From: a virus
Direction: 5' to 3' (one strand)
IMG/VR virus record: IMGVR_UViG_3300042691_042324
Coordinates: 1 to 51,362 of that record
DNA length: 51,362 bases
Below are positions 1 through 51,362 of the stretch, piece after piece. Numbering within the stretch: position 1 is the first letter of the stretch; every line of letters starts with the position of its first letter. The notes below the pieces were generated by a model. The model did no database searches, had not been told where the DNA came from, and saw nothing but the letters and a program-made list of their open reading frames with translations. A program made the translations under genes and the position numbers.

Positions 1-1913
1 CCTTGTGAGTTGTAGATAAGACCACCGTAAACATTCTGCCCTTGTTTAAGGGTCATGTCGGAGATAGTCAGACTCCTGCCAGATGGAACATTAAATATGC
101 GGTACAGGTTATTTCCATCAATAATGGTTTGCGTTCTTCCTTTGCCGGTAATTGTCACATTTTGCGTTATCTGTGGCAGTGCGCTAGCAAGAGTTATCGT
201 TCCATCAACGCTAAAAGTGATTGAGTCGTATATGCCACCAGCAGTAGCGTTGGCTTGAGTGATTGCCCAACGCAGAGTTCCATTAGCAGTCGTATCATCA
301 ATGCTTGTTACCACTAGAGATGTTGGTGCGGATATATCGGCGGGAACGAAAGAAATAGTTGAACCATACGCCGAACCGGAAGCATTGGTTACTTTTAGTC
401 TGAAGTAGTAAGTAGTTGAGCCAGTCAAACCAGAAACCACAGTTGACACAGTTGAAAGCGAAGTTCCAGTAAATGTTCCAGATACCGGGATGTCAACGAC
501 AGTTCCAGAGAAGTCTGCTGTAGTGCTGTACTGGAATACGGCTGTAGAACTAAACCCATTCGGGTTCAATGTTCCAGAAAGTGTTACAGGACCGTCATCT
601 ACAGTTACCGTTGGTTCCTCTGATGAAACTATTGGGGCAGTAGCCGCAAGTGTGTCAAAGTCAAATACAGCAGACTCTGTTGTTCCAGTTTCGTTAGTTG
701 CAACAATCTTTGCGTAGTAGGTTTCGCTTGGGTCAAGACCTGTAATTTCAGCATCAATGGCTAGTTCATCAGAACCAGAAAAAGTCCCCATGGAGATAGA
801 ACTGGAAGTTCCAAAATCTGGGTCGGTTGAGTAAACAAGTTCTGCCGTAGTCGAGAAACCCTTTGGGTTAACTGTTGAAGCAACAGTTGCAGAAGTCTGA
901 CCAATTCCGCTTACAACTGGTGCGCCTAGAACTGGAGCATTATTTCCTTCTGCTGAGAGCACATAGCTAATTCGGAATGATGTTGATGCCCCAGCACCAA
1001 GTGTTGGAACCTGTAGAGCGACATAAAGACCAGCATCAGCCCCAAGTTCTCCAACATTACCCAAGTATGCTCCGCTTGTGGAAAGCGTGTTGCCAGCATT
1101 CCAAATGTCGGCAGGGTCTGGAGAAGAGAATCCACCAGTTTGACGCGCTACACGGGCACGAGCGTCAAATGATTGCAGAGCGATAAATGAACCATTACCC
1201 CATCTTGCTGTTGCTTGAGCCTCTGTTCCTTGCCCAGTTACGGCATTGCACGAGTAAAAAGTTCCCGTAGTTATTGTTGAGCCACCACATGTCATGTCGC
1301 CGTTTCCAGTTGCGTTGTCTGGGTCAAACCCACGACCAAAGAAAACATTGCTAATTGCAGCACCGGTCGTGTTGGTGAGCGTCACATCTGTATGTAGAGC
1401 CTGTCCTGCGGTTGGAACGCAATATCTCTGAGAGATACTGACTCCGTTATAAGGGCTCGCACTGTTCCACGAAACACATTGGGAAGAGCCAGAGTTCTGG
1501 ACATCAGATACCGCTCCCGAGACTCCAGTCTGACCGTGGTCATTTCGACCAAGGCTTGAACCGACCTTTACCTGCCAGCCCTCAAAGGGAGAGCCGGGGC
1601 AGAAGTAGTCGCCGTCATCTGTTGTAGTTCCCCAACCATCCATTTCTCTGTCAACACGAAAACCCAAACATGAAGCTGGGTTCTGGTGAAATCCAGATGG
1701 AACTCCTGTTGAACCAAAAGCGCCGTTTGCCCGCACTCCAACTTCGGCAAATTCTCCCTGTAGGTATCCTTGGCTATTTGCTATCTGGGTATTTGTGGTG
1801 AATGTTGCTTGAACAGGAGCAGAAAAACCAAAAATTGATACCAGCAAAAGAAATACCGATGGAACAGCCATGATGGCTGCAGGCTTATTGATTTGACGAC
1901 GCTGACCGAACAT
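1..1913 (-). CDS. Exported Fn3 / right-handed beta-helix protein (5' part, runs off window)
   Basis: Open for 637 codons from an ATG at 1913 to the window edge with no stop, so the C-terminus is missing. The start is supported by AGGAGG six bases upstream. Residues 1-36 look like a signal peptide: basic MFGQRRQ, a hydrophobic stretch, then APVQA as the cleavage site. Residues about 37-320 form a Gly/Ser/Thr-rich domain with several Cys. Two Fn3-like repeats follow (about 325-520), each with an NP(K/N)GFS-TA motif and a YY(A/F)-(K/R) strand. From about 524 the sequence (TLRWAITQAN, then ITGKGRTQTIIDG) resembles the start of a pectate-lyase-like or polymorphic-outer-membrane-protein beta-helix. 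It should be secreted or surface-attached, possibly an adhesin or carbohydrate-active protein. A signal peptide is unusual for a virion protein, so it may act on the host surface or be cargo. Family assignment is inference. Confidence 0.8.
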   Translation of the reverse strand, partial: MFGQRRQINKPAAIMAVPSVFLLLVSIFGFSAPVQATFTTNTQIANSQGYLQGEFAEVGVRANGAFGSTGVPSGFHQNPASCLGFRVDREMDGWGTTTDDGDYFCPGSPFEGWQVKVGSSLGRNDHGQTGVSGAVSDVQNSGSSQCVSWNSASPYNGVSISQRYCVPTAGQALHTDVTLTNTTGAAISNVFFGRGFDPDNATGNGDMTCGGSTITTGTFYSCNAVTGQGTEAQATARWGNGSFIALQSFDARARVARQTGGFSSPDPADIWNAGNTLSTSGAYLGNVGELGADAGLYVALQVPTLGAGASTSFRISYVLSAEGNNAPVLGAPVVSGIGQTSATVASTVNPKGFSTTAELVYSTDPDFGTSSSISMGTFSGSDELAIDAEITGLDPSETYYAKIVATNETGTTESAVFDFDTLAATAPIVSSEEPTVTVDDGPVTLSGTLNPNGFSSTAVFQYSTTADFSGTVVDIPVSGTFTGTSLSTVSTVVSGLTGSTTYYFRLKVTNASGSAYGSTISFVPADISAPTSLVVTSIDDTTANGTLRWAITQANATAGGIYDSITFSVDGTITLASALPQITQNVTITGKGRTQTIIDGNNLYRIFNVPSGRSLTISDMTLKQGQNVYGGLIYNSQ

Positions 1914-1938
1914 CTGTCCTCCTAAAAAAATACCTCCA

Positions 1939-1947
1939 ATTCTAGCA
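1939..1947 (-). promoter_or_regulatory. Extended -10 promoter TGCTAGAAT
   Basis: Read on the minus strand this is TGC followed by the hexamer TAGAAT. The expected transcription start, seven bases after the hexamer, gives a leader of about 19 bases containing AGGAGG before the ATG at 1913. The same TGCTAGNAT motif precedes several other genes here, usually directly before the start codon; this copy instead has a leader with a Shine-Dalgarno site. Confidence 0.6.
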
Positions 1948-1982
1948 CTGGGGCAATATTGGGCGATGAATTATTGGTGGTG

Positions 1983-1988
1983 TACGAT
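1983..1988 (+). promoter_or_regulatory. -10 box TACGAT of a leaderless promoter
   Basis: TACGAT is followed by exactly six bases and then the ATG at 1995, the geometry expected when transcription begins at the A of the start codon. There is no convincing ribosome binding site for this gene, which fits leaderless translation. It is divergent from the promoter of the exported protein gene. Confidence 0.5.
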
Positions 1989-1994
1989 ATTTCG

Positions 1995-2885
1995 ATGGCC
2001 TATAACGAATTTGAAAAAATTCTTCCGATTTCAGTTTATGACATTGAGCTAATGTCGGTAAATAATGGCGCTAGCGACATGCTGTCAAGACGAAAAGGGA
2101 AAGTTACTCTTATTTTTAATGTCGCAGCTGGTTGTGGGAACATACCGCAACACTCAATTATTGAAGAACTGAATCAAAAATATAAAAACGAAGACGATTT
2201 CAGTATTCTTGCTGTAGTCGTTGATGACTTTACATGCCACGGCTATCCAGAGTTTCAAAACGGGATTAAGTCTTATATTGAGGAAAACAAACTTGAAATG
2301 ACCCCCGGTCAAGTGGCAAACAAGTATGCAGTTGACCATTTCGGAGTGACCTACGAGTTTTCCGAACTAACGAATGGGCGATACGACAAGCATAGGTACG
2401 ACAAGAATTTTGTTCCTGGACTTGTCAAGGAACAGGAGCAACACACACTCTGGCATTACCTTACAGGCGCCTATGAGGCAGAAGTCAATCCAATGAATGG
2501 GCTTCCGTATCATGCCGAAGAAGTGCCTTGGTCTGAACTTGAACCAGTTGACACTAGAAACAAGAAAACCTTTCCACCACTTAGAGGAAACTTTGAAAAG
2601 TTCTTAATTGATAGAACTGGCACGAAAGTAAAAAGATATGCAAATGGTTTTCTTCTTGGAGAAAGAGATTACATAGGCGTAACTTTCCCATGGATAAAAG
2701 AAAAATACCAAGATAACGGAAAGCGCGACTGGAACCCAGTAACAACACGTGCAGAAAACCAGCAGCCAACACCAAAAGAACAAAAAACAAGCTGGCCGAC
2801 AAAAGAGCAAAGAGACGGAATTGACTTATCAATTAAGTCAATTAGTGAAGATATAGACGAGTACCTAAACCAAAAAATCAAATAG
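1995..2885 (+). CDS. Glutathione-peroxidase-like (thioredoxin-fold) protein, divergent active site
   Basis: Residues about 15-90 match the N-terminus of the glutathione peroxidase family (SVYDIELMSVN, GKVTLIFNVAAGCGN, then LNQKYK and ILAVVV). C47 sits at the peroxidatic position of the usual NVAS-C-G motif. The second family motif, PCNQFG, is absent; the region reads VVVDDFTCHG with C81 nearby. Later stretches (NKYAVDHFGVTY, FEKFLIDRTGTKVKRY) match the family C-terminus. About 55 residues of polar, charged tail follow (to 296), not typical of GPx. I chose ATG 1995 over a TTG 36 bases upstream because a -10 box lies six bases before it. The loss of the Gln/Asn pair makes peroxidase activity uncertain; a thiol-disulfide role is possible. 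A second GPx homologue lies at 43115-43738. The gene converges on the glycan operon. Confidence 0.75.
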   Translation: MAYNEFEKILPISVYDIELMSVNNGASDMLSRRKGKVTLIFNVAAGCGNIPQHSIIEELNQKYKNEDDFSILAVVVDDFTCHGYPEFQNGIKSYIEENKLEMTPGQVANKYAVDHFGVTYEFSELTNGRYDKHRYDKNFVPGLVKEQEQHTLWHYLTGAYEAEVNPMNGLPYHAEEVPWSELEPVDTRNKKTFPPLRGNFEKFLIDRTGTKVKRYANGFLLGERDYIGVTFPWIKEKYQDNGKRDWNPVTTRAENQQPTPKEQKTSWPTKEQRDGIDLSIKSISEDIDEYLNQKIK

Positions 2886-4152
2886 CCCTATCAGCTATTT
2901 TACGATTTTCTACTGGCTCAAGTCTGCCATGGTGTCTTGCTTCACCATCTTTTCTCACCCAAGTCATTCCATATGTCGTGTCAAGGTTCTCTGTCCCCTC
3001 TCTTCGAAGAAGTCTTTCTGCCATTGACTGAAAAGTTGGGTCATCACTGAGATTCAAGTATGAATTATGAGACCACGGAAGGTCGTAAAAAGCTGGTGCA
3101 TTTACTAACAAGGCTCCAGCTGTAGTCCAATGCTCTTCAATTCTTGGGTCTTCATGGACTATTGGGCCAGACAGACAATATGCGGGAACATCAATTCCCA
3201 CAAGTGGCCTATTGACTTCAAGCATTTTTTCAATTGCTAAACTGTCGAGAGACATGTCGGAGTCAATGTATAAAACCGCAGAATAGTTGACCACACCATA
3301 ATTCAATTCAGTGCAATCCTCACCCCAGTGATGGCCACTTGTGACTCTGTTTCGTTGTGCAAACTCTCTTATCAGATTTCTTCCAGTTTCAATACGAATC
3401 CATCTATTGCCTGAATCAACTTTCGCCTGCATATCGTTTATTGAGTATGTCCAATAATCTCCGTTTACTTCACGAAGGGCATCAATCACCTCTGCGAATG
3501 GTTCTATTCCTCTGTTGTCTAGCTCAAAAGCAGCAAACCATTTTACGTTTGGAAACTTTCTAGATATTTCAGCTTTATCAGCAAGCCAATTAAGATGCTC
3601 TTTAGCATCACACTTCCATGCGACTAATGGAGTTCCAATAACAAAGTGTTTTTCATAATCAACTGGCTTTAAAACAGGAGAGTCAGAAAGTTTGAATTTA
3701 GGTTTGCTTAATTTCGCAACGAAGTCCGAGCAAACCCCAGCATACTGAATTTGCCAGTCTCCATCAATCTCCCACCATGATGTTTCTGGCAAAACATTTA
3801 CACACTTTGCCGAACTTGGTTTTTTGCCAGGATAGGCCCAGACATAACCCCTACTGGTAATTGTGTAGTCATCTGTGTTGTGAAAAAAACAGTGCAAATC
3901 GTTTCTGAGCGAGAAACTTAAAGCTTCTGAATTTTTGCAATGAACCCAAATTTGATTAGTTCTATCAGTTAGCCATTGTGTTGGAACTGGGTGCTGAGGT
4001 TGGTCATGACCTAAAAAAACTCCAGATTCATTCACCCATAAATCAACTTCAACATCAAATCCTTGAGCTATTGCCTCTTCAATGTATGCGGGCGTATTTT
4101 CACGTTCTGGATTTTTGCCAGAAATGTTTCCTCGGTGAGATATGTAAATCAT
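2878..4152 (-). CDS. GDPD-like phosphodiesterase - glycosyltransferase fusion
   Basis: The N-terminal half (about 1-150) resembles glycerophosphodiester phosphodiesterases: HRGN (6-9), ENT (18-20), EVD (35-37), GHD (48-50), then VHCKN and VLPE, with a later CSDF. Metal- and phosphate-binding residues of the family appear present. The C-terminal half (about 180-424) looks like a GT-A glycosyltransferase: ARN-like GRNLIREFA, then LYIDSDM with a DxD-type metal motif around residue 315. A known enzyme with this exact pairing is not something I recognise, so substrate is unknown; glycerophosphate-containing glycans or phosphodiester-linked sugars are guesses. It is the last gene of a five-gene operon and overlaps the methyltransferase gene by four bases (ATGA). 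Confidence 0.65.
   Translation of the reverse strand: MIYISHRGNISGKNPERENTPAYIEEAIAQGFDVEVDLWVNESGVFLGHDQPQHPVPTQWLTDRTNQIWVHCKNSEALSFSLRNDLHCFFHNTDDYTITSRGYVWAYPGKKPSSAKCVNVLPETSWWEIDGDWQIQYAGVCSDFVAKLSKPKFKLSDSPVLKPVDYEKHFVIGTPLVAWKCDAKEHLNWLADKAEISRKFPNVKWFAAFELDNRGIEPFAEVIDALREVNGDYWTYSINDMQAKVDSGNRWIRIETGRNLIREFAQRNRVTSGHHWGEDCTELNYGVVNYSAVLYIDSDMSLDSLAIEKMLEVNRPLVGIDVPAYCLSGPIVHEDPRIEEHWTTAGALLVNAPAFYDLPWSHNSYLNLSDDPTFQSMAERLLRREGTENLDTTYGMTWVRKDGEARHHGRLEPVENRKIADRAI
2880..2900. terminator. Candidate bidirectional terminator between convergent genes
   Basis: Inverted repeat AAATAGC, seven-base loop, GCTATTT. It lies where the GPx-like gene and the glycan operon converge and overlap by eight bases. 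On the plus strand the stem runs into TTTTA; on the minus strand it is followed by GATTTTTTG. The stem has only two G-C pairs, so it is weak. Confidence 0.45.
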
Positions 4153-4856
4153 TTTTCAACCTGAACCCAAATCCAATTTTTATGATTATCCCCAGGACCA
4201 GTTTGTCGAATATCTGACCTATAGTTTTTAAATCCAATTTTTTCAACAAGGTCATCAATCAGGGCGTTTTCGTCAGTAATGCTTACGTCGGAGTGACCGT
4301 TTGTGCTTCCTGCGTCGTAGTTGTTGTCGTAATAACTTGCAGTTGGTATATTTCCTTTTCCACCGTAGCCCATCTGGAAGCAAAGTTTTCCGCCCGGCTT
4401 AAGGACTCTGAAGATATCCTTCAAGATATTGAATCTAATCTCGTGCACGCAGATGTGCTGGAAGCAAATAACAGCAAATACAACATCATAAACTTCGTCG
4501 GTAATCGCCGAAAGATTGTCACCGCTTGTTACGTAGAGATTTGGTTCAGCAATATCATTTGCCTTAACATTCAGGCGCGCCTTCTCAATGTTTACGTGAG
4601 AAATGTCAATTCCATCAATTCGAGAAAAACGATTTGAGAATTTGACAATATTTCGTCCGGGACCACAACCATACTCAAGAGCCACAAGAGCATTGGTGTT
4701 AAGGTCTTTGAATAAAAACTCGTCGTAATCAGGCCAGTTGTTGTGAGCATCATATGAGCCGACCACTGGGTCTCTGAATTCAAGTGACCACTTTGCAGCA
4801 TACTCGTCATAGTATGCGTTTTGCATGCCTAGGTAGTCTTGTTTTCCTTTACTCAT
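4149..4856 (-). CDS. Class I SAM-dependent methyltransferase
   Basis: Motif I EYGCGPG lies at residues 61-67, the acidic end of the second strand at GIDIS, and a post-motif block at FRVLKPGGKL, all typical of small-molecule methyltransferases of the Methyltransf_11/25 type. I set the start at the ATG forming an ATGA overlap with the upstream HAD-nucleotidyltransferase gene, with GGAGA seven to eight bases before it; an in-frame start 51 bases upstream would overlap that gene much more. In this glycan operon it most likely O-methylates a sugar or a lipid-linked intermediate, as seen in capsule and O-antigen clusters. That role is inference. Confidence 0.8.
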   Translation of the reverse strand: MSKGKQDYLGMQNAYYDEYAAKWSLEFRDPVVGSYDAHNNWPDYDEFLFKDLNTNALVALEYGCGPGRNIVKFSNRFSRIDGIDISHVNIEKARLNVKANDIAEPNLYVTSGDNLSAITDEVYDVVFAVICFQHICVHEIRFNILKDIFRVLKPGGKLCFQMGYGGKGNIPTASYYDNNYDAGSTNGHSDVSITDENALIDDLVEKIGFKNYRSDIRQTGPGDNHKNWIWVQVEK

Positions 4857-6226
4857 TTGTTGTTCTCCAGATAATAATTTAGGTCTTCTGGGGTTCCAAT
4901 TCCCCACATTTTTGGAACTTCTTTGATACGAATCTTTTTGCCATCTTCAATAGCTTCATTGAAAACTGGGCATACGTAGAACTCGTTATTGACTCTAATG
5001 TTCTTTTCAATCATTTGATTAGCGTATTTAACATAATCAGAGCCATGTTTCCAGTAATAGATTCCAACTGTTGCGTTATCTGAAATTGGATTCTTTTCGG
5101 CAACTTCAGAAACAAAACCATCATCTCCAAGCTTTGCATATGACCACTTTGGATGAGTGGCCTTAAATGTCAAAATACCACCGTCAATTTCGTCAGCACC
5201 GAATGCGTAAAGGCATTCGTTGCTGTCCCACTCAACAACTTGGTCAGAGTTTGCCATTAGTAGTGGTTGGTCATTGTCAATCAACCCAGACGCTAGAAGC
5301 GTTGTGCAGGCCGCTCCTTCTGTCATCCCGTCCACCAGAACGATGTCGCAACCAGGCTTGATTATGCCCAAGACCTGTTTTAGGTTGTATTTGTCATAGT
5401 GCTCTTTTTGCACAAGAAATATAAAGTGAGCATCTATGTTGAGATTCTCGACCACAACTTGAATCATTGGTTTTCCATTAACCTCAATTAGTGGTTTTGG
5501 AAACGTATACCCAGCCTGCGCAAAACGCGAACCAGCTCCAGCCATAGGGATAAGGACATTCATCTTTTCATTCCTCCAAGCAACTGGTCTTTTTCCACGT
5601 GTTTCTATTTCATCAGCAAAACGCATAAGACCTTCTTTTTTAAGGTCGTCAGCATTTTTAATTGGGTACAGATTTGCACCCGAACTCATTGCACCTTCTC
5701 TACCGATATGAGAATCTTCAATAATTATAGTATTCGCAGGGGTTGCATCAAGGGAAACCATGCATTGCCAATACATTTCTGGGTGCGGTTTATGGTGCTT
5801 TACGTCTTCATTGCTCATGATGTAACTCACATATTTCAGCACGCCAATTGCGTCTAGGGCTGTAATTACGGTGTCTCTTATCGCATTACTAGCAACAGCA
5901 ATCTTCCAGCCGCGTTCTTTTAAAGTCTGCATAATGTCAATCGCGACATAGTTCTTCGGGAACTCAGATAGGATTTTTAGTGTTGCATGTTGCTTATCTT
6001 CCCACACTCTCTGATGAGCCGATTCTGGCAATCCCTTATCTTGTGTCAGCATTTTTAGTTTTGTAGTTGTGCCGAGTCCGTCGTACTTTGACAGATGTTC
6101 GTCACGCGTAATTACATATTTTGGGTCAATTCTGCTAAGCGCAATATTCAGCGAGTCATAATGAACGTCTCTTGATTCAATAAGAACACCGTCAAGGTCA
6201 AATATAACAAGGAAGTTACTTTTCAT
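4853..6226 (-). CDS. HAD phosphatase - sugar nucleotidyltransferase fusion
   Basis: Residues 1-215 are a HAD-superfamily hydrolase: FDLDGV with nucleophile D10 and acid/base D12, VASNA as motif II, HKPHPE lysine motif and IIIEDS as motif IV. From residue 222 an independent-looking domain starts with its own Met: MNVLIPMAGAGSRF, then FPKPLIEVNGKPMI, typical of nucleoside-diphosphate-sugar pyrophosphorylases. The C-terminal PKMWGIGTPEDLNYYL matches the same family. The protein could dephosphorylate one sugar phosphate intermediate and activate another as NDP-sugar for the two glycosyltransferases encoded just upstream. It overlaps the upstream gene by 11 bases and the downstream gene by four. 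The Met start at 6226 was preferred because the family begins there; 19 extra upstream residues have no homology that I can see. Confidence 0.82.
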   Translation of the reverse strand: MKSNFLVIFDLDGVLIESRDVHYDSLNIALSRIDPKYVITRDEHLSKYDGLGTTTKLKMLTQDKGLPESAHQRVWEDKQHATLKILSEFPKNYVAIDIMQTLKERGWKIAVASNAIRDTVITALDAIGVLKYVSYIMSNEDVKHHKPHPEMYWQCMVSLDATPANTIIIEDSHIGREGAMSSGANLYPIKNADDLKKEGLMRFADEIETRGKRPVAWRNEKMNVLIPMAGAGSRFAQAGYTFPKPLIEVNGKPMIQVVVENLNIDAHFIFLVQKEHYDKYNLKQVLGIIKPGCDIVLVDGMTEGAACTTLLASGLIDNDQPLLMANSDQVVEWDSNECLYAFGADEIDGGILTFKATHPKWSYAKLGDDGFVSEVAEKNPISDNATVGIYYWKHGSDYVKYANQMIEKNIRVNNEFYVCPVFNEAIEDGKKIRIKEVPKMWGIGTPEDLNYYLENNK

Positions 6227-6872
6227 TTGGATTAGGTCCTGCGTGTCTGTGCCACTTGTTGTGACGGACAATGCTGTTGCCATTGCATTTCATTATGTAT
6301 TTATTGCGTACACGCATTGACCACTCAACATCTTCTTCTTCATTCCATCCGCGTGATTCATCAAGAGGCTCTTCAATCATGACGTGCTTTTTAAGCATGA
6401 AGAACCCCCCAGATATGTACATATATTGAGTCTGAGTCCAGTCGCTGTAATCAAGCGACCATGCCCTACCATGCCCAGGCTTATCCCAAAGTGACCAGTC
6501 CATTGGATTTCTTGCGCCTGTAATCAAATACTGTGGGCATGAACAAATATCCCAGTCTGTACCAAACTTCTTAAATTCTTCGTACCACATTGAATCAAAA
6601 ATGTGATAATCATGCATTAATACAATGTTTTCGTACTGTGCATTTTCTACAAGAATATTCTTTTTTCTTGTAATCCATCTTGGTTTAATTGATTCGTCAA
6701 AATCTATTTTTCGGATGTCATCACCTTCTATCCCGGATGAATCGCCACCTCCAACAAAAAGTATTTCATATTCAGGGATACATAAACTACGGATGCTGGC
6801 AATAATCTCGTTCAATCTAGCTTTATCTTCATAGACAGTAATTATTCCGAAAGTCCAAGCTATATCGCTCAT
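6216..6872 (-). CDS. GT-A type glycosyltransferase (GT2-like)
   Basis: Short (218 residues) protein with an N-terminal GIITVYEDKARLNEIIASIR stretch like family 2 glycosyltransferases, then EILFVGGGDSSG, and a K-x-x-ILVENA / IVLMHDY stretch where the DxD-like metal site normally lies. SGGFFMLKK and GWNEEEDVEWSMR resemble the acceptor-side motifs (GGxxxxR/K and the ED catalytic base) of GT2 enzymes. It lies in the glycan operon, overlapping GT4 upstream by four bases and the HAD-nucleotidyltransferase downstream by 11. Donor and acceptor are unknown. Confidence 0.7.
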   Translation of the reverse strand: MSDIAWTFGIITVYEDKARLNEIIASIRSLCIPEYEILFVGGGDSSGIEGDDIRKIDFDESIKPRWITRKKNILVENAQYENIVLMHDYHIFDSMWYEEFKKFGTDWDICSCPQYLITGARNPMDWSLWDKPGHGRAWSLDYSDWTQTQYMYISGGFFMLKKHVMIEEPLDESRGWNEEEDVEWSMRVRNKYIMKCNGNSIVRHNKWHRHAGPNPNEK

Positions 6873-7990
6873 AGGATAAAACCTGACTCATGCAAATTAT
6901 CACCGAGTATTTTTTTAAATACAGAATCCCACTCTGGGCCTCTGGCGCTCATTGTGAAATCTTTTAAGCGTTCAAGATTGTGGCTTGCTTCATCAATTCT
7001 CATTTGTCTATCGCGCAACTCATCAAAGTGATACACCCAGTCATCGTCTGTGTAAGCGACGCGGCCAATCTCGCCTTCTTTTGCAAGATATTCATACTCT
7101 GGAGAATATGATGAAACAAATGGAACTCCAGCAGCGGCGTATTCAAGCCCTTTGATAAATGATTTTGCGTGATTGAATTTAACATTGCTTAATGGGACTA
7201 TTCCAATATCAATTGGTTCAAAGAGTTTTGGATATGACCCAATCGGAACAAGTGGCATGGTTTTTGCCAAATTTGAAGGTATGTTTAATTGCGAAGCTGC
7301 TGTTGGGGCGCCATTACCAGTATGTCCAGAGTGGTGAAACATCATTCTTCTACTTTGAAGGTATGGACCCATAAAGGTTGAGAGTTCTTCAAGGTCATTG
7401 GAACGCCAAGGAGTTGCGCCAACCCACCCAATCTTTATTCGATGATTTTGCGTGATTTTTCTTGGTTTCCAGCGTTCAATGTCAATTCCATTGCGCACCA
7501 TGTAAACATTGCTTCTTTTTGCAGAATAATATTCATACAAAAATGGGGTTGATGTAATTACCGCATCGGCGCGCATTATTATTTCAGAATAAACCTCACG
7601 GTTATTATTCGGATTTTTTTGAGGGTCTGTTGCCTCATATGCCCTGTTGGACGGAGATAGACCATCAAACCAGTCGTCAACGTCAACAACAATTTTTTGT
7701 CCAAGTTCTTTGGCTCGTGGCATGTACTCAAGTACTTCACGTTGCATCAAAAGTTTAAATACAATTATGTCCCAGCCATGAATTATTTTTCCGTCTTGGA
7801 TGATTAATCCAAAACCTTTATCCTGCGTAAAACCAGGAAAACCTAAACCAGTAACCCACCCTAAGTTCTTGAGCTGGTCCATCGGGAGTTTGCATCGATA
7901 CCATGCACAACCATTTGGTTGCAAAGGCTCCGTCCCCCAAGCCCAGTCTCCAGTTATATAACCTATTGTCGGTTTACGTTTTTTACGCAC
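6869..7990 (-). CDS. Glycosyltransferase family 4-like protein
   Basis: GT-B fold protein: N-terminal half with VDVDDWFDGLSP, the linker VITSTPFLYEYY, then VRNGIDIERWKP, the usual start of the nucleotide-sugar domain of GT4 enzymes. IKIGWVGATPWRSND, PLSNVKFNHAKSFIKGLEYAAAGVPFV and the following SPEYEYL match the GT4 donor-binding E-x7-E region. Length 373 is normal. The start is GTG, six bases after a TGCTAGATT promoter and without a ribosome binding site, so the mRNA is probably leaderless. It is the first gene of the minus-strand operon running to the GDPD fusion. Similar proteins occur in phage and bacterial polysaccharide clusters; its acceptor is unknown. Confidence 0.85.
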   Translation of the reverse strand: MRKKRKPTIGYITGDWAWGTEPLQPNGCAWYRCKLPMDQLKNLGWVTGLGFPGFTQDKGFGLIIQDGKIIHGWDIIVFKLLMQREVLEYMPRAKELGQKIVVDVDDWFDGLSPSNRAYEATDPQKNPNNNREVYSEIIMRADAVITSTPFLYEYYSAKRSNVYMVRNGIDIERWKPRKITQNHRIKIGWVGATPWRSNDLEELSTFMGPYLQSRRMMFHHSGHTGNGAPTAASQLNIPSNLAKTMPLVPIGSYPKLFEPIDIGIVPLSNVKFNHAKSFIKGLEYAAAGVPFVSSYSPEYEYLAKEGEIGRVAYTDDDWVYHFDELRDRQMRIDEASHNLERLKDFTMSARGPEWDSVFKKILGDNLHESGFIL

Positions 7991-7996
7991 CTGTGC

Positions 7997-8005
7997 AATC
8001 TAGCA
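7997..8005 (-). promoter_or_regulatory. Extended -10 leaderless promoter TGCTAGATT for the glycan operon
   Basis: TGC plus hexamer TAGATT on the minus strand, then exactly six bases, then the GTG start of the GT4 gene. One of at least five copies with this spacing in the window. Confidence 0.65.
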
Positions 8006-8014
8006 AAAATTTGA

Positions 8015-8389
8015 TTAGTCGCTAGCAAAACCCATGCTTCTCTCGTAGAAGCCAGTTCGTTCAATGTGGGTATTGCTGAAACCTAGATGATTACTGTTAC
8101 TAAAAGATTTTGGTGTAATTATTTCTTTATACGGAATAGAGTTGCTGTCGTTAGAGTAATTAGCTATTAAAGAATTCACCGCTTCATTTGGGGTATTTCC
8201 AACAGCTATTGGGAAATTATGTTTTTTTCCCCAAAAATCCACAGCATCGCAATCGCCGCCTTCAAAATAATCATTTAAATCACTTGACAAATTTTCAAAT
8301 CCGCTAATAGCGAACCACTCCCCGCCTTCGTAGACGCCACCATATCGAGACTGGAACACAATAATTGGGTATAAGCCGTGATTGCTCAT
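8015..8389 (-). CDS. Conserved-looking small protein of unknown function
   Basis: 124 residues, no membrane segment or signal peptide. The N-terminal half (VIFQSRYGGVYEGGEWFAI, then DYFEGGDCDAVDFWGK) and AVGNTPNEAV look like a compact alpha/beta domain of a type I associate with phage hypothetical proteins, but I do not recognise a function. It starts at an ATG exactly six bases after TGCTAGTAT, so it has its own leaderless promoter and is expressed divergently from the holin. It is separated by 24 bases from the glycan operon start, with an intact operon promoter between them. Confidence 0.65.
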   Translation of the reverse strand: MSNHGLYPIIVFQSRYGGVYEGGEWFAISGFENLSSDLNDYFEGGDCDAVDFWGKKHNFPIAVGNTPNEAVNSLIANYSNDSNSIPYKEIITPKSFSNSNHLGFSNTHIERTGFYERSMGFASD

Positions 8390-8395
8390 ATCGCG

Positions 8396-8404
8396 ATACT
8401 AGCA
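8396..8404 (-). promoter_or_regulatory. Extended -10 leaderless promoter TGCTAGTAT
   Basis: TGC plus TAGTAT on the minus strand, then six bases, then the ATG at 8389. Matches the promoter set described in the findings. Confidence 0.65.
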
Positions 8405-8440
8405 AGCATTAACTTGACACATGGGAAGTGGTAATTCAAG

Positions 8441-8471
8441 TAAAATAGTGATAACAACCATCGTGGTTGTT
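8441..8471 (+). promoter_or_regulatory. Candidate -10 TAAAAT and leader hairpin before the holin gene
   Basis: GTAAAATAG at 8440-8448 recurs before the genes at 12505 and 30948. Downstream, AACAACCA (8453-8460) and TGGTTGTT (8464-8471) form a perfect eight-pair hairpin with a TCG loop, ending a few bases before the GGAGA ribosome site of the holin. No T-run follows, so it is not a standard terminator; it may modulate holin translation or mRNA stability. A TTGACA at 8414 lies 21 bases from TAAAAT, too far for a classical promoter. Confidence 0.45.
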
Positions 8472-8485
8472 GTCTGGAGAAAATC

Positions 8486-8701
8486 ATGAGCACAAAATTC
8501 ATCAAAGATACAGCTGAAAGAGCAGTAATGGCTTTCTTGACTGGCTGGCTGGGTTCAGCAATGGCAGCTGGATTGGACTTTGATTCACTCACAAAAACAG
8601 ACAATCTCAAGGTTGGAGTGACAGCCTTGGCTTTGTCAATCGCAGCAGCGCTTGGACTCAAGAAGGTTGGACCAAACAAGGATTCTGGCTCAATCCTCTA
8701 A
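8486..8701 (+). CDS. Holin, r1t-like
   Basis: 71 residues. The opening KFIKDTAERAVMAFLTGWLG closely follows the signature of r1t-type holins (FxKDxAER), known from phages of Gram-positive and actinobacterial hosts. Two hydrophobic segments are visible, about residues 13-29 and 44-60, separated by a polar loop, with a charged C-terminus (KKVGPNKDSG). Holins of this kind oligomerise in the host membrane and time lysis. GGAGA precedes the ATG. No endolysin gene was recognised in the window, so the partner must lie elsewhere or be unrecognised. It opens the plus-strand tail operon. Confidence 0.8.
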   Translation: MSTKFIKDTAERAVMAFLTGWLGSAMAAGLDFDSLTKTDNLKVGVTALALSIAAALGLKKVGPNKDSGSIL

Positions 8702-8734
8702 TCCCAGGTATACCCCAAGCGGCGTTATCTCATC

Positions 8735-8740
8735 TACAAT
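8735..8740 (+). promoter_or_regulatory. Candidate -10 box TACAAT
   Basis: TACAAT in the 66-base gap after the holin gene, with a leader of about 21 bases containing GGAGA before the GTG start at 8768. No clear -35 element. Confidence 0.4.
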
Positions 8741-8767
8741 TTTTAGGCGTACGAATGGAGAAAACAC

Positions 8768-9166
8768 GTGTCAATGATTGCCGGGGTCTATAACATAACC
8801 TGCCAACAGGGTTCAACATTTGACTTGCAAATGACTTTGCAGTACCCAAATCCAGACTATCCAGCCAACTGTGCTGACCCTGAAAACTGTCCAGAGTTTC
8901 TAAATTGGGACTTGACTGACTATACGGCAAGAATGCATGTAAGAAAATATGTTGACTCGGCAGTTCCGTCAATAATTCTAACAACAGAAAATGACAGAAT
9001 AACCCTTGGGGGGGAAGAGGGAACAATACAGCTGTTTATACGGGCAGAAGACACCAGGGCCCTGACAACATCTGGTGTTTACGACTTGGAGATAATTTCG
9101 CCCTCAAACGAGGTTGACAGAATAGTCCAAGGAAACTTCACACTTTCTCTTGAGGTAACGAGATGA
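8768..9166 (+). CDS. Phage tail/baseplate-associated structural protein
   Basis: 132 residues. The pattern NITCQQGSTFDLQMTL, then LTDYTARMHVRK, IILTTENDRITLGGEEGTIQLFI and SGVYDLEIISPSNEV is the small beta-sandwich found in many tailed phages as a fibre-assembly or baseplate accessory protein, often annotated only as structural. The start is GTG with GGAGA at normal distance; an ATG two codons later is possible. It is coupled to the next gene by an ATGA overlap. Four Cys lie within residues 12-41 (C12, C35, C41 and neighbours), unusual for this family and perhaps an insertion. Confidence 0.65.
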   Translation: MSMIAGVYNITCQQGSTFDLQMTLQYPNPDYPANCADPENCPEFLNWDLTDYTARMHVRKYVDSAVPSIILTTENDRITLGGEEGTIQLFIRAEDTRALTTSGVYDLEIISPSNEVDRIVQGNFTLSLEVTR

Positions 9167-9627
9167 CAAATCTTCTCAATGTCGTAACATCGGCAGATTC
9201 GGTCGTCAATGTTGTAACCACAACAGAAACACCAAACAGGATAATCATCACCTCAGCGAGAGCCCCTGGCGTACAGCAATTTCTGTACCAAGTCCAAATT
9301 TTTACAGTGCCTGGAACACTAAGTGTTGGCACAGGAAGAGCAAAATTCTATATTCCTGGCCCAATCACCCTTGGAAATGTGAGAGCATCTGTCGGAACTG
9401 CACCAACTGGTTCAGACATAGTGATAGATGTCAATAAAAATGGGACAACGGTATTCACAACGCAGTCAAGCCGACCAAAAATTTTTGCTGGCCAAACATT
9501 GGTCTCAACATCAACGCCAAACATCACAGAATTAACGACTGGCGACTTTTTGACCGTAGACGTTGACCAAGTTGGCTCACTCAATCCAGGCAGAGACTTG
9601 ACTGTTCAAATAGAGTTCACGCCTTAG
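9163..9627 (+). CDS. Phage structural protein (beta-rich, fibre-associated)
   Basis: 154 residues, all-beta composition. The second half (GRAKFYIPGPITLGNVRASV, then SDIVIDVNKNGTTVFT, LTTGDFLTVDVDQVG and DLTVQIEF) resembles the small jelly-roll domain often appended to fibre or neck proteins of tailed phages. There is no enzymatic motif. It is translationally coupled to the preceding gene by ATGA and so likely works with it at the tail. The exact role is not recognised. Confidence 0.6.
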   Translation: MTNLLNVVTSADSVVNVVTTTETPNRIIITSARAPGVQQFLYQVQIFTVPGTLSVGTGRAKFYIPGPITLGNVRASVGTAPTGSDIVIDVNKNGTTVFTTQSSRPKIFAGQTLVSTSTPNITELTTGDFLTVDVDQVGSLNPGRDLTVQIEFTP

Positions 9628-9673
9628 GTGTATTCTATTAGCAAGCGGTATTAACCGGTCCCTAGCAAAAAGG

Positions 9674-9679
9674 TATCAT
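9674..9679 (+). promoter_or_regulatory. Candidate -10 box TATCAT
   Basis: TATCAT lies five bases before the ATG at 9685, close to the six-base leaderless spacing seen elsewhere. No Shine-Dalgarno sequence is visible for that gene. Confidence 0.45.
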
Positions 9680-9684
9680 TTACA

Positions 9685-10053
9685 ATGACAATTTCAAACT
9701 TTCTAGAAAACGAGCTACTCGATACCTTGGATGGTTCGGGTTCTGCGTACTCAGCTTCTGCTACTTATCTCAAGCTTCACACTGGAGACCCAGGCGAATC
9801 TGGAACAAGTAACCCAGCAACAGAAACAACACGCAAGTCTGTTTCTTTTAATGCTGCATCTGGCGGCTCAAAGACATCAACTGCGACTGTTGAGTGGACT
9901 CTCGTTGCAGCAACAGAGACCTATTCTCATTGGTCTCTGTGGGATAACGCGACTGCTGGCAACTGCCTCTGGTACGGTGCTCTTTCTGCAAACGCTTCTG
10001 TTACCGCGGGTGACACTTTCGAGATTACTTCTCTTACACTAACGCTCGACTAA
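9685..10053 (+). CDS. Phage tail fibre protein, Gp80-like family
   Basis: 122 residues. SNFLENELLDTLDGS, YLKLHTGDPGESG, RKSVSFNAASGG, then THW/SHWSLWDNATAGNCLWYGAL and VTAGDTFEI follow the pattern of a widespread small tail protein of actinobacterial and other phages (a domain beginning with a short helix and a LHTADPGE motif). It is thought to be a tail-fibre or tail-tip component. It is probably translated from a leaderless mRNA. The next gene starts after a 22-base gap with a stem-loop. Confidence 0.7.
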   Translation: MTISNFLENELLDTLDGSGSAYSASATYLKLHTGDPGESGTSNPATETTRKSVSFNAASGGSKTSTATVEWTLVAATETYSHWSLWDNATAGNCLWYGALSANASVTAGDTFEITSLTLTLD

Positions 10054-10059
10054 TCCACA

Positions 10060-10074
10060 AGGGGAGTGACCCCT
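10060..10074 (+). promoter_or_regulatory. Hairpin enclosing the Shine-Dalgarno of the repeat-protein gene
   Basis: AGGGG, loop AGTGA, CCCCT. The GGGGAG ribosome site of the gene starting at 10076 is within the stem, so folding would hide it. The five-pair stem is short but GC-rich. Confidence 0.4.
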
Positions 10075-10075
10075 C

Positions 10076-12481
10076 ATGGATGAACAAGAGATAATTAGTT
10101 TCTCGGAGCCATTCCGAGGGACGTCGTCGTTCTATGTAGGATTCAAAACAGTATCGGAGACTGCCTCCGCTACAGCAAGTGGTTCTTCTTCTGTATCGCA
10201 GCTTCATACGGCGATACGAACTGCTTCAGCATCTGCTACATCTGGCCACGCCATTGTCTCGGTACACATTTCTCCACGAGGGGCCACTGGTTCTGGTTCA
10301 GCAACAGCTGGAGACCAAGCAATTGGCCTCCACACATCTCCAAGACAAGCATCTGCTTCAGCAAATGGAGACAGTACAGCAGCGGGTCTACATACTGCAC
10401 CAAGAACTGCAACTGGAAATGGAACTGGTTCTTCAACCAATCTAAGTGAAGTCATCACGTTCCTCAGGTCGGCAAGTGCTTCTGGTGGAGCGACAGCTGG
10501 CGACCAAGCAATTGGCCTCCATATAGCACCAAGAACTGCATCTGGTTCGGGTCAATCCAGTGACTCATCAACAAGAGTTAGAACAGCTGTTGTTTCTGCG
10601 TCAGGTTCAGCAACAAGCGGTTCAACTGCAACTGGATTGCACACATCACCAAGAACAGCAAACGCAGATGGACAATCAGGCGAGTCTGCAACGAGACTTA
10701 TCATTTCGCCAAGAAGCGTCACTGGTTCTGGAAATGGTGATTCCTCCGTTTCGGCTCTTCATACGCATCTTAGAACCGCTTCAGCTAGCGGCTCCGGTAC
10801 ATCAAATAACTCAATTCTTTACTCAAACCTCAGGACCGCTCAAGGCTCAGGTTCTGCAACTGCAGGCGACACTGCATTAATTCTTCATTCAAGTCTCAGA
10901 ACTGCAAATGCTTCTGGAAGCAGTTCCGAGGATTCGTCTTCATTTAAGACTCCAGTTCGAACAGCAAACGCTGCAGGACAGTCGTCTGAATCTGCAACTG
11001 GACTTCATATATCGCCAAGAACGGCAACTGTTTCTGGAGTTGGAAGTTCTTCTGCGTCTCAACTTCATACACATCTCAGGACCGCATCTGCATCTGGTTC
11101 TGGGACTTCAAACAACTCAATCGTCCACTCAAACCTTAGAACTGCTTATGGTTCTGGTTCTGCTACAGCTGGTGATGAAGCAACAATTCTTCATTCACAT
11201 CTTAGAAGCGCATCTGCAAATGGAAGCGGAACTTCTACATCTGAGGGAAAGAGCACCTTCTTTAGAACCGTATCAGCTGATGGGAATGGTTCTTCATCAT
11301 CAGAAGAATTACGCACGGTTCATAGAACTGGTTCTGCATCAGGACAGTCTGACTCACTTGCATCATTCAGATACGGGAAAATCAGAACTGCTTACGGAGA
11401 TGGTGGAGCCACAGCTAACGACGAAGCCATCGGCCTTCACACCGCTCCAAGGTCTGCAAGTGGAGAAGGAAATGGTTCTGCAAGTTCCTCTTCGTTCAAA
11501 ACCCCTCTTAGAACAGCAAGCGGGTCTGGTCAAAGCTCCGATACATCAAATGGCCTACACATCGCTCCAAGAAATGCAAGTGGTGACGGTAGCGGTAATT
11601 CGTCTGCATCAATTGTCACGACATATATTCGAACTGCTTCTGGCTCTGGGGTTGGAAATTCAAACAACTCAATTCTTTATTCAAATCTCAGAACAGCTCA
11701 AGGTTCTGGCTCTGCTACTGCAGGTGACACAGCAGTTGGGCTGCATACTGCTCCACGTTCAGCAAGTGGAACAGGAAGCGGTTCACAAAGTGCATCATCA
11801 TTTAAGACTCCAGTCAGAACTGCAAGTGCGTCTGGCCAAGGCTCCGATGCATCAAATGGCCTGCACACAGCTCCAAGAAGCGCAACGGCTTCAGGGTCTG
11901 GAGGTCAAAGCACTGAAGAATTCAAGATTCTCTTTAGAACTTCTACTTCAGCAGGAAATGCAACACAAACTGCAACTGGAAAACACACGTCGCCAAGAGG
12001 TGCAACTGCTTCTGGTGGTGCAACCGCTGGCGATACTGCTATTGGTCTGCATACGGCACCAAGAACTGCGACAGGAACAGGAACAAGTGGTTCAAGTAAT
12101 CTAACGCTTCACGGAAACTTGCGTTCAGCGACTGCTTCCGGTGGAGCAACAGCTAACGATATTGCGATTGGTCTACATACAGCACCAAGAGCAGCAAATG
12201 GAAGCGGAACTGGTTCATCATCATTAGTTCAATTGCTGACCGTTATAAGAAATGCATCTGCACATGGTCAAAGCTCGCAGACAACAACAGAACGCAGAAG
12301 TGTTCCTCTTACCGCAACTGGATTTGGCGGTGCGACAGCTGGAGACCAAGCAGTTGGTTTGCACATTGCCCCAAGAACCGCAACTGGTTTTGGTGTTTCT
12401 GGACAAACAGCAAGTTACGACACAGACCCAATTCAAGGCATCACAGCTGGATATTGGGGTCTTTTGGCCCTCATTGATTGA
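10076..12481 (+). CDS. Giant 20-residue-repeat Ser/Gly/Ala-rich fibre-like protein
   Basis: 801 residues built almost entirely of about 38 imperfect repeats of 20 (sometimes 22) residues: x-L-H-(T/S)-x-x-R-T-A-S-A-S-G-x-G-x-S-x-x-S. The Arg of each unit is nearly invariant. A short N-terminus (MDEQEIISFSEPFRG) and a C-terminus (PIQGITAGYWGLLALID) differ from the repeats. No enzyme motif. A regular 20-residue period with one hydrophobic Leu and one Arg per unit suggests a beta-solenoid, one turn per unit, or a long extended rod; I do not know a named family. Its place between tail-fibre genes suggests a virion fibre or decoration. The many Ser/Thr would be good sites for glycosylation. Long open frames in other phases are by-products of the repetition. 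Confidence 0.75.
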   Translation: MDEQEIISFSEPFRGTSSFYVGFKTVSETASATASGSSSVSQLHTAIRTASASATSGHAIVSVHISPRGATGSGSATAGDQAIGLHTSPRQASASANGDSTAAGLHTAPRTATGNGTGSSTNLSEVITFLRSASASGGATAGDQAIGLHIAPRTASGSGQSSDSSTRVRTAVVSASGSATSGSTATGLHTSPRTANADGQSGESATRLIISPRSVTGSGNGDSSVSALHTHLRTASASGSGTSNNSILYSNLRTAQGSGSATAGDTALILHSSLRTANASGSSSEDSSSFKTPVRTANAAGQSSESATGLHISPRTATVSGVGSSSASQLHTHLRTASASGSGTSNNSIVHSNLRTAYGSGSATAGDEATILHSHLRSASANGSGTSTSEGKSTFFRTVSADGNGSSSSEELRTVHRTGSASGQSDSLASFRYGKIRTAYGDGGATANDEAIGLHTAPRSASGEGNGSASSSSFKTPLRTASGSGQSSDTSNGLHIAPRNASGDGSGNSSASIVTTYIRTASGSGVGNSNNSILYSNLRTAQGSGSATAGDTAVGLHTAPRSASGTGSGSQSASSFKTPVRTASASGQGSDASNGLHTAPRSATASGSGGQSTEEFKILFRTSTSAGNATQTATGKHTSPRGATASGGATAGDTAIGLHTAPRTATGTGTSGSSNLTLHGNLRSATASGGATANDIAIGLHTAPRAANGSGTGSSSLVQLLTVIRNASAHGQSSQTTTERRSVPLTATGFGGATAGDQAVGLHIAPRTATGFGVSGQTASYDTDPIQGITAGYWGLLALID
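10136..12430 (+). repeat. Tandem degenerate coding repeats of about 60 bases
   Basis: DNA counterpart of the 20-residue protein repeat: about 38 units of 60-66 bases. Units are diverged at DNA level, with some close pairs; for example, the units reading ILYSNLRTAQGSGSATAGDTA occur twice (near 10820 and 11680), suggesting segmental duplication of several units at once. Confidence 0.7.
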
Positions 12482-12504
12482 TATGAAGTAAAATAGGAGC
12501 GACC

Positions 12505-15500
12505 ATGGCTGCATTTATTAGAAGACAATTTTCGGGTGCTTCACGCAACACGACTACAACAACGCTACTTGGTGTTGCTGGCACAACTGTTGACATTGCA
12601 GCAAATACTGGATGGCCGTCAATCGCTGGGGTTCCGTTTTATGTAGTAATAAACCCATCTTCTATTTATGAAGAAAAATGCTTAGCCACTATTTCAGGGA
12701 CAACGCTCACCCTGACAAGAGCTCAAGATGATACAACAGCATCTGAACACCCAATCGGCTCCGTTATTTATCCAGTTTTCACGGCAAATGACGCAGACGA
12801 AGCAAACGAAGTTGCAAGCAAACTCACCACTAAAGGTGACATGCTTGTCACCGACGGAAATAATTTGTTCAGGCTCGGAGTTGGCACGAATGGGTATTTC
12901 CTAAAAGCGAACAGTTCAGCTTCGGTTGGACTTGAATGGGCGTCAATACCAACAATTAACAGCCTTGATGACATTGGGGATGTTTCAATATCAACTGTTG
13001 AGGGTGGAGATTTTTTAGTTTACGACAGCTCTGCTTCTGTTTGGACAAATGAAACCATTCATTTCCTTACTGTTTCTGATACACCGCCAAATGACGAAGT
13101 AGAAGAGGGAGACCTTTGGTATAACTCAGTTGAACTAGAGCTCTATACCTACTACTCGGGTGCTTGGGTTCAGGTAACTGATACTGGCGCTGGGGTGCAA
13201 GAACTTTACGAGCTTGTAGATGTGCTAATTGAAGACCCGGTTTATGGAGAGACTCTTGTTTATAACGGAACAGAATGGGAAAACGGATATCCAACCAAGT
13301 TAAGAACAGCTCGAACAATATCTCTAACTGGCGATATTTCTGGTTCTGTTGCGTTTGATGGTTCAACCAACGTAAACATGTTTACAACTGTAAATACTGC
13401 GAGCGTTTCTATTAATGAACTTGATGGTTTAGTCATAACCAGCCCTGAAGAATTTCAAGGTCTGAATTATGATGGAACAAATTGGGTAAACGGATATGTT
13501 CCAGTTGTTTCTTATGTCAGAAATGCTGAAGCAACTACACTCACTACTGGAACAGTAGTTTACCTATTTGGTGGTACTGGGGACCATGCATCGGTAAAAC
13601 GAGCAGACAACTCTGCAGAATCAACATCATCAAAGACCGTTGGACTTGTCGGTGCCCCAATTGCTGCAAGCCAAAATGGACCAGTTGTTACACGTGGATA
13701 CGTAGATGGGATTAACTTATCCGCATATCAGGTAGGTGATGTCCTCTGGCTTGGTTCAAACGGTCAATTTACAACCACTAAAGCAGTTGCCCCAAATCAC
13801 CTTGTATATGTAGGTGTTGTAGTTCGCGCATCAAACAACGGAATTGTTTATGTCGCAACTCAAAATGGTTACGAAATAAATGAACTACACGATGTAAAAG
13901 TAAAAGATGTAGCCAATAAAGATGTGTTGACTTGGAACAGTGCTTCTGCTACATGGGTCAACTCTTCTTCTGTGTCTTTCCAAGATGTATCCGCAAGCAC
14001 ATTTACTGGAAATCTAGTTCCTTCAGCACACAACACATACACTTTAGGAACATCCACGAAGCGTTGGGCGGATATCTACCTTGGTCCAGGAACCCTAAAC
14101 ATTACAGACAATGTGCTTGGAACCAATGCAGGTATAACGGTTTCTAATGGCGTTTTGCAAATTAACGGCGCAAATCAACTTCAAGTTGGACAGTTGAAGT
14201 TTGTTGACAACAACATTGAATCAACCAGCGCATCAGTAAATATTGAAATCGGAGAACTTGCCTCATCTGCAGACATCATTATGAACAGGGATGTGGTCTT
14301 GGGAACAGGCAAGTCGCTGACATTCCCTGATGCAACCGTTCAGACAACTGCGTATACAGGCGATGTTGCTCTTGGGACAAATACAAATGGTATCTATGTT
14401 GCTGACCTTGTGGCTGGTACTGGCGTAACCATAAGCAATGGTGCAAGTGAATCAGCAAGTCCGACTATTGCAATTGGACAAGCAGTTGGCACTTCTGCTT
14501 CTGTAACATTTGGAAGACTTGAAGCATCAGGAGATGTTGTTGTTGGTGGGAATTTAACCGTCAATGGAACTACGACCACATTAAACACAGAGACTCTATT
14601 AGTCGAAGACAACATAGTTGTTTTGAACTCTGGAATCACAGGGTCACCAACACTTAACTCTGGAATTGAAGTTGAGCGTGGAACTTCTGCAAATGTCGTT
14701 ATGCGTTGGAACGAGTCCGCAGATAGATGGGACTTCACGAACGACGGAACTACTTATAACAACGTTCTGCTTCTATCAGACATAGGTCAAGACAGCCTCA
14801 ACGACACAGTCATTACAAGTCCGCTTAATCATCAATCTCTCACATACAACGGAACGAACTGGGTTAACGAGTATGCGCCAACAGTCACGTACGCAAGAAA
14901 TGCTGAAGCAAATGCTCTTAGTGTTGGAGAAGTTGTTTACTTATTTGGGGCAGCAGGGGATAAAGCTTCGGTTAAAAGAGCATCAAATACAACCAAAACA
15001 ACAGCCGATAATACGGTTGGTGTCATATCCGTTGGTGGGGCAGCTGGTGCTGACGTTGCCATAACGACAGTCGGTTATATAAACGGAATTAACTTAGGTG
15101 GATATACGGCCGGTCAGACGTTGTGGCTTGGTTCTACTGCGGGAACTTTTACCGATACAAAGCCAACAGCGCCTAACCATTCTGTGTTTATTGGAGTTGT
15201 TGCGAGGGCAAACAGTGGCAACGGAATAATGTATGTCAGAGTTCAAAACGGTTATGAACTAAACGAGCTTCATGATGTTCTAGTAAGTGCAAGCGTTGCT
15301 GCTGGAGACTTCCTGAAGTACGACGGAACAAACTGGGTTAATGACCCAATAAATCTTGGGACTGACACTGTTGGAAACTACATGTCTGGTGTGTCTGCTG
15401 GAGCAGGAATCGCTGTTTCACATACCCTAGGTGAAGGTTCAACTGCAACCATCTCAACAACTGGTGTTCAGACTCTTGGTGCAAAAGCTGGCAACTATAC

Positions 15501-15780
15501 GCTTACTGCTGGAGACGCTTCAGAGACAATAATCATTATGGACTCAAGCTCTGCTAATGACCTGACTGTTCCAAGCGCTTCTGTTGTTGCATTTGGCACT
15601 GGTACAAGCATCACTGTCGTTCAACGAGGCACTGGCAAGACAAGAATATTCCCTGGTTCTGGAGTGTCGCTGTTGGCAACACCAGGTCTGTTCTTGAGAG
15701 CCAGATATTCGTCTTGCACATTGGTCAAAACAGAAAATGCAAACGAATGGTTTGTTATAGGTGACTTGGCGGCGTCATGA
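12505..15780 (+). CDS. Long tail fibre protein with duplicated domain
   Basis: 1091 residues. A domain starting NAEA-x-x-L and containing VVYLFGG/VVYLFGA, an A-x-V-K-R-A motif, GYVDGINL/GYINGINL, VLWLGS/TLWLGS and ending ELHDV occurs twice (about 337-459 and 795-920). Between them lie fibre-like blocks: KSLTFPDATVQTTAYTG (about 602), then NLTVNGTTTTLNTETLLVEDNIVVLNSG in part, from about 682, a module common in fibres of marine and freshwater phages. The last 95 residues (NYTLTAGDAS to WFVIGDLAAS) form a cap-like domain also present at 24152-24928 and 48157-49176. AGGAG precedes the ATG. Likely a host-recognition fibre; receptor unknown. The gene overlaps the following Fn3 gene by four bases. 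Confidence 0.8.
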   Translation: MAAFIRRQFSGASRNTTTTTLLGVAGTTVDIAANTGWPSIAGVPFYVVINPSSIYEEKCLATISGTTLTLTRAQDDTTASEHPIGSVIYPVFTANDADEANEVASKLTTKGDMLVTDGNNLFRLGVGTNGYFLKANSSASVGLEWASIPTINSLDDIGDVSISTVEGGDFLVYDSSASVWTNETIHFLTVSDTPPNDEVEEGDLWYNSVELELYTYYSGAWVQVTDTGAGVQELYELVDVLIEDPVYGETLVYNGTEWENGYPTKLRTARTISLTGDISGSVAFDGSTNVNMFTTVNTASVSINELDGLVITSPEEFQGLNYDGTNWVNGYVPVVSYVRNAEATTLTTGTVVYLFGGTGDHASVKRADNSAESTSSKTVGLVGAPIAASQNGPVVTRGYVDGINLSAYQVGDVLWLGSNGQFTTTKAVAPNHLVYVGVVVRASNNGIVYVATQNGYEINELHDVKVKDVANKDVLTWNSASATWVNSSSVSFQDVSASTFTGNLVPSAHNTYTLGTSTKRWADIYLGPGTLNITDNVLGTNAGITVSNGVLQINGANQLQVGQLKFVDNNIESTSASVNIEIGELASSADIIMNRDVVLGTGKSLTFPDATVQTTAYTGDVALGTNTNGIYVADLVAGTGVTISNGASESASPTIAIGQAVGTSASVTFGRLEASGDVVVGGNLTVNGTTTTLNTETLLVEDNIVVLNSGITGSPTLNSGIEVERGTSANVVMRWNESADRWDFTNDGTTYNNVLLLSDIGQDSLNDTVITSPLNHQSLTYNGTNWVNEYAPTVTYARNAEANALSVGEVVYLFGAAGDKASVKRASNTTKTTADNTVGVISVGGAAGADVAITTVGYINGINLGGYTAGQTLWLGSTAGTFTDTKPTAPNHSVFIGVVARANSGNGIMYVRVQNGYELNELHDVLVSASVAAGDFLKYDGTNWVNDPINLGTDTVGNYMSGVSAGAGIAVSHTLGEGSTATISTTGVQTLGAKAGNYTLTAGDASETIIIMDSSSANDLTVPSASVVAFGTGTSITVVQRGTGKTRIFPGSGVSLLATPGLFLRARYSSCTLVKTENANEWFVIGDLAAS

Positions 15781-16823
15781 TTCCTGGCAATCAGGCAAGT
15801 GGCGGAAAGTTCATTGACCCACCAAGTTCAATTTCTAGTGTTGTTGGCGCTGGAGGCACAGCAGACGTTACAATCACACATACTGGGTATAAGGGTAAAT
15901 CGGGAAACGTTCGTTTCAGGGTTATTGCTAGCAACGGGGTTACAGCAACAACCAACTCGGCTAGTGTTTCAATGTCTTCTGGTTTGACTGCTGGGCAAAC
16001 TTATACTTTTACGGCAATTGCAATTGATTCAACCAGCGATGTAGAATCTCCAATTTCAAGTACGTCAAGCGCTTTGGAACTTGGAACCGTTCCATCTGCG
16101 CCAGGCACACCAACTGCAAGCCTCCCATCAACCTATGGAAATACAACTGCAACTATTTCATGGACCGCTCCAACTTCAAATGGTGGTCTACCAATCACGC
16201 ATTATGTTGTTCAAAAGTACTCTTCTGAATCTGGATACACAATGGTGGATATTGTTGGGGCTGCTCCAACTTCTTCTCCATACACAATTACTGGATTAAC
16301 AAACGGTATTGACTACTCTTTTAGGGTTGCTGCTGTGAACAGTCTTGGGAGAGGAGCATACTCTTTAGCTTCAAATACGGTAACTCCGTTGTTTGGCAAG
16401 GTGCCAACGCCAGCTGTTGGGGACATTGCCGAGACAACATCAACAATACCTTGGTGTTATTTGAACTATTTCACTGATGGCCTAGAACAGGTTGCCAACG
16501 GCGGAACTGCTACATACAACTACTATGGATTCAACGTTAACGCGCCAAACGACCAGGCTGGAAGTTGCCACGGATGGACTGGCCTCGGAGAAAATGTCTT
16601 TCGCGAAACGTTTGTTTATGTGTCAAAACCAGGTTGGGCCAATTCTGACGCTGTCTACATATCAGAAACGACAAATATTTCCACTCCAGCCCCTACTCCA
16701 GCGCCCACTCCAGCGCCCACCCCAGCTCCTACGCCAGCCCCATGTCCAGATTGTCCTGGAATTGGGCCATGTTGCCCTCCAGCTGGTTGCGGTGGGTTCA
16801 AAGACGGATTCATATGTATATAG
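15777..16823 (+). CDS. Two-Fn3 tail protein with PAPT repeats and Cys-rich C-terminus
   Basis: 348 residues: a beta domain resembling Fn3 (about 14-105), a clear Fn3 domain (about 110-205: APGTPTASLPSTYGN, TISWTAPTSNGG, ITGLTNGIDYSFRVAAVNS), then about 100 residues starting GKVPTPAVGDIAETT and containing SCHGWTGLGENV and ISETTN. That last domain is shared with 47209-48150. From 302 comes a PAPT repeat, then a tail with seven Cys (CPDC, CC, CGGF, FICI). Fn3 modules in phage tail proteins usually aid binding to surface polysaccharide. Proline-rich linkers followed by a Cys knot are odd in a phage. Coupled by ATGA to the fibre gene; probably its partner or chaperone-like tip. Function inferred. 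Confidence 0.72.
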   Translation: MIPGNQASGGKFIDPPSSISSVVGAGGTADVTITHTGYKGKSGNVRFRVIASNGVTATTNSASVSMSSGLTAGQTYTFTAIAIDSTSDVESPISSTSSALELGTVPSAPGTPTASLPSTYGNTTATISWTAPTSNGGLPITHYVVQKYSSESGYTMVDIVGAAPTSSPYTITGLTNGIDYSFRVAAVNSLGRGAYSLASNTVTPLFGKVPTPAVGDIAETTSTIPWCYLNYFTDGLEQVANGGTATYNYYGFNVNAPNDQAGSCHGWTGLGENVFRETFVYVSKPGWANSDAVYISETTNISTPAPTPAPTPAPTPAPTPAPCPDCPGIGPCCPPAGCGGFKDGFICI

Positions 16824-16857
16824 AACGTAAATCAATATTCGGTAATACAGTAGATAT

Positions 16858-16866
16858 TGCTAGAAT
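16858..16866 (+). promoter_or_regulatory. Extended -10 promoter TGCTAGAAT
   Basis: TGC plus TAGAAT with nine bases to the ATG at 16876, so a leader of about three bases. Same motif as the leaderless promoters elsewhere. Confidence 0.55.
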
Positions 16867-16875
16867 TTAAACACT

Positions 16876-17121
16876 ATGGAGCAACAAAAAACTACAAAAC
16901 GTTTAAGAAAATTCTCAGTAGTTGTTGATGGAGAAGTTGCTTTTACTTGGGCCCCCAATCCTGAATGGATAGACCAGCAAGGTGGATATGAATACATCGT
17001 CGCGGCCCTCGCAAGTGACCCGAAAATAATAGAGATACCGATAGACAGTGAGTACTACGACCACATCAGAGGCGGGTGGGTGTATGAAGCTGGTGTCCCA
17101 CGAGCACCATTGGAGGGTTAA
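16876..17121 (+). CDS. Small fibre-cassette-associated protein (VVDGEVA family)
   Basis: 81 residues. The core KFSVVVDGEVAFTWAPNP, then AALASDPKIIEIP and GGWVYEAG, matches the 73-residue protein at 46954-47175 (FAFVVDGEVAVTHSF, AALASQPQVVLIP, GDWLYVDG). Both lie next to a fibre/Fn3 pair. Similar short proteins occur beside fibre genes in other large phages; an accessory or assembly role is plausible but not shown. No membrane segment. It has its own promoter, so it may begin a new transcript covering the following small genes. Confidence 0.6.
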   Translation: MEQQKTTKRLRKFSVVVDGEVAFTWAPNPEWIDQQGGYEYIVAALASDPKIIEIPIDSEYYDHIRGGWVYEAGVPRAPLEG

Positions 17122-17129
17122 TCACAGTT

Positions 17130-17597
17130 ATGAGTAATACAAACGTAAATAATCCATGGGAAAATCTAGATACCAACATTCAAGATTTTACATTTGCCGA
17201 ATGGGCGTTTTTGGAGTCTAGGTTTGGTGAATTTGGAGAGCCAGGTTTTTCCAAACAGGCAATTTCCGCAACTGCTCCACACCTTTTTGGCCACGAGGAT
17301 TCGGTCAATGCAAATATAGATTTATATCGCGGAGAAGATGGCTTACTCTTGTGTGTTTATGGTTCATATATAAAAGACGAGGTACAAAAACCGTTCATGC
17401 TTCATGTCCACCCAGATTACCAAAATATGGGAGTAGCTTCGAAAGTTTTAGATTATTCGCGAGAAGAGTTTCTGAATGAGCGCGGATATGAGTACGACTT
17501 TAACGAAGGTTTACTGGGTGTAAAAAGCACTACCGCTGGAGCAAGGTGGACTCAAAAATACATTGAACAGAACCAAATAGGGGAAAATCCACAATGA
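17130..17597 (+). CDS. GNAT-like acetyltransferase
   Basis: 155 residues. The segment LLLCVYGSYIKDEVQKPFML followed by HVHPDYQNMGVASKVLDYS matches GNAT strand 4 and motif A, where Q-x-x-G-x-A binds the acetyl-CoA pyrophosphate; ARWTQKYIEQN near the end resembles the C-terminal helix/strand. Length is typical of a single-domain GNAT. The substrate cannot be read from sequence; its position between fibre genes could mean modification of a tail or host protein. It overlaps the next gene by ATGA. Confidence 0.6.
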   Translation: MSNTNVNNPWENLDTNIQDFTFAEWAFLESRFGEFGEPGFSKQAISATAPHLFGHEDSVNANIDLYRGEDGLLLCVYGSYIKDEVQKPFMLHVHPDYQNMGVASKVLDYSREEFLNERGYEYDFNEGLLGVKSTTAGARWTQKYIEQNQIGENPQ

Positions 17598-17836
17598 CTT
17601 TGAAGACATGGAACTACGACGATGAGCTAATTGAGCTCATCTCAGAGAAATATCACATCAGTGGCAAATCTGGCGCGCAAGCAATGATTGACGCCTGGAC
17701 AGACATCAGGGATGGAAAACTCATAGAAGTCTGTATTGAACTGAATATCCCAGAACCACTCGGGTATATCCATGGGCTCAATACGTTCTCAAAAAAGCTA
17801 ATGGAAAACGATAGACTTGAAACTGTTATTGATTAG
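17594..17836 (+). CDS. Small protein of unknown function
   Basis: 80 residues, predicted mostly helical, acidic (DDELIELISEKYHISGKSGAQAMIDAW, read in parts), with no membrane segment and no motif I recognise. It is coupled by ATGA to the GNAT-like gene and GGGGAAAA lies upstream, so it is very likely expressed. Function unknown; a helper of the neighbouring acetyltransferase or fibre is possible. Confidence 0.55.
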   Translation: MTLKTWNYDDELIELISEKYHISGKSGAQAMIDAWTDIRDGKLIEVCIELNIPEPLGYIHGLNTFSKKLMENDRLETVID

Positions 17837-17856
17837 AGTATGAGATAATTGCCCGT

Positions 17857-18033
17857 ATGGCAATCAATTTTCCACCTAACCCGTCAACGGATGATGAATT
17901 TGTGGTTGCTGGTAAAGCTTGGGTTTGGAATGGTTTATTCTGGAGAAGAATTAAATATGCGATAATTGACGGTGGTTTCTCGCCAACGGAAATCGAAGAT
18001 GAGCTGTCAACTGCTGACGGAGGAAATGCTTAA
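17857..18033 (+). CDS. 58-residue fibre-type beta-hairpin protein
   Basis: Starts MAINFPPNPSTDDEF and continues VVAGKAWVWNGLFWRRI. The pattern FPPNP...G..W.WNG..W is a short domain common in phage tail fibres (compare the start of the protein at 24152 and the C-terminus of the 18033 fibre). The rest is acidic (EIEDELSTADGG). A GATAAT box seven bases before the ATG suggests an almost leaderless start. The stop overlaps the start of the next fibre gene (TAATG), and GGAGG for that gene lies in its last codons. Confidence 0.65.
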   Translation: MAINFPPNPSTDDEFVVAGKAWVWNGLFWRRIKYAIIDGGFSPTEIEDELSTADGGNA

Positions 18034-21000
18034 TGGCTTATAAGAAGATATTATTCCGTCGCGACCTTGCAGCTACCTGGACCTCCGTAAACCCAGTACT
18101 TTCTGCTGGTGAAATTGGACTTGAGTCTGATACTGGAAAAATAAAACTTGGTGACGGCTCAACTGTTTGGACATCTCTTGACTATTTCTTCGGTTCTCTA
18201 GAAGCCACGAACTATGTTCAATCACTTATTGCTGGCACTGGCTTAACGATAACAGGCAACTCTGGCACCGGCTCTACGCCAACATTGAATATTGGTCAAA
18301 ATATAGCCGTATCTTCGTCTCCGACTTTTGCTCAGGTGACAATAGATAATCTTCCTGTTAATGACAAGCACGTAGCAACAAAAGCATACGTAGACGGAAT
18401 AGCTGCATCAATCAACTGGCATGAGTTTATTTATCTTGCTACAGCAGCTGCTTTGCCTAATACGCCGACTTACGACAACAGCGGAGACGGCATTGGCGCA
18501 ACTCTGACCGCAGGGGCTAATGCAAGACTCGTTGTAGACGGAACAAATGCTTCAACAGGAAATAGAATCCTTGTCAAAAACCAAACAACTACAGCTCACA
18601 ACGGCGTCTATGTAGTGACAAATCAGGGAAGCGTTTCTGTGCCGTGGGTTCTTACTCGAGCAGATGACTTTGATGGAAGAACTTTATATGCAACACCACA
18701 TGCGGGCGATGCAATGTATGTCTCTCAAGGCTCAACGAATTCAAACCAGGGTTTCCTTGTGTTTACCTCTGGAACTGGAACAGATGGTGGCCACATAATC
18801 GGCACAGACGCCATAGGATTTACTCAGTTTTCTGGTACTGCACCAATTCTAGCTGGTACTGGTATTACAAAAAATGGAAATCAACTTTCAATCGGACAAG
18901 ATGTCGCCGCAACGGCAAGCGTGTCGTTTGCAGGTATAACAACTGCATATTTGAACGGTGTTGCTGAAGAAGCAAATCGACTAAACAATCCAGTTCTTAT
19001 TGGTGGTCAAAGTTTTGATGGGTCACAATCAATAAGTCTTGGAACATCGGACATAACTGGTTTAACAGCAACAGCAACAGACCTTAATAAGCTTTTTGAA
19101 CTAGGCACAACAAAAGCTCAACTTGAGTATTTGAACAGTGCAAGCGCAAACATTCAAACACAAATCAACAACAGAGCACTGCTTCTTAACCCAACATTTT
19201 TTGAAGATATAACAGCAAACAATAATATATATGCCTCCGAATTTCATGGAAATCTAATTGGTACACATACTGGCAATGTTGTTGGTGATTTAACTGGAAC
19301 GGTTTTTGGCGCGTTTGACGGAAGTGCTAGTGGTGGATTCTATGGAACCTTAACCGGAGATGTCATTGGAACACTGGCTGGACAAACCACTGGCTTGCAT
19401 GTTGGAAACGTAACTGGAAACTTAACCGGAAATGTCATTGGGAATGTTAGCGGTAGCGTTAGCGGAGATGTTGTTGGAAACGTAACTGGAAACGTACTTG
19501 GAAACGTAACAGGAAATCTTCTTGGAAATGTAACTGGCTCTGTAGACGGAAGCATTTCTGGCAATGCTGCAACTGTTTCGTCAATATCAAATCACGGACT
19601 AGATGCATTATCTGACGTCTCTGCCTCATCGCCGACTGCAAATCAATTCCTTAAATGGAATGGGACAGCTTGGGTTCCAGATTTGGTTGACTTGAACACC
19701 GATACAAGTGGAAACTATGTTGCATCTGTTATAGCTGGAACTGGAGTTTCGTTAACAAATGGCGTTGCTCAAGAGGCTGGTACTCCAACAATAAGCATCG
19801 GACAGCCTATTGGCTCTAGTGATTCGCCACAGTTTGCTGGACTTGTTATAGGAAACACAAATTTAACAGTAAATGGTAACTTGTCATATAACGCTGGGAC
19901 AAATCTTGTTACTGTAAACACACTCACCGAACATGGATTGTATGTTGGCGCGAGAGTAACTATCTCAGGCGCCACGCAAGAAGGATATAACGGAGATTTT
20001 GTTGTTTCTCAAGTTACATCAACAACACAATTTAGGTACACCCCAACATTAACTCCTTCATCTTCAATTTCATCTGGAAGTCCTGAAGCAAAATTTGGTG
20101 GCGGTCTTATATTTGAAGGCTCAAGTCCTGACGAATATGAAACATATGTAACATTTGCAAATCCAACAGCAGACAGATATATATCGTTCCCAGATGCAAC
20201 AACAATACTTGTCGGCAAAGACACAACAGATACTCTTACAAATAAGACATTAACTAATCCAGTAATTACTGGTGTATCACCGATACTTACGCTTTCTGGA
20301 GATGTGTCTGGCTCAGTTGCATTCACAGACCTTGGTAACGCAACCATGTCAACAGCGATTCAACCGAACTCTGTTGTCATGGGCACTGATACAACTGGTA
20401 GTTATGTTGCAAACCTCGTAGCTGGTACTGGGGTGACGATTACGGACAACGCTGGGGAATCTGCAACACCAAGAATTGCTATAGGCCAAGATGTTGGGAC
20501 TAGCGCATGTGTTCAATTTGAGACGTTGGTCGTTACAAACCTTTTTGCTACAAACCAACAATCAACAAACCAAGCAGAACTCAATGTTTCTGACAGTAAA
20601 ATTGTTCTTAATGCTGGAACTTCTGGCGCACCAACTCTGAATGGTTCTATCGTAATTGATAGAGGCTCAAGCTCAAGCGTTGAAATTAGATGGAACGAGA
20701 TACAAGACAGGTGGGAAGCAACAAGAGACGGCAGCAATTATAAAATAATTGACGCTGGTGCCAAGATGACCCTAGGCACTACCCCTCCAGGGTCGCCTGA
20801 CGAAGGAGACTTCTGGTTTGAAACCGACTCGGCCATAACCTTCGTTTACTACGACGGGTATTGGATTGAAATTGGCGCATCTGGTATCGGTGCGGTTATT
20901 GGTTCTTCTGCTCCAGAAAACCCAGCAAATGGCCAATTCTGGTTCAGAAACACAACAAGTGAAGTCTTCGTTTATTACGACGGAGAATGGGTTCTCGTTT

Positions 21001-21056
21001 CTCGTTCAACTAGCACCGACGATGTCGGAATAGCCTCTATTATGGGAGCGTTCTAA
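18033..21056 (+). CDS. Long tail fibre with Mtd-N-like head and GN repeats
   Basis: 1007 residues. Residues 1-50 (ILFRRDLAATWTSVNPVLS, GEIGLESDTGKIKLGDGST) match the N-terminal domain of major tropism determinant-type fibres. KHVATKAYVDG leads a module with VKNQTTTAHNGVYVVTN and VLTRADDFDG (about 110-250) often seen in fibres. Residues about 401-512 are a GN(V/L)(T/S)GN repeat. About 830-905 repeats the NLFATNQ...IVLNAGTSGAPTLNG module of the 12505 fibre, and the last 100 residues hold two copies of a PP/AP-GSPDEGDFWF...VYYDGYW motif. Start chosen at ATG with GGAGG nine to ten bases upstream. Likely a receptor-binding fibre; no reverse transcriptase or variable repeat was seen nearby. Confidence 0.82.
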   Translation: MAYKKILFRRDLAATWTSVNPVLSAGEIGLESDTGKIKLGDGSTVWTSLDYFFGSLEATNYVQSLIAGTGLTITGNSGTGSTPTLNIGQNIAVSSSPTFAQVTIDNLPVNDKHVATKAYVDGIAASINWHEFIYLATAAALPNTPTYDNSGDGIGATLTAGANARLVVDGTNASTGNRILVKNQTTTAHNGVYVVTNQGSVSVPWVLTRADDFDGRTLYATPHAGDAMYVSQGSTNSNQGFLVFTSGTGTDGGHIIGTDAIGFTQFSGTAPILAGTGITKNGNQLSIGQDVAATASVSFAGITTAYLNGVAEEANRLNNPVLIGGQSFDGSQSISLGTSDITGLTATATDLNKLFELGTTKAQLEYLNSASANIQTQINNRALLLNPTFFEDITANNNIYASEFHGNLIGTHTGNVVGDLTGTVFGAFDGSASGGFYGTLTGDVIGTLAGQTTGLHVGNVTGNLTGNVIGNVSGSVSGDVVGNVTGNVLGNVTGNLLGNVTGSVDGSISGNAATVSSISNHGLDALSDVSASSPTANQFLKWNGTAWVPDLVDLNTDTSGNYVASVIAGTGVSLTNGVAQEAGTPTISIGQPIGSSDSPQFAGLVIGNTNLTVNGNLSYNAGTNLVTVNTLTEHGLYVGARVTISGATQEGYNGDFVVSQVTSTTQFRYTPTLTPSSSISSGSPEAKFGGGLIFEGSSPDEYETYVTFANPTADRYISFPDATTILVGKDTTDTLTNKTLTNPVITGVSPILTLSGDVSGSVAFTDLGNATMSTAIQPNSVVMGTDTTGSYVANLVAGTGVTITDNAGESATPRIAIGQDVGTSACVQFETLVVTNLFATNQQSTNQAELNVSDSKIVLNAGTSGAPTLNGSIVIDRGSSSSVEIRWNEIQDRWEATRDGSNYKIIDAGAKMTLGTTPPGSPDEGDFWFETDSAITFVYYDGYWIEIGASGIGAVIGSSAPENPANGQFWFRNTTSEVFVYYDGEWVLVSRSTSTDDVGIASIMGAF
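19237..19566 (+). repeat. Gly-Asn tetra/hexapeptide repeat in the fibre gene
   Basis: Recurring GGAAAYGTAACTGGAAAC-like units of 12-18 bases encode G-N-V-T-G-N-L/V-(T/L/I)-G-N. Such tracts in phage fibres usually form a triple beta-helix stalk. They are also hot spots for slippage and recombination. Confidence 0.7.
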
Positions 21057-21072
21057 ATGACTGGAGTAATTA

Positions 21073-21384
21073 ATGGCTAATACAGCTGAAATTCTTTTTA
21101 GAGGTGCAGCAACTGTATACACCACCCCTGCAACGACCCTTTACACCGTCCCTTCGTTGACTAGGACAGTGGTAACAAACATTGTCGTAGCAAACAATGC
21201 CGTAGCTGGAGGGACATACACAATCAGCCTCGACGGTATTCCGCTTGTTCCGTCGCTGGAAATACCAGGGAACTCTGTCATATCCCTTGACCTAAAGCAA
21301 GTTCTTGAGGCAGGAGACACAATAACTGGAAATGCAAACTCTACTGACATTAAATTCCACATCAGCGGGATGGAGATAGCGTAA
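21073..21384 (+). CDS. Small phage structural protein
   Basis: 103 residues, beta-rich: ILFRGAATVYTTPATTLYTVPS, VVTNIVVANNAVAGGTYTIS, IPGNSVISLDLKQVLEAGDTI (read in parts). This follows the pattern of a small tail or fibre-associated protein in many tailed phages, probably one jelly-roll domain. GGAG lies upstream of the ATG. The stop overlaps the next ATG by one base (TAATG), so the two are co-translated. Confidence 0.65.
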   Translation: MANTAEILFRGAATVYTTPATTLYTVPSLTRTVVTNIVVANNAVAGGTYTISLDGIPLVPSLEIPGNSVISLDLKQVLEAGDTITGNANSTDIKFHISGMEIA

Positions 21385-24149
21385 TGGGTCTTAATCAAAT
21401 ACCACCTGGCTTAACGCCGATTACCCCAGAAGAAGTACTGTTTGACCCAGTACAGAAGTTGCGCGTATCGCAGCCGCAGTCGTTGATTGACACCGACTTT
21501 GAATATGGTACCCAAATTTCAAAATGGGAAAATCTCACTACAGTCGGAGCGCGCCCGTTTATTTATGACTCGGCAAGTCCTGTAACAACAATTACTGGGA
21601 TTACGATGAACACATCATCAAGAACAGTTACTGTTGCACTGACTGACACAACTGGGCTTGCTGTTGGAACACCGATTACCGTCAGAGACACGCAACTATC
21701 GATTGCTAACGGTGCATACCTTATCGAGTCGGTAACCACCAATACATCATTTACGTACACAGGAAAAGCTGTTAATACCGGAGCACTGACATCAATTTTT
21801 GATGCAAACAAAACTGCGATTTTTACTGGCGTTATTTTTACAAACGCAAAAATTGGTGGAGCTCCAACGGTTTCGTATTCTGGTACGGCTATTACGGTGA
21901 CAACAACAATCCCGCATGGTCTTTCAATAGGTAATGAAGTTGCTGTAACGGGAATTACAACATCTGGCTCAAACCCTCCAAACGGTGCGAACTTTGTTTC
22001 AAGAATAATAAGCTCAACACAGTTTGTTTATCATGCACCAGTTGCTCCAACGGGAACGCTGACTGCATCATCTGCTTCTGTTTATGTTGCTCCATCTGGA
22101 AACTTCCTTCATAGACCATTTGACGGTGGCGTTATTTTCTCTAACAACGGAACGTCAAATTATGAGCTAGCCACACGTCAAACTCGTCGTTACTTCCGTT
22201 ACCAATCAGGAAAAGGAATCCAGATGTCCTCTGGAACACTCTTAAAGCCTGACCTTCAATTGGACCAACTTAATTACAGTTCATCAACAAACCTTGTTAC
22301 TGTTCAAACAAAAGAAAAACACAACCTATACCCAGGCTCTACAATCACGATATTTGGAGCCAATGAGGCAATCTTTAACGGAACTACAACTGTTTATACG
22401 ATTACTGGGTACAACACGTTTACTTATCAGCCGGCAACATCAAGTGGTTCAAACATTCTTGCTTCTGGTCCTTATTACATCACTGTTTCGGGATGGTATG
22501 GAAACGTAAACAGAATTGGTTTATTTGACGACCAAAACGGAGTCTTCTTTGAATTTGATGGGCAGACATTGTGGGCCGTAAAACGTTCATCAACGTTTCA
22601 GATTTCTGGAAAGTCTTCGTTCACAAACGGCTCATGCACTGTGACTCAAACAAGTACTGCTTTCCCAACAAGGTATGCAGGACAGCTTGAAATCGGAGAT
22701 TACATTGTTGCTCGAGGTCAGTCCTACAGAGTAACTGATATCGCGAGTAATACATCATTGACAATTAGTCCAGCTTGGCGTGGTGCATCTTCAACAATGG
22801 TTTCTGTTTCTAAAACCGTGGATGCAAAATACCCACAATCAGAATGGAATCTGGACAAGTTTGACGGAACGGGTTCATCTGGTTACAACGTTGACCTTTC
22901 AAGAATGCAGATGTTCTACATTGACTATTCTTGGTATGGCGCTGGATTCATTCGCTGGGGCATGCGAGCAAAAGACGGAAAAGTAACCTATGCCCATAAA
23001 ATAATCAACAACAACACAAACGCTGAAGCGTACATGCGCTCTGGAAACCTTCCAGCAAGATACGAAAGCCTCAGTCAGCCGCCTCATACTCAGCTAACTG
23101 GAACATTGTCCGATTCGGAAACAACCACAATGAATGTTGGTGATACGACTGGATTTCCAAGTGCTGGCACATTGTGCGTGTTCAATACAAATACTGGTTA
23201 TGAATACATTAACTATACTGGTAAAACAGCAACAACATTCACTGGCCTCACAAGGCAGCAAACAGGAAACGCTTCGCTTTCTATAACAATTGCCGCTGGG
23301 GCAAACGATGGAACTGTTGCATCAAACTCTGGATTACAGGTTGGTCAGAGAGTTACTGGAACAGACGTTCCAGACGGTACATTTATTCAGCAAATTTCCG
23401 GAAACAACATCAAGTTAAGTGCTGCTGTAACTGGCGCAAACCCGACAGTAAGCGCTATCCCAATGGGAACGAATGCGGCACTTGCTTTCACTTACTCAGC
23501 ATCAAATCCTGTTGGCGTTGAGTTGGCATTCCCAACTTACGCGCCATCCATATCTCACTGGGGAACATCGGCGATTATGGATGGAAGATTTGATGACGAT
23601 AAATCGCTCGTGTTTACATACGGTCAGACAACTGGTATAGCCATCGCATCTGGCGCATCAAAAGCACTGCTTGCAATTCGAGTATCTCCGTCTGCTGACA
23701 ACGGAACATCAGCTGGTTTTGGTGAGCGTGAGTTGGTGAACAGAATGCAACTTGTTCTTCGCAACTTGGACGTTACAACAACATCAAGCACGTCAAACCT
23801 CTTAATCACGGCGATTCTCAATGGAGTTCCGACCGTTTCAAGAACATGGTCAAAACCGACCACCGTTACTTCAAGCTTGGCTCAAATTGCAGATTATTCT
23901 GCAGTTGATGCTCAAGTGAACGGTGGTGAAGTTACTGGCGGTTTCTTCACTGGTGGTATTGGTGGCGTTCAGATTGACCTTGGTGACGTTCGTGACCTTG
24001 GTAACTCTGTTCTTGGCGGCGGTACGACACTAACAACAACAGGTATATATCCAGACGGTCCTGACACATTGCATATTGTTGCTAGAAACATCGGTGCTGC
24101 ATCAGCAACAGTATTTGCTCGTATCTCTTGGACGGAAGCACAGGCCTAA
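21384..24149 (+). CDS. Large virion structural protein (baseplate/fibre type)
   Basis: 921 residues. The N-terminus (VQKLRVSQPQSLIDTDFEYG, TQISKWENL) and middle (GVFFEFDGQTLWAVKRSS, LDKFDGTGSSG and FIRWGMRAKDGKV) resemble a large structural protein found in T4-like phages of aquatic bacteria. Several short beta modules of the type TVALTDTTGLAVGTPITV and VTTTIPHGLSIGNEV (about 70-230, 290-370, 560-680) repeat the theme 'transition, value, interval' typical of these proteins. No enzymatic motif. It could anchor fibres to the baseplate. Overlaps the preceding gene's stop by one base; the next start follows two bases after its stop. Confidence 0.7.
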   Translation: MGLNQIPPGLTPITPEEVLFDPVQKLRVSQPQSLIDTDFEYGTQISKWENLTTVGARPFIYDSASPVTTITGITMNTSSRTVTVALTDTTGLAVGTPITVRDTQLSIANGAYLIESVTTNTSFTYTGKAVNTGALTSIFDANKTAIFTGVIFTNAKIGGAPTVSYSGTAITVTTTIPHGLSIGNEVAVTGITTSGSNPPNGANFVSRIISSTQFVYHAPVAPTGTLTASSASVYVAPSGNFLHRPFDGGVIFSNNGTSNYELATRQTRRYFRYQSGKGIQMSSGTLLKPDLQLDQLNYSSSTNLVTVQTKEKHNLYPGSTITIFGANEAIFNGTTTVYTITGYNTFTYQPATSSGSNILASGPYYITVSGWYGNVNRIGLFDDQNGVFFEFDGQTLWAVKRSSTFQISGKSSFTNGSCTVTQTSTAFPTRYAGQLEIGDYIVARGQSYRVTDIASNTSLTISPAWRGASSTMVSVSKTVDAKYPQSEWNLDKFDGTGSSGYNVDLSRMQMFYIDYSWYGAGFIRWGMRAKDGKVTYAHKIINNNTNAEAYMRSGNLPARYESLSQPPHTQLTGTLSDSETTTMNVGDTTGFPSAGTLCVFNTNTGYEYINYTGKTATTFTGLTRQQTGNASLSITIAAGANDGTVASNSGLQVGQRVTGTDVPDGTFIQQISGNNIKLSAAVTGANPTVSAIPMGTNAALAFTYSASNPVGVELAFPTYAPSISHWGTSAIMDGRFDDDKSLVFTYGQTTGIAIASGASKALLAIRVSPSADNGTSAGFGERELVNRMQLVLRNLDVTTTSSTSNLLITAILNGVPTVSRTWSKPTTVTSSLAQIADYSAVDAQVNGGEVTGGFFTGGIGGVQIDLGDVRDLGNSVLGGGTTLTTTGIYPDGPDTLHIVARNIGAASATVFARISWTEAQA

Positions 24150-24151
24150 AC

Positions 24152-24928
24152 ATGCCAGCAATTGACTTTCCATCAGGGGCACAGTCAGGTGACCTTCACG
24201 TAAGTGCTGGTAAAACTTGGACCTTTAACGGTTCTGGCTGGGTATTGGTGACTATTCCTTCAGCAATGTTTACATCTGGAGCTGTTGCTGGTTCATCGCT
24301 TACAGAAGATTCCGTTCCTTTGAACAGACTCGTGGATAGCGATGCTGGAAAGATTGTTATGTACAACTCTTCTGGCATTGCCACTGCTACAGCAATATCT
24401 GGCGACGTAACAATGTCCAGCTCTGGTGCAATCACTATTGACAATGATGTTATTAGTAATACACATATAGCAAACGGTGCAGAAATTGACCCAGAGAAGA
24501 TTGCTGGAACAGCGGTTGTTTTGACGGACCAAGCAGTCATTACCTCATACATGATTGAAGATGGAACAATAGTTGATGGAGATATAGCCCTAGATGCCGG
24601 CATAGGCCGTAATAAGTTGGCCGAACCGTTGACAAACGCCCAAGCTGCCAACTACACATTAGTCCTTTCAGATAGAAACAAGATTGTTGAAATGGGTGTT
24701 GGAAGCGCAAATACGTTAACTGTCCCACCAGATTCGTCAGTTACGTTCCCAACGGGAACCCACATCACAATTATTCAGACTGGTTCTGGACAGTGCACCG
24801 TTACACAGGGTTCTGGTGTGACAATCAATGCAACTCCTGGACGTAAGCTTCGCGCACAGTGGTCGGGTGCTACGCTAATAAAAAGAGCAGCAGACACATG
24901 GGTTCTTATTGGAGACCTTTCGGCGTAA
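24152..24928 (+). CDS. Tail fibre with cap-like C-terminal domain
   Basis: 258 residues starting MPAIDFPSGAQSGD. Residues 10-35 have the G..W.FNG.GW motif seen in the 17857 protein. The middle has ISNTHIANGAEIDPEKIAG and MIEDGTIVDGDI repeats (aspartate/isoleucine-rich beta-helix), shared with 48157-49176 (VTSAKIANGTIVNEDI). The last 90 residues (NYTLVLSDRNKIVEMGVG to WVLIGDLSA) are the cap-like domain also found in the 12505 and 48157 fibres. The ATG was preferred to a TTG 24 bases earlier that would overlap the preceding gene. Followed three bases later by an Fn3 gene. Confidence 0.75.
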   Translation: MPAIDFPSGAQSGDLHVSAGKTWTFNGSGWVLVTIPSAMFTSGAVAGSSLTEDSVPLNRLVDSDAGKIVMYNSSGIATATAISGDVTMSSSGAITIDNDVISNTHIANGAEIDPEKIAGTAVVLTDQAVITSYMIEDGTIVDGDIALDAGIGRNKLAEPLTNAQAANYTLVLSDRNKIVEMGVGSANTLTVPPDSSVTFPTGTHITIIQTGSGQCTVTQGSGVTINATPGRKLRAQWSGATLIKRAADTWVLIGDLSA

Positions 24929-24931
24929 ATC

Positions 24932-26176
24932 ATGGAAGCATTAAAAGATAGTGGTGGCAAAAAGCCGACGACGCCAACAAATGTCGTTGCCACAAATACG
25001 GGCGTGGGGACCGTAGCTTCAATATCTTTTACTCCCTCTGAATACATAGGAAAAGACACGATAACTTACACCGCCACGTCAAGTCCTGGAAGTGTTAGTG
25101 CATCGGCCTCAAGCTCACCAATAACTGTAACTGGTTTGACTGCTGGAACTAGTTATACTTTTACGCTGGTAGCCACAACAAACTATGGAGTGCCTTCGGA
25201 TTCCGTCACAACAGGTTCTGTGGCAATCGGCCAGAATCCAGGTGCACCCACAATTGGAACTGCTTCAATTGTTGCAAACGTTGATAGAGCGATTGATGTT
25301 ACATACACGGCTGGGGCTTCTGGCACAGGCGTAACAACATTTACTGCAACTTCAAACCCTGGTGGCATAACAGCAACTGGTTCAAGCCCAATTCGTGTTA
25401 CCGGTCTAACCGCTGGAACTTCGTATACATTCACCGTTACCGCATCAAACCTGTTTGGTTCAGCAACTTCCAGTGCATCAAACTCTGTGACAGCAGGAAA
25501 TGCGCCAACAGCCCCAACAATTGGTACGGCTGCAATTGTGCAGAACGTCGATAGGGCAATTGATATTCCATTTACCCCAGGTTCTGCTGGTACTGGTTCG
25601 CCAACATACACGGCTACGTCAAGTCCTGGTTCATTAACGTTTACAGGGACGAGCCCAATTAGGGCTACGGGATTGACTGCTGGTCAGGCTTATACATTTA
25701 CCGTTAGCGCATCTACCGTGTACGGTTCAGCTGTATCTTCTGCTTCAAACTCCGTCACAGCTGGCAATAGGCCTGGAGCGCCAACGATTGGAACAGCAAC
25801 AGCAGGAAATGCTCAAGCTTCAGTTACGTATACCGCAGGAGCAGCTGGAACTGGTTCTACAACATTCACTGCAGTTTCATCACCTGGAGGCATTCAGGCT
25901 TCTGGAACTTCACCAATTACAATTACTGGATTAACAAACGGAACCGCCTACACATTTACTGTTACAGCATCTAACTCATACGGCTCGCAGACTTCTGGAG
26001 CATCCAACTCGGTAACACCTGTTGCCCCTCCATACTTTCCGCCATACTTTCCACCGTTTTTCCCGCCGTTCTTCCCTCCATTTTTTCCACCGTTCTTTCC
26101 TCCGTTTTTCCCACCATTCTTCCCTCCTTTCTTTCCACCGTTCTTCCCTCCAGGATTTGGACCAGGATTTAAGTGA
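24932..26176 (+). CDS. Four-Fn3 tail protein ending in a Phe-Pro-Pro repeat
   Basis: 414 residues. Four Fn3 domains (about 9-92, 98-180, 186-265, 285-360), each ending GLTAGTSYTFT/GLTNGTAYTFT-V-AS. From residue 366 the protein becomes PPYFPPYFPPFF continuing in FFPP units about ten times, ending GFGPGFK. No signal peptide. Fn3 arrays in phage tails bind or span surface polysaccharide. The FFPP tail is strikingly hydrophobic and proline-rich; proline hydroxylation or ring stacking are possible. It lies three bases after a fibre gene and nine before a prolyl-hydroxylase-like gene, so the oxygenase may modify this tail (inference). Confidence 0.75.
   Translation: MEALKDSGGKKPTTPTNVVATNTGVGTVASISFTPSEYIGKDTITYTATSSPGSVSASASSSPITVTGLTAGTSYTFTLVATTNYGVPSDSVTTGSVAIGQNPGAPTIGTASIVANVDRAIDVTYTAGASGTGVTTFTATSNPGGITATGSSPIRVTGLTAGTSYTFTVTASNLFGSATSSASNSVTAGNAPTAPTIGTAAIVQNVDRAIDIPFTPGSAGTGSPTYTATSSPGSLTFTGTSPIRATGLTAGQAYTFTVSASTVYGSAVSSASNSVTAGNRPGAPTIGTATAGNAQASVTYTAGAAGTGSTTFTAVSSPGGIQASGTSPITITGLTNGTAYTFTVTASNSYGSQTSGASNSVTPVAPPYFPPYFPPFFPPFFPPFFPPFFPPFFPPFFPPFFPPFFPPGFGPGFK
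26029..26163 (+). repeat. FFPP-encoding 12-base repeat
   Basis: Tandem units like CCACCGTTCTTTCC or CCTCCGTTTTTCC, about ten times, encode Phe-Phe/Tyr-Pro-Pro. Third positions vary between units, so the protein pattern is kept by selection or by older duplication. Confidence 0.75.
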
Positions 26177-26185
26177 GGTTTCCGG

Positions 26186-26809
26186 ATGGCTTTCCGGGAT
26201 GAGAATATTGATTTAGAGAGTCTCCCATTTGCAGACCCATCAAACATAGTAATAAAAGAAAATTTTATAAGCAAAGAGCACCTTGCAAAAATACTTGACT
26301 ACTGTTACTCAATAGAACATTGGGAATCAAGAAGCGAATTGGGAACAGATAGCATCCACATGCCTGAATACATTGAAAATGGTTCTCCAGAAGTATTTGC
26401 AATAATGAAACACTATGTTGAGTCAGTGCAGCGTGAAGTCGAATATAAATTCGGAAGAAAATTAGAGAAAACAAAACCAGGAATACGCAAATGGTATCCA
26501 GGCGAATACCAAGACGTGCATGCAGATGGGGAAACAGCCAGCGGATGGCCGGGTTACAACTATATAGTTGATTACGGTTCAATTATATATTTAAACGACG
26601 AATATGAAGGTGGAGAGTTGTTTTTCCCAAAATATAATATTCACCTAAAGCCAAAACCAGGCACACTGGTATTTTTCCCATCAACAAACATGTACGCTCA
26701 CGGGGTTACGGAAGTTACGGAAGGCATCAGGTATACGTCTCCACATTTCTGGATTCCAGTAAAACACAAAATACTGATGGAAATGGCTGTAATGGATGAG
26801 CAAAAGTAA
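26186..26809 (+). CDS. 2OG-Fe(II) oxygenase, prolyl-4-hydroxylase-like
   Basis: 207 residues. Double-stranded beta-helix core: H112-A-D114 as the first two iron ligands, IIYLNDEYEGGELFFP, PGTLVFFPS and then distal H172 with R182 ten residues later for 2-oxoglutarate. This arrangement (Y-L-N-D-x-Y-x-G-G-E-L-x-F) is the hallmark of the P4H/egl-9 group. Enzymes of this type hydroxylate prolyl residues, or other amino acids and small molecules. GAGG precedes the ATG. It directly follows the FFPP-tailed Fn3 gene and overlaps the first sulfotransferase-like gene by 14 bases, so the three are probably one transcript. Confidence 0.85.
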   Translation: MAFRDENIDLESLPFADPSNIVIKENFISKEHLAKILDYCYSIEHWESRSELGTDSIHMPEYIENGSPEVFAIMKHYVESVQREVEYKFGRKLEKTKPGIRKWYPGEYQDVHADGETASGWPGYNYIVDYGSIIYLNDEYEGGELFFPKYNIHLKPKPGTLVFFPSTNMYAHGVTEVTEGIRYTSPHFWIPVKHKILMEMAVMDEQK

Positions 26810-27551
26810 ACACGTTTATTTTTTGCATATACCAAAAACATCTGGAATGAAAATGCAACATGACCTTCTGGATGCGTCAATTAGGGAAAGCAATATTAAT
26901 GTCTATATTCCAAAAGACTACGAATTTGTGTTCAACCCTGAAATTGCAGAATTTTATAACGTTATATGTGGGCATTTTGCAAGAAACCCGATAGATGTAA
27001 TCAAAGACCTAACAACATTTTCTATGGTCAGAGAGCCATTTAATCAATATTTAAGTTCGGCAAAATATGCTGCACAACAATCTGGTTCAGATTTCACTGA
27101 AGAATTTTTAGATAATTTTTTAAACAATGACAATAATGTTAGTTCTTATTTTGAAGGTATGTCTGGGTGTGATAATCCTCAATCATGTTTTTTGTATTCA
27201 AAAATTGCATGTTTTGAAGTTGTTTCCGATATTGATTTATACGGCAATCCGCCAGAACAAAAGTATAAATCTTTTTTTGTAGATAAGCCTCAGTCCTACT
27301 CTGCATTAAAAGATAAATTAGATGGAATAATAATTGGAAGGGTAGAAAATAGAAAATCTTTTGTCAATAAAATGAATGAAATTTTATTTAATTTATACGG
27401 CATAAAAATAGAAAATAATGAATCTGTGATTAACAGCACACCTGCACATGCGTTCAAAATAAGCAACAAACACAAAAACAAAATAAATTCAAAAATACAA
27501 CTGGACTTAGAGCTATACGCAAAAATCAGAGAATCTGAACGAATTCAATGA
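26796..27551 (+). CDS. Sulfotransferase-like protein
   Basis: 251 residues. HIPKTSG (11-17) matches the PAPS 5'-phosphosulfate loop and SMVREP (76-81) followed by Ser the 3'-phosphate-binding motif of the heparan-sulfate 2-O/6-O-type sulfotransferase group (HIPKTGG, VRDP). The rest is AT-rich and diverged. Predicted to transfer sulfate to a sugar or tyrosine, if active. It is coupled by ATGA to a paralogue. Such enzymes are rare in phages; they might modify fibre glycans made by the neighbouring glycosyltransferases. Activity uncertain. Confidence 0.72.
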   Translation: MSKSKHVYFLHIPKTSGMKMQHDLLDASIRESNINVYIPKDYEFVFNPEIAEFYNVICGHFARNPIDVIKDLTTFSMVREPFNQYLSSAKYAAQQSGSDFTEEFLDNFLNNDNNVSSYFEGMSGCDNPQSCFLYSKIACFEVVSDIDLYGNPPEQKYKSFFVDKPQSYSALKDKLDGIIIGRVENRKSFVNKMNEILFNLYGIKIENNESVINSTPAHAFKISNKHKNKINSKIQLDLELYAKIRESERIQ

Positions 27552-28291
27552 AACGCATATACCATCTTCATATACCAAGGACATCTGGTTTCGGAATATG
27601 TAAATCTTTATGGAAAACATTTATTGACAACGGTCTTCCAAGTAATGTTTTTTCACAAGATGTATCAACATTGATGTATGACCATATCGGGATGATTCGG
27701 TATCCTTTTGTGTCTGGACATTTTGCTATTAATCCAATAGTTGAAAACCCAGATGGTTTTGATATATTTTCCCTAGTTCGAGACCCAGTGGAACACTACA
27801 TAAGTATTGCCGCATATGTTTCAAGTAGTACTGGAAAAAATATGTCAAACGACTATATGGATGAATTCCTGTATGGAAACATAACTCCATTTGGGGTTAA
27901 CGAGCTTTTTTCAAGCGCGGGGAATATACAGACAAAAATGTTATTTTGCAGAATCGCTTTTGCTGATAAGTCATTTGTTGCATTAAGGGACGATGATGTT
28001 CAAAACGAAAAAAATATAATTTTTCTAGAACATGAAATTCCAAGCGAAGATGCGATGAAAGACCGTATTTATGAAATGAACATATTTGATTTCGCTAAAA
28101 GAGATAAAGCCGTTGATTGGTTAAAGAAAAAGGTTTTAGAATCATATGGATTTGAACTAGATGATTCAATTAACCATGTTACAAACTTTTCAAACAAATG
28201 TAATTTCAAGCCAGATATAAGTCATATAAGGGAAATCAAAAGAAGGTCAGAGGCTGACTGTTACCTATATGAACTCGTGTCTAGAAAATAA
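27548..28291 (+). CDS. Sulfotransferase-like protein, paralogue
   Basis: 247 residues. HIPRTSG (8-14) and SLVRDP (75-80) followed by V-E-H-Y-I-S reproduce the two phosphate-binding motifs of the preceding protein, with Arg replacing the Lys of the 5' loop (HIPKT to HIPRT), which may lower catalysis because that Lys normally acts in transfer. Otherwise similar length and AT-rich. The two genes look like a tandem duplication that diverged. Ends 17 bases before the next oxygenase gene. Confidence 0.7.
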   Translation: MKRIYHLHIPRTSGFGICKSLWKTFIDNGLPSNVFSQDVSTLMYDHIGMIRYPFVSGHFAINPIVENPDGFDIFSLVRDPVEHYISIAAYVSSSTGKNMSNDYMDEFLYGNITPFGVNELFSSAGNIQTKMLFCRIAFADKSFVALRDDDVQNEKNIIFLEHEIPSEDAMKDRIYEMNIFDFAKRDKAVDWLKKKVLESYGFELDDSINHVTNFSNKCNFKPDISHIREIKRRSEADCYLYELVSRK

Positions 28292-28308
28292 TTTGATATT
28301 GTTGCTTT

Positions 28309-28935
28309 ATGGAAATAGACGCAGCTTCACCATGGAAGATAAAGCCAGGTCACTTTGGTGATGGGCCAGAGAATATCCATATCTTTGAAAATTTCATTGA
28401 CAAAGATGATTTAAAAACAATCCAAGACTTTTGCCCAACAATAAATGAGTGGAATAACTCAAAAGAAAGCGTTTTCGCTGAAGATGGGACGTGTCTTTAC
28501 AACGCTGATTATTGGAACGATAGACAGTGCAGTAGCGATATTCTCCAAAGACTATCAATGCCAGTTTTTGACATAATTGAGAAATATATACAAAAAATGC
28601 AATCAACGCTCGAGGAGTTATATGACCTTCGTTTATCTCCACGCCCTCCAGTAATTATGAAGTGGCGTCCAGGCATTGAACAAAGGCCACACGCCGATAA
28701 ACAGCTAAACAATGGTGAACCAAATGCTTTCGTTGATTACGACCTAAATTCGTTGTTCTACTATAACGACGATTTTGAAGGCGGAGAACTTTTTTATCCG
28801 CAACATGGCATAACAGTAAAACCTAGACCAGGGCTTGCAGTTGCACACCCAGGAGATATTAACTACCTTCACGGAGTAACGATGATTACAAGTGGGTACA
28901 GGTATACAACACCATCCTTCTACACAGTTGAATAG
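28309..28935 (+). CDS. 2OG-Fe(II) oxygenase, P4H-like
   Basis: 208 residues. H128-A-D130, SLFYYNDDFEGGELFYP, PGLAVAHPGD, distal H188 and R198 give a complete metal and cosubstrate set. N-terminal residues 20-30 (ENIHIFENFIDKDDL) resemble the start of the 26186 protein (IVIKENFISKEHL), so both descend from one family. No clear ribosome binding site at its ATG; upstream gap is 17 bases. Substrate unknown. Confidence 0.85.
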   Translation: MEIDAASPWKIKPGHFGDGPENIHIFENFIDKDDLKTIQDFCPTINEWNNSKESVFAEDGTCLYNADYWNDRQCSSDILQRLSMPVFDIIEKYIQKMQSTLEELYDLRLSPRPPVIMKWRPGIEQRPHADKQLNNGEPNAFVDYDLNSLFYYNDDFEGGELFYPQHGITVKPRPGLAVAHPGDINYLHGVTMITSGYRYTTPSFYTVE

Positions 28936-28938
28936 ACG

Positions 28939-29466
28939 ATGATAAAAATTGAAGAACAACTGGTAGAACCAAGAGAATGCAATGTAATCATTGAGGCGAT
29001 AAAGGCAATCGGTACACCAACAAATCTCGCTGAAGGCGACCCGCACACCAGATATTACGATAAACGCATATTGATAGAAAACGATGTATTTGCGTATGGT
29101 GTCTTTGAACAAATATGCGACAAAGTGCTACGAGCTGCCGAAGATTTTGCTGGATTAGAACTGCGCATTGACCTTGCGACACTTATCTCTGTTACACCTG
29201 GCAACACCCCAGAAGAACATGCAGATAATCAAAATCTTGATGGAACGGAAAAGATTGGTTGCACCAATTTCTTCGTATCCGCAGTTGCATATTTGAACAG
29301 TAACTTCACTGGTGGCGACTTGGTATTTCCTAAGATTGATTATCGATATAAGCCGAATGCTGGTGATTGCATATTATTTCCTAGCGATTTAGAGCATAGC
29401 CATTATGTGGATAACGTATACGAAGGAAAGCGGATATCGTTGGCTTTGTGGTTTTCCCGTATATGA
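28939..29466 (+). CDS. 2OG-Fe(II) oxygenase, short P4H-like
   Basis: 175 residues, close to the minimum for the fold. H94-A-D96 (PEEHADNQ), VAYLNSNFTGGDLVFP, AGDCILFPSD, then H155 with R165 at the usual ten-residue spacing. Starts three bases after the preceding stop, so it is co-transcribed. Substrate unknown; the same family in other phages is annotated only as oxygenase. Confidence 0.83.
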   Translation: MIKIEEQLVEPRECNVIIEAIKAIGTPTNLAEGDPHTRYYDKRILIENDVFAYGVFEQICDKVLRAAEDFAGLELRIDLATLISVTPGNTPEEHADNQNLDGTEKIGCTNFFVSAVAYLNSNFTGGDLVFPKIDYRYKPNAGDCILFPSDLEHSHYVDNVYEGKRISLALWFSRI

Positions 29467-29473
29467 TGAGCCA

Positions 29474-30205
29474 ATGAGAAATATCCAGGTTGAGTTCGTC
29501 GGAGACCCAAAAGCTGGTTTTTTGGTATACAGAAATGTACTCAGTGAAGACCTTGAAATACCAAAACGTTTAGAACAAACAATAGGCTCAAGCAACACCC
29601 CACCATATGCATGGATGGAAGCTCTTGTTGGTGATGGGCAGGTGATGAAAGATTACCGAGATTGCGTGGACTGCAAAATGAGCCCAGCACATCTTGAGCA
29701 TTGTCCAGAGCAATACAGCGAGCTGGTAAACATCTACAACGACACCGTAATTGGGCTTACAGCGTGCTTGCAGGACTATGAGTCCAGATACAACATTCGC
29801 ATGGATTTTATGGAAGCAATTAACTATGTCAGGTATAACGAAGGCCAACACTTCAATGTCCATGCCGACCATGGGTTCTCGTATATCTGTACGGTTTCAT
29901 CAGTGATGTATTTAAACGATGACTATGAAGGTGGAGAGTTGTGGTTTCCGTTTTTGGACCTTACTTTTCAGCCAAAGTATGGAGATATTGTCTTATTTCC
30001 ATCTACATACATTTATTCTCACGCATCAAAACCAGTTAAAAGAGGCACAAAATATGCAGCTGTAACGATGTTTGACTATAACGATAGGTACCACAAGCTG
30101 TGGAAGGGTTATGGAAAAAACATTGATGGGACTGATGCTGAATATGGACCTGGAATAGTAAGCCCTACAGCAAATCAAGTTGACAGGTTTATTTTCAAAA
30201 AATGA
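29474..30205 (+). CDS. 2OG-Fe(II) oxygenase with Lys in the 2OG site
   Basis: 243 residues. H130-A-D132, VMYLNDDYEGGELWFP, YGDIVLFPSTYIYSH with distal H183; the residue ten later is K193, not Arg. Collagen-type prolyl 4-hydroxylases also use Lys here. The N-terminal half includes CVDCKMSPAH and ECEQ-like Cys residues (C64, C67, C77). A longer in-frame start overlaps the previous gene by about 60 bases and adds residues unlike its relatives, so ATG 29474 was chosen. Overlaps the DUF6065-like gene by four bases. Confidence 0.82.
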   Translation: MRNIQVEFVGDPKAGFLVYRNVLSEDLEIPKRLEQTIGSSNTPPYAWMEALVGDGQVMKDYRDCVDCKMSPAHLEHCPEQYSELVNIYNDTVIGLTACLQDYESRYNIRMDFMEAINYVRYNEGQHFNVHADHGFSYICTVSSVMYLNDDYEGGELWFPFLDLTFQPKYGDIVLFPSTYIYSHASKPVKRGTKYAAVTMFDYNDRYHKLWKGYGKNIDGTDAEYGPGIVSPTANQVDRFIFKK

Positions 30206-30903
30206 CTAAGTTGTTTCTTAAAAAAACACATCAGAATCCACCATTGATACAGCAGTCAAGGATTAAACGTGACTGGATGGATGAGACATACAATAAGCAC
30301 GCCTATCAGTGTCTCCCTATGACTGTTGCGAACGTATATGGCTGGGAAATCGTCATGGAAGATGATTTGGTGGTTCAATGGGATGGCGGAAATACTGCAC
30401 CAATTATTCTTTCTGGAGAGAAAACATCGTTAGGCAGAACGCAGGCCACGTCATCGATTATTGGCATGATTTCTATACATATGGGGTGGGTTGTTAACAC
30501 GGAAGAAGGTTACAACACATGGATTACTGGTTCGCCAAATTATTTCGTTGAAGGAGCCGCCCCATTGACGGCGACAATTCCTAGCTATTGGTGGCCAGAC
30601 GAATCGCAGATGAATTGGAAAATCACCAAAATCGGAGAACCAGTAATTTTTAAAGCTGGAACACCATTTTGTTTCTTTAACATTTACGACAATTCAGTAC
30701 TTGAAAATGTTGAAATCATTGAATCAAGCCTGTGGGACGACGAGCAGCTGGTTGCATCGCGAATGAAGTATGGAGATTTAAAGGCAAGGAACAATATTGA
30801 AAAACCATGGACGTGGACAAAAGGAATTAAAACAGGTCTTGACGCCGACGGCAATAAAATAGGGCCGACATTCTCTGGTCTGCCAAAATTAGCCAATCCG
30901 TAG
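30202..30903 (+). CDS. DUF6065-like protein
   Basis: 233 residues. The order CLPMTVANVYGWEI, VQWDGG, SIIGMISIHMGWVVNTEEGYN, WITGSPNYF, PLTATIPSYWWPDESQMNWKIT and GTPFCFFNIY matches the DUF6065 family as I remember it, which often neighbours hydroxylases and has no proven activity. Trp-rich segments suggest a beta-sandwich with a hydrophobic pocket. It is translationally coupled (ATGA) to the preceding oxygenase, suggesting a shared substrate or pathway. Family recall should be verified by profile search. Confidence 0.6.
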   Translation: MTKLFLKKTHQNPPLIQQSRIKRDWMDETYNKHAYQCLPMTVANVYGWEIVMEDDLVVQWDGGNTAPIILSGEKTSLGRTQATSSIIGMISIHMGWVVNTEEGYNTWITGSPNYFVEGAAPLTATIPSYWWPDESQMNWKITKIGEPVIFKAGTPFCFFNIYDNSVLENVEIIESSLWDDEQLVASRMKYGDLKARNNIEKPWTWTKGIKTGLDADGNKIGPTFSGLPKLANP

Positions 30904-30905
30904 TG

Positions 30906-30947
30906 TAAAATAGCGGTAATTGCAAAATCCCGGACTACGGAGTAGCC
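30906..30947 (+). promoter_or_regulatory. Candidate -10 TAAAAT and RBS-sequestering hairpin
   Basis: TAAAAT (30906-30911) in a GTAAAATAG context shared with 8440 and 12488. GG-A-CTAC (30932-30938) can pair with GTAGCC (30942-30947) with one bulged A, leaving the GGAG ribosome site around the loop, immediately before ATG 30948. Confidence 0.4.
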
Positions 30948-31184
30948 ATGAAATTTGAATCATCCTTCACAACTCAAGAGAAAAAGCTTATTTACCAGCG
31001 TACCCTCAAGGACCTTGAGAGACAGCTGATGGAGCGACTACTCCAAGAAGGAATCAACCCAGATACGTTTGATGAGAAGAATTTCACCCCAAGTACAGAA
31101 GACGGCAGAATAAACCACGGCCATAAGTTGATTGCTGATTTTATTTCAAAGATTGACAATATTAAATCAAGAATCGCAGAGTAA
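30948..31184 (+). CDS. Small helical protein of unknown function
   Basis: 78 residues: FTTQEKKLIYQRTLKDLERQ begins a long charged helix (about 8-35), then a loop GINPDTFDEKNFTPS and a second helix HKLIADFISKIDNIKSRI. No membrane segment or motif recognised. Its own promoter and ribosome site make it a real gene. It begins a run of four short genes leading to a methyltransferase-like gene. Confidence 0.6.
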   Translation: MKFESSFTTQEKKLIYQRTLKDLERQLMERLLQEGINPDTFDEKNFTPSTEDGRINHGHKLIADFISKIDNIKSRIAE

Positions 31185-31193
31185 GTTCAAAGT

Positions 31194-31427
31194 ATGGCGC
31201 TTTCAACAGAGCAATTGGCAAAAGCGAAAGCTGAAGCAATTCAGATACTTGAGTACTCAATATACACACTTGCCTTTATTCTTGGCGTAGAAGACAGCGA
31301 CCTAAACCCAGATATTGTCAACCCGATTGATATGACCTTGTCAGAAAACAGCGCCTTAACCGCGCAATATGATGCTTACGAATGTTTGAAGATGCAATTG
31401 GTGGCCCTAGCAAGACTACAGGCGTAA
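31194..31427 (+). CDS. Small helical protein of unknown function
   Basis: 77 residues, predicted nearly all helical (STEQLAKAKAEAIQILEYSI, then LAFILGVEDSDLNP and LTAQYDAYECLKMQL). One moderately hydrophobic stretch (about 17-30) is amphipathic rather than a clear membrane span. Starts nine bases after the preceding stop. No family recognised. Confidence 0.55.
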   Translation: MALSTEQLAKAKAEAIQILEYSIYTLAFILGVEDSDLNPDIVNPIDMTLSENSALTAQYDAYECLKMQLVALARLQA

Positions 31428-31434
31428 TACCGTC

Positions 31435-31746
31435 ATGAAGATAGTGCCTAAAATCCCAAGAAAAATTTCAGTCGTTGAAACAGCGATGATGTCAGGTAGA
31501 TACGAAATCTGTCCAGATATTGACCCTGATTACCCAAACATACAGGAACCTATGCGTAATCCGAATAGGGATTCCAATGTTCCAAGGTGGAATTCAGAGC
31601 TTTTTTCCTACGAGCTTCCAGACGGAGCAGCTTTTTTTTGTGACTTACTTCAATCAAACGACCCACAGCTTAAATGGGAAGAGACAGAAGTTGGCGATTT
31701 TACAAAAAACGAATTAGTGGAGGGGTTGTTCGCTGATGAGGAATAG
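31435..31746 (+). CDS. Small acidic protein of unknown function
   Basis: 103 residues, starting MKIVPKIPRKISVVETAMMS, with a central DIDPDYPNIQEP segment and an acidic C-terminus (KWEETEVGDFTKNELVEGLF, then ADEE). No motif recognised. It lies seven bases after the preceding gene and overlaps the following one by 11 bases, which supports expression as part of this small-gene run. Confidence 0.55.
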   Translation: MKIVPKIPRKISVVETAMMSGRYEICPDIDPDYPNIQEPMRNPNRDSNVPRWNSELFSYELPDGAAFFCDLLQSNDPQLKWEETEVGDFTKNELVEGLFADEE

Positions 31747-32056
31747 AAATGCGGGTGGAGAAAATCTCTATAACGCCGATGCCGACAAGGAATACAACGA
31801 ATACAAGCTTGCTGTAATCTCCTATCTAATAGGCGATAATCCAACTGAAATTGAATCAATGCGCATTGACCATGCCGCGGTAAAAATACGCCAGATGTGG
31901 AAATACTCATCAGACATACGTGGCTCAGTGCTTGATGCAGAATATTCAGCAAATAAACTTTCTGTTTTCATTGCTAAAAACAATGTTCATTTAACAGATA
32001 TGGCTAGAGACGCATATTGGAATTACTCTTTAGCGAAGGCTGTTGAAAATGGATAA
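31736..32056 (+). CDS. Small helical protein of unknown function
   Basis: 106 residues with regularly spaced helices (YNEYKLAVISYLIGDN, MRIDHAAVKIRQMWKYSS, MARDAYWNYSLAKAVE). GGAGGGG about ten bases before the ATG gives a strong ribosome site. Its C-terminus overlaps the next gene's start by eight bases. Reminiscent of small regulatory or accessory phage proteins, but no family is recognised. Confidence 0.55.
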   Translation: MRNRNAGGENLYNADADKEYNEYKLAVISYLIGDNPTEIESMRIDHAAVKIRQMWKYSSDIRGSVLDAEYSANKLSVFIAKNNVHLTDMARDAYWNYSLAKAVENG

Positions 32057-32813
32057 TAGGCAGCTTCGCACGGCAATGGCATCTCGAGTGCTTGGTGAAC
32101 ACCCTTTTAAGGCATGTTTCGGACACGATGCAGCTGATGCTGAAATTGAAAGCATATCTGAAATGGCCGCACGCGTAAAACAGTGGAGAAACGATATTGG
32201 GACATTAAGTCTGAGTATCGGAGCCAGAGGTGGGAACGAGGGCGTATGGTATGTTGACCTTCTCTCTTCGCCGCAATCTGGGTTTAAAGAACTGCTCATG
32301 AGATTTGATGATGCAGTGGCTAGTTATTTGTATGCTAAAAATCCACAAAAGAGTCTATTTTTTACTTCTGACGGATTGTCTTGTGTTTTTGCATACAAGC
32401 AGATGTTCCCTGAATCAGAAATACATTTTGCAAACAATCAATCCCTGTTTAATTATGAGACATTCATGCGTGATATGTCAACCGAAACATCTAGCGGAAG
32501 ATTCAGAGACATAGACTACAGCGTTGTTGATGAAAAAGAAGTTTCAATAGGAGAAGCTTCTGGATATGACTTTATCCAGGTTGCCTCGTGGGATGTGTTA
32601 TACGATGCAGACCTGCTAAAAAAATGTGTTTCAGCTCTATCGCCTGGCGGCGTGTTGGTTGCAATTTCAACAAACAATGCTGGAAAAGTTTACAGAGACG
32701 ACACAATGTTGCACCCATACTACGGGATGCACGAAATCTTAAAACAAAGTAGCGGAACCACTTACCATAACTCTGATTCTTACGGCTTTACCATATTTAC
32801 AAAATCAAGATAA
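32049..32813 (+). CDS. Methyltransferase-like protein with degenerate SAM motif
   Basis: 254 residues. The C-terminal part has the class I methyltransferase layout: YDFIQVASWDVLYDADLLKK, then CVSALSPGGVLVAIST and a final strand YGFTIFTKS. The glycine-rich motif I is missing; the corresponding region reads SLFFTSDGLSCVFAY followed by EIHFANNQ, so SAM binding is doubtful. The N-terminal 60 residues (LRTAMASRVLG, HDAADAEIESISEMAARVKQ) form helices. It could be an inactivated enzyme or a binding partner. ATG 32049 was chosen over a TTG six bases upstream. Confidence 0.55.
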   Translation: MDNRQLRTAMASRVLGEHPFKACFGHDAADAEIESISEMAARVKQWRNDIGTLSLSIGARGGNEGVWYVDLLSSPQSGFKELLMRFDDAVASYLYAKNPQKSLFFTSDGLSCVFAYKQMFPESEIHFANNQSLFNYETFMRDMSTETSSGRFRDIDYSVVDEKEVSIGEASGYDFIQVASWDVLYDADLLKKCVSALSPGGVLVAISTNNAGKVYRDDTMLHPYYGMHEILKQSSGTTYHNSDSYGFTIFTKSR

Positions 32814-32831
32814 ATATTATTCAACAGCGAT

Positions 32832-33956
32832 TCACCTACAGGTGTATCTTTCAAAGTCCATACCTTTTCTTCGCATTACATATTGCCAAAGATTAAACTT
32901 TCGAGACATAAAACCACCAATGCAGGCCAATAGATAAAATTCCCACATTTTTCTAAACTTTTCGTCGTAGCTTGGAATCTCATCCCAGCTTGATGTGACG
33001 TTTTTATACCATTCGGCCAAAGTCTTTGCATAGTCCATGCCAAAGTTGTGGACATCTTCTATCACCCAATTTGGTTCTGCTGCCGCTGTGAACTGCGATA
33101 CTGATGGCAAAATTCCGCCTGGGAATATGTATCTATCGTAGAAAGGGTCAGCATCATGACGTGCTCTCGTAGAACCAATAAGGTGATGAAGCATTATTCC
33201 TTTGTCTGTTAACTGTTCGTCACATTTATCAAAAAACAGTTTCAAATTCTTTGGTCCAACATGCTCCATCATTCCAATCGAAACAATCCGGTCAAATTTT
33301 CCAAATTGTCCATTTAGTTCTTGATATGTGAGTTTATGAATTTCTATTCCTAGCGGTTCACAGCGCTTGATTGCTGTTGATATTTGTTTGTCAACCGGAG
33401 TGATTCCGACGCCAGTAACGCCATAGGTTTTTGCTGCGTATTCAAGAAATCCACCCCACCCACAACCAATATCAAGGACCCTCATGCCTGGTTTGAGTTT
33501 TAGTTTTTTGCAAATCAAATCCATCTTGGCAATTTGTGCATCATCAAGATTTTTGGCTTTTTGCCAGTATCCACACGAATACATCATGTAGTCATCAAGC
33601 ATTAATTCAAATAGGTCATTGCCTATGCCGTAATGAAATTCTGCGTTTTTTGGGGACCGGCTTCTATTCTGCCTATTGGCAATACGTGACCATGCAGCCG
33701 CAATCGCAATACTTGGGCTCATGGGGATTTGTTTTGCAAGGTCTATATTTGTGAATCGGGTGAGCATTTCATCAACTCGCTCGCATGACCACCATCCATC
33801 TACATATCCTTCGGCTAATCCGAGAAGCCTTTGGTCAAGCAACCTGTCCCAAAGTTTGTCGTTATGAACATGAATCGAATATGGTTCTGGTCCATTGATT
33901 GGTATCCCAGCTTGCTCAAACAATTTTGTAAAGACTTTATGCGATTTTCTTGACAT
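32832..33956 (-). CDS. cfa: Cyclopropane-fatty-acyl-phospholipid synthase
   Basis: 374 residues, full length for the family. N-terminal domain (KVFTKLFEQAGI, LGLAEGYVDGWW), then HYGIGNDLFELMLDDYMMYSCGYW in part, SAM motif LDIGCGWG (161-168), MMEHVGPKN with E231, HHLIGSTR, and FGMDYAKTLAEWY. The catalytic residues of the E. coli enzyme (Cys, Glu, His, Tyr of the bicarbonate site) all have counterparts (C128, E231, H258, Y in FGMDY). It adds a methylene from SAM across cis double bonds in membrane phospholipids, hardening membranes. Its leaderless promoter is divergent from the membrane-protein and desaturase operon, so unsaturated chains and their cyclopropanation may be linked. Confidence 0.92.
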   Translation of the reverse strand: MSRKSHKVFTKLFEQAGIPINGPEPYSIHVHNDKLWDRLLDQRLLGLAEGYVDGWWSCERVDEMLTRFTNIDLAKQIPMSPSIAIAAAWSRIANRQNRSRSPKNAEFHYGIGNDLFELMLDDYMMYSCGYWQKAKNLDDAQIAKMDLICKKLKLKPGMRVLDIGCGWGGFLEYAAKTYGVTGVGITPVDKQISTAIKRCEPLGIEIHKLTYQELNGQFGKFDRIVSIGMMEHVGPKNLKLFFDKCDEQLTDKGIMLHHLIGSTRARHDADPFYDRYIFPGGILPSVSQFTAAAEPNWVIEDVHNFGMDYAKTLAEWYKNVTSSWDEIPSYDEKFRKMWEFYLLACIGGFMSRKFNLWQYVMRRKGMDFERYTCR

Positions 33957-33962
33957 GAATGA

Positions 33963-33971
33963 ATGCTAGCA
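33963..33971 (-). promoter_or_regulatory. Extended -10 leaderless promoter TGCTAGCAT for cfa
   Basis: TGC plus TAGCAT on the minus strand, then TCATTC, then ATG at 33956. Exact six-base spacing; no ribosome site. Confidence 0.68.
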
Positions 33972-34008
33972 TGACGTAGTGGGAAAAATTATAAGCCTTA
34001 TTTGGCCA

Positions 34009-34017
34009 TGCTATCAT
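34009..34017 (+). promoter_or_regulatory. Extended -10 leaderless promoter TGCTATCAT
   Basis: TGC plus TATCAT, then TTTGGC, then ATG at 34024. Divergent from the cfa promoter 40 bases away; together they could share regulation. Confidence 0.65.
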
Positions 34018-34023
34018 TTTGGC

Positions 34024-34152
34024 ATGTTTAGTGAAGATTGCTTTTCCTTTAAAGACTTTGAAAAAAAAGACCTCATAACCATGGTTATTGCCTTGCCAAT
34101 CATTGTTGGTGCAATCGTGGTGTTTGAACTAATAACATCTGCGCTTTCATAG
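34024..34152 (+). CDS. 42-residue single-span membrane protein
   Basis: MFSEDCFSFKDFEKKDLITM followed by a strongly hydrophobic VIALPIIVGAIVVFELITSA segment (about 21-40) and a short end. The ATG sits exactly six bases after TGCTATCAT, and the stop is 13 bases before the next ATG with AGAGGG between. Cytoplasmic N-terminus likely. No family recognised; it could anchor or regulate the membrane desaturases encoded downstream. Confidence 0.6.
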   Translation: MFSEDCFSFKDFEKKDLITMVIALPIIVGAIVVFELITSALS

Positions 34153-34165
34153 AGGGTATTAATCA

Positions 34166-34873
34166 ATGAATATTGATACTGAGCCAAAATTCTGGGAAGA
34201 CTTCATAAGCCACATACCGTGCATAGCAGCAGTGACAGAAAACTGGAAAACCATACTTGCTGAGCTTGAGGAGCAAATTGCATCAACAGATTCCAAATGG
34301 CTCTGGAACGTACCACGCGTAAATATAGGTGAAGGTTTTAAATCTGACACTACGGCAAATAACACAAAACTCTATACAGGTTCATCATGGAAGATAATGG
34401 GCACTGGTGTAGAAGTGGATGTTGGTGGATTTACTGGGCCTGGAGCAGATGTTTCAAGAAGGCTTGTTGAGATGAAATCAAAAATGCCATATCACGATGC
34501 TCTAACCACTCTTCAGAAAACACTTCCGAAAACAGTGTCAATTATTAGGGAGTATTCAGACCGTGGAGAAATGGTAAACACATCCCTTAGCGTTCTTGCT
34601 CCTGGCACGAAAATAAACATGCATCAAGGAGACGCTTCATATATGCGCATCCACGTCGGGTTAAAATGCGACCCAAACTGTCGCATTTCAGTTGGAAACG
34701 AAGACGTTGGATATGAATCACGAGTTTGGGTTCCGGGCAAGGCAATAGCTTTTAAAGATGGCGGGAACTTCTATCATGGCGTAAACCATGAAGGCAATAC
34801 TGAAAGATGGATTCTTTTATTTGATATCCCATTGTCGTATCTAAGAGGCTTTATAAAGCACGAATCACTATGA
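34166..34873 (+). CDS. Aspartyl/asparaginyl beta-hydroxylase-like 2OG oxygenase
   Basis: 235 residues. NTSLSVLAPGTKINMHQGD, then YMRIHVGLKCDPNCRISVGN, WVPGKAIAFKDG and FYHGVNHEGNTERWILLFDI match the AspH family, in which iron is held by two His only. Predicted ligands are H153 and H204, with R214 for 2-oxoglutarate. AspH enzymes hydroxylate Asp/Asn side chains of proteins; related bacterial forms act on peptides, lipids (LpxO-type) and amino acids. Coupled to the desaturase by ATGA, which might favour a lipid substrate. AGAGGG precedes the ATG. Confidence 0.82.
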   Translation: MNIDTEPKFWEDFISHIPCIAAVTENWKTILAELEEQIASTDSKWLWNVPRVNIGEGFKSDTTANNTKLYTGSSWKIMGTGVEVDVGGFTGPGADVSRRLVEMKSKMPYHDALTTLQKTLPKTVSIIREYSDRGEMVNTSLSVLAPGTKINMHQGDASYMRIHVGLKCDPNCRISVGNEDVGYESRVWVPGKAIAFKDGGNFYHGVNHEGNTERWILLFDIPLSYLRGFIKHESL

Positions 34874-35733
34874 TTACCGAGCGCGAACTTAGCATTAAAG
34901 CTAGTGAAATATCAGAAAAAACTTCACCTGCATCAATCCTTGTACTTGTTGTTTCTGTTTCAATCTATTTGCTGAATATCGCTGGATATTATTACAAAAC
35001 ATATGGATACCTGAGTGCCATAACTGTTGGCGCGGTCTGTTCTTACTTCATGTTCGCAATGATGCACGACGCACTGCATGGGGCCTTGCTGCCCAAGAAC
35101 AAGAAGCTAAACAAGTTTATTGGAGTCATGCTGGGGATTACCCAGAATACACATTTTGAATCATTTAAAAACCGACACAATCAACATCACCTATACGCCA
35201 ACTCCAAACGCGACCCAGATTTGATATTCAGCCAGCAAGGAAAATACTCTCATATTTTTCTTGTTCCATTTTTTATCGCTTGTCTAAAAATCATACTTGC
35301 ATTACCAAAATTTGTTAAAACAAAAATTTTTAAACTTATAAAAGGCAAACCAGGAGCATTCCTCTATTTAGGGAATAAAGATAAAGCTCAAGTTAACTTA
35401 TATCGTGTTACATTTATTTTTAACATAATTAGCATATTGTTATTCGGGTTTGACTCAATTGTGCCAATGCTATATTCGTGTTCTTTTTTAAGCATTTTTA
35501 TTTATAACTTTATGGCAAACTGGTTGCCACATGAAACCTTGTTTGATAGAGAAGAAGAGTCTGTAAACAAGTACAAAACTACAAAAAGCTATTCATTCCC
35601 ACTGAGTGGCGTACTCATGTGGGGAGTGGATAAACATATAATTCACCATCTGTATCCACAAATACAGACAGCCAATCTAAGAAAATTCTACTCATATGCA
35701 AAGCCATTAATTGACAAAGAATCGTTTCGTTAA
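34870..35733 (+). CDS. Membrane fatty-acid desaturase / carotenoid oxygenase-type di-iron enzyme
   Basis: 287 residues with three His boxes: H66-DAL-H70, H103-NQ-HH, H256-II-HH, and an isolated H221 in NWLPHET. Four to five hydrophobic segments (about 24-40, 47-65, 130-150, 180-215). The stretch MMHDALHGALLPKNKKLNKF resembles CrtW-type carotene ketolases, while WLPH and the last box resemble CrtR-type hydroxylases and desaturases. Substrate could be acyl chains or a carotenoid. It needs an external electron donor; none is encoded nearby. Overlaps genes on both sides (ATGA, TAATG). Confidence 0.8.
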   Translation: MITERELSIKASEISEKTSPASILVLVVSVSIYLLNIAGYYYKTYGYLSAITVGAVCSYFMFAMMHDALHGALLPKNKKLNKFIGVMLGITQNTHFESFKNRHNQHHLYANSKRDPDLIFSQQGKYSHIFLVPFFIACLKIILALPKFVKTKIFKLIKGKPGAFLYLGNKDKAQVNLYRVTFIFNIISILLFGFDSIVPMLYSCSFLSIFIYNFMANWLPHETLFDREEESVNKYKTTKSYSFPLSGVLMWGVDKHIIHHLYPQIQTANLRKFYSYAKPLIDKESFR

Positions 35734-35951
35734 TGAAAGAAGAAATTGAAACAAACGTTGCCCCAGTCACAGATAGGGAGCTCGCTGATATCCTTTATAA
35801 TGCATTCTCTAGGAATGAAGTAGACGAGGCTTACATTCCAAAGCCTGGACAGAAATGTACACCCATTCAGAACCACGATGTAGTTCGAGATGTGTTCAGG
35901 TGCAAGCAAGAGGCGTTAGTTGCATACAGAAAAGCTAGGGGGATAAAGTGA
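35733..35951 (+). CDS. Small protein of unknown function in the oxygenase operon
   Basis: 72 residues, hydrophilic: VTDRELADILYNAFSRNEVD and YIPKPGQKCTPIQ, then a helix RDVFRCKQEALVAYRKARG. Overlaps the desaturase stop (TAATG) and the next oxygenase start (GTGATAG), so translation is coupled on both sides. Two Cys (about 42 and 57). No family recognised; a small electron-transfer or adaptor role is only a guess. Confidence 0.55.
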   Translation: MKEEIETNVAPVTDRELADILYNAFSRNEVDEAYIPKPGQKCTPIQNHDVVRDVFRCKQEALVAYRKARGIK

Positions 35952-36619
35952 TAGTTAAAGACGATTTTCTTTCACCTGAGATGCTTTCTAATGTTTCAGA
36001 AGATAAAACATTTTTCCCTGGAATAATGCAAACCGAGAACAGAATAGCAAGCGAAGTAAATTCGTATCACAACGAACAGGCAAGTTGCTATGCACCATAT
36101 ATGTTTTGGGATGGATGGTGGACCTCGCCGACAGACACACTCAGAAAACGAGTCATTAGAAACATATGGGAAAGCAATCTCCCAGTCAAAAAAGAAGACA
36201 TCCTTGGTTTTGAATACTGGACCAGAACGTTTGGGCCAGGACAATTTCTTGGGCCTCATGTTGACGAAGATACTTTTCTGTACCAAGAAAGCAAGATATA
36301 CAACGGACCCGAAATTGGATGCGTGTATTACGGACCATCATCAGAAAAAGTTGCAGGTGGTTTTCTAGAGCTGTTTGAAAGCAGGCTTCAATTCGGAACT
36401 AAAGACGCCCTTGAATGGGAAAATTTGGAAAAATTGCTAGACCCTATAGAGATGCGTGAACGAATTGCATTTAAAGAAAATAGGTTAATAATATTTGATG
36501 CTGGAAGAGTGATTCATCAGACTAGCCCATGTGTTTCTGGGGTTAGAAATGTCATGGTAGTAAATGTGTGGCTTAAGTCTAACCCGCCCGTGGATATGAA
36601 AAACTTTGTATATGAGTGA
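35948..36619 (+). CDS. 2OG-Fe(II) oxygenase
   Basis: 223 residues, GTG start overlapping the previous stop. GPH104-V-D106 as ligand pair, CVYYGPSSEKVAGGFLELFE, LIIFDAGRVIH with H190 and R200 at the expected ten-residue spacing. A long insertion (FESRLQFGTKDALEWENLEK and on, about 143-170) separates the sheet strands. The N-terminus is Trp-rich (YMFWDGWWTSPTDT). More diverged than the P4H-like proteins; substrate unknown. Its last bases overlap the next gene. Confidence 0.8.
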   Translation: MIVKDDFLSPEMLSNVSEDKTFFPGIMQTENRIASEVNSYHNEQASCYAPYMFWDGWWTSPTDTLRKRVIRNIWESNLPVKKEDILGFEYWTRTFGPGQFLGPHVDEDTFLYQESKIYNGPEIGCVYYGPSSEKVAGGFLELFESRLQFGTKDALEWENLEKLLDPIEMRERIAFKENRLIIFDAGRVIHQTSPCVSGVRNVMVVNVWLKSNPPVDMKNFVYE

Positions 36620-37217
36620 GGGAATGATACAAATCCCATTATCTGATTTCAACATATATATGACAAGGATTGATGTTGACAATCTAAAAATACTAGAGGA
36701 ATTAGATTCTGGTAAAAGACAGATTGAAGATTCCTACAGGGAAGGGTTTTTGTCTAAAACTACAGTCACTTATTTCGAGGATGAACGACTTCCGTTAAAT
36801 GCTCCCGAATGCGAAAAGCTTAAAAAACTAATGACTGAAAAGGTAAGCGCTGCGGCTGGAAAGCCAATGATGCTTGCAGAGATATGGTCACTAACTTTGA
36901 ATAGGGGGCAGTCAATAACTGTGCATACGCACAAATCAAACACACACATGCACCCGGAAGAATATTACTCGGTTTCGTACTATGTTAATGCTCCAGAGGG
37001 GAGCGCAAAGCTTATATTTAATGTAAACATATGCAACACGATAGAACGGCTTATACCTATAACTCCAGAAAGTGGGATGTTTTTAATATTCAACTCGTTC
37101 ATTCAGCACTATAGTGACAGGCATAATTCAGACGAACCAAGACTTGTCATAAGCGCGAACTTCCACCCAGTTGAGCCAAACTTAAAACAAGTGCCTGATT
37201 GGTCTGCATACAACTAA
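36612..37217 (+). CDS. Putative 2OG-Fe(II) oxygenase (2OG-FeII_Oxy_5-like)
   Basis: 201 residues from the ATG at 36612 (an in-frame ATG at 36624 is also possible). LAEIWSLTLNRGQSITVHTH, then HMHPEEYYSVSYYVNAPEG, PITPESGMFLIFNSFIQH and EPRLVISANFHP follow the layout of the putative oxygenase family whose core is H-x-H ... SGVYYV ... P..G.L..F...H.......R....N. Likely ligands H112 or H114 and H166, with R177. The first ligand differs from the H-x-D of its neighbours, so metal binding should be tested. Overlaps the preceding gene by eight bases. Confidence 0.65.
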   Translation: MSEGMIQIPLSDFNIYMTRIDVDNLKILEELDSGKRQIEDSYREGFLSKTTVTYFEDERLPLNAPECEKLKKLMTEKVSAAAGKPMMLAEIWSLTLNRGQSITVHTHKSNTHMHPEEYYSVSYYVNAPEGSAKLIFNVNICNTIERLIPITPESGMFLIFNSFIQHYSDRHNSDEPRLVISANFHPVEPNLKQVPDWSAYN

Positions 37218-37220
37218 GAT
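37215..37220 (+). promoter_or_regulatory. Candidate leaderless -10 box TAAGAT
   Basis: TAAGAT, then exactly six bases, then ATG 37227; no ribosome site is visible. Its first bases overlap the preceding stop codon. It could give the long-oxygenase genes independent expression. Confidence 0.4.
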
Positions 37221-37226
37221 GTAGAC

Positions 37227-38087
37227 ATGGTCGGCAATGTCAAAAAACTTGGCGGTGGAGTTGTTGTTTTTGAAGGTGCAATAAATGTTCCTGTAGTTGA
37301 GATAGTAGGGTTAATTGACAAGCTTTCTGATGCAGCTCTAAAAGAGCAATACGAGTATGTTTACGACCATGATGGGGAACCAATCCACGCTGTAAATAAA
37401 AGTGGATTTATTTATGAAATTGATGCAATAGCAAAAACTCCAATTCGTGTCCAAGAACTCCATCATCAATTCTTTAATGAGTGCGAACAGGCAATCTATG
37501 AGTGTCTGCTTGAATACATAGAAATGTTTCCCGCCGTACTTCAATGTCTATGGTGGAAAAGCGAAGGGCATGCACTCAAATACCCAACTGGCTCCAAGCT
37601 TGGATTTCATTGCGATAATGACGTCAATTACAGGTATGGTCATCTTCCACCATTTGAACATGCTACTAGGAACGTGATAAGTGCTCTTGTGTATATAAAC
37701 GACAATTGTGAAGATTCAGACTGTGGAGAGCATTCTTTTACTGGTGGAGAAATGGTTTTACCATATTTTGATATAACTATAAAACCCAAAAGTGGAACAA
37801 TTCTTTTCATGCCAGCCAACTACCTAGGTGCCCATGAAATCATGGAAGTAACGTCTGGTTCTAGGTACTCCTACCTGTCATGGTTTGCGCAGGGTTCGTC
37901 ACAGCAAGATAAGGGTGTTTCCCCACAAGAACCATTCAGCTCAATTGATAGACCTATTGGCGGCCAGTGGTGGCTACCGACAATAGTTGAAGACTATGAA
38001 AAGTATCTGATGAGCAAGTATGGCGATGAAGGTAAGATACCTCTTGGAGCAACTCCATTCAAATCAAGAAAAGACGACCATAAATGA
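37227..38087 (+). CDS. 2OG-Fe(II) oxygenase, long GGGVVVF family, copy 1
   Basis: 286 residues. Begins KKLGGGVVVFEGAI, then a helical region, MFPAVLQCLWWKSEGHALKY, H128-C-D130, LVYINDN, FTGGEMVLPYFDITIKPKSG, distal H203 (GAHEIMEV) and R213. The N-terminal GGGVVVF and the MFP...WWK..GH..(K/N/R)Y segments recur in 38084, 41138 and 42114 and in part in 38971. I know of no characterised member. A C-terminal extension after the core (IGGQWWLPTIVEDYEKYL) is also shared with copies 4 and 5. Coupled to copy 2 by ATGA. Confidence 0.82.
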   Translation: MVGNVKKLGGGVVVFEGAINVPVVEIVGLIDKLSDAALKEQYEYVYDHDGEPIHAVNKSGFIYEIDAIAKTPIRVQELHHQFFNECEQAIYECLLEYIEMFPAVLQCLWWKSEGHALKYPTGSKLGFHCDNDVNYRYGHLPPFEHATRNVISALVYINDNCEDSDCGEHSFTGGEMVLPYFDITIKPKSGTILFMPANYLGAHEIMEVTSGSRYSYLSWFAQGSSQQDKGVSPQEPFSSIDRPIGGQWWLPTIVEDYEKYLMSKYGDEGKIPLGATPFKSRKDDHK

Positions 38088-38974
38088 TTTTCAACGACTC
38101 TAAAGCCGAACACCTTGGTGGTGGTGTGGTGGTATTCCGTAACGCGATAAGTCTGGATTGGGGATACGCCAATAGCATAGCCAAGGAAATCGTTGACAGA
38201 GAAATGGACGATATGTACCAGCCAGCAATAAACCCAGACAGCGGGTTAGAGGAGTACATAAATAGAAGCGGTTATTTTTTCTCGAAAAACGGAATAGACA
38301 AGATGCCCAAAAGAGGTTCTCGTGTACACCAGGACACCAGAGTGGAAGTATTTGAACTATTTCGCTTTATCGAGGAGTGCAAAGATAGGTATCTTTTCAA
38401 ATATATGCACATGTTTCCTATTGTGTTTAAAAATATATGGTGGAAAGTAAAGGGCCATTTGGTTAATTATTCCTCTGATTGCGGTGGTTACATTGGTGAG
38501 CACAGTGACACCAGTGTTGACTATGTTTATGGATTGCCACACCCGCAACATCAGCTTGCTTCTCGAAATACATTATCTTGTCTGGTTTATTTTGGTAATT
38601 GCGTAGATGGTAAAGAAGTTGTTGAGCCAGGTGATTTCACTGGCGGACACCATAGATTTACCTACCTAAATATTGACTACATACCAAGAAGGGGAGATAT
38701 TTTGATGTTTCCTTCAAACTACATAGCAGCGCATGAGGTGACTCCAGTTAAGTCAGGGAATCGGTTTACCTACCTTGGTTGGTACGCACACGGCACTCCC
38801 AATCCTGCTGTAAACGAAGAAGTAGAAGACCCGATTACCCATCCTGAAAAAGCAGTCATCTCATCCAATGTCTACATTCCGTATCTTAGAGAAAGATTTC
38901 TTGAATACCTAGACTCGGTTGGCGAAGATAAATCATCAAATACATATCGACTAGTAATGGGTGAACACGCATGA
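38084..38974 (+). CDS. 2OG-Fe(II) oxygenase, long GGGVVVF family, copy 2
   Basis: 296 residues. LGGGVVVFRNAI at the N-terminus, MFPIVFKNIWWKVKGHLVNY, H140-S-D142, LVYFGNCVDG, FTGGHHRFTYLNIDYIPRRG, distal H217 and R227. The usual acidic residue after GG (GGE) is replaced by His (GGHH), as in copy 5 (GGH). Translationally coupled on both sides (ATGA). Same predicted chemistry as copy 1, but the substrate-side residues differ, so the copies may have distinct targets. Confidence 0.82.
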   Translation: MIFNDSKAEHLGGGVVVFRNAISLDWGYANSIAKEIVDREMDDMYQPAINPDSGLEEYINRSGYFFSKNGIDKMPKRGSRVHQDTRVEVFELFRFIEECKDRYLFKYMHMFPIVFKNIWWKVKGHLVNYSSDCGGYIGEHSDTSVDYVYGLPHPQHQLASRNTLSCLVYFGNCVDGKEVVEPGDFTGGHHRFTYLNIDYIPRRGDILMFPSNYIAAHEVTPVKSGNRFTYLGWYAHGTPNPAVNEEVEDPITHPEKAVISSNVYIPYLRERFLEYLDSVGEDKSSNTYRLVMGEHA

Positions 38975-39696
38975 AATTAACACACCTTGGTAGCGGTATT
39001 GTCATGATTAGTGAACTAATAGACATAGACAATATGGAGATTGAGGAAATTAAGAGAATATTCTCAACAACAACTCCACAAGGTTATTCGGTAGTTGATG
39101 GAAAAATCATAAGCGACGGGGGTTATGAATTTGATGAATTTGGTAAAAGTAAAGCCCCTTTGAGATACACCGACATTGCTGGATTTGAAATTGTCCACAA
39201 ACTACGAAACGCAATATATAAAGGCGTAGTTGAATATTGCAAAGTTTTCCCAGTCGCTGTAGAGTGCATAACCGGGCAGACAGATGGGTATCTAATTAGA
39301 TATTTACACGGAAATGACATGGGTCCTCATTCTGATTGCAACATCCCCTATAAGCCGGGAACGATAGAGCCATTAACGGAAAGTCCTGCGTTTAATACGC
39401 TCACTACCTCAATATTCCTAAATCGAGACTATGAAGGAGGTGACGTCCGTTTCAGGATGTGGGGGATAACTGCAAGGCCAGAATTTGGTTCAGCGCTAAT
39501 CTACCCATCCAATTTCATCGGTTGCCACGAAGTTGACGAGGTAAAGAATGGTGAGCGATGGGCATTTCTTTCATGGTTTTACCATGGAAACGGACAGGAA
39601 AAAAAGGATGGCTCCTACGACTGGGTCGGAAAGCTCAAGTCAGATATTGGTGTTTCAAATTGTCATCAAAATCACGTCTTAGTTGGAGAGCAGTGA
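38971..39696 (+). CDS. 2OG-Fe(II) oxygenase, long family, copy 3 (diverged)
   Basis: 241 residues, the shortest of the family. The N-terminus reads LGSGIVMISELI in place of LGGGVVVF. Core: GPH120-S-D122, TSIFLNRDYEGGDVRFRMWG, FGSALIYPSN, distal H186 (GCHEVDEV) and R196. It lacks the WWK segment and C-terminal extension of its paralogues and is closest in the core to the P4H-like proteins (DYEGGD). Overlaps its neighbours by ATGA upstream and GTGA downstream. Confidence 0.8.
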   Translation: MKLTHLGSGIVMISELIDIDNMEIEEIKRIFSTTTPQGYSVVDGKIISDGGYEFDEFGKSKAPLRYTDIAGFEIVHKLRNAIYKGVVEYCKVFPVAVECITGQTDGYLIRYLHGNDMGPHSDCNIPYKPGTIEPLTESPAFNTLTTSIFLNRDYEGGDVRFRMWGITARPEFGSALIYPSNFIGCHEVDEVKNGERWAFLSWFYHGNGQEKKDGSYDWVGKLKSDIGVSNCHQNHVLVGEQ

Positions 39697-40586
39697 GCGT
39701 GTCCTCCGTTTCAAAATACAGTGGAAAGATTGCTTTGCCAACGGTAGCTCTTGCATGCGTTTTGTTTTTAATTCACTTTTTGATGATTATTCTTTCATTC
39801 AATAAATTACTGCCAGTATGGTTTGGGGTTTTTGTAAATACTTTAGTTTGCTATTATTTTTACACAATCCACCACGAAGCAACGCATGGAAATATTAGTG
39901 GGCGTAATAAGAGAATGCTATGGATTGATAGATTTTTTGGAAACATGGCCGCTGTTTTCATTGATTTAAGTTTTTCTGGATACTCAAAAGCGCACATCGT
40001 TCATCATGCAAATACAAACGGGCCAAGAGACACAGTTGTTGACGCTCATTTTAAGTCATTTGCTTTAAACCTAAAAAGATACGCAAGAACAACGTTAATA
40101 AAGTACATATCAATTATTCCAGTAAAAAAAGTTACCTACTACCTGTTTAAAAAACTATTAACGCGGGAAAGCGAAATAGGAGCAAAGTTCATGCTCCGAG
40201 CTCACCCAAAAATTGCGAAGTTCAATAGAGCGACCTTAATCACCGCCATTGTGCTGCTTTTTAATGAATACTCATTTCACTTTGTAGTGCTGTGGTATGT
40301 TCCGATAATCCTGTACCCAATTATCAATATGATTCTTCACGATTGGCTACCTCATAATGTTTATGATAAAAATGGGAAAAGGGCTACTGGTAAATATTTT
40401 GATACTCGAATACTAACTTGGCCGGGAAGTCACATTGTCACATGTGCGCAGGATTATCACCTCATCCACCACATCCATCAAGGTATCCCTTTTTACAACT
40501 ATAAGAAGGTGTACAGATTAATGGAAGCAGAACTTCTTCAAAATGGCTCACCCATAGAGCATATAAAAATAACCAAATTATTCTAA
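39693..40586 (+). CDS. Membrane di-iron desaturase/hydroxylase, CrtR-like
   Basis: About 297 residues from a GTG overlapping the previous stop (GTGA), with GGAG close upstream; a second GTG six bases later is equally possible. A much longer in-frame start would lie deep inside the previous gene and add unlikely sequence. Three His boxes: H61-EAT-H65, H101-IV-HH, H256-LI-HH. The end HDWLPHNVYD, then YFDTRILTWPGSH, DYHLIHHIHQGIPFYNYKKV closely resembles beta-carotene hydroxylase-type desaturases (DWLPH, NYHLVHH, IPFYRY). Hydrophobic spans at about 13-35, 40-58 and 185-215. Possible role: hydroxylating carotenoids or desaturating acyl chains. Confidence 0.78.
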   Translation: MSVSSVSKYSGKIALPTVALACVLFLIHFLMIILSFNKLLPVWFGVFVNTLVCYYFYTIHHEATHGNISGRNKRMLWIDRFFGNMAAVFIDLSFSGYSKAHIVHHANTNGPRDTVVDAHFKSFALNLKRYARTTLIKYISIIPVKKVTYYLFKKLLTRESEIGAKFMLRAHPKIAKFNRATLITAIVLLFNEYSFHFVVLWYVPIILYPIINMILHDWLPHNVYDKNGKRATGKYFDTRILTWPGSHIVTCAQDYHLIHHIHQGIPFYNYKKVYRLMEAELLQNGSPIEHIKITKLF

Positions 40587-40592
40587 TTCTGT

Positions 40593-41135
40593 TTAAAACA
40601 GTCTTTTGAATCTATTTCTGTTTAAAGCTTTTGCTGATTCTTCTACGATGTGCACTTTCCATACGCCGTCAACAAACAGAGATTCAACTATTTTTACAAA
40701 CCTTATTTCCCCGGAAATATAAACGTCACGTTTATCTTCTCCGCCACCTTGGTCGTAACCTAGAGCATAACCTCTAAAAAGAGCTTCAACATAGTTTATG
40801 TTCGCATCGTCTGCTTGTTTTTTTATTTCCTTCTCTGATGCTTCACCGTGAAGATTGTTTCCATCAACATAAATACCTTTGAAACCGTATTTTGCAGCTG
40901 CGGCGATAGTGTCATTTGGTGCGCCGAGTTTTCCTATGCAAAAAATCACATCGCTAGCATCAAAGAGTTCGGAAATAGTACTGTGCTCAATAGCTTGACT
41001 CATGCTTCTAGCTTTTTTAATTGTCTGTTCCGAGCGACCCTCTGAAGTCCAGTGCACTTGATTTCCAGAATTGGCAATGCTTGTAGCTATGGTTAAGCCC
41101 ATGCTTCCCATAGAAACTATTCCAACTTTTATCAC
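40593..41135 (-). CDS. Truncated NAD(P)-binding 6PGDH/beta-hydroxyacid dehydrogenase-like protein
   Basis: 180 residues, GTG start. GIVSMGSMGLTIATSIANSG is a Rossmann GxGxxG-like start (G-S-M-G-S-M-G), followed by VHWTSEGRS and DVIFCIGKLGAP, like the NADP-binding domain of the 3-hydroxyisobutyrate dehydrogenase family. The usual helical C-terminal domain of about 120-130 residues is reduced to about 70 (WKVHIVEESAKALNRNRFKR) and the catalytic Lys motif is not evident. It may be a shortened, repurposed protein or a decayed gene. It lies downstream of oxygenase copy 4 with two bases between them. Confidence 0.6.
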   Translation of the reverse strand: MIKVGIVSMGSMGLTIATSIANSGNQVHWTSEGRSEQTIKKARSMSQAIEHSTISELFDASDVIFCIGKLGAPNDTIAAAAKYGFKGIYVDGNNLHGEASEKEIKKQADDANINYVEALFRGYALGYDQGGGEDKRDVYISGEIRFVKIVESLFVDGVWKVHIVEESAKALNRNRFKRLF

Positions 41136-41137
41136 GG

Positions 41138-42127
41138 TTAATCAATTTTTCTATTAAGAGGATTTATATATCCTTTTTCGCCTTCAAGGTTTCTGACCAA
41201 ATAATCGGTTTTGTTCAGGTTTTCATCTAGGTGTGAATAGTTGCTTTTTATGTAGTTAGAATAGTTCTGATAGTCATCAAATACTGTATCTATCCAATGT
41301 GGAACACACCAGCTTGATACTTCATCTGGCTCAGCTACTTCAAGTCTGATATTTATGTCAGGGCTGCCTTGTGAGAAGAACTCCAAATACGCATATCTTG
41401 TTCCACCAGTTACTTCGGTGACGCCATGTGATGCAACATAGTTTGTAGGAAAGATTATGATGTCGCCCTTTTTTGCTTTATGACTTATGTTCAGATATGG
41501 GAAGTACAACTCACCACCGCTATAGTTGGTGCCATCAAGCTCGTCAACCGAATCAACACAATCATTTATGTAGAGAAGTACAGCAACAGTTTGCCTCGCT
41601 CCGACCTGACCGTAGGGGACATATCTTTCTCCACCAGTAGCTCGATAGTTGGTGTCGTTGTCATTGTGTAGACCGAGATGCTTTCCAGTGTCATACCGGA
41701 GAACATGCCCACGATTTCTCCACCATATTGTCCCAACCACTAGAGGGAACATATCTATGTACCTAATCAAGGTTTTATAGATAGAGTCTTCCCATCCCCT
41801 AATTATTTCAACTATCTCTTCCTCTGTTCCATCTTGTACTGGCTCAAGCACTCTTACTGGAACTGTTTCAACTTGCTCGATTGAGAACTTATTGCCGTCT
41901 TCATTTTTCGCATATACGACGCCATTGATGTCAATATCGTATTTCCATCTTTGCTGGTGCGCAGCTAGCGCGTTCCTATCTATCCATTTTGACATCAGTG
42001 GAAGGTCAACCTCCATAACGTCATGGAAAACAACGACTCCACCACCAAGGTCAGTGAATTTAAGATTGCGTATTTCTTCTAATGTTTCACCCGAAATATC
42101 AGGCGTATCAACCTCATATCGTTTCAA
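41138..42127 (-). CDS. 2OG-Fe(II) oxygenase, long GGGVVVF family, copy 4
   Basis: 329 residues. LGGGVVVFHDVM, MFPLVVGTIWWRNRGHVLRY, H154-N-D156-ND, QTVAVLLYINDCVDSVDELD, YSGGELYFPYLNIS, distal H234 and R244. Start is TTG: AAGAGGTGA lies seven bases upstream and no later Met precedes the conserved N-terminus, so TTG is well supported. It overlaps copy 5 upstream by 14 bases. The C-terminal 80 residues (WCVPHWIDTVFDDYQNY) match copy 5. It and copy 5 are the closest pair of the family. Confidence 0.84.
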   Translation of the reverse strand: MKRYEVDTPDISGETLEEIRNLKFTDLGGGVVVFHDVMEVDLPLMSKWIDRNALAAHQQRWKYDIDINGVVYAKNEDGNKFSIEQVETVPVRVLEPVQDGTEEEIVEIIRGWEDSIYKTLIRYIDMFPLVVGTIWWRNRGHVLRYDTGKHLGLHNDNDTNYRATGGERYVPYGQVGARQTVAVLLYINDCVDSVDELDGTNYSGGELYFPYLNISHKAKKGDIIIFPTNYVASHGVTEVTGGTRYAYLEFFSQGSPDINIRLEVAEPDEVSSWCVPHWIDTVFDDYQNYSNYIKSNYSHLDENLNKTDYLVRNLEGEKGYINPLNRKID

Positions 42128-43112
42128 CTTGATTCACCTCTTGAGCAGTGTGTGTCTCACCGTACTGTGTCACGCATCTATTTTGAAAAACAGGATTTGA
42201 ACCAAGTTCCAAACCTGGTGTTGGTTTTGACCAAATTGAGTATTCTGATTTGCAATAAAGCTCGTAGTCGTCGTAGATGTTGTCAAACCAAACAGGCTCA
42301 CACCACTGTATGCTTGCGTCTTTCTCTTTAATCCTTATGTTTGCCGCATTATCGGTTCCACCTTGGCCAAAGAACGAAAGATATGCGTACCTAGTCCCAC
42401 CCTCCATCTTTGTCACTCCATGTGCGCAAATGTAGTTTGTTGGAAACATGATGATGTCTCCTTTTCTGGGCCTGTAGTCAATACCTAGATACGCAAATTT
42501 AAGGTGACCACCAGCGAAGTTGGTTCCATCAAGCTCATCTTGACTGTCAACACAATCATTAAAATATGCCAAAGCCCCAGCTGTCTGCCTGAGAGCCACC
42601 TGCCCACGTGGCATGTATCTGATGCCTTGGGTTACCTTGTAGTTAGTGTCGTTGTCTTGGTGCCATCCGAGTATCCCGCCACCCTCGTATCTGAGGATGT
42701 GGCCTCTGGTTTTCCACCATAGGCTCCCAACGATTAACGGGAACATGTCTGTATAGCGAATTAGACACTTGTAGATGGCGTCCTCGAGGCCTGTGAAGTA
42801 TTTGACCACATCTGGGCTTGTCGCCTCTGTAACGGGCTCCAGAAGCCTTACAGGGGCGTTTGGGACGTCTTCTAGGCGATACCTGAAGCCGTCCTCGTTT
42901 ATCCCGTACTCAACCCCTTCTTCGTCGGTAACATAAGACCACCGACTCTTATGCGCCTCGGCAGCGCATTCATCAATATGCCTCAAAATTGACTCTTCGA
43001 CATTGAAGGCATTTCTAAAAACGACTATTCCGCTTCCAAGGTCGTCAACAATTAATTGACTGATTTCCAGAAGCTCGTTCGCGCCAATCTGTGGGGTTGA
43101 TGGCATTTTCAT
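42114..43112 (-). CDS. 2OG-Fe(II) oxygenase, long family, copy 5
   Basis: 332 residues. LGSGIVVFRNAF, MFPLIVGSLWWKTRGHILRY, H151-Q-D153-ND, ALAYFNDCVDSQDELDGTNF, AGGHLKFAYLGIDYRPRKG, distal H231 and R241. Higher GC and fewer AT-rich codons than copies 1-3, though its closest relative is copy 4 next door. Preceded by the GPx-like gene with two bases between. Fe(II), 2OG and oxygen are required; product unknown. Confidence 0.84.
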   Translation of the reverse strand: MKMPSTPQIGANELLEISQLIVDDLGSGIVVFRNAFNVEESILRHIDECAAEAHKSRWSYVTDEEGVEYGINEDGFRYRLEDVPNAPVRLLEPVTEATSPDVVKYFTGLEDAIYKCLIRYTDMFPLIVGSLWWKTRGHILRYEGGGILGWHQDNDTNYKVTQGIRYMPRGQVALRQTAGALAYFNDCVDSQDELDGTNFAGGHLKFAYLGIDYRPRKGDIIMFPTNYICAHGVTKMEGGTRYAYLSFFGQGGTDNAANIRIKEKDASIQWCEPVWFDNIYDDYELYCKSEYSIWSKPTPGLELGSNPVFQNRCVTQYGETHTAQEVNQVETI

Positions 43113-43114
43113 AG

Positions 43115-43738
43115 TTAACCTACAAGAAATTTTACTGCCTCAACAACGGTCCACGACGAACCAGCAGCAAGTGGCTTATCAGCCAACGGAAGGTCAGCCC
43201 AATTGAATCTTCCAACCTGTTGCCCCTCTCTACTCACCATGAACTTTTCATAGTTATGCGGTATGCGCATGATTGCTTGGCCGGCAAGATTCTGTCCAGC
43301 AGCAGCTCTGTCTGAACCATCTGCTTTATTATCGTCAAAAGCCCGAATGAGGTCACCCTTAAGAAAACTCCAAATCTGGTGCTCGTTTGGGCCATTGACT
43401 TCAACTTTTTCAGTAATTGGGAAAGTCACAAAGGGATACACCTCAGAAATAAACTGTGCAATATCAGCACTTTCAGCTGGTTCCATCTCGCCGAATTGAT
43501 TGCATGGAAAAGCAACAACACTAAACCCCTTGTCGGCAAACATCTCATGAAGTTGCTGTAGTTCCCACAACTGTTTTGCAGCTCGCGCATACGACCAAAC
43601 CGGACTACATTTTGGAGAATATCCAGTCTTTGTAACAATATTGGTAAAAAGACAAACTTTTCCGCGCACAGAATCCATTACATCAAAGGTGCCATCAACT
43701 GATTTAATTGGCATATCAAAAACAGATTTAACGCTCAT
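43115..43738 (-). CDS. Glutathione-peroxidase-like protein lacking the peroxidatic Cys
   Basis: 207 residues. FDMPIKSVDGTFDVMDSVRG, GKVCLFTNIVTKTGYSPKCS, GFSVVAFPCNQFGEMEPAES, WSFLKG and NYEKFMVSREGQQVGRFNW cover the whole GPx domain. At the catalytic position the family has NVAS-x-C-G (or selenocysteine); here it is N-I-V-T-K-T38-G, with C44 six residues later. PCNQF (C79, N80, Q81) and the Trp region are intact. A 15-residue insertion separates the first helix (SPVWSYARAAKQLWELQQL). Without the active Cys it may use C44/C79 or be non-catalytic. Coupled to the 43735 gene by ATGA. Confidence 0.8.
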   Translation of the reverse strand: MSVKSVFDMPIKSVDGTFDVMDSVRGKVCLFTNIVTKTGYSPKCSPVWSYARAAKQLWELQQLHEMFADKGFSVVAFPCNQFGEMEPAESADIAQFISEVYPFVTFPITEKVEVNGPNEHQIWSFLKGDLIRAFDDNKADGSDRAAAGQNLAGQAIMRIPHNYEKFMVSREGQQVGRFNWADLPLADKPLAAGSSWTVVEAVKFLVG

Positions 43739-44034
43739 ATCTTAACCCCGTTGAGTTCAATCTTTGCATACTTACCAATTTCTGCAAACCCAGTCATGGA
43801 CTTTCCCATAGACTCAAACTGGCAGAAGAAATCAACACTCATCGGAATATCGGTGCGGCCACAAATCTTCACATTGATTGATGTGTCAGAACTAGTTATT
43901 AAAGCATCAGAGAATTCAATGAAACCTCTGTCGTGGGATATGGACCCAGAACCATCGCTATTTAATCGTATATTGTAAGTTTCTTTTCCCAATGGTGATT
44001 TAGCGGTTACAAACCATGTCCCTATTAGCTCCAT
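43735..44034 (-). CDS. Small lipocalin-like beta-barrel domain protein
   Basis: 99 residues. GTWFVTAKSPLGKETYNIRL, then NSDGSGSISHDRGFIEFSD, INVKICGR, FFCQFESMGKSMTGFAEIG follow a repeat of strands known from small bacterial proteins of the form GTW..T..SPLG...L.L..DG.G.......F.D..........G......G.A. No signal peptide, so cytoplasmic. The ATG is six bases after TGCTAGCAT with no ribosome site, hence leaderless. First gene of the transcript including the GPx-like gene and oxygenase copies 5 and 4. Possibly a lipophilic ligand binder. Confidence 0.6.
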   Translation of the reverse strand: MELIGTWFVTAKSPLGKETYNIRLNSDGSGSISHDRGFIEFSDALITSSDTSINVKICGRTDIPMSVDFFCQFESMGKSMTGFAEIGKYAKIELNGVKI

Positions 44035-44040
44035 GCCAAG

Positions 44041-44049
44041 ATGCTAGCA
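44041..44049 (-). promoter_or_regulatory. Extended -10 leaderless promoter TGCTAGCAT
   Basis: TGC plus TAGCAT on the minus strand, then CTTGGC, then ATG at 44034. Identical nonamer to the cfa promoter. Confidence 0.68.
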
Positions 44050-44097
44050 CTGGCTATAGGCTTTTAAAGCACAATCTTTCAACGCAATTTGCAGATA

Positions 44098-45048
44098 CTA
44101 AACAGATTCTACGTAGTTTTTTGGTGCATTCAACACCTTCGCCGTTCTGTCTCTGAAGTTTAAACCAGAGAATTCTTCGTACTCATCCAAAGTGCGTTCA
44201 GCTCCTAGAGCGCCTTCACCGATAACACGGTTAATAAGTATTGCCTTGTATTCAGCTTTAGATTCAGCGTCTAAAATCTCCCATTCTTTTGAAAAATCAG
44301 TCCACACATGGTGTCGTCTAGTCTTTTCAAAAGATTTCCCACCTATATACAAATGACCAACCACAGGCGTCAGTGGGACAACTGGAGTAAACCCATGAGT
44401 AAAAGCTCTTGCCGCAATTAAAGGCTCCTCCCCCCAAAAAGCAATTTTTTTATTTGGTTTAATTCTACTAAAATTACCATAAGTGAATATAAAACCACCA
44501 GAAACTGATGGTGTAAAAACGCAGTTTTCTCGAGCAGTTACTGCAGTCTGACTAGGGATTAATGTATTTTCAAATTTTTCTATATCCTCAAAAAAAGATA
44601 TTTCGGTTATATGTTCTAAGCCGTTTTTGAAAATTACATTCCCATTCTCGTCGTATGAATACTCTGCTGGATACATTGTGATGATTGGTTTATTTATGCC
44701 AAAAGCTGTGATTTTTTCTAAATCTGTTATTAATATCGCATCCCAGTTTTTCACAAATCGCATATGTGAATCAATTTGTAGATAATAGTCTTCGCCATTA
44801 TAAAATTCATTAGCTATATATCTGGATTTTTGTAGACCTATATTTTTGGGCGCAATGCTTTCCGCATAGTTTACTGTTACCCAAAATGGATAATTTATGT
44901 CTACATTTGTTTCCCCGCTGAATAAAACACAATTATGTATGCCGAAAGATAGTTTTATAAATCCACTCGCATTTTCAACCATGTTTCTAACAGTATTGTT
45001 CAGCTCATGGTCCCTGTATGCTGGTATTTGTATAAATATTGATTTCAT
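44098..45048 (-). CDS. GlcNAc-transferase-type glycosyltransferase (GT-A)
   Basis: 316 residues. KSIFIQIPAYRDHELNNTVR, YYLQIDSHMRFVKNWDAILI (D-x-H replacing D-x-D), FTPSVSGGFIFTYGNFSRI and FWGEEPLIAARAFTHGF match the Skp1-hydroxyproline GlcNAc-transferase family (PF11397-like). In Dictyostelium this enzyme attaches GlcNAc to hydroxyproline made by a P4H, which is suggestive beside many P4H-like genes. Start at the ATG after GGGAATAAA, giving a two-base gap... relative to the upstream stop; a longer start overlaps the radical SAM gene. Acceptor is unproven. Confidence 0.78.
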   Translation of the reverse strand: MKSIFIQIPAYRDHELNNTVRNMVENASGFIKLSFGIHNCVLFSGETNVDINYPFWVTVNYAESIAPKNIGLQKSRYIANEFYNGEDYYLQIDSHMRFVKNWDAILITDLEKITAFGINKPIITMYPAEYSYDENGNVIFKNGLEHITEISFFEDIEKFENTLIPSQTAVTARENCVFTPSVSGGFIFTYGNFSRIKPNKKIAFWGEEPLIAARAFTHGFTPVVPLTPVVGHLYIGGKSFEKTRRHHVWTDFSKEWEILDAESKAEYKAILINRVIGEGALGAERTLDEYEEFSGLNFRDRTAKVLNAPKNYVESV

Positions 45049-45049
45049 T

Positions 45050-46066
45050 TTATTCCCACACGGCACTTGCACATGATGTACATATTGACTCTAGTGCCCG
45101 TTCTATCATGGAGATGTGAAAATCGCTATGCCAAATATCGTTCAGGCTATTTTCATTAAGTGAGCCAAATGTATAATCAAATTCAAAATCGTTACAACAA
45201 AGAAAAGCATCGCCGAGCGCATTCACATGCAGCCAACCATATATACGCCCAGTTTTTCCATTTGAACAACCAACAACTTTATTCTTATTACCCTTGAGCC
45301 TTGCTATTGCTTTAGAGTTGTTAATTACTTTATGTTCAGCAAGTATTGATGCTCTATCAACAAGAGACTCAACTGAAAATATGTTTAACCCAGGAAAAAG
45401 CGATTGCGCTAATTTGATTTGTTGTTGCGATTCGCCTGTTATGGGGTTTAAATCAATATTCGGAGCATTCTCCATCATCTCCATCCATCCACCGTTTTGC
45501 TCTTGGTGTGTAGATGTTGGGATATTCACACCAATCGAAAGATTTCCGCTTTCCATTAGTTCTGGGAATGATTTCATAGTTCGCAAGACATTTTCAGCAA
45601 GATAGGAAAACGAATACCTTGTAATGCCAGACCTTTCTTGCCATAGGCCATCTTCAAAAGCTGGGATATTCAAATTAATACCAGTTACTACGTCTTTGTA
45701 CTTTTGTAAGATTTCAACTTTTTCTTCAGTTAGATTTACCCCGTTTGACAGCACCATAGTCTTGAAGCCATAACACCTAGCCAAAAGAAGCATCTCTTCT
45801 AGGTATTTGTAAAGTAGTATTTCATTGTAGTGGGCAGTGTAGAAATGCCAAAAGTTATTGTCAACAACTCCATTTGGTTTATTTTTTTCTTTATGCAACT
45901 CGGATAAAATTTTATCCATCAGGTCCACTGGCATATGTTTTGCTGTATGTGATGGATTTTTCTGATACCTAACAGGGCAAAACCAGCATTTCGCATTACA
46001 GAAACCAAATGGGTCTATCTGGGCATCTGTTATCTTGAATTTTTTTAAATTGTCTGATATTGACAT
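45050..46066 (-). CDS. Radical SAM / SPASM domain enzyme
   Basis: 338 residues. C23-x3-C27-x2-C30 (FGFCNAKCWFCP) binds the SAM-cleaving 4Fe-4S cluster; ETM- and GxIxG-like strands (MVLSNGVNLT, GINLNIPAF) follow. The C-terminus has SPASM-type Cys (GCSNG, FLCCNDF, SICTSCA), for one auxiliary cluster, and the SPASM phrase FGSLNENSLNDIWHS. SPASM enzymes often modify peptides (sactipeptides, quinone cofactors) or sugars. No precursor peptide gene was seen beside it. It precedes the GlcNAc-type transferase by one base, so the two likely act together. Confidence 0.85.
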   Translation of the reverse strand: MSISDNLKKFKITDAQIDPFGFCNAKCWFCPVRYQKNPSHTAKHMPVDLMDKILSELHKEKNKPNGVVDNNFWHFYTAHYNEILLYKYLEEMLLLARCYGFKTMVLSNGVNLTEEKVEILQKYKDVVTGINLNIPAFEDGLWQERSGITRYSFSYLAENVLRTMKSFPELMESGNLSIGVNIPTSTHQEQNGGWMEMMENAPNIDLNPITGESQQQIKLAQSLFPGLNIFSVESLVDRASILAEHKVINNSKAIARLKGNKNKVVGCSNGKTGRIYGWLHVNALGDAFLCCNDFEFDYTFGSLNENSLNDIWHSDFHISMIERALESICTSCASAVWE

Positions 46067-46103
46067 ATTTAGCTCTTTTTGTATTAATTGAAGCGAAAAT
46101 TAA

Positions 46104-46694
46104 TTAAGACCACCAGTTAACAACTGAGTACTTTGTCCCTTCTAAGACTGGCATTGATGAGTGTGAGTATGGGGCGATAGATGGGAAAATGACAATATCA
46201 CCAGCTATTGGCGGATATTTGAATTTTATTTTGTCAAAATCCAAATCGCCCCCAACAAAATCATCATTGAGATATCCAACTGCAGAAACTTTTCGTGGTG
46301 TTTTTTCACTGTTATCTAAATGATGTATATAGTGTTCGCTGATTTCATATTTTAGAATTGAATAATATTTTGATTTGTCAATATCAACTTCAATATTAAA
46401 CCTGAATAAAAAATCAACCAAGCATTTAGTGAACGATTCGTGGAGAAAGTTATTGACATATCTTGTTGCAGAACAAAAAATATCTTCTCCTAGTGTTGGA
46501 AGAGCAAAATCACTGTTTGTTCTAACCGCGCTGACGCCTGTAGTGCCATCAGAATTCACCACAGAAGCTTTTTTCCACGAAAATTTAGTATTTAATTCAT
46601 TCCCTAAAACCGACTCAACTACATTGATTATTGACTGTGGATGCTTAATCGCACCTCTGTAAATTGCAACTCCATTGCAAATTAATGGTTGCAT
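46104..46694 (-). CDS. 2OG-Fe(II) oxygenase with Lys in the 2OG site
   Basis: 196 residues. H125-L-D127 (EHYIHHLDNSE), VGYLNDDFVGGDLDFDKIKF, AGDIVIFPSIAPYSH with H178 and K188 at the ten-residue spacing. As in the 29474 protein, Lys replaces Arg for 2-oxoglutarate, a feature of animal-type prolyl hydroxylases. The N-terminus starts ICNGVAIYRGAI, echoing the GGGVVVF start of the long family. Upstream TATAAA lies two bases before the ATG. Precedes the radical SAM gene by 37 bases on the same strand. Confidence 0.82.
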   Translation of the reverse strand: MQPLICNGVAIYRGAIKHPQSIINVVESVLGNELNTKFSWKKASVVNSDGTTGVSAVRTNSDFALPTLGEDIFCSATRYVNNFLHESFTKCLVDFLFRFNIEVDIDKSKYYSILKYEISEHYIHHLDNSEKTPRKVSAVGYLNDDFVGGDLDFDKIKFKYPPIAGDIVIFPSIAPYSHSSMPVLEGTKYSVVNWWS

Positions 46695-46724
46695 GGTTTA
46701 TAAAAAAGTTAACTTGGCGTGTTT

Positions 46725-46952
46725 TCACCACTTGCCTAGAGGGCATGTGGCTGACTGTACTTTGACTTTTAGCTTCATGAAACAACCACATTCTTTGCAT
46801 TGTTTTGTTGATTTAATCAACCTAGGACATTCTTCGCAAATCGCAAACCGTTGGGTTGCTTCTTCATCTGATGATTGTGCAATGTTTGGATTCAAAACGT
46901 CCCAAGGGCGAGCCGTACCCAATTTTGCTTTGTATTCTTTCCACGCACTCAC
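46725..46952 (-). CDS. Zinc-ribbon-like small protein
   Basis: 75 residues, GTG start one base after the upstream stop. Cys pairs C39-x2-C42 and C52-x2-C55, plus C57-free GCFMKLK and a final ATC70-PLGKW. The pattern ICEECPRLIK, KQCKECGCFMKLK, then SATCPLGKW resembles short zinc-ribbon proteins of T4-like aquatic phages with no known role. Likely binds one zinc; nucleic-acid or protein binding possible. Confidence 0.65.
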   Translation of the reverse strand: MSAWKEYKAKLGTARPWDVLNPNIAQSSDEEATQRFAICEECPRLIKSTKQCKECGCFMKLKVKVQSATCPLGKW

Positions 46953-46953
46953 G

Positions 46954-47175
46954 TTAAATGGCTCTCCTAAATTCGCCGTCTACGTACAACCAGTCACCGT
47001 CAACCTGTCCAACTAGCTCCTCTGGAATCAAAACTACTTGTGGTTGTGATGCAAGGGCTGCGCAGTGTGCTGGCATTGATGCTCGATGGAATGAGTGTGT
47101 TACAGCAACTTCACCATCAACTACAAATGCAAAATTATCAAATTCACTCGCATCAAATTCTTGTATATCGGACAT
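46954..47175 (-). CDS. Small fibre-cassette-associated protein (VVDGEVA family)
   Basis: 73 residues, paralogue of 16876-17121: FAFVVDGEVAVTHSFHRASM, AALASQPQVVLIPEE, GDWLYVDGEF. GGAGG (AGGAGG) lies five bases before the ATG, a strong ribosome site. It follows the Fn3/TTAAPA gene exactly as its paralogue follows the Fn3/PAPT gene, so it belongs to the same duplicated cassette. A fibre accessory role is inferred. Confidence 0.62.
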   Translation of the reverse strand: MSDIQEFDASEFDNFAFVVDGEVAVTHSFHRASMPAHCAALASQPQVVLIPEELVGQVDGDWLYVDGEFRRAI

Positions 47176-47202
47176 TTTTCCTCCTAGCTGGTTAGGTGTA
47201 TT

Positions 47203-47208
47203 AGTATA
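47203..47208 (-). promoter_or_regulatory. Candidate -10 box TATACT
   Basis: TATACT on the minus strand directly beside the stop of the Fn3/TTAAPA gene, about 27 bases before the ATG at 47175, with AGGAGG in the leader. Confidence 0.4.
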
Positions 47209-48150
47209 TTACGGGCATGATGGGCCTGAGCAATACGAGTATGGAGTGCAGCCAGCTTTTGTACAGGTATAGACTCGGCAGTTAGCGCTGGCCCCTGGTG
47301 GAAGCGGGCTACAAACCGCTCCAACAGTACAGGTGAAACCAGTACTGCAGTTAACTGGTGCGGCGGTCGTCGTAGCTGGTGCAGCAGTTGTCGCTGGTGC
47401 GGCGGTCGTCGCTGGTGCAGCAGTTGTCGCTGGTGCAGCAGTTGTCGCTGGTGCAGCAGTTGTCGCTGGTGCAGCGGTAGTCGTCGGAGCTGGAGTTGAA
47501 ACATTAGTTGTCTCTGCAATGAATATGGCGTCTGAATCCGCCCAACCAGTCTTTGTGATTTTTAGATAAGTCTCTCTATAAACATTCTCTCCAAGACCGA
47601 ACCAGCCATGGCAAGTACCGTTTTGGTCGCTTGGCGCATTGACGTTAAAGTTATAGTAAACATAGTTAAATGTACCGCCATCCTGCACGGGGGTGTAGTT
47701 GTTGTAGTACGTAAGGTCAAAGCACCAAGGGATTGAGCTTGTAGTTTCTGCAATATCCCCAATGATTGGCGTTGGAATTTTTCCGAATAGAGGCGTAACA
47801 GAATTAGATGCAGTCGAGTAGGTTCCGGTTCCAATGTTGTTTTTGCCAGCAACTCTGAATACATATGCCGTTCCATTGGTTAATCCGGTTACGGTGACTG
47901 ATGTGGCAGTTGAAACGGCATCAGAGAATGTTGTCCATGTTGAACCACTGTCGCTTGAAAACTGGATAACATAATCGTTTAGCGCAGGGCTTCCAACCAT
48001 AACTGGAGCTGTCCAACTAACCGAAGCAGTCGTGTTCCCGTATGTAGAGGGAAGGCTTGCAGTTACAGATGTTGGAGCGCCCGGAGCAAAGCCCATACGG
48101 AAGCCAAACTTACTAGTTGACCCACTTCCGATGCGGTTTAAAAACGGCAT
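47209..48150 (-). CDS. Fn3 tail protein with TTAAPA repeats and Cys-rich C-terminus
   Basis: 313 residues. One Fn3 domain (about 25-115: APTSVTASLPSTYGN, ASVSWTAPVMVG, VTGLTNGTAYVFRVAGKN), then the domain GKIPTPIIGDIAETTSSIP ... GTCHGWFGLGENVYRETY ... IAETTN shared with 15777-16823. Residues about 219-264 are TTAAPA repeats, a mucin-like O-glycosylation-prone linker, followed by about 48 residues with eight Cys. Starts six bases after the 48157 fibre gene stop. Likely a secreted-domain-like fibre tip; in the cytosol of the host the Cys would be reduced until lysis. Confidence 0.72.
   Translation of the reverse strand: MPFLNRIGSGSTSKFGFRMGFAPGAPTSVTASLPSTYGNTTASVSWTAPVMVGSPALNDYVIQFSSDSGSTWTTFSDAVSTATSVTVTGLTNGTAYVFRVAGKNNIGTGTYSTASNSVTPLFGKIPTPIIGDIAETTSSIPWCFDLTYYNNYTPVQDGGTFNYVYYNFNVNAPSDQNGTCHGWFGLGENVYRETYLKITKTGWADSDAIFIAETTNVSTPAPTTTAAPATTAAPATTAAPATTAAPATTAAPATTAAPATTTAAPVNCSTGFTCTVGAVCSPLPPGASANCRVYTCTKAGCTPYSYCSGPSCP
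47357..47492 (-). repeat. 18-base tandem repeat encoding TTAAPA
   Basis: About seven units of roughly 18 bases (plus strand GCAGCAGTTGTCGCTGGT-like), several identical. Nearly perfect, so likely a recent expansion and length-variable between relatives. Confidence 0.75.
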
Positions 48151-48156
48151 GGCTCA

Positions 48157-49176
48157 TTACGCAAATCTTGTTTGGCTTGCAAGAACAGTAAATACTCCAT
48201 CAGCTGTTTTTATTACAGACAGTGTGTACGCGTCGATTGAGCTTGCGTTTCCGGTTGTTGGCGCTGTTCCACCCATCCATTTCGGTGTTACAGCCGAACC
48301 ATCAACTTGGAATACTGTTGGTCTTCTTTGTGTGGTCCCAATCGTTGCAAGCATTGTTACCGTGGCAATCTGACCGATGGACAATGTGCTATTAAGCGTT
48401 GCGCTTGACGTTCCTCGAATGTTGATAGTCCAATCAGCGGAAGCGTTGCCAGTGTAGTAAACGGTCGGATTTGTACTGAAATCAATGTTAATTGTCCCTG
48501 TAGCTGAAGCTGAGACTATATTTGCTACTTCTATTACAGTCGTAATATCTACAGCCGAAAGCGTTGCCTTGTTGGCTATAAAATTACCTGAAGCGTCTCG
48601 AGCAACTATCGCAGATGCTGTATTTGCATCAGTCGCTGTTGTTGCAGAGTTGAGGACTTTTCCTGCTGTTGAAATTGTTGCAAGTTTTGTATCAACTATT
48701 CCGGCAGATGAGTTTATATCTTCATTGACTATTGTTCCATTAGCTATTTTTGCGCTAGTTACTGCACCGTCTTCAATTTCTGCTGTTTGTACTTCTGCGC
48801 TTCCGCCAGTAAGAACCCACGAGTCAGTTCCACGCTTTATTAGCGTTGCTCTAGTCCACTGGCTTGAAAGTGTTGTTATGTCGCCTTCTGCGTTGAGCGT
48901 CACGCCAGAGTCACCAACAATGCTTAATGAACCAACAGATGTGAGCAAAATGTCAACTCTGTCACCAATTTCAAAAGGGGCCGCAGCGTTTGTTGGTATG
49001 GTTAATGTGACTGAACCAGTGTTTTCAAATTCAACAAGTTTTCCCCTGTCTGAAAATATTAATGTGTACGTGGTTCCAGGTTGTACGTTGCGCGTGAAGT
49101 TAAAGTCGCTCGCTTGGAGCGTGTTCATTTGAGCTGCTGTAAGCGTTTGCCCAGCTGTAAATGTTTGAATTGTCAT
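48157..49176 (-). CDS. Tail fibre protein
   Basis: 339 residues. TAGQTLTAAQMNTLQASDFN at the N-terminus is a common fibre start. The cap-like domain (NVQPGTTYTLIFSDRGKLVE to SWVLTGG) lies at about 28-130, near the N-terminus rather than the C-terminus as in 12505 and 24152. Then a IEDGAVTSAKIANGTIVNED segment shared with the 24152 fibre, and a C-terminal domain (WTINIRGTSSATLNSTLSIG, VFQVDGSAVTPKWMGG) resembling fibre tips. AAAGAG is upstream of the ATG and TATAAT further up. Confidence 0.75.
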   Translation of the reverse strand: MTIQTFTAGQTLTAAQMNTLQASDFNFTRNVQPGTTYTLIFSDRGKLVEFENTGSVTLTIPTNAAAPFEIGDRVDILLTSVGSLSIVGDSGVTLNAEGDITTLSSQWTRATLIKRGTDSWVLTGGSAEVQTAEIEDGAVTSAKIANGTIVNEDINSSAGIVDTKLATISTAGKVLNSATTATDANTASAIVARDASGNFIANKATLSAVDITTVIEVANIVSASATGTINIDFSTNPTVYYTGNASADWTINIRGTSSATLNSTLSIGQIATVTMLATIGTTQRRPTVFQVDGSAVTPKWMGGTAPTTGNASSIDAYTLSVIKTADGVFTVLASQTRFA

Positions 49177-49210
49177 AATAACTCTTTACTTTGTAAGCAG
49201 ACCCTATAAG

Positions 49211-49216
49211 ATTATA
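49211..49216 (-). promoter_or_regulatory. Candidate -10 box TATAAT
   Basis: TATAAT on the minus strand, with a leader of about 28 bases before the ATG at 49176. A TTGACA further upstream is 28 bases away, too far for a classical pair. Confidence 0.45.
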
Positions 49217-49250
49217 CCTAATGCCATAACCGCTAATTGAAGTATGTCAA

Positions 49251-49484
49251 TTATTCATCATTAAGTTCGCCAGAAGCAATCATGTCTGATGCATATTTAA
49301 GCATCCCATCTGCGAGCCATGGTGTCATCCCATCCGACACAGACACAGAGAGTTCACTTGACTCACTGTTTGCAACTTCAGCAACAATAATAAAATTTGA
49401 AACCAACTTTGATGGAAGTATGTCGCGAAGCATATTCTCAAATTGAACCCTTAATTCATTGCTGGAAATTGGGTTTTCATCCAT
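49251..49484 (-). CDS. Small phage protein of unknown function
   Basis: 77 residues: MDENPISSNELRVQFENMLR, then LPSKLVSNFIIVAEVANSES and WLADGMLKYASDMIASGE. Helical ends with a central beta segment. It overlaps the tail protein I-like gene by eight bases, so it is part of the tail operon. A tail accessory is plausible; no family recognised. Confidence 0.55.
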   Translation of the reverse strand: MDENPISSNELRVQFENMLRDILPSKLVSNFIIVAEVANSESSELSVSVSDGMTPWLADGMLKYASDMIASGELNDE

Positions 49485-50724
49485 TAGATGCAGTCATTTC
49501 ATGAGTCACCAAAACACCTAATGGCCTTGCATATGAAACAGCATCTAAGACAAGCTCGGAGGATAAACCAATTACTTCCTCGCCGATAGAGCCAAATGTC
49601 TGGTCCCAGGGACTATACAAATGAATCACCCATGGTTCTGCTCTAAAGTCGTATTCTGTAACTAGCTCTTTGTCTCCAGTGAGCATGAGTTTTGCAGCTT
49701 CTTGTACCGCTGGCAGAGTTCCCGCATTTTTGCCATAGTAACCATAATCAAGTTGCCATCTAAGAAGGTTTTCTTGAGCGGTAAGGTCCAATACTGGAGG
49801 ATTCAAGTCAAGGTAGCTTGTTAATCTCAAAGCGGCAGACGAGTTTAATTGACTTGAATCAAGCTGAAAAGGGTCACCAAGCGAATCAAGCGAAGACTCA
49901 AACCTTGTGATTGGCCTTGTGCCAGAAAACTTAGCCAGCCATACAAGTGTTTCAAACGTTGCAACATCCTGATTAACCAAGGTGCTTTTCGTTGTATTGT
50001 CTGAATCTTTAAAGCCTTCACTCACATCTTGGAATATGTAATCAATTGCTGTTGAATAAACAGAGTCAAGTGTAAGTGTGCATATATCAACAAATCTGTG
50101 CAATGGTACGTCTGGTTTACCCAAGAATGAAATATCTTCATTTCGAAAAACTTCTGGAATATTAACCATTACAGAAGGAAGAACATTATTTCTGAATACA
50201 GCATCAAATTGCTGATAACAAAGTGGAAGAGTGAAATATATGCTCTCTGAAGGTTCATTTGGGATAATTTCTAAACTTATGTCCAAAGCAGGTGTCCCAG
50301 AATCAACCGCAAGTGTTATCGGGTCAGAGCGCAGGATGCTCCACTGTGGAGACAAAACGCCAGGAGCATTGACTACAGAATCAGAAAGATTGACAATAAG
50401 GCTTGTCTCTATCACTTCGTTTTGTTCTTCCTCAACATTTCTTAGTCTGCTGATAAAAGTTCCACCAGATGGCATTTTTATAGCTGACAGGAATATCAAA
50501 GGAGCGTTTAAATCGCTATCGTTAAGATGCAAAACTGCCAAATCCAAAAAACACGAAGATGCACCAGGGGACAAAGTTAATTCTATTTGTTTATATTCCG
50601 AATCTGGATAAAGTTCAGATATAGCATCAATCGTTATTGTTGCATTTGTTGGTGTCCACGTTGTTTGGGTTCCAAAAGATGTCAAATAAGCTTGAGGACC
50701 GATAAGACGGTTTGTAATGGCCAT
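49477..50724 (-). CDS. Baseplate/tail protein I-like protein
   Basis: 415 residues. N-terminal beta domain (about 1-180), then LPSVMVNIPEVFRNEDI, VPLHRFVDICTLTLDSVYST, WLAKFSGTRP, LRWQLDYGYYGKNAGTLPAV and a C-terminal strand region, like P2 gpI-type tail proteins (short helix bundle with a conserved RF/RWL block) fused to an N-terminal fibre-binding domain. It directly follows the baseplate J-like gene (TAATG overlap), the usual J-I order of contractile-tail phages. It would join the baseplate to the fibres encoded downstream. Confidence 0.65.
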   Translation of the reverse strand: MAITNRLIGPQAYLTSFGTQTTWTPTNATITIDAISELYPDSEYKQIELTLSPGASSCFLDLAVLHLNDSDLNAPLIFLSAIKMPSGGTFISRLRNVEEEQNEVIETSLIVNLSDSVVNAPGVLSPQWSILRSDPITLAVDSGTPALDISLEIIPNEPSESIYFTLPLCYQQFDAVFRNNVLPSVMVNIPEVFRNEDISFLGKPDVPLHRFVDICTLTLDSVYSTAIDYIFQDVSEGFKDSDNTTKSTLVNQDVATFETLVWLAKFSGTRPITRFESSLDSLGDPFQLDSSQLNSSAALRLTSYLDLNPPVLDLTAQENLLRWQLDYGYYGKNAGTLPAVQEAAKLMLTGDKELVTEYDFRAEPWVIHLYSPWDQTFGSIGEEVIGLSSELVLDAVSYARPLGVLVTHEMTASNG

Positions 50725-51362
50725 TAGATGACCACCACCTCTACCGAGGCTCGAGGCATCACGCCAGCATAAAGAAAGCTGTAGCCGATTGTATTCCCGC
50801 CATCTGTTAGCGTGCTGGCAAGATTCTGGTTTCCGTACATTGCTCCGTCTATATATTCGCTTATATCGCCGACAACGCTGTATACGTAAGATACGCCAGG
50901 GACGCGACTTGCCCTAACTACTATGTCAAAGATTCTCAATGTCGATTCCCAGTTTGGCCAACCAGCGAGTGACATGTAGCTTTCAAGCTCAGTGCTTACG
51001 TCGGTAGCAACAGAACTAGCTCCAAACTCTTCATCAACTGAAATGGTTACTGTAAAAGCTAGGTCTACAGGGAAAGCGTCAAGTATCTTAAAACTTAATC
51101 CAGCTACTATTCTGTCAGCTACATCGTTGTATATTGTGGTCTTGTATGCGTCGGACACTGGAAGACCATCTCGGTCGCACAGAAATATAACAAAATATCC
51201 AGGGTCTGCGCCAATATTTGTCAATTCAATGCTTTCCATCGCGATGACATCTATTGGGCCATAAGAACCAGAAGCGCTTATGACGTCGGTATAGGCAACA
51301 CTTGAACTACCAGAAGAAGCGCCAGTATAGTGCCCGGACGGGAGAAGTGTCTCAAATGCCGT
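50724..51362 (-). CDS. Baseplate J-like protein (C-terminal part, runs off window)
   Basis: Open to the right window edge, so only the last 212 codons are visible. LPSGHYTGASSGSSSVAYTD, SYGPIDVIAMESIELTNIGA, VDLAFTVTISV, VSTELESYMSLAGWPNWEST (in parts) and RVPGVSYVYSVVGDI match the C-terminal half of baseplate J proteins (helix-rich segment around W-P-W/G and VPGV-Y motif). Reading continues upstream of the first Met without a stop, so the true start lies beyond the window. Evidence of a contractile tail (myovirus-like). Confidence 0.75.
   Translation of the reverse strand, partial: TAFETLLPSGHYTGASSGSSSVAYTDVISASGSYGPIDVIAMESIELTNIGADPGYFVIFLCDRDGLPVSDAYKTTIYNDVADRIVAGLSFKILDAFPVDLAFTVTISVDEEFGASSVATDVSTELESYMSLAGWPNWESTLRIFDIVVRASRVPGVSYVYSVVGDISEYIDGAMYGNQNLASTLTDGGNTIGYSFLYAGVMPRASVEVVVI

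Follow-up and report, generated by a model that had tools for sequence, protein, structure and literature searches.

The window analysed here, the whole 51,362 nucleotides of the IMG/VR virus record IMGVR_UViG_3300042691_042324 from a phage of freshwater type, holds between positions 26186 and 46694 thirteen open reading frames that an earlier note had claimed as 2OG-Fe(II) oxygenases. All thirteen are present where that note had placed them, and all match 2OG-Fe(II) families in Pfam; the starts at 29474 and 36612 are in-frame ATGs within slightly longer listed reading frames. Eleven score above the cut-off of a Pfam family (PF13640, PF05118 or PF13759). Nine of these pass for PF13640: on the plus strand ox01 (26186–26809, E 1.5e-9), ox03 (28939–29466, 2.5e-11), ox04 (29474–30205, 1.7e-12), ox08 (37227–38087, 3e-9), ox09 (38084–38974, 1.8e-9) and ox10 (38971–39696, 3.2e-10), and on the minus strand ox11 (41138–42127, 6.2e-10), ox12 (42114–43112, 1.2e-8) and ox13 (46104–46694, 2.7e-12). 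The AspH-type ox05 (34166–34873, plus strand) passes for PF05118 (3.7e-18) and ox07 (36612–37217, plus strand), of the 2OG-FeII_Oxy_5 type, for PF13759 (1.8e-8). The other two, ox02 (28309–28935, plus strand, 6e-4) and ox06 (35948–36619, plus strand, 3.4e-5), match PF13640 below its cut-off.

In eleven of the genes the ligand pattern claimed previously, H-x-D followed by a distal His and by Arg or Lys ten residues further on, is confirmed in the sequence; ox05 is indeed of the two-His type, and ox07 is a variant with H-x-H in which His and Arg lie 11 residues apart. Among aligned relatives (3–38 sequences per gene) the iron ligands and the basic 2OG anchor are invariant or nearly so, HAD, His and Arg being found in 37/37 sequences of ox02 and the ligands in 21 aligned sequences of ox06, with one outlier in the ox13 group. 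The ligands being kept across relatives, the oxygenase genes are therefore under selection as enzymes. The oxygenases appear mostly to be of the prolyl-4-hydroxylase (P4H) type, with B. anthracis P4H, an algal P4H, PBCV-1 P4H and PHD2 as nearest solved relatives. The B. anthracis enzyme (3itq, 5hv0) is the nearest for ox04 (profile E 5e-9) and ox01 (1.2e-5). Structure prediction, which the earlier note had proposed, was run for ox12, one of the 13; the AlphaFold model (pLDDT 89.5) best matched P4H structures (E 1.6e-8, TM by target 0.5–0.65), among them B. anthracis P4H, and the predicted fold is the double-stranded beta-helix. PolD, HygX and PiuC are also among its structural matches, and enzymes with P4H-like folds also have free amino acids, antibiotics or other proteins as substrates.

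That the oxygenases repair DNA or RNA, or modify bases, as has been suggested for the homologues in cyanophage Syn9, has a published precedent: DNA repair was put forward for cyanophage oxygenases since two of them adjoin uvsX/uvsY (PMC2984593; PMC9146016). However, no AlkB-family match was listed in Pfam at E up to 1, Tet_JBP matches reached 11.8–17.5 bits against a cut-off of 34.9, and repair or replication genes were not identified among the block genes scanned. We give this explanation hardly any weight.

Among the companions of the oxygenases is a DUF6065 protein (30202–30903, plus strand, PF19541 2.3e-43), a core marker of the block. Its model (pLDDT 82) has a predicted dUTPase-like beta fold, the resemblance being weak (Foldseek E about 1e-5, TM 0.54–0.75 by target and about 0.4 by query). 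DUF6065 had no match among 50,697 isolate phage records and scored above cut-off in 24/399 sampled bacterial genomes; no oxygenase neighbours were seen at the bacterial loci, which at 3.7 kb are too short to judge. Our literature search found no paper on it. A further plus-strand protein (32043–32813) matches neither Pfam nor PHROG, and has homologues in 41 loci. Frequent in related blocks is a 6PGDH-like NAD-binding protein (40593–41135, minus strand, PF03446 1e-6; 32 loci). A glutathione-peroxidase-like protein (43115–43738, minus strand, PF00255 6.7e-25) carries Thr in place of the peroxidatic Cys or Sec; its aligned relatives mostly have Ala, Thr, Phe or Ser at this site and, in a minority, Cys.

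The remaining accessory genes are variable. They encode two sulfotransferase-like proteins on the plus strand (26796–27551 and 27548–28291; phrog_3347, Galactose-3-O-sulfotransferase, 1.3e-5 and 1.9e-4), a fatty-acid-desaturase-family di-iron protein (34870–35733, plus strand, PF00487 2.6e-26) and a second member of that family (39558–40586, plus strand, 3.6e-31 over residues 85–334), whose true start probably lies downstream of the listed ATG, and, on the minus strand, a PF11397 GlcNAc glycosyltransferase (44098–45072, 9.5e-38) and a radical SAM/SPASM protein (45050–46066, PF04055 3e-11, PF13186 4.5e-10). Such a complement, together with CMAS and the frequent NAD-binding protein, might point to a biosynthetic cluster with a small molecule, a glycan or a lipid as its product or target, and in cyanophage S-SCSM2R oxygenases do have glycosyltransferases and a radical SAM gene as neighbours. 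Among relatives, however, CMAS, desaturases, radical SAM, PF11397 and sulfotransferases occur sporadically whereas the core oxygenases, like DUF6065, are constant, and neither a carrier protein nor a synthetase was seen; we regard a biosynthetic cluster as quite unlikely.

Directly upstream of ox01 lies the gene of an fn3 tail-region protein (24932–26176, plus strand, Pfam fn3 9.7e-15) that ends in a ([F/Y]FPP)10 array and a terminal PGFGPGFK, and is our candidate substrate. The array is encoded at about 26033–26152. Nine of its ten DNA units are distinct, yet all encode [FY]FPP; the chance expectation of such an array is 0, and the protein has homologues in relatives. Across loci the repeat is of the type [F/Y/H/W]FPP, borne on fn3, on other N-terminal domains or on none recognised. 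A literature search found no paper on FFPP repeats in phages. Two other fn3 proteins with Cys-rich tails carry proline-containing repeats and may be a second and a third substrate: one with a (TPAP)n array (15777–16823, plus strand, fn3 2e-14) and one with a (TTAAPA)n array (47209–48150, minus strand, fn3 1.6e-12). A collagen-like substrate was rejected, no run of at least 8 Gly-X-Y being found in any reading frame of the window and 13 related contigs.

In numerous uncultured phages the array and the oxygenases are linked tightly, directionally and reciprocally. An array lies upstream on the same strand, at 1.2–7.7 kb, in 35/35 distinct DUF6065–oxygenase loci with at least 6 kb of upstream sequence, and likewise in two MAG contigs. 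Conversely, arrays were sought by DNA pattern; of the 70 loci that continue for 3 kb or more downstream of the array, 61 had an oxygenase within 5 kb on that side, and 54 had two or more within 6 kb; nine were without a detected oxygenase. On the upstream side an oxygenase was found in just 1/49 loci. Tried as an alternative linked element, Thr/Ala/Pro repeats like that of 47209 had oxygenases in 1/29 loci (Fisher 9e-16 against the array, a value that overstates independence because loci share descent). TPAP arrays had an oxygenase in 9/59 loci, always single and without DUF6065; this pairing is separate and weaker.

Array proteins commonly contain 10–30 Pro-Pro pairs, which raises the thought that the enzymes have their targets in the translation machinery, either EF-Tu or ribosomal proteins, and so allow these stall-prone runs to be made. 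The structural matches do include the B. anthracis P4H, which acts on EF-Tu, and a P. putida P4H in complex with EF-Tu. A set of about ten enzymes would nevertheless be excessive for this task, the annotation of the window shows no elongation factor gene, and the cassette stands beside fibres rather than early genes, all of which makes such a role very improbable.

The conserved core consists of the array, ox02, ox04, DUF6065, ox08, ox09 and ox10–12, often with the glutathione-peroxidase-like and NAD-binding proteins. Its gene order is constant, and it occurs on two phage backbones between which no shared head, portal or sheath genes could be detected; cassette and fibres are kept where portal, capsid and sheath fail to match. 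The oxygenases are old paralogues, each conserved as its own orthologous clade across phage lineages (ox08, ox09 and ox10, for instance, each form one clade). It could be argued from the partly variable gene content that the block has no common function and is a hypervariable tail-side island gathering unrelated auxiliary genes, but the constant core order, the separate clades and the reciprocal linkage render this highly unlikely. The dedicated modification system proposed in the earlier note is, on the contrary, well supported, since order and catalytic residues are kept and the genes are tied to one unusual tail-region protein. Its suggestion of separate targets is no more than a possibility: old, separate paralogues fit different targets and different sites of a single repeated substrate alike. 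Relatives of the window carry WhiB genes, which indicate actinobacterial hosts, possibly the abundant freshwater Actinobacteria. We know of very few cultured phages of this group.

More serious is the alternative that the enzymes hydroxylate Asn, Asp, Lys or Pro of the large tail fibres, the array protein being merely a co-exchanged member of the tail module. Nearly every locus has large fibre genes immediately upstream, fibre domains move between lineages together with the cassette, and the AspH-type ox05 and matches to LH3/P3H would suit residues other than proline. Against this, the linkage tracks the array whatever its carrier domain, and is not seen with Thr/Ala/Pro-repeat proteins. We consider this alternative rather unlikely, if the least so of those weighed here.

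The number of oxygenases is not in itself new. The earlier note held that single or few are known in aquatic phages, which is wrong: isolated cyanophages carry 7–14 genes, mostly scattered (PF13640 genes per genome: S-RIM50, 12; S-SCSM2R, 12; S-SCSM1, 14; ACG-2014d, 10; Syn9, 7), and nine copies have been reported for S-SZBM1 (PMC9146016), so that many oxygenases per phage can no longer count as unprecedented. The unusual density does hold, the close relatives G001 and G012 having 12 PF13640 genes within 19.2 kb compared with at most six per 20.5 kb in isolated cyanophages, about double. The array is present in 7/7 large cassette genomes and in 0/9 isolate or single-cell records, five of which carry 7–14 PF13640 genes; a tblastn search of isolate phages likewise had no match to ox12 or to window protein 49477. 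T4-like cyanophages (Syn9, S-RIM50, S-SCSM1, S-SZBM1) share the Pfam family and copy number but differ in the scattering of most genes, in the absence of an FPP array from those scanned and of DUF6065 from the isolate collection. The new result is the linkage to the array.

From the genes, their ligands, the fold of one member and this linkage we infer a substrate and a reaction, although proximity of genes is no proof of a substrate. On balance we lean slightly towards the block being a virion-maturation cassette, in which P4H-type enzymes would act on the aromatic-Pro-Pro array. The position of such blocks beside the array suggests that the repeat is matured chemically, probably by hydroxylation, before the next cell is infected. 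Late in infection the oxygenases would spend O2 and 2-oxoglutarate on hydroxylating the prolines of ([F/Y/H/W]FPP)n, and perhaps also residues next to them or further tail proteins rich in Pro. The paralogues might divide the first and second Pro, or ring carbons 3 and 4, or act on each other's products, and some of the hydroxyls could be capped by the sulfotransferases and the PF11397 glycosyltransferase. Maturation would thereby give the tail a polyhydroxylated appendage, stiff and polar, with which to contact the host. This scheme covers the oxygenases and the array; DUF6065 and the glutathione-peroxidase-like, NAD-binding, desaturase and radical SAM proteins fall outside it.

The proposed maturation has partial parallels. 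B. anthracis P4H hydroxylates Pro within Pro-Pro-Gly peptides (PMC8968730); together with the collagen-like spore protein it pairs one enzyme with Gly-X-Y, whereas here many paralogues accompany [FYHW]FPP. Mimivirus modifies its own collagen-like proteins by hydroxylation and glycosylation (PMC8968730), and like the PBCV-1 prolyl hydroxylase (5c5t) provides a case of a virus-encoded protein hydroxylase, but these are large DNA viruses of eukaryotes with collagen substrates and one or few enzymes. PF13640 enzymes near a PF11397 glycosyltransferase recall another eukaryotic pathway. In Dictyostelium, a P4H acts on Skp1 and a GT60 enzyme then adds GlcNAc onto the hydroxyproline; PF11397 is, by contrast, sporadic among cassette relatives, and a Skp1-like pathway was rejected as the core since most cassette contigs lack a close homologue. 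Mussel foot proteins and plant extensins are Pro- and aromatic-rich repeats whose Pro (in mussels also Tyr) is hydroxylated to give adhesive or wall material; their repeats are different, their enzymes are those of eukaryotic secretion and they are not known to be homologous to the array. It is tempting to speculate, as a tentative and rather less probable extension, that as many as about 14 phage-encoded hydroxylases, working in line, make a polyhydroxylated, mussel-foot-like adhesive on the virion, that array and cassette are an exchangeable infection device of unrelated aquatic phages, and that DUF6065 and the glutathione-peroxidase-like protein serve as dedicated scaffolds.

Aquatic phages commonly carry 2OG-Fe(II) oxygenases, for which DNA repair or host metabolism has been guessed in the literature. 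Reciprocal linkage to one simple repeat provides a specific candidate, directly testable with synthetic peptides and purified enzymes. If the proposed maturation is true, it would, to the extent of our searches, be the first case on record of a phage system that produces hydroxylated protein material; it could also offer a compact set of prolyl or aromatic hydroxylases with a defined target, and explain why some aquatic phages have oxygenases in excess.

All thirteen oxygenase ORFs described in the earlier note are present in the window, which is the complete 51,362-base IMG/VR virus record, so that nothing lies beyond it. Pfam assigned every one of them to 2OG families: nine exceeded the cut-off for PF13640, one matched PF05118 and one PF13759, and those starting at 28309 (E 6e-4) and 35948 (E 3e-5) gave PF13640 matches below the cut-off. 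The ligand patterns likewise agree with that description. In MAFFT alignments of relatives, every group keeps H-x-D, the distal His and the Arg/Lys with no or almost no exceptions, with H-x-D in 38/38 sequences for ox04 (start 29474) and all ligands in 37/37 for ox12 (42114); the oxygenases are thus maintained as enzymes. For ox12, the sole oxygenase modelled, the structure prediction proposed earlier gave an AlphaFold model (40 related sequences; pLDDT 89.5, pTM 0.90) whose best matches are algal, B. anthracis, chlorella-virus and human prolyl hydroxylases. The B. anthracis prolyl 4-hydroxylase (P4H) was also matched by the ox04 profile (5e-9) and by ox01 (26186; 1.2e-5).

Taken alone, the oxygenase count per phage is not new: identical PF13640 scans gave 7 genes in Syn9, 10 in ACG-2014d, 12 each in S-RIM50 and S-SCSM2R and 14 in S-SCSM1, and nine oxygenase copies have been reported for S-SZBM1 (PMC9146016). 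It is the packing of the oxygenases, not their number, that sets the window's lineage apart from isolated phages. By our own count from the scans, the isolates hold at most 6 PF13640 genes in any 20.5 kb, whereas the close relatives G001 and G012 carry 12 inside 19.2 kb.

Directly upstream of the first oxygenase, 24932–26176 encodes a protein with three fn3 stretches and the C-terminus VAPPYFPPYFPP(FFPP)8PGFGPGFK. Although 9/10 of the array's DNA units differ, all encode [FY]FPP, indicating that selection acts at the protein level. The homologous proteins of relatives have the same type of C-terminal end. The 57 distinct arrays comprise 3–34 units (median 12; FFPP 466, YFPP 208, HFPP 70 and WFPP 7 in total), and 26 of the proteins terminate in Phe-Lys. 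In other phages the array is borne by proteins without an fn3 domain or forms almost the entire protein; since the carriers vary in this way, it is the array itself that is linked. The window also encodes, at 10076–12481, an 801-residue tail protein of degenerate repeats of about 20 residues (...GLHTAPRTASGSG...).

The array is linked to the cassette, that is, the oxygenase block with its DUF6065 gene (30202–30903), in both directions. Every one of the 35 distinct DUF6065 loci that have 6 kb or more of upstream sequence has a same-strand array, defined as ([FYHWL]FPP)3 or longer, 1.2–7.7 kb upstream; so have two contigs assigned to bacterial MAGs. Conversely, IMG/VR was scanned with a DNA pattern for ([FY]FPP)3 that takes no account of oxygenases. 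Of the loci found, 70 had 3 kb or more of downstream sequence; a 2OG oxygenase follows within 5 kb at 61 of these, at least two follow within 6 kb at 54, and DUF6065 is present at 46. The HMMs were built from the cassette family, and the 9/70 loci without a match may hide divergent oxygenases. Upstream of the array, an oxygenase was found in 1/49 loci. The Thr/Ala/Pro repeat control gave 1/29 (Fisher 9e-16 versus the FPP array, a value that exaggerates independence because array loci share ancestry), and the TPAP control gave 9/59, with single oxygenases and without DUF6065. At L421, L468, L478, L486, L490, L498, L499, L508 and L510, which belong to other phages, a TPAP-repeat protein is followed within about 2 kb by a single P4H-like oxygenase, possibly a simpler version of the array–cassette pairing. 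The array is present in all seven large cassette genomes and absent from the nine records examined in the isolate collection.

The ox12 search returned 60 viral contigs; the DUF6065 profile found at least 600 stretches in IMG/VR and no match among 50,697 isolate phage records. Contig comparison revealed a constant part made up of tail-fibre genes, ox02 (28309), ox04, DUF6065, then usually a GPx-like protein, ox08 (37227), ox09 (38084) and members of the ox10/11/12 group (38971, 41138, 42114), with sulfotransferases, desaturases, CMAS, ox05 (34166), ox13 (46104), a PF11397 glycosyltransferase and a radical SAM protein occurring sporadically. The window's second fatty acid desaturase ORF (39558–40586) overlaps ox10 and probably begins downstream of the start given for it. 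In a maximum-likelihood tree, ox03 (28939), ox08, ox09, ox10 and ox12 form one clade each and ox02, ox04 and ox11 each nearly so, the core clades extending over the G001/G002 and G003/G004 lineages; judging from this tree, the paralogues are old and conserved separately. In a second cassette type (L250, 749–9673), an fn3 protein with an FFPP/FFPF array precedes DUF6065 and seven or more oxygenases, which are arranged differently: two ox04-like genes, DUF6065, an ox02-like gene and several ox01-like genes. The cassette of MAG contig L127 includes a TauD/TfdA-type 2OG oxygenase (PF02668; 7365–8162), so that recruitment of a further oxygenase type is possible.

The predicted structure of DUF6065 bears a weak resemblance to the dUTPase fold. 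The family also occurs in 24/399 (about 6%) sampled genomes of the L127 MAG's phylum and in Caulobacter vibrioides (bacterial loci examined, L401–L410). In the GPx-like protein (43115–43738), most relatives have Thr, Ala, Phe or Ser in place of the peroxidatic Cys/Sec, and another Cys is retained five alignment residues on; a non-peroxidase role is likely. The cassette also encodes an NAD-binding protein.

G001 and G002, about 170 kb, represent the window's own lineage and have terminase, portal and sheath in common. In G001, the portal matches PF04860 and the capsid PF05065; the terminase and sheath are nearest to those of Gordonia and Arthrobacter phages, other phages such as psiM2 being likewise close for the terminase. 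Together with WhiB-like regulators in G001 (L083, 9993–10322), G002, G005 and G009, this suggests actinobacterial hosts for the lineage. G003 and G004 differ from G001/G002 in portal, capsid and sheath; out of 228 genes in G001, only 36 have homologues in G003 and 28 in G004, mainly fibres and cassette. Shared ancestry of the loci notwithstanding, the linkage is seen on two unrelated phage backbones as well as with different carrier domains. G003 also has an apparently split DNA polymerase III alpha-like gene (two adjacent ORFs, L102, 6196–9553) and a tryptophan halogenase gene (L103, 8252–9436).

The adjacency of prolyl-hydroxylase-type enzymes and an invariant Pro-Pro repeat suggests that the FPP array is a substrate of the cassette oxygenases. 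The nearest relative with a solved structure, the B. anthracis P4H, hydroxylates Pro-Pro-Gly peptides, and mimivirus likewise modifies collagen-like proteins of its own by hydroxylation (PMC8968730). Ten or more enzymes could divide the work by Pro position, ring carbon, stereochemistry, aromatic neighbour or successive hydroxylation, and the (TPAP)n tail at 15777 and (TTAAPA)n tail at 47209 may be further Pro-rich substrates in the window. Where sulfotransferase or glycosyltransferase genes are present, capping with sulfate or GlcNAc would be possible. The hydroxylated array, for which mussel foot protein offers an analogy, would plausibly form a stiff, hydrated contact element.
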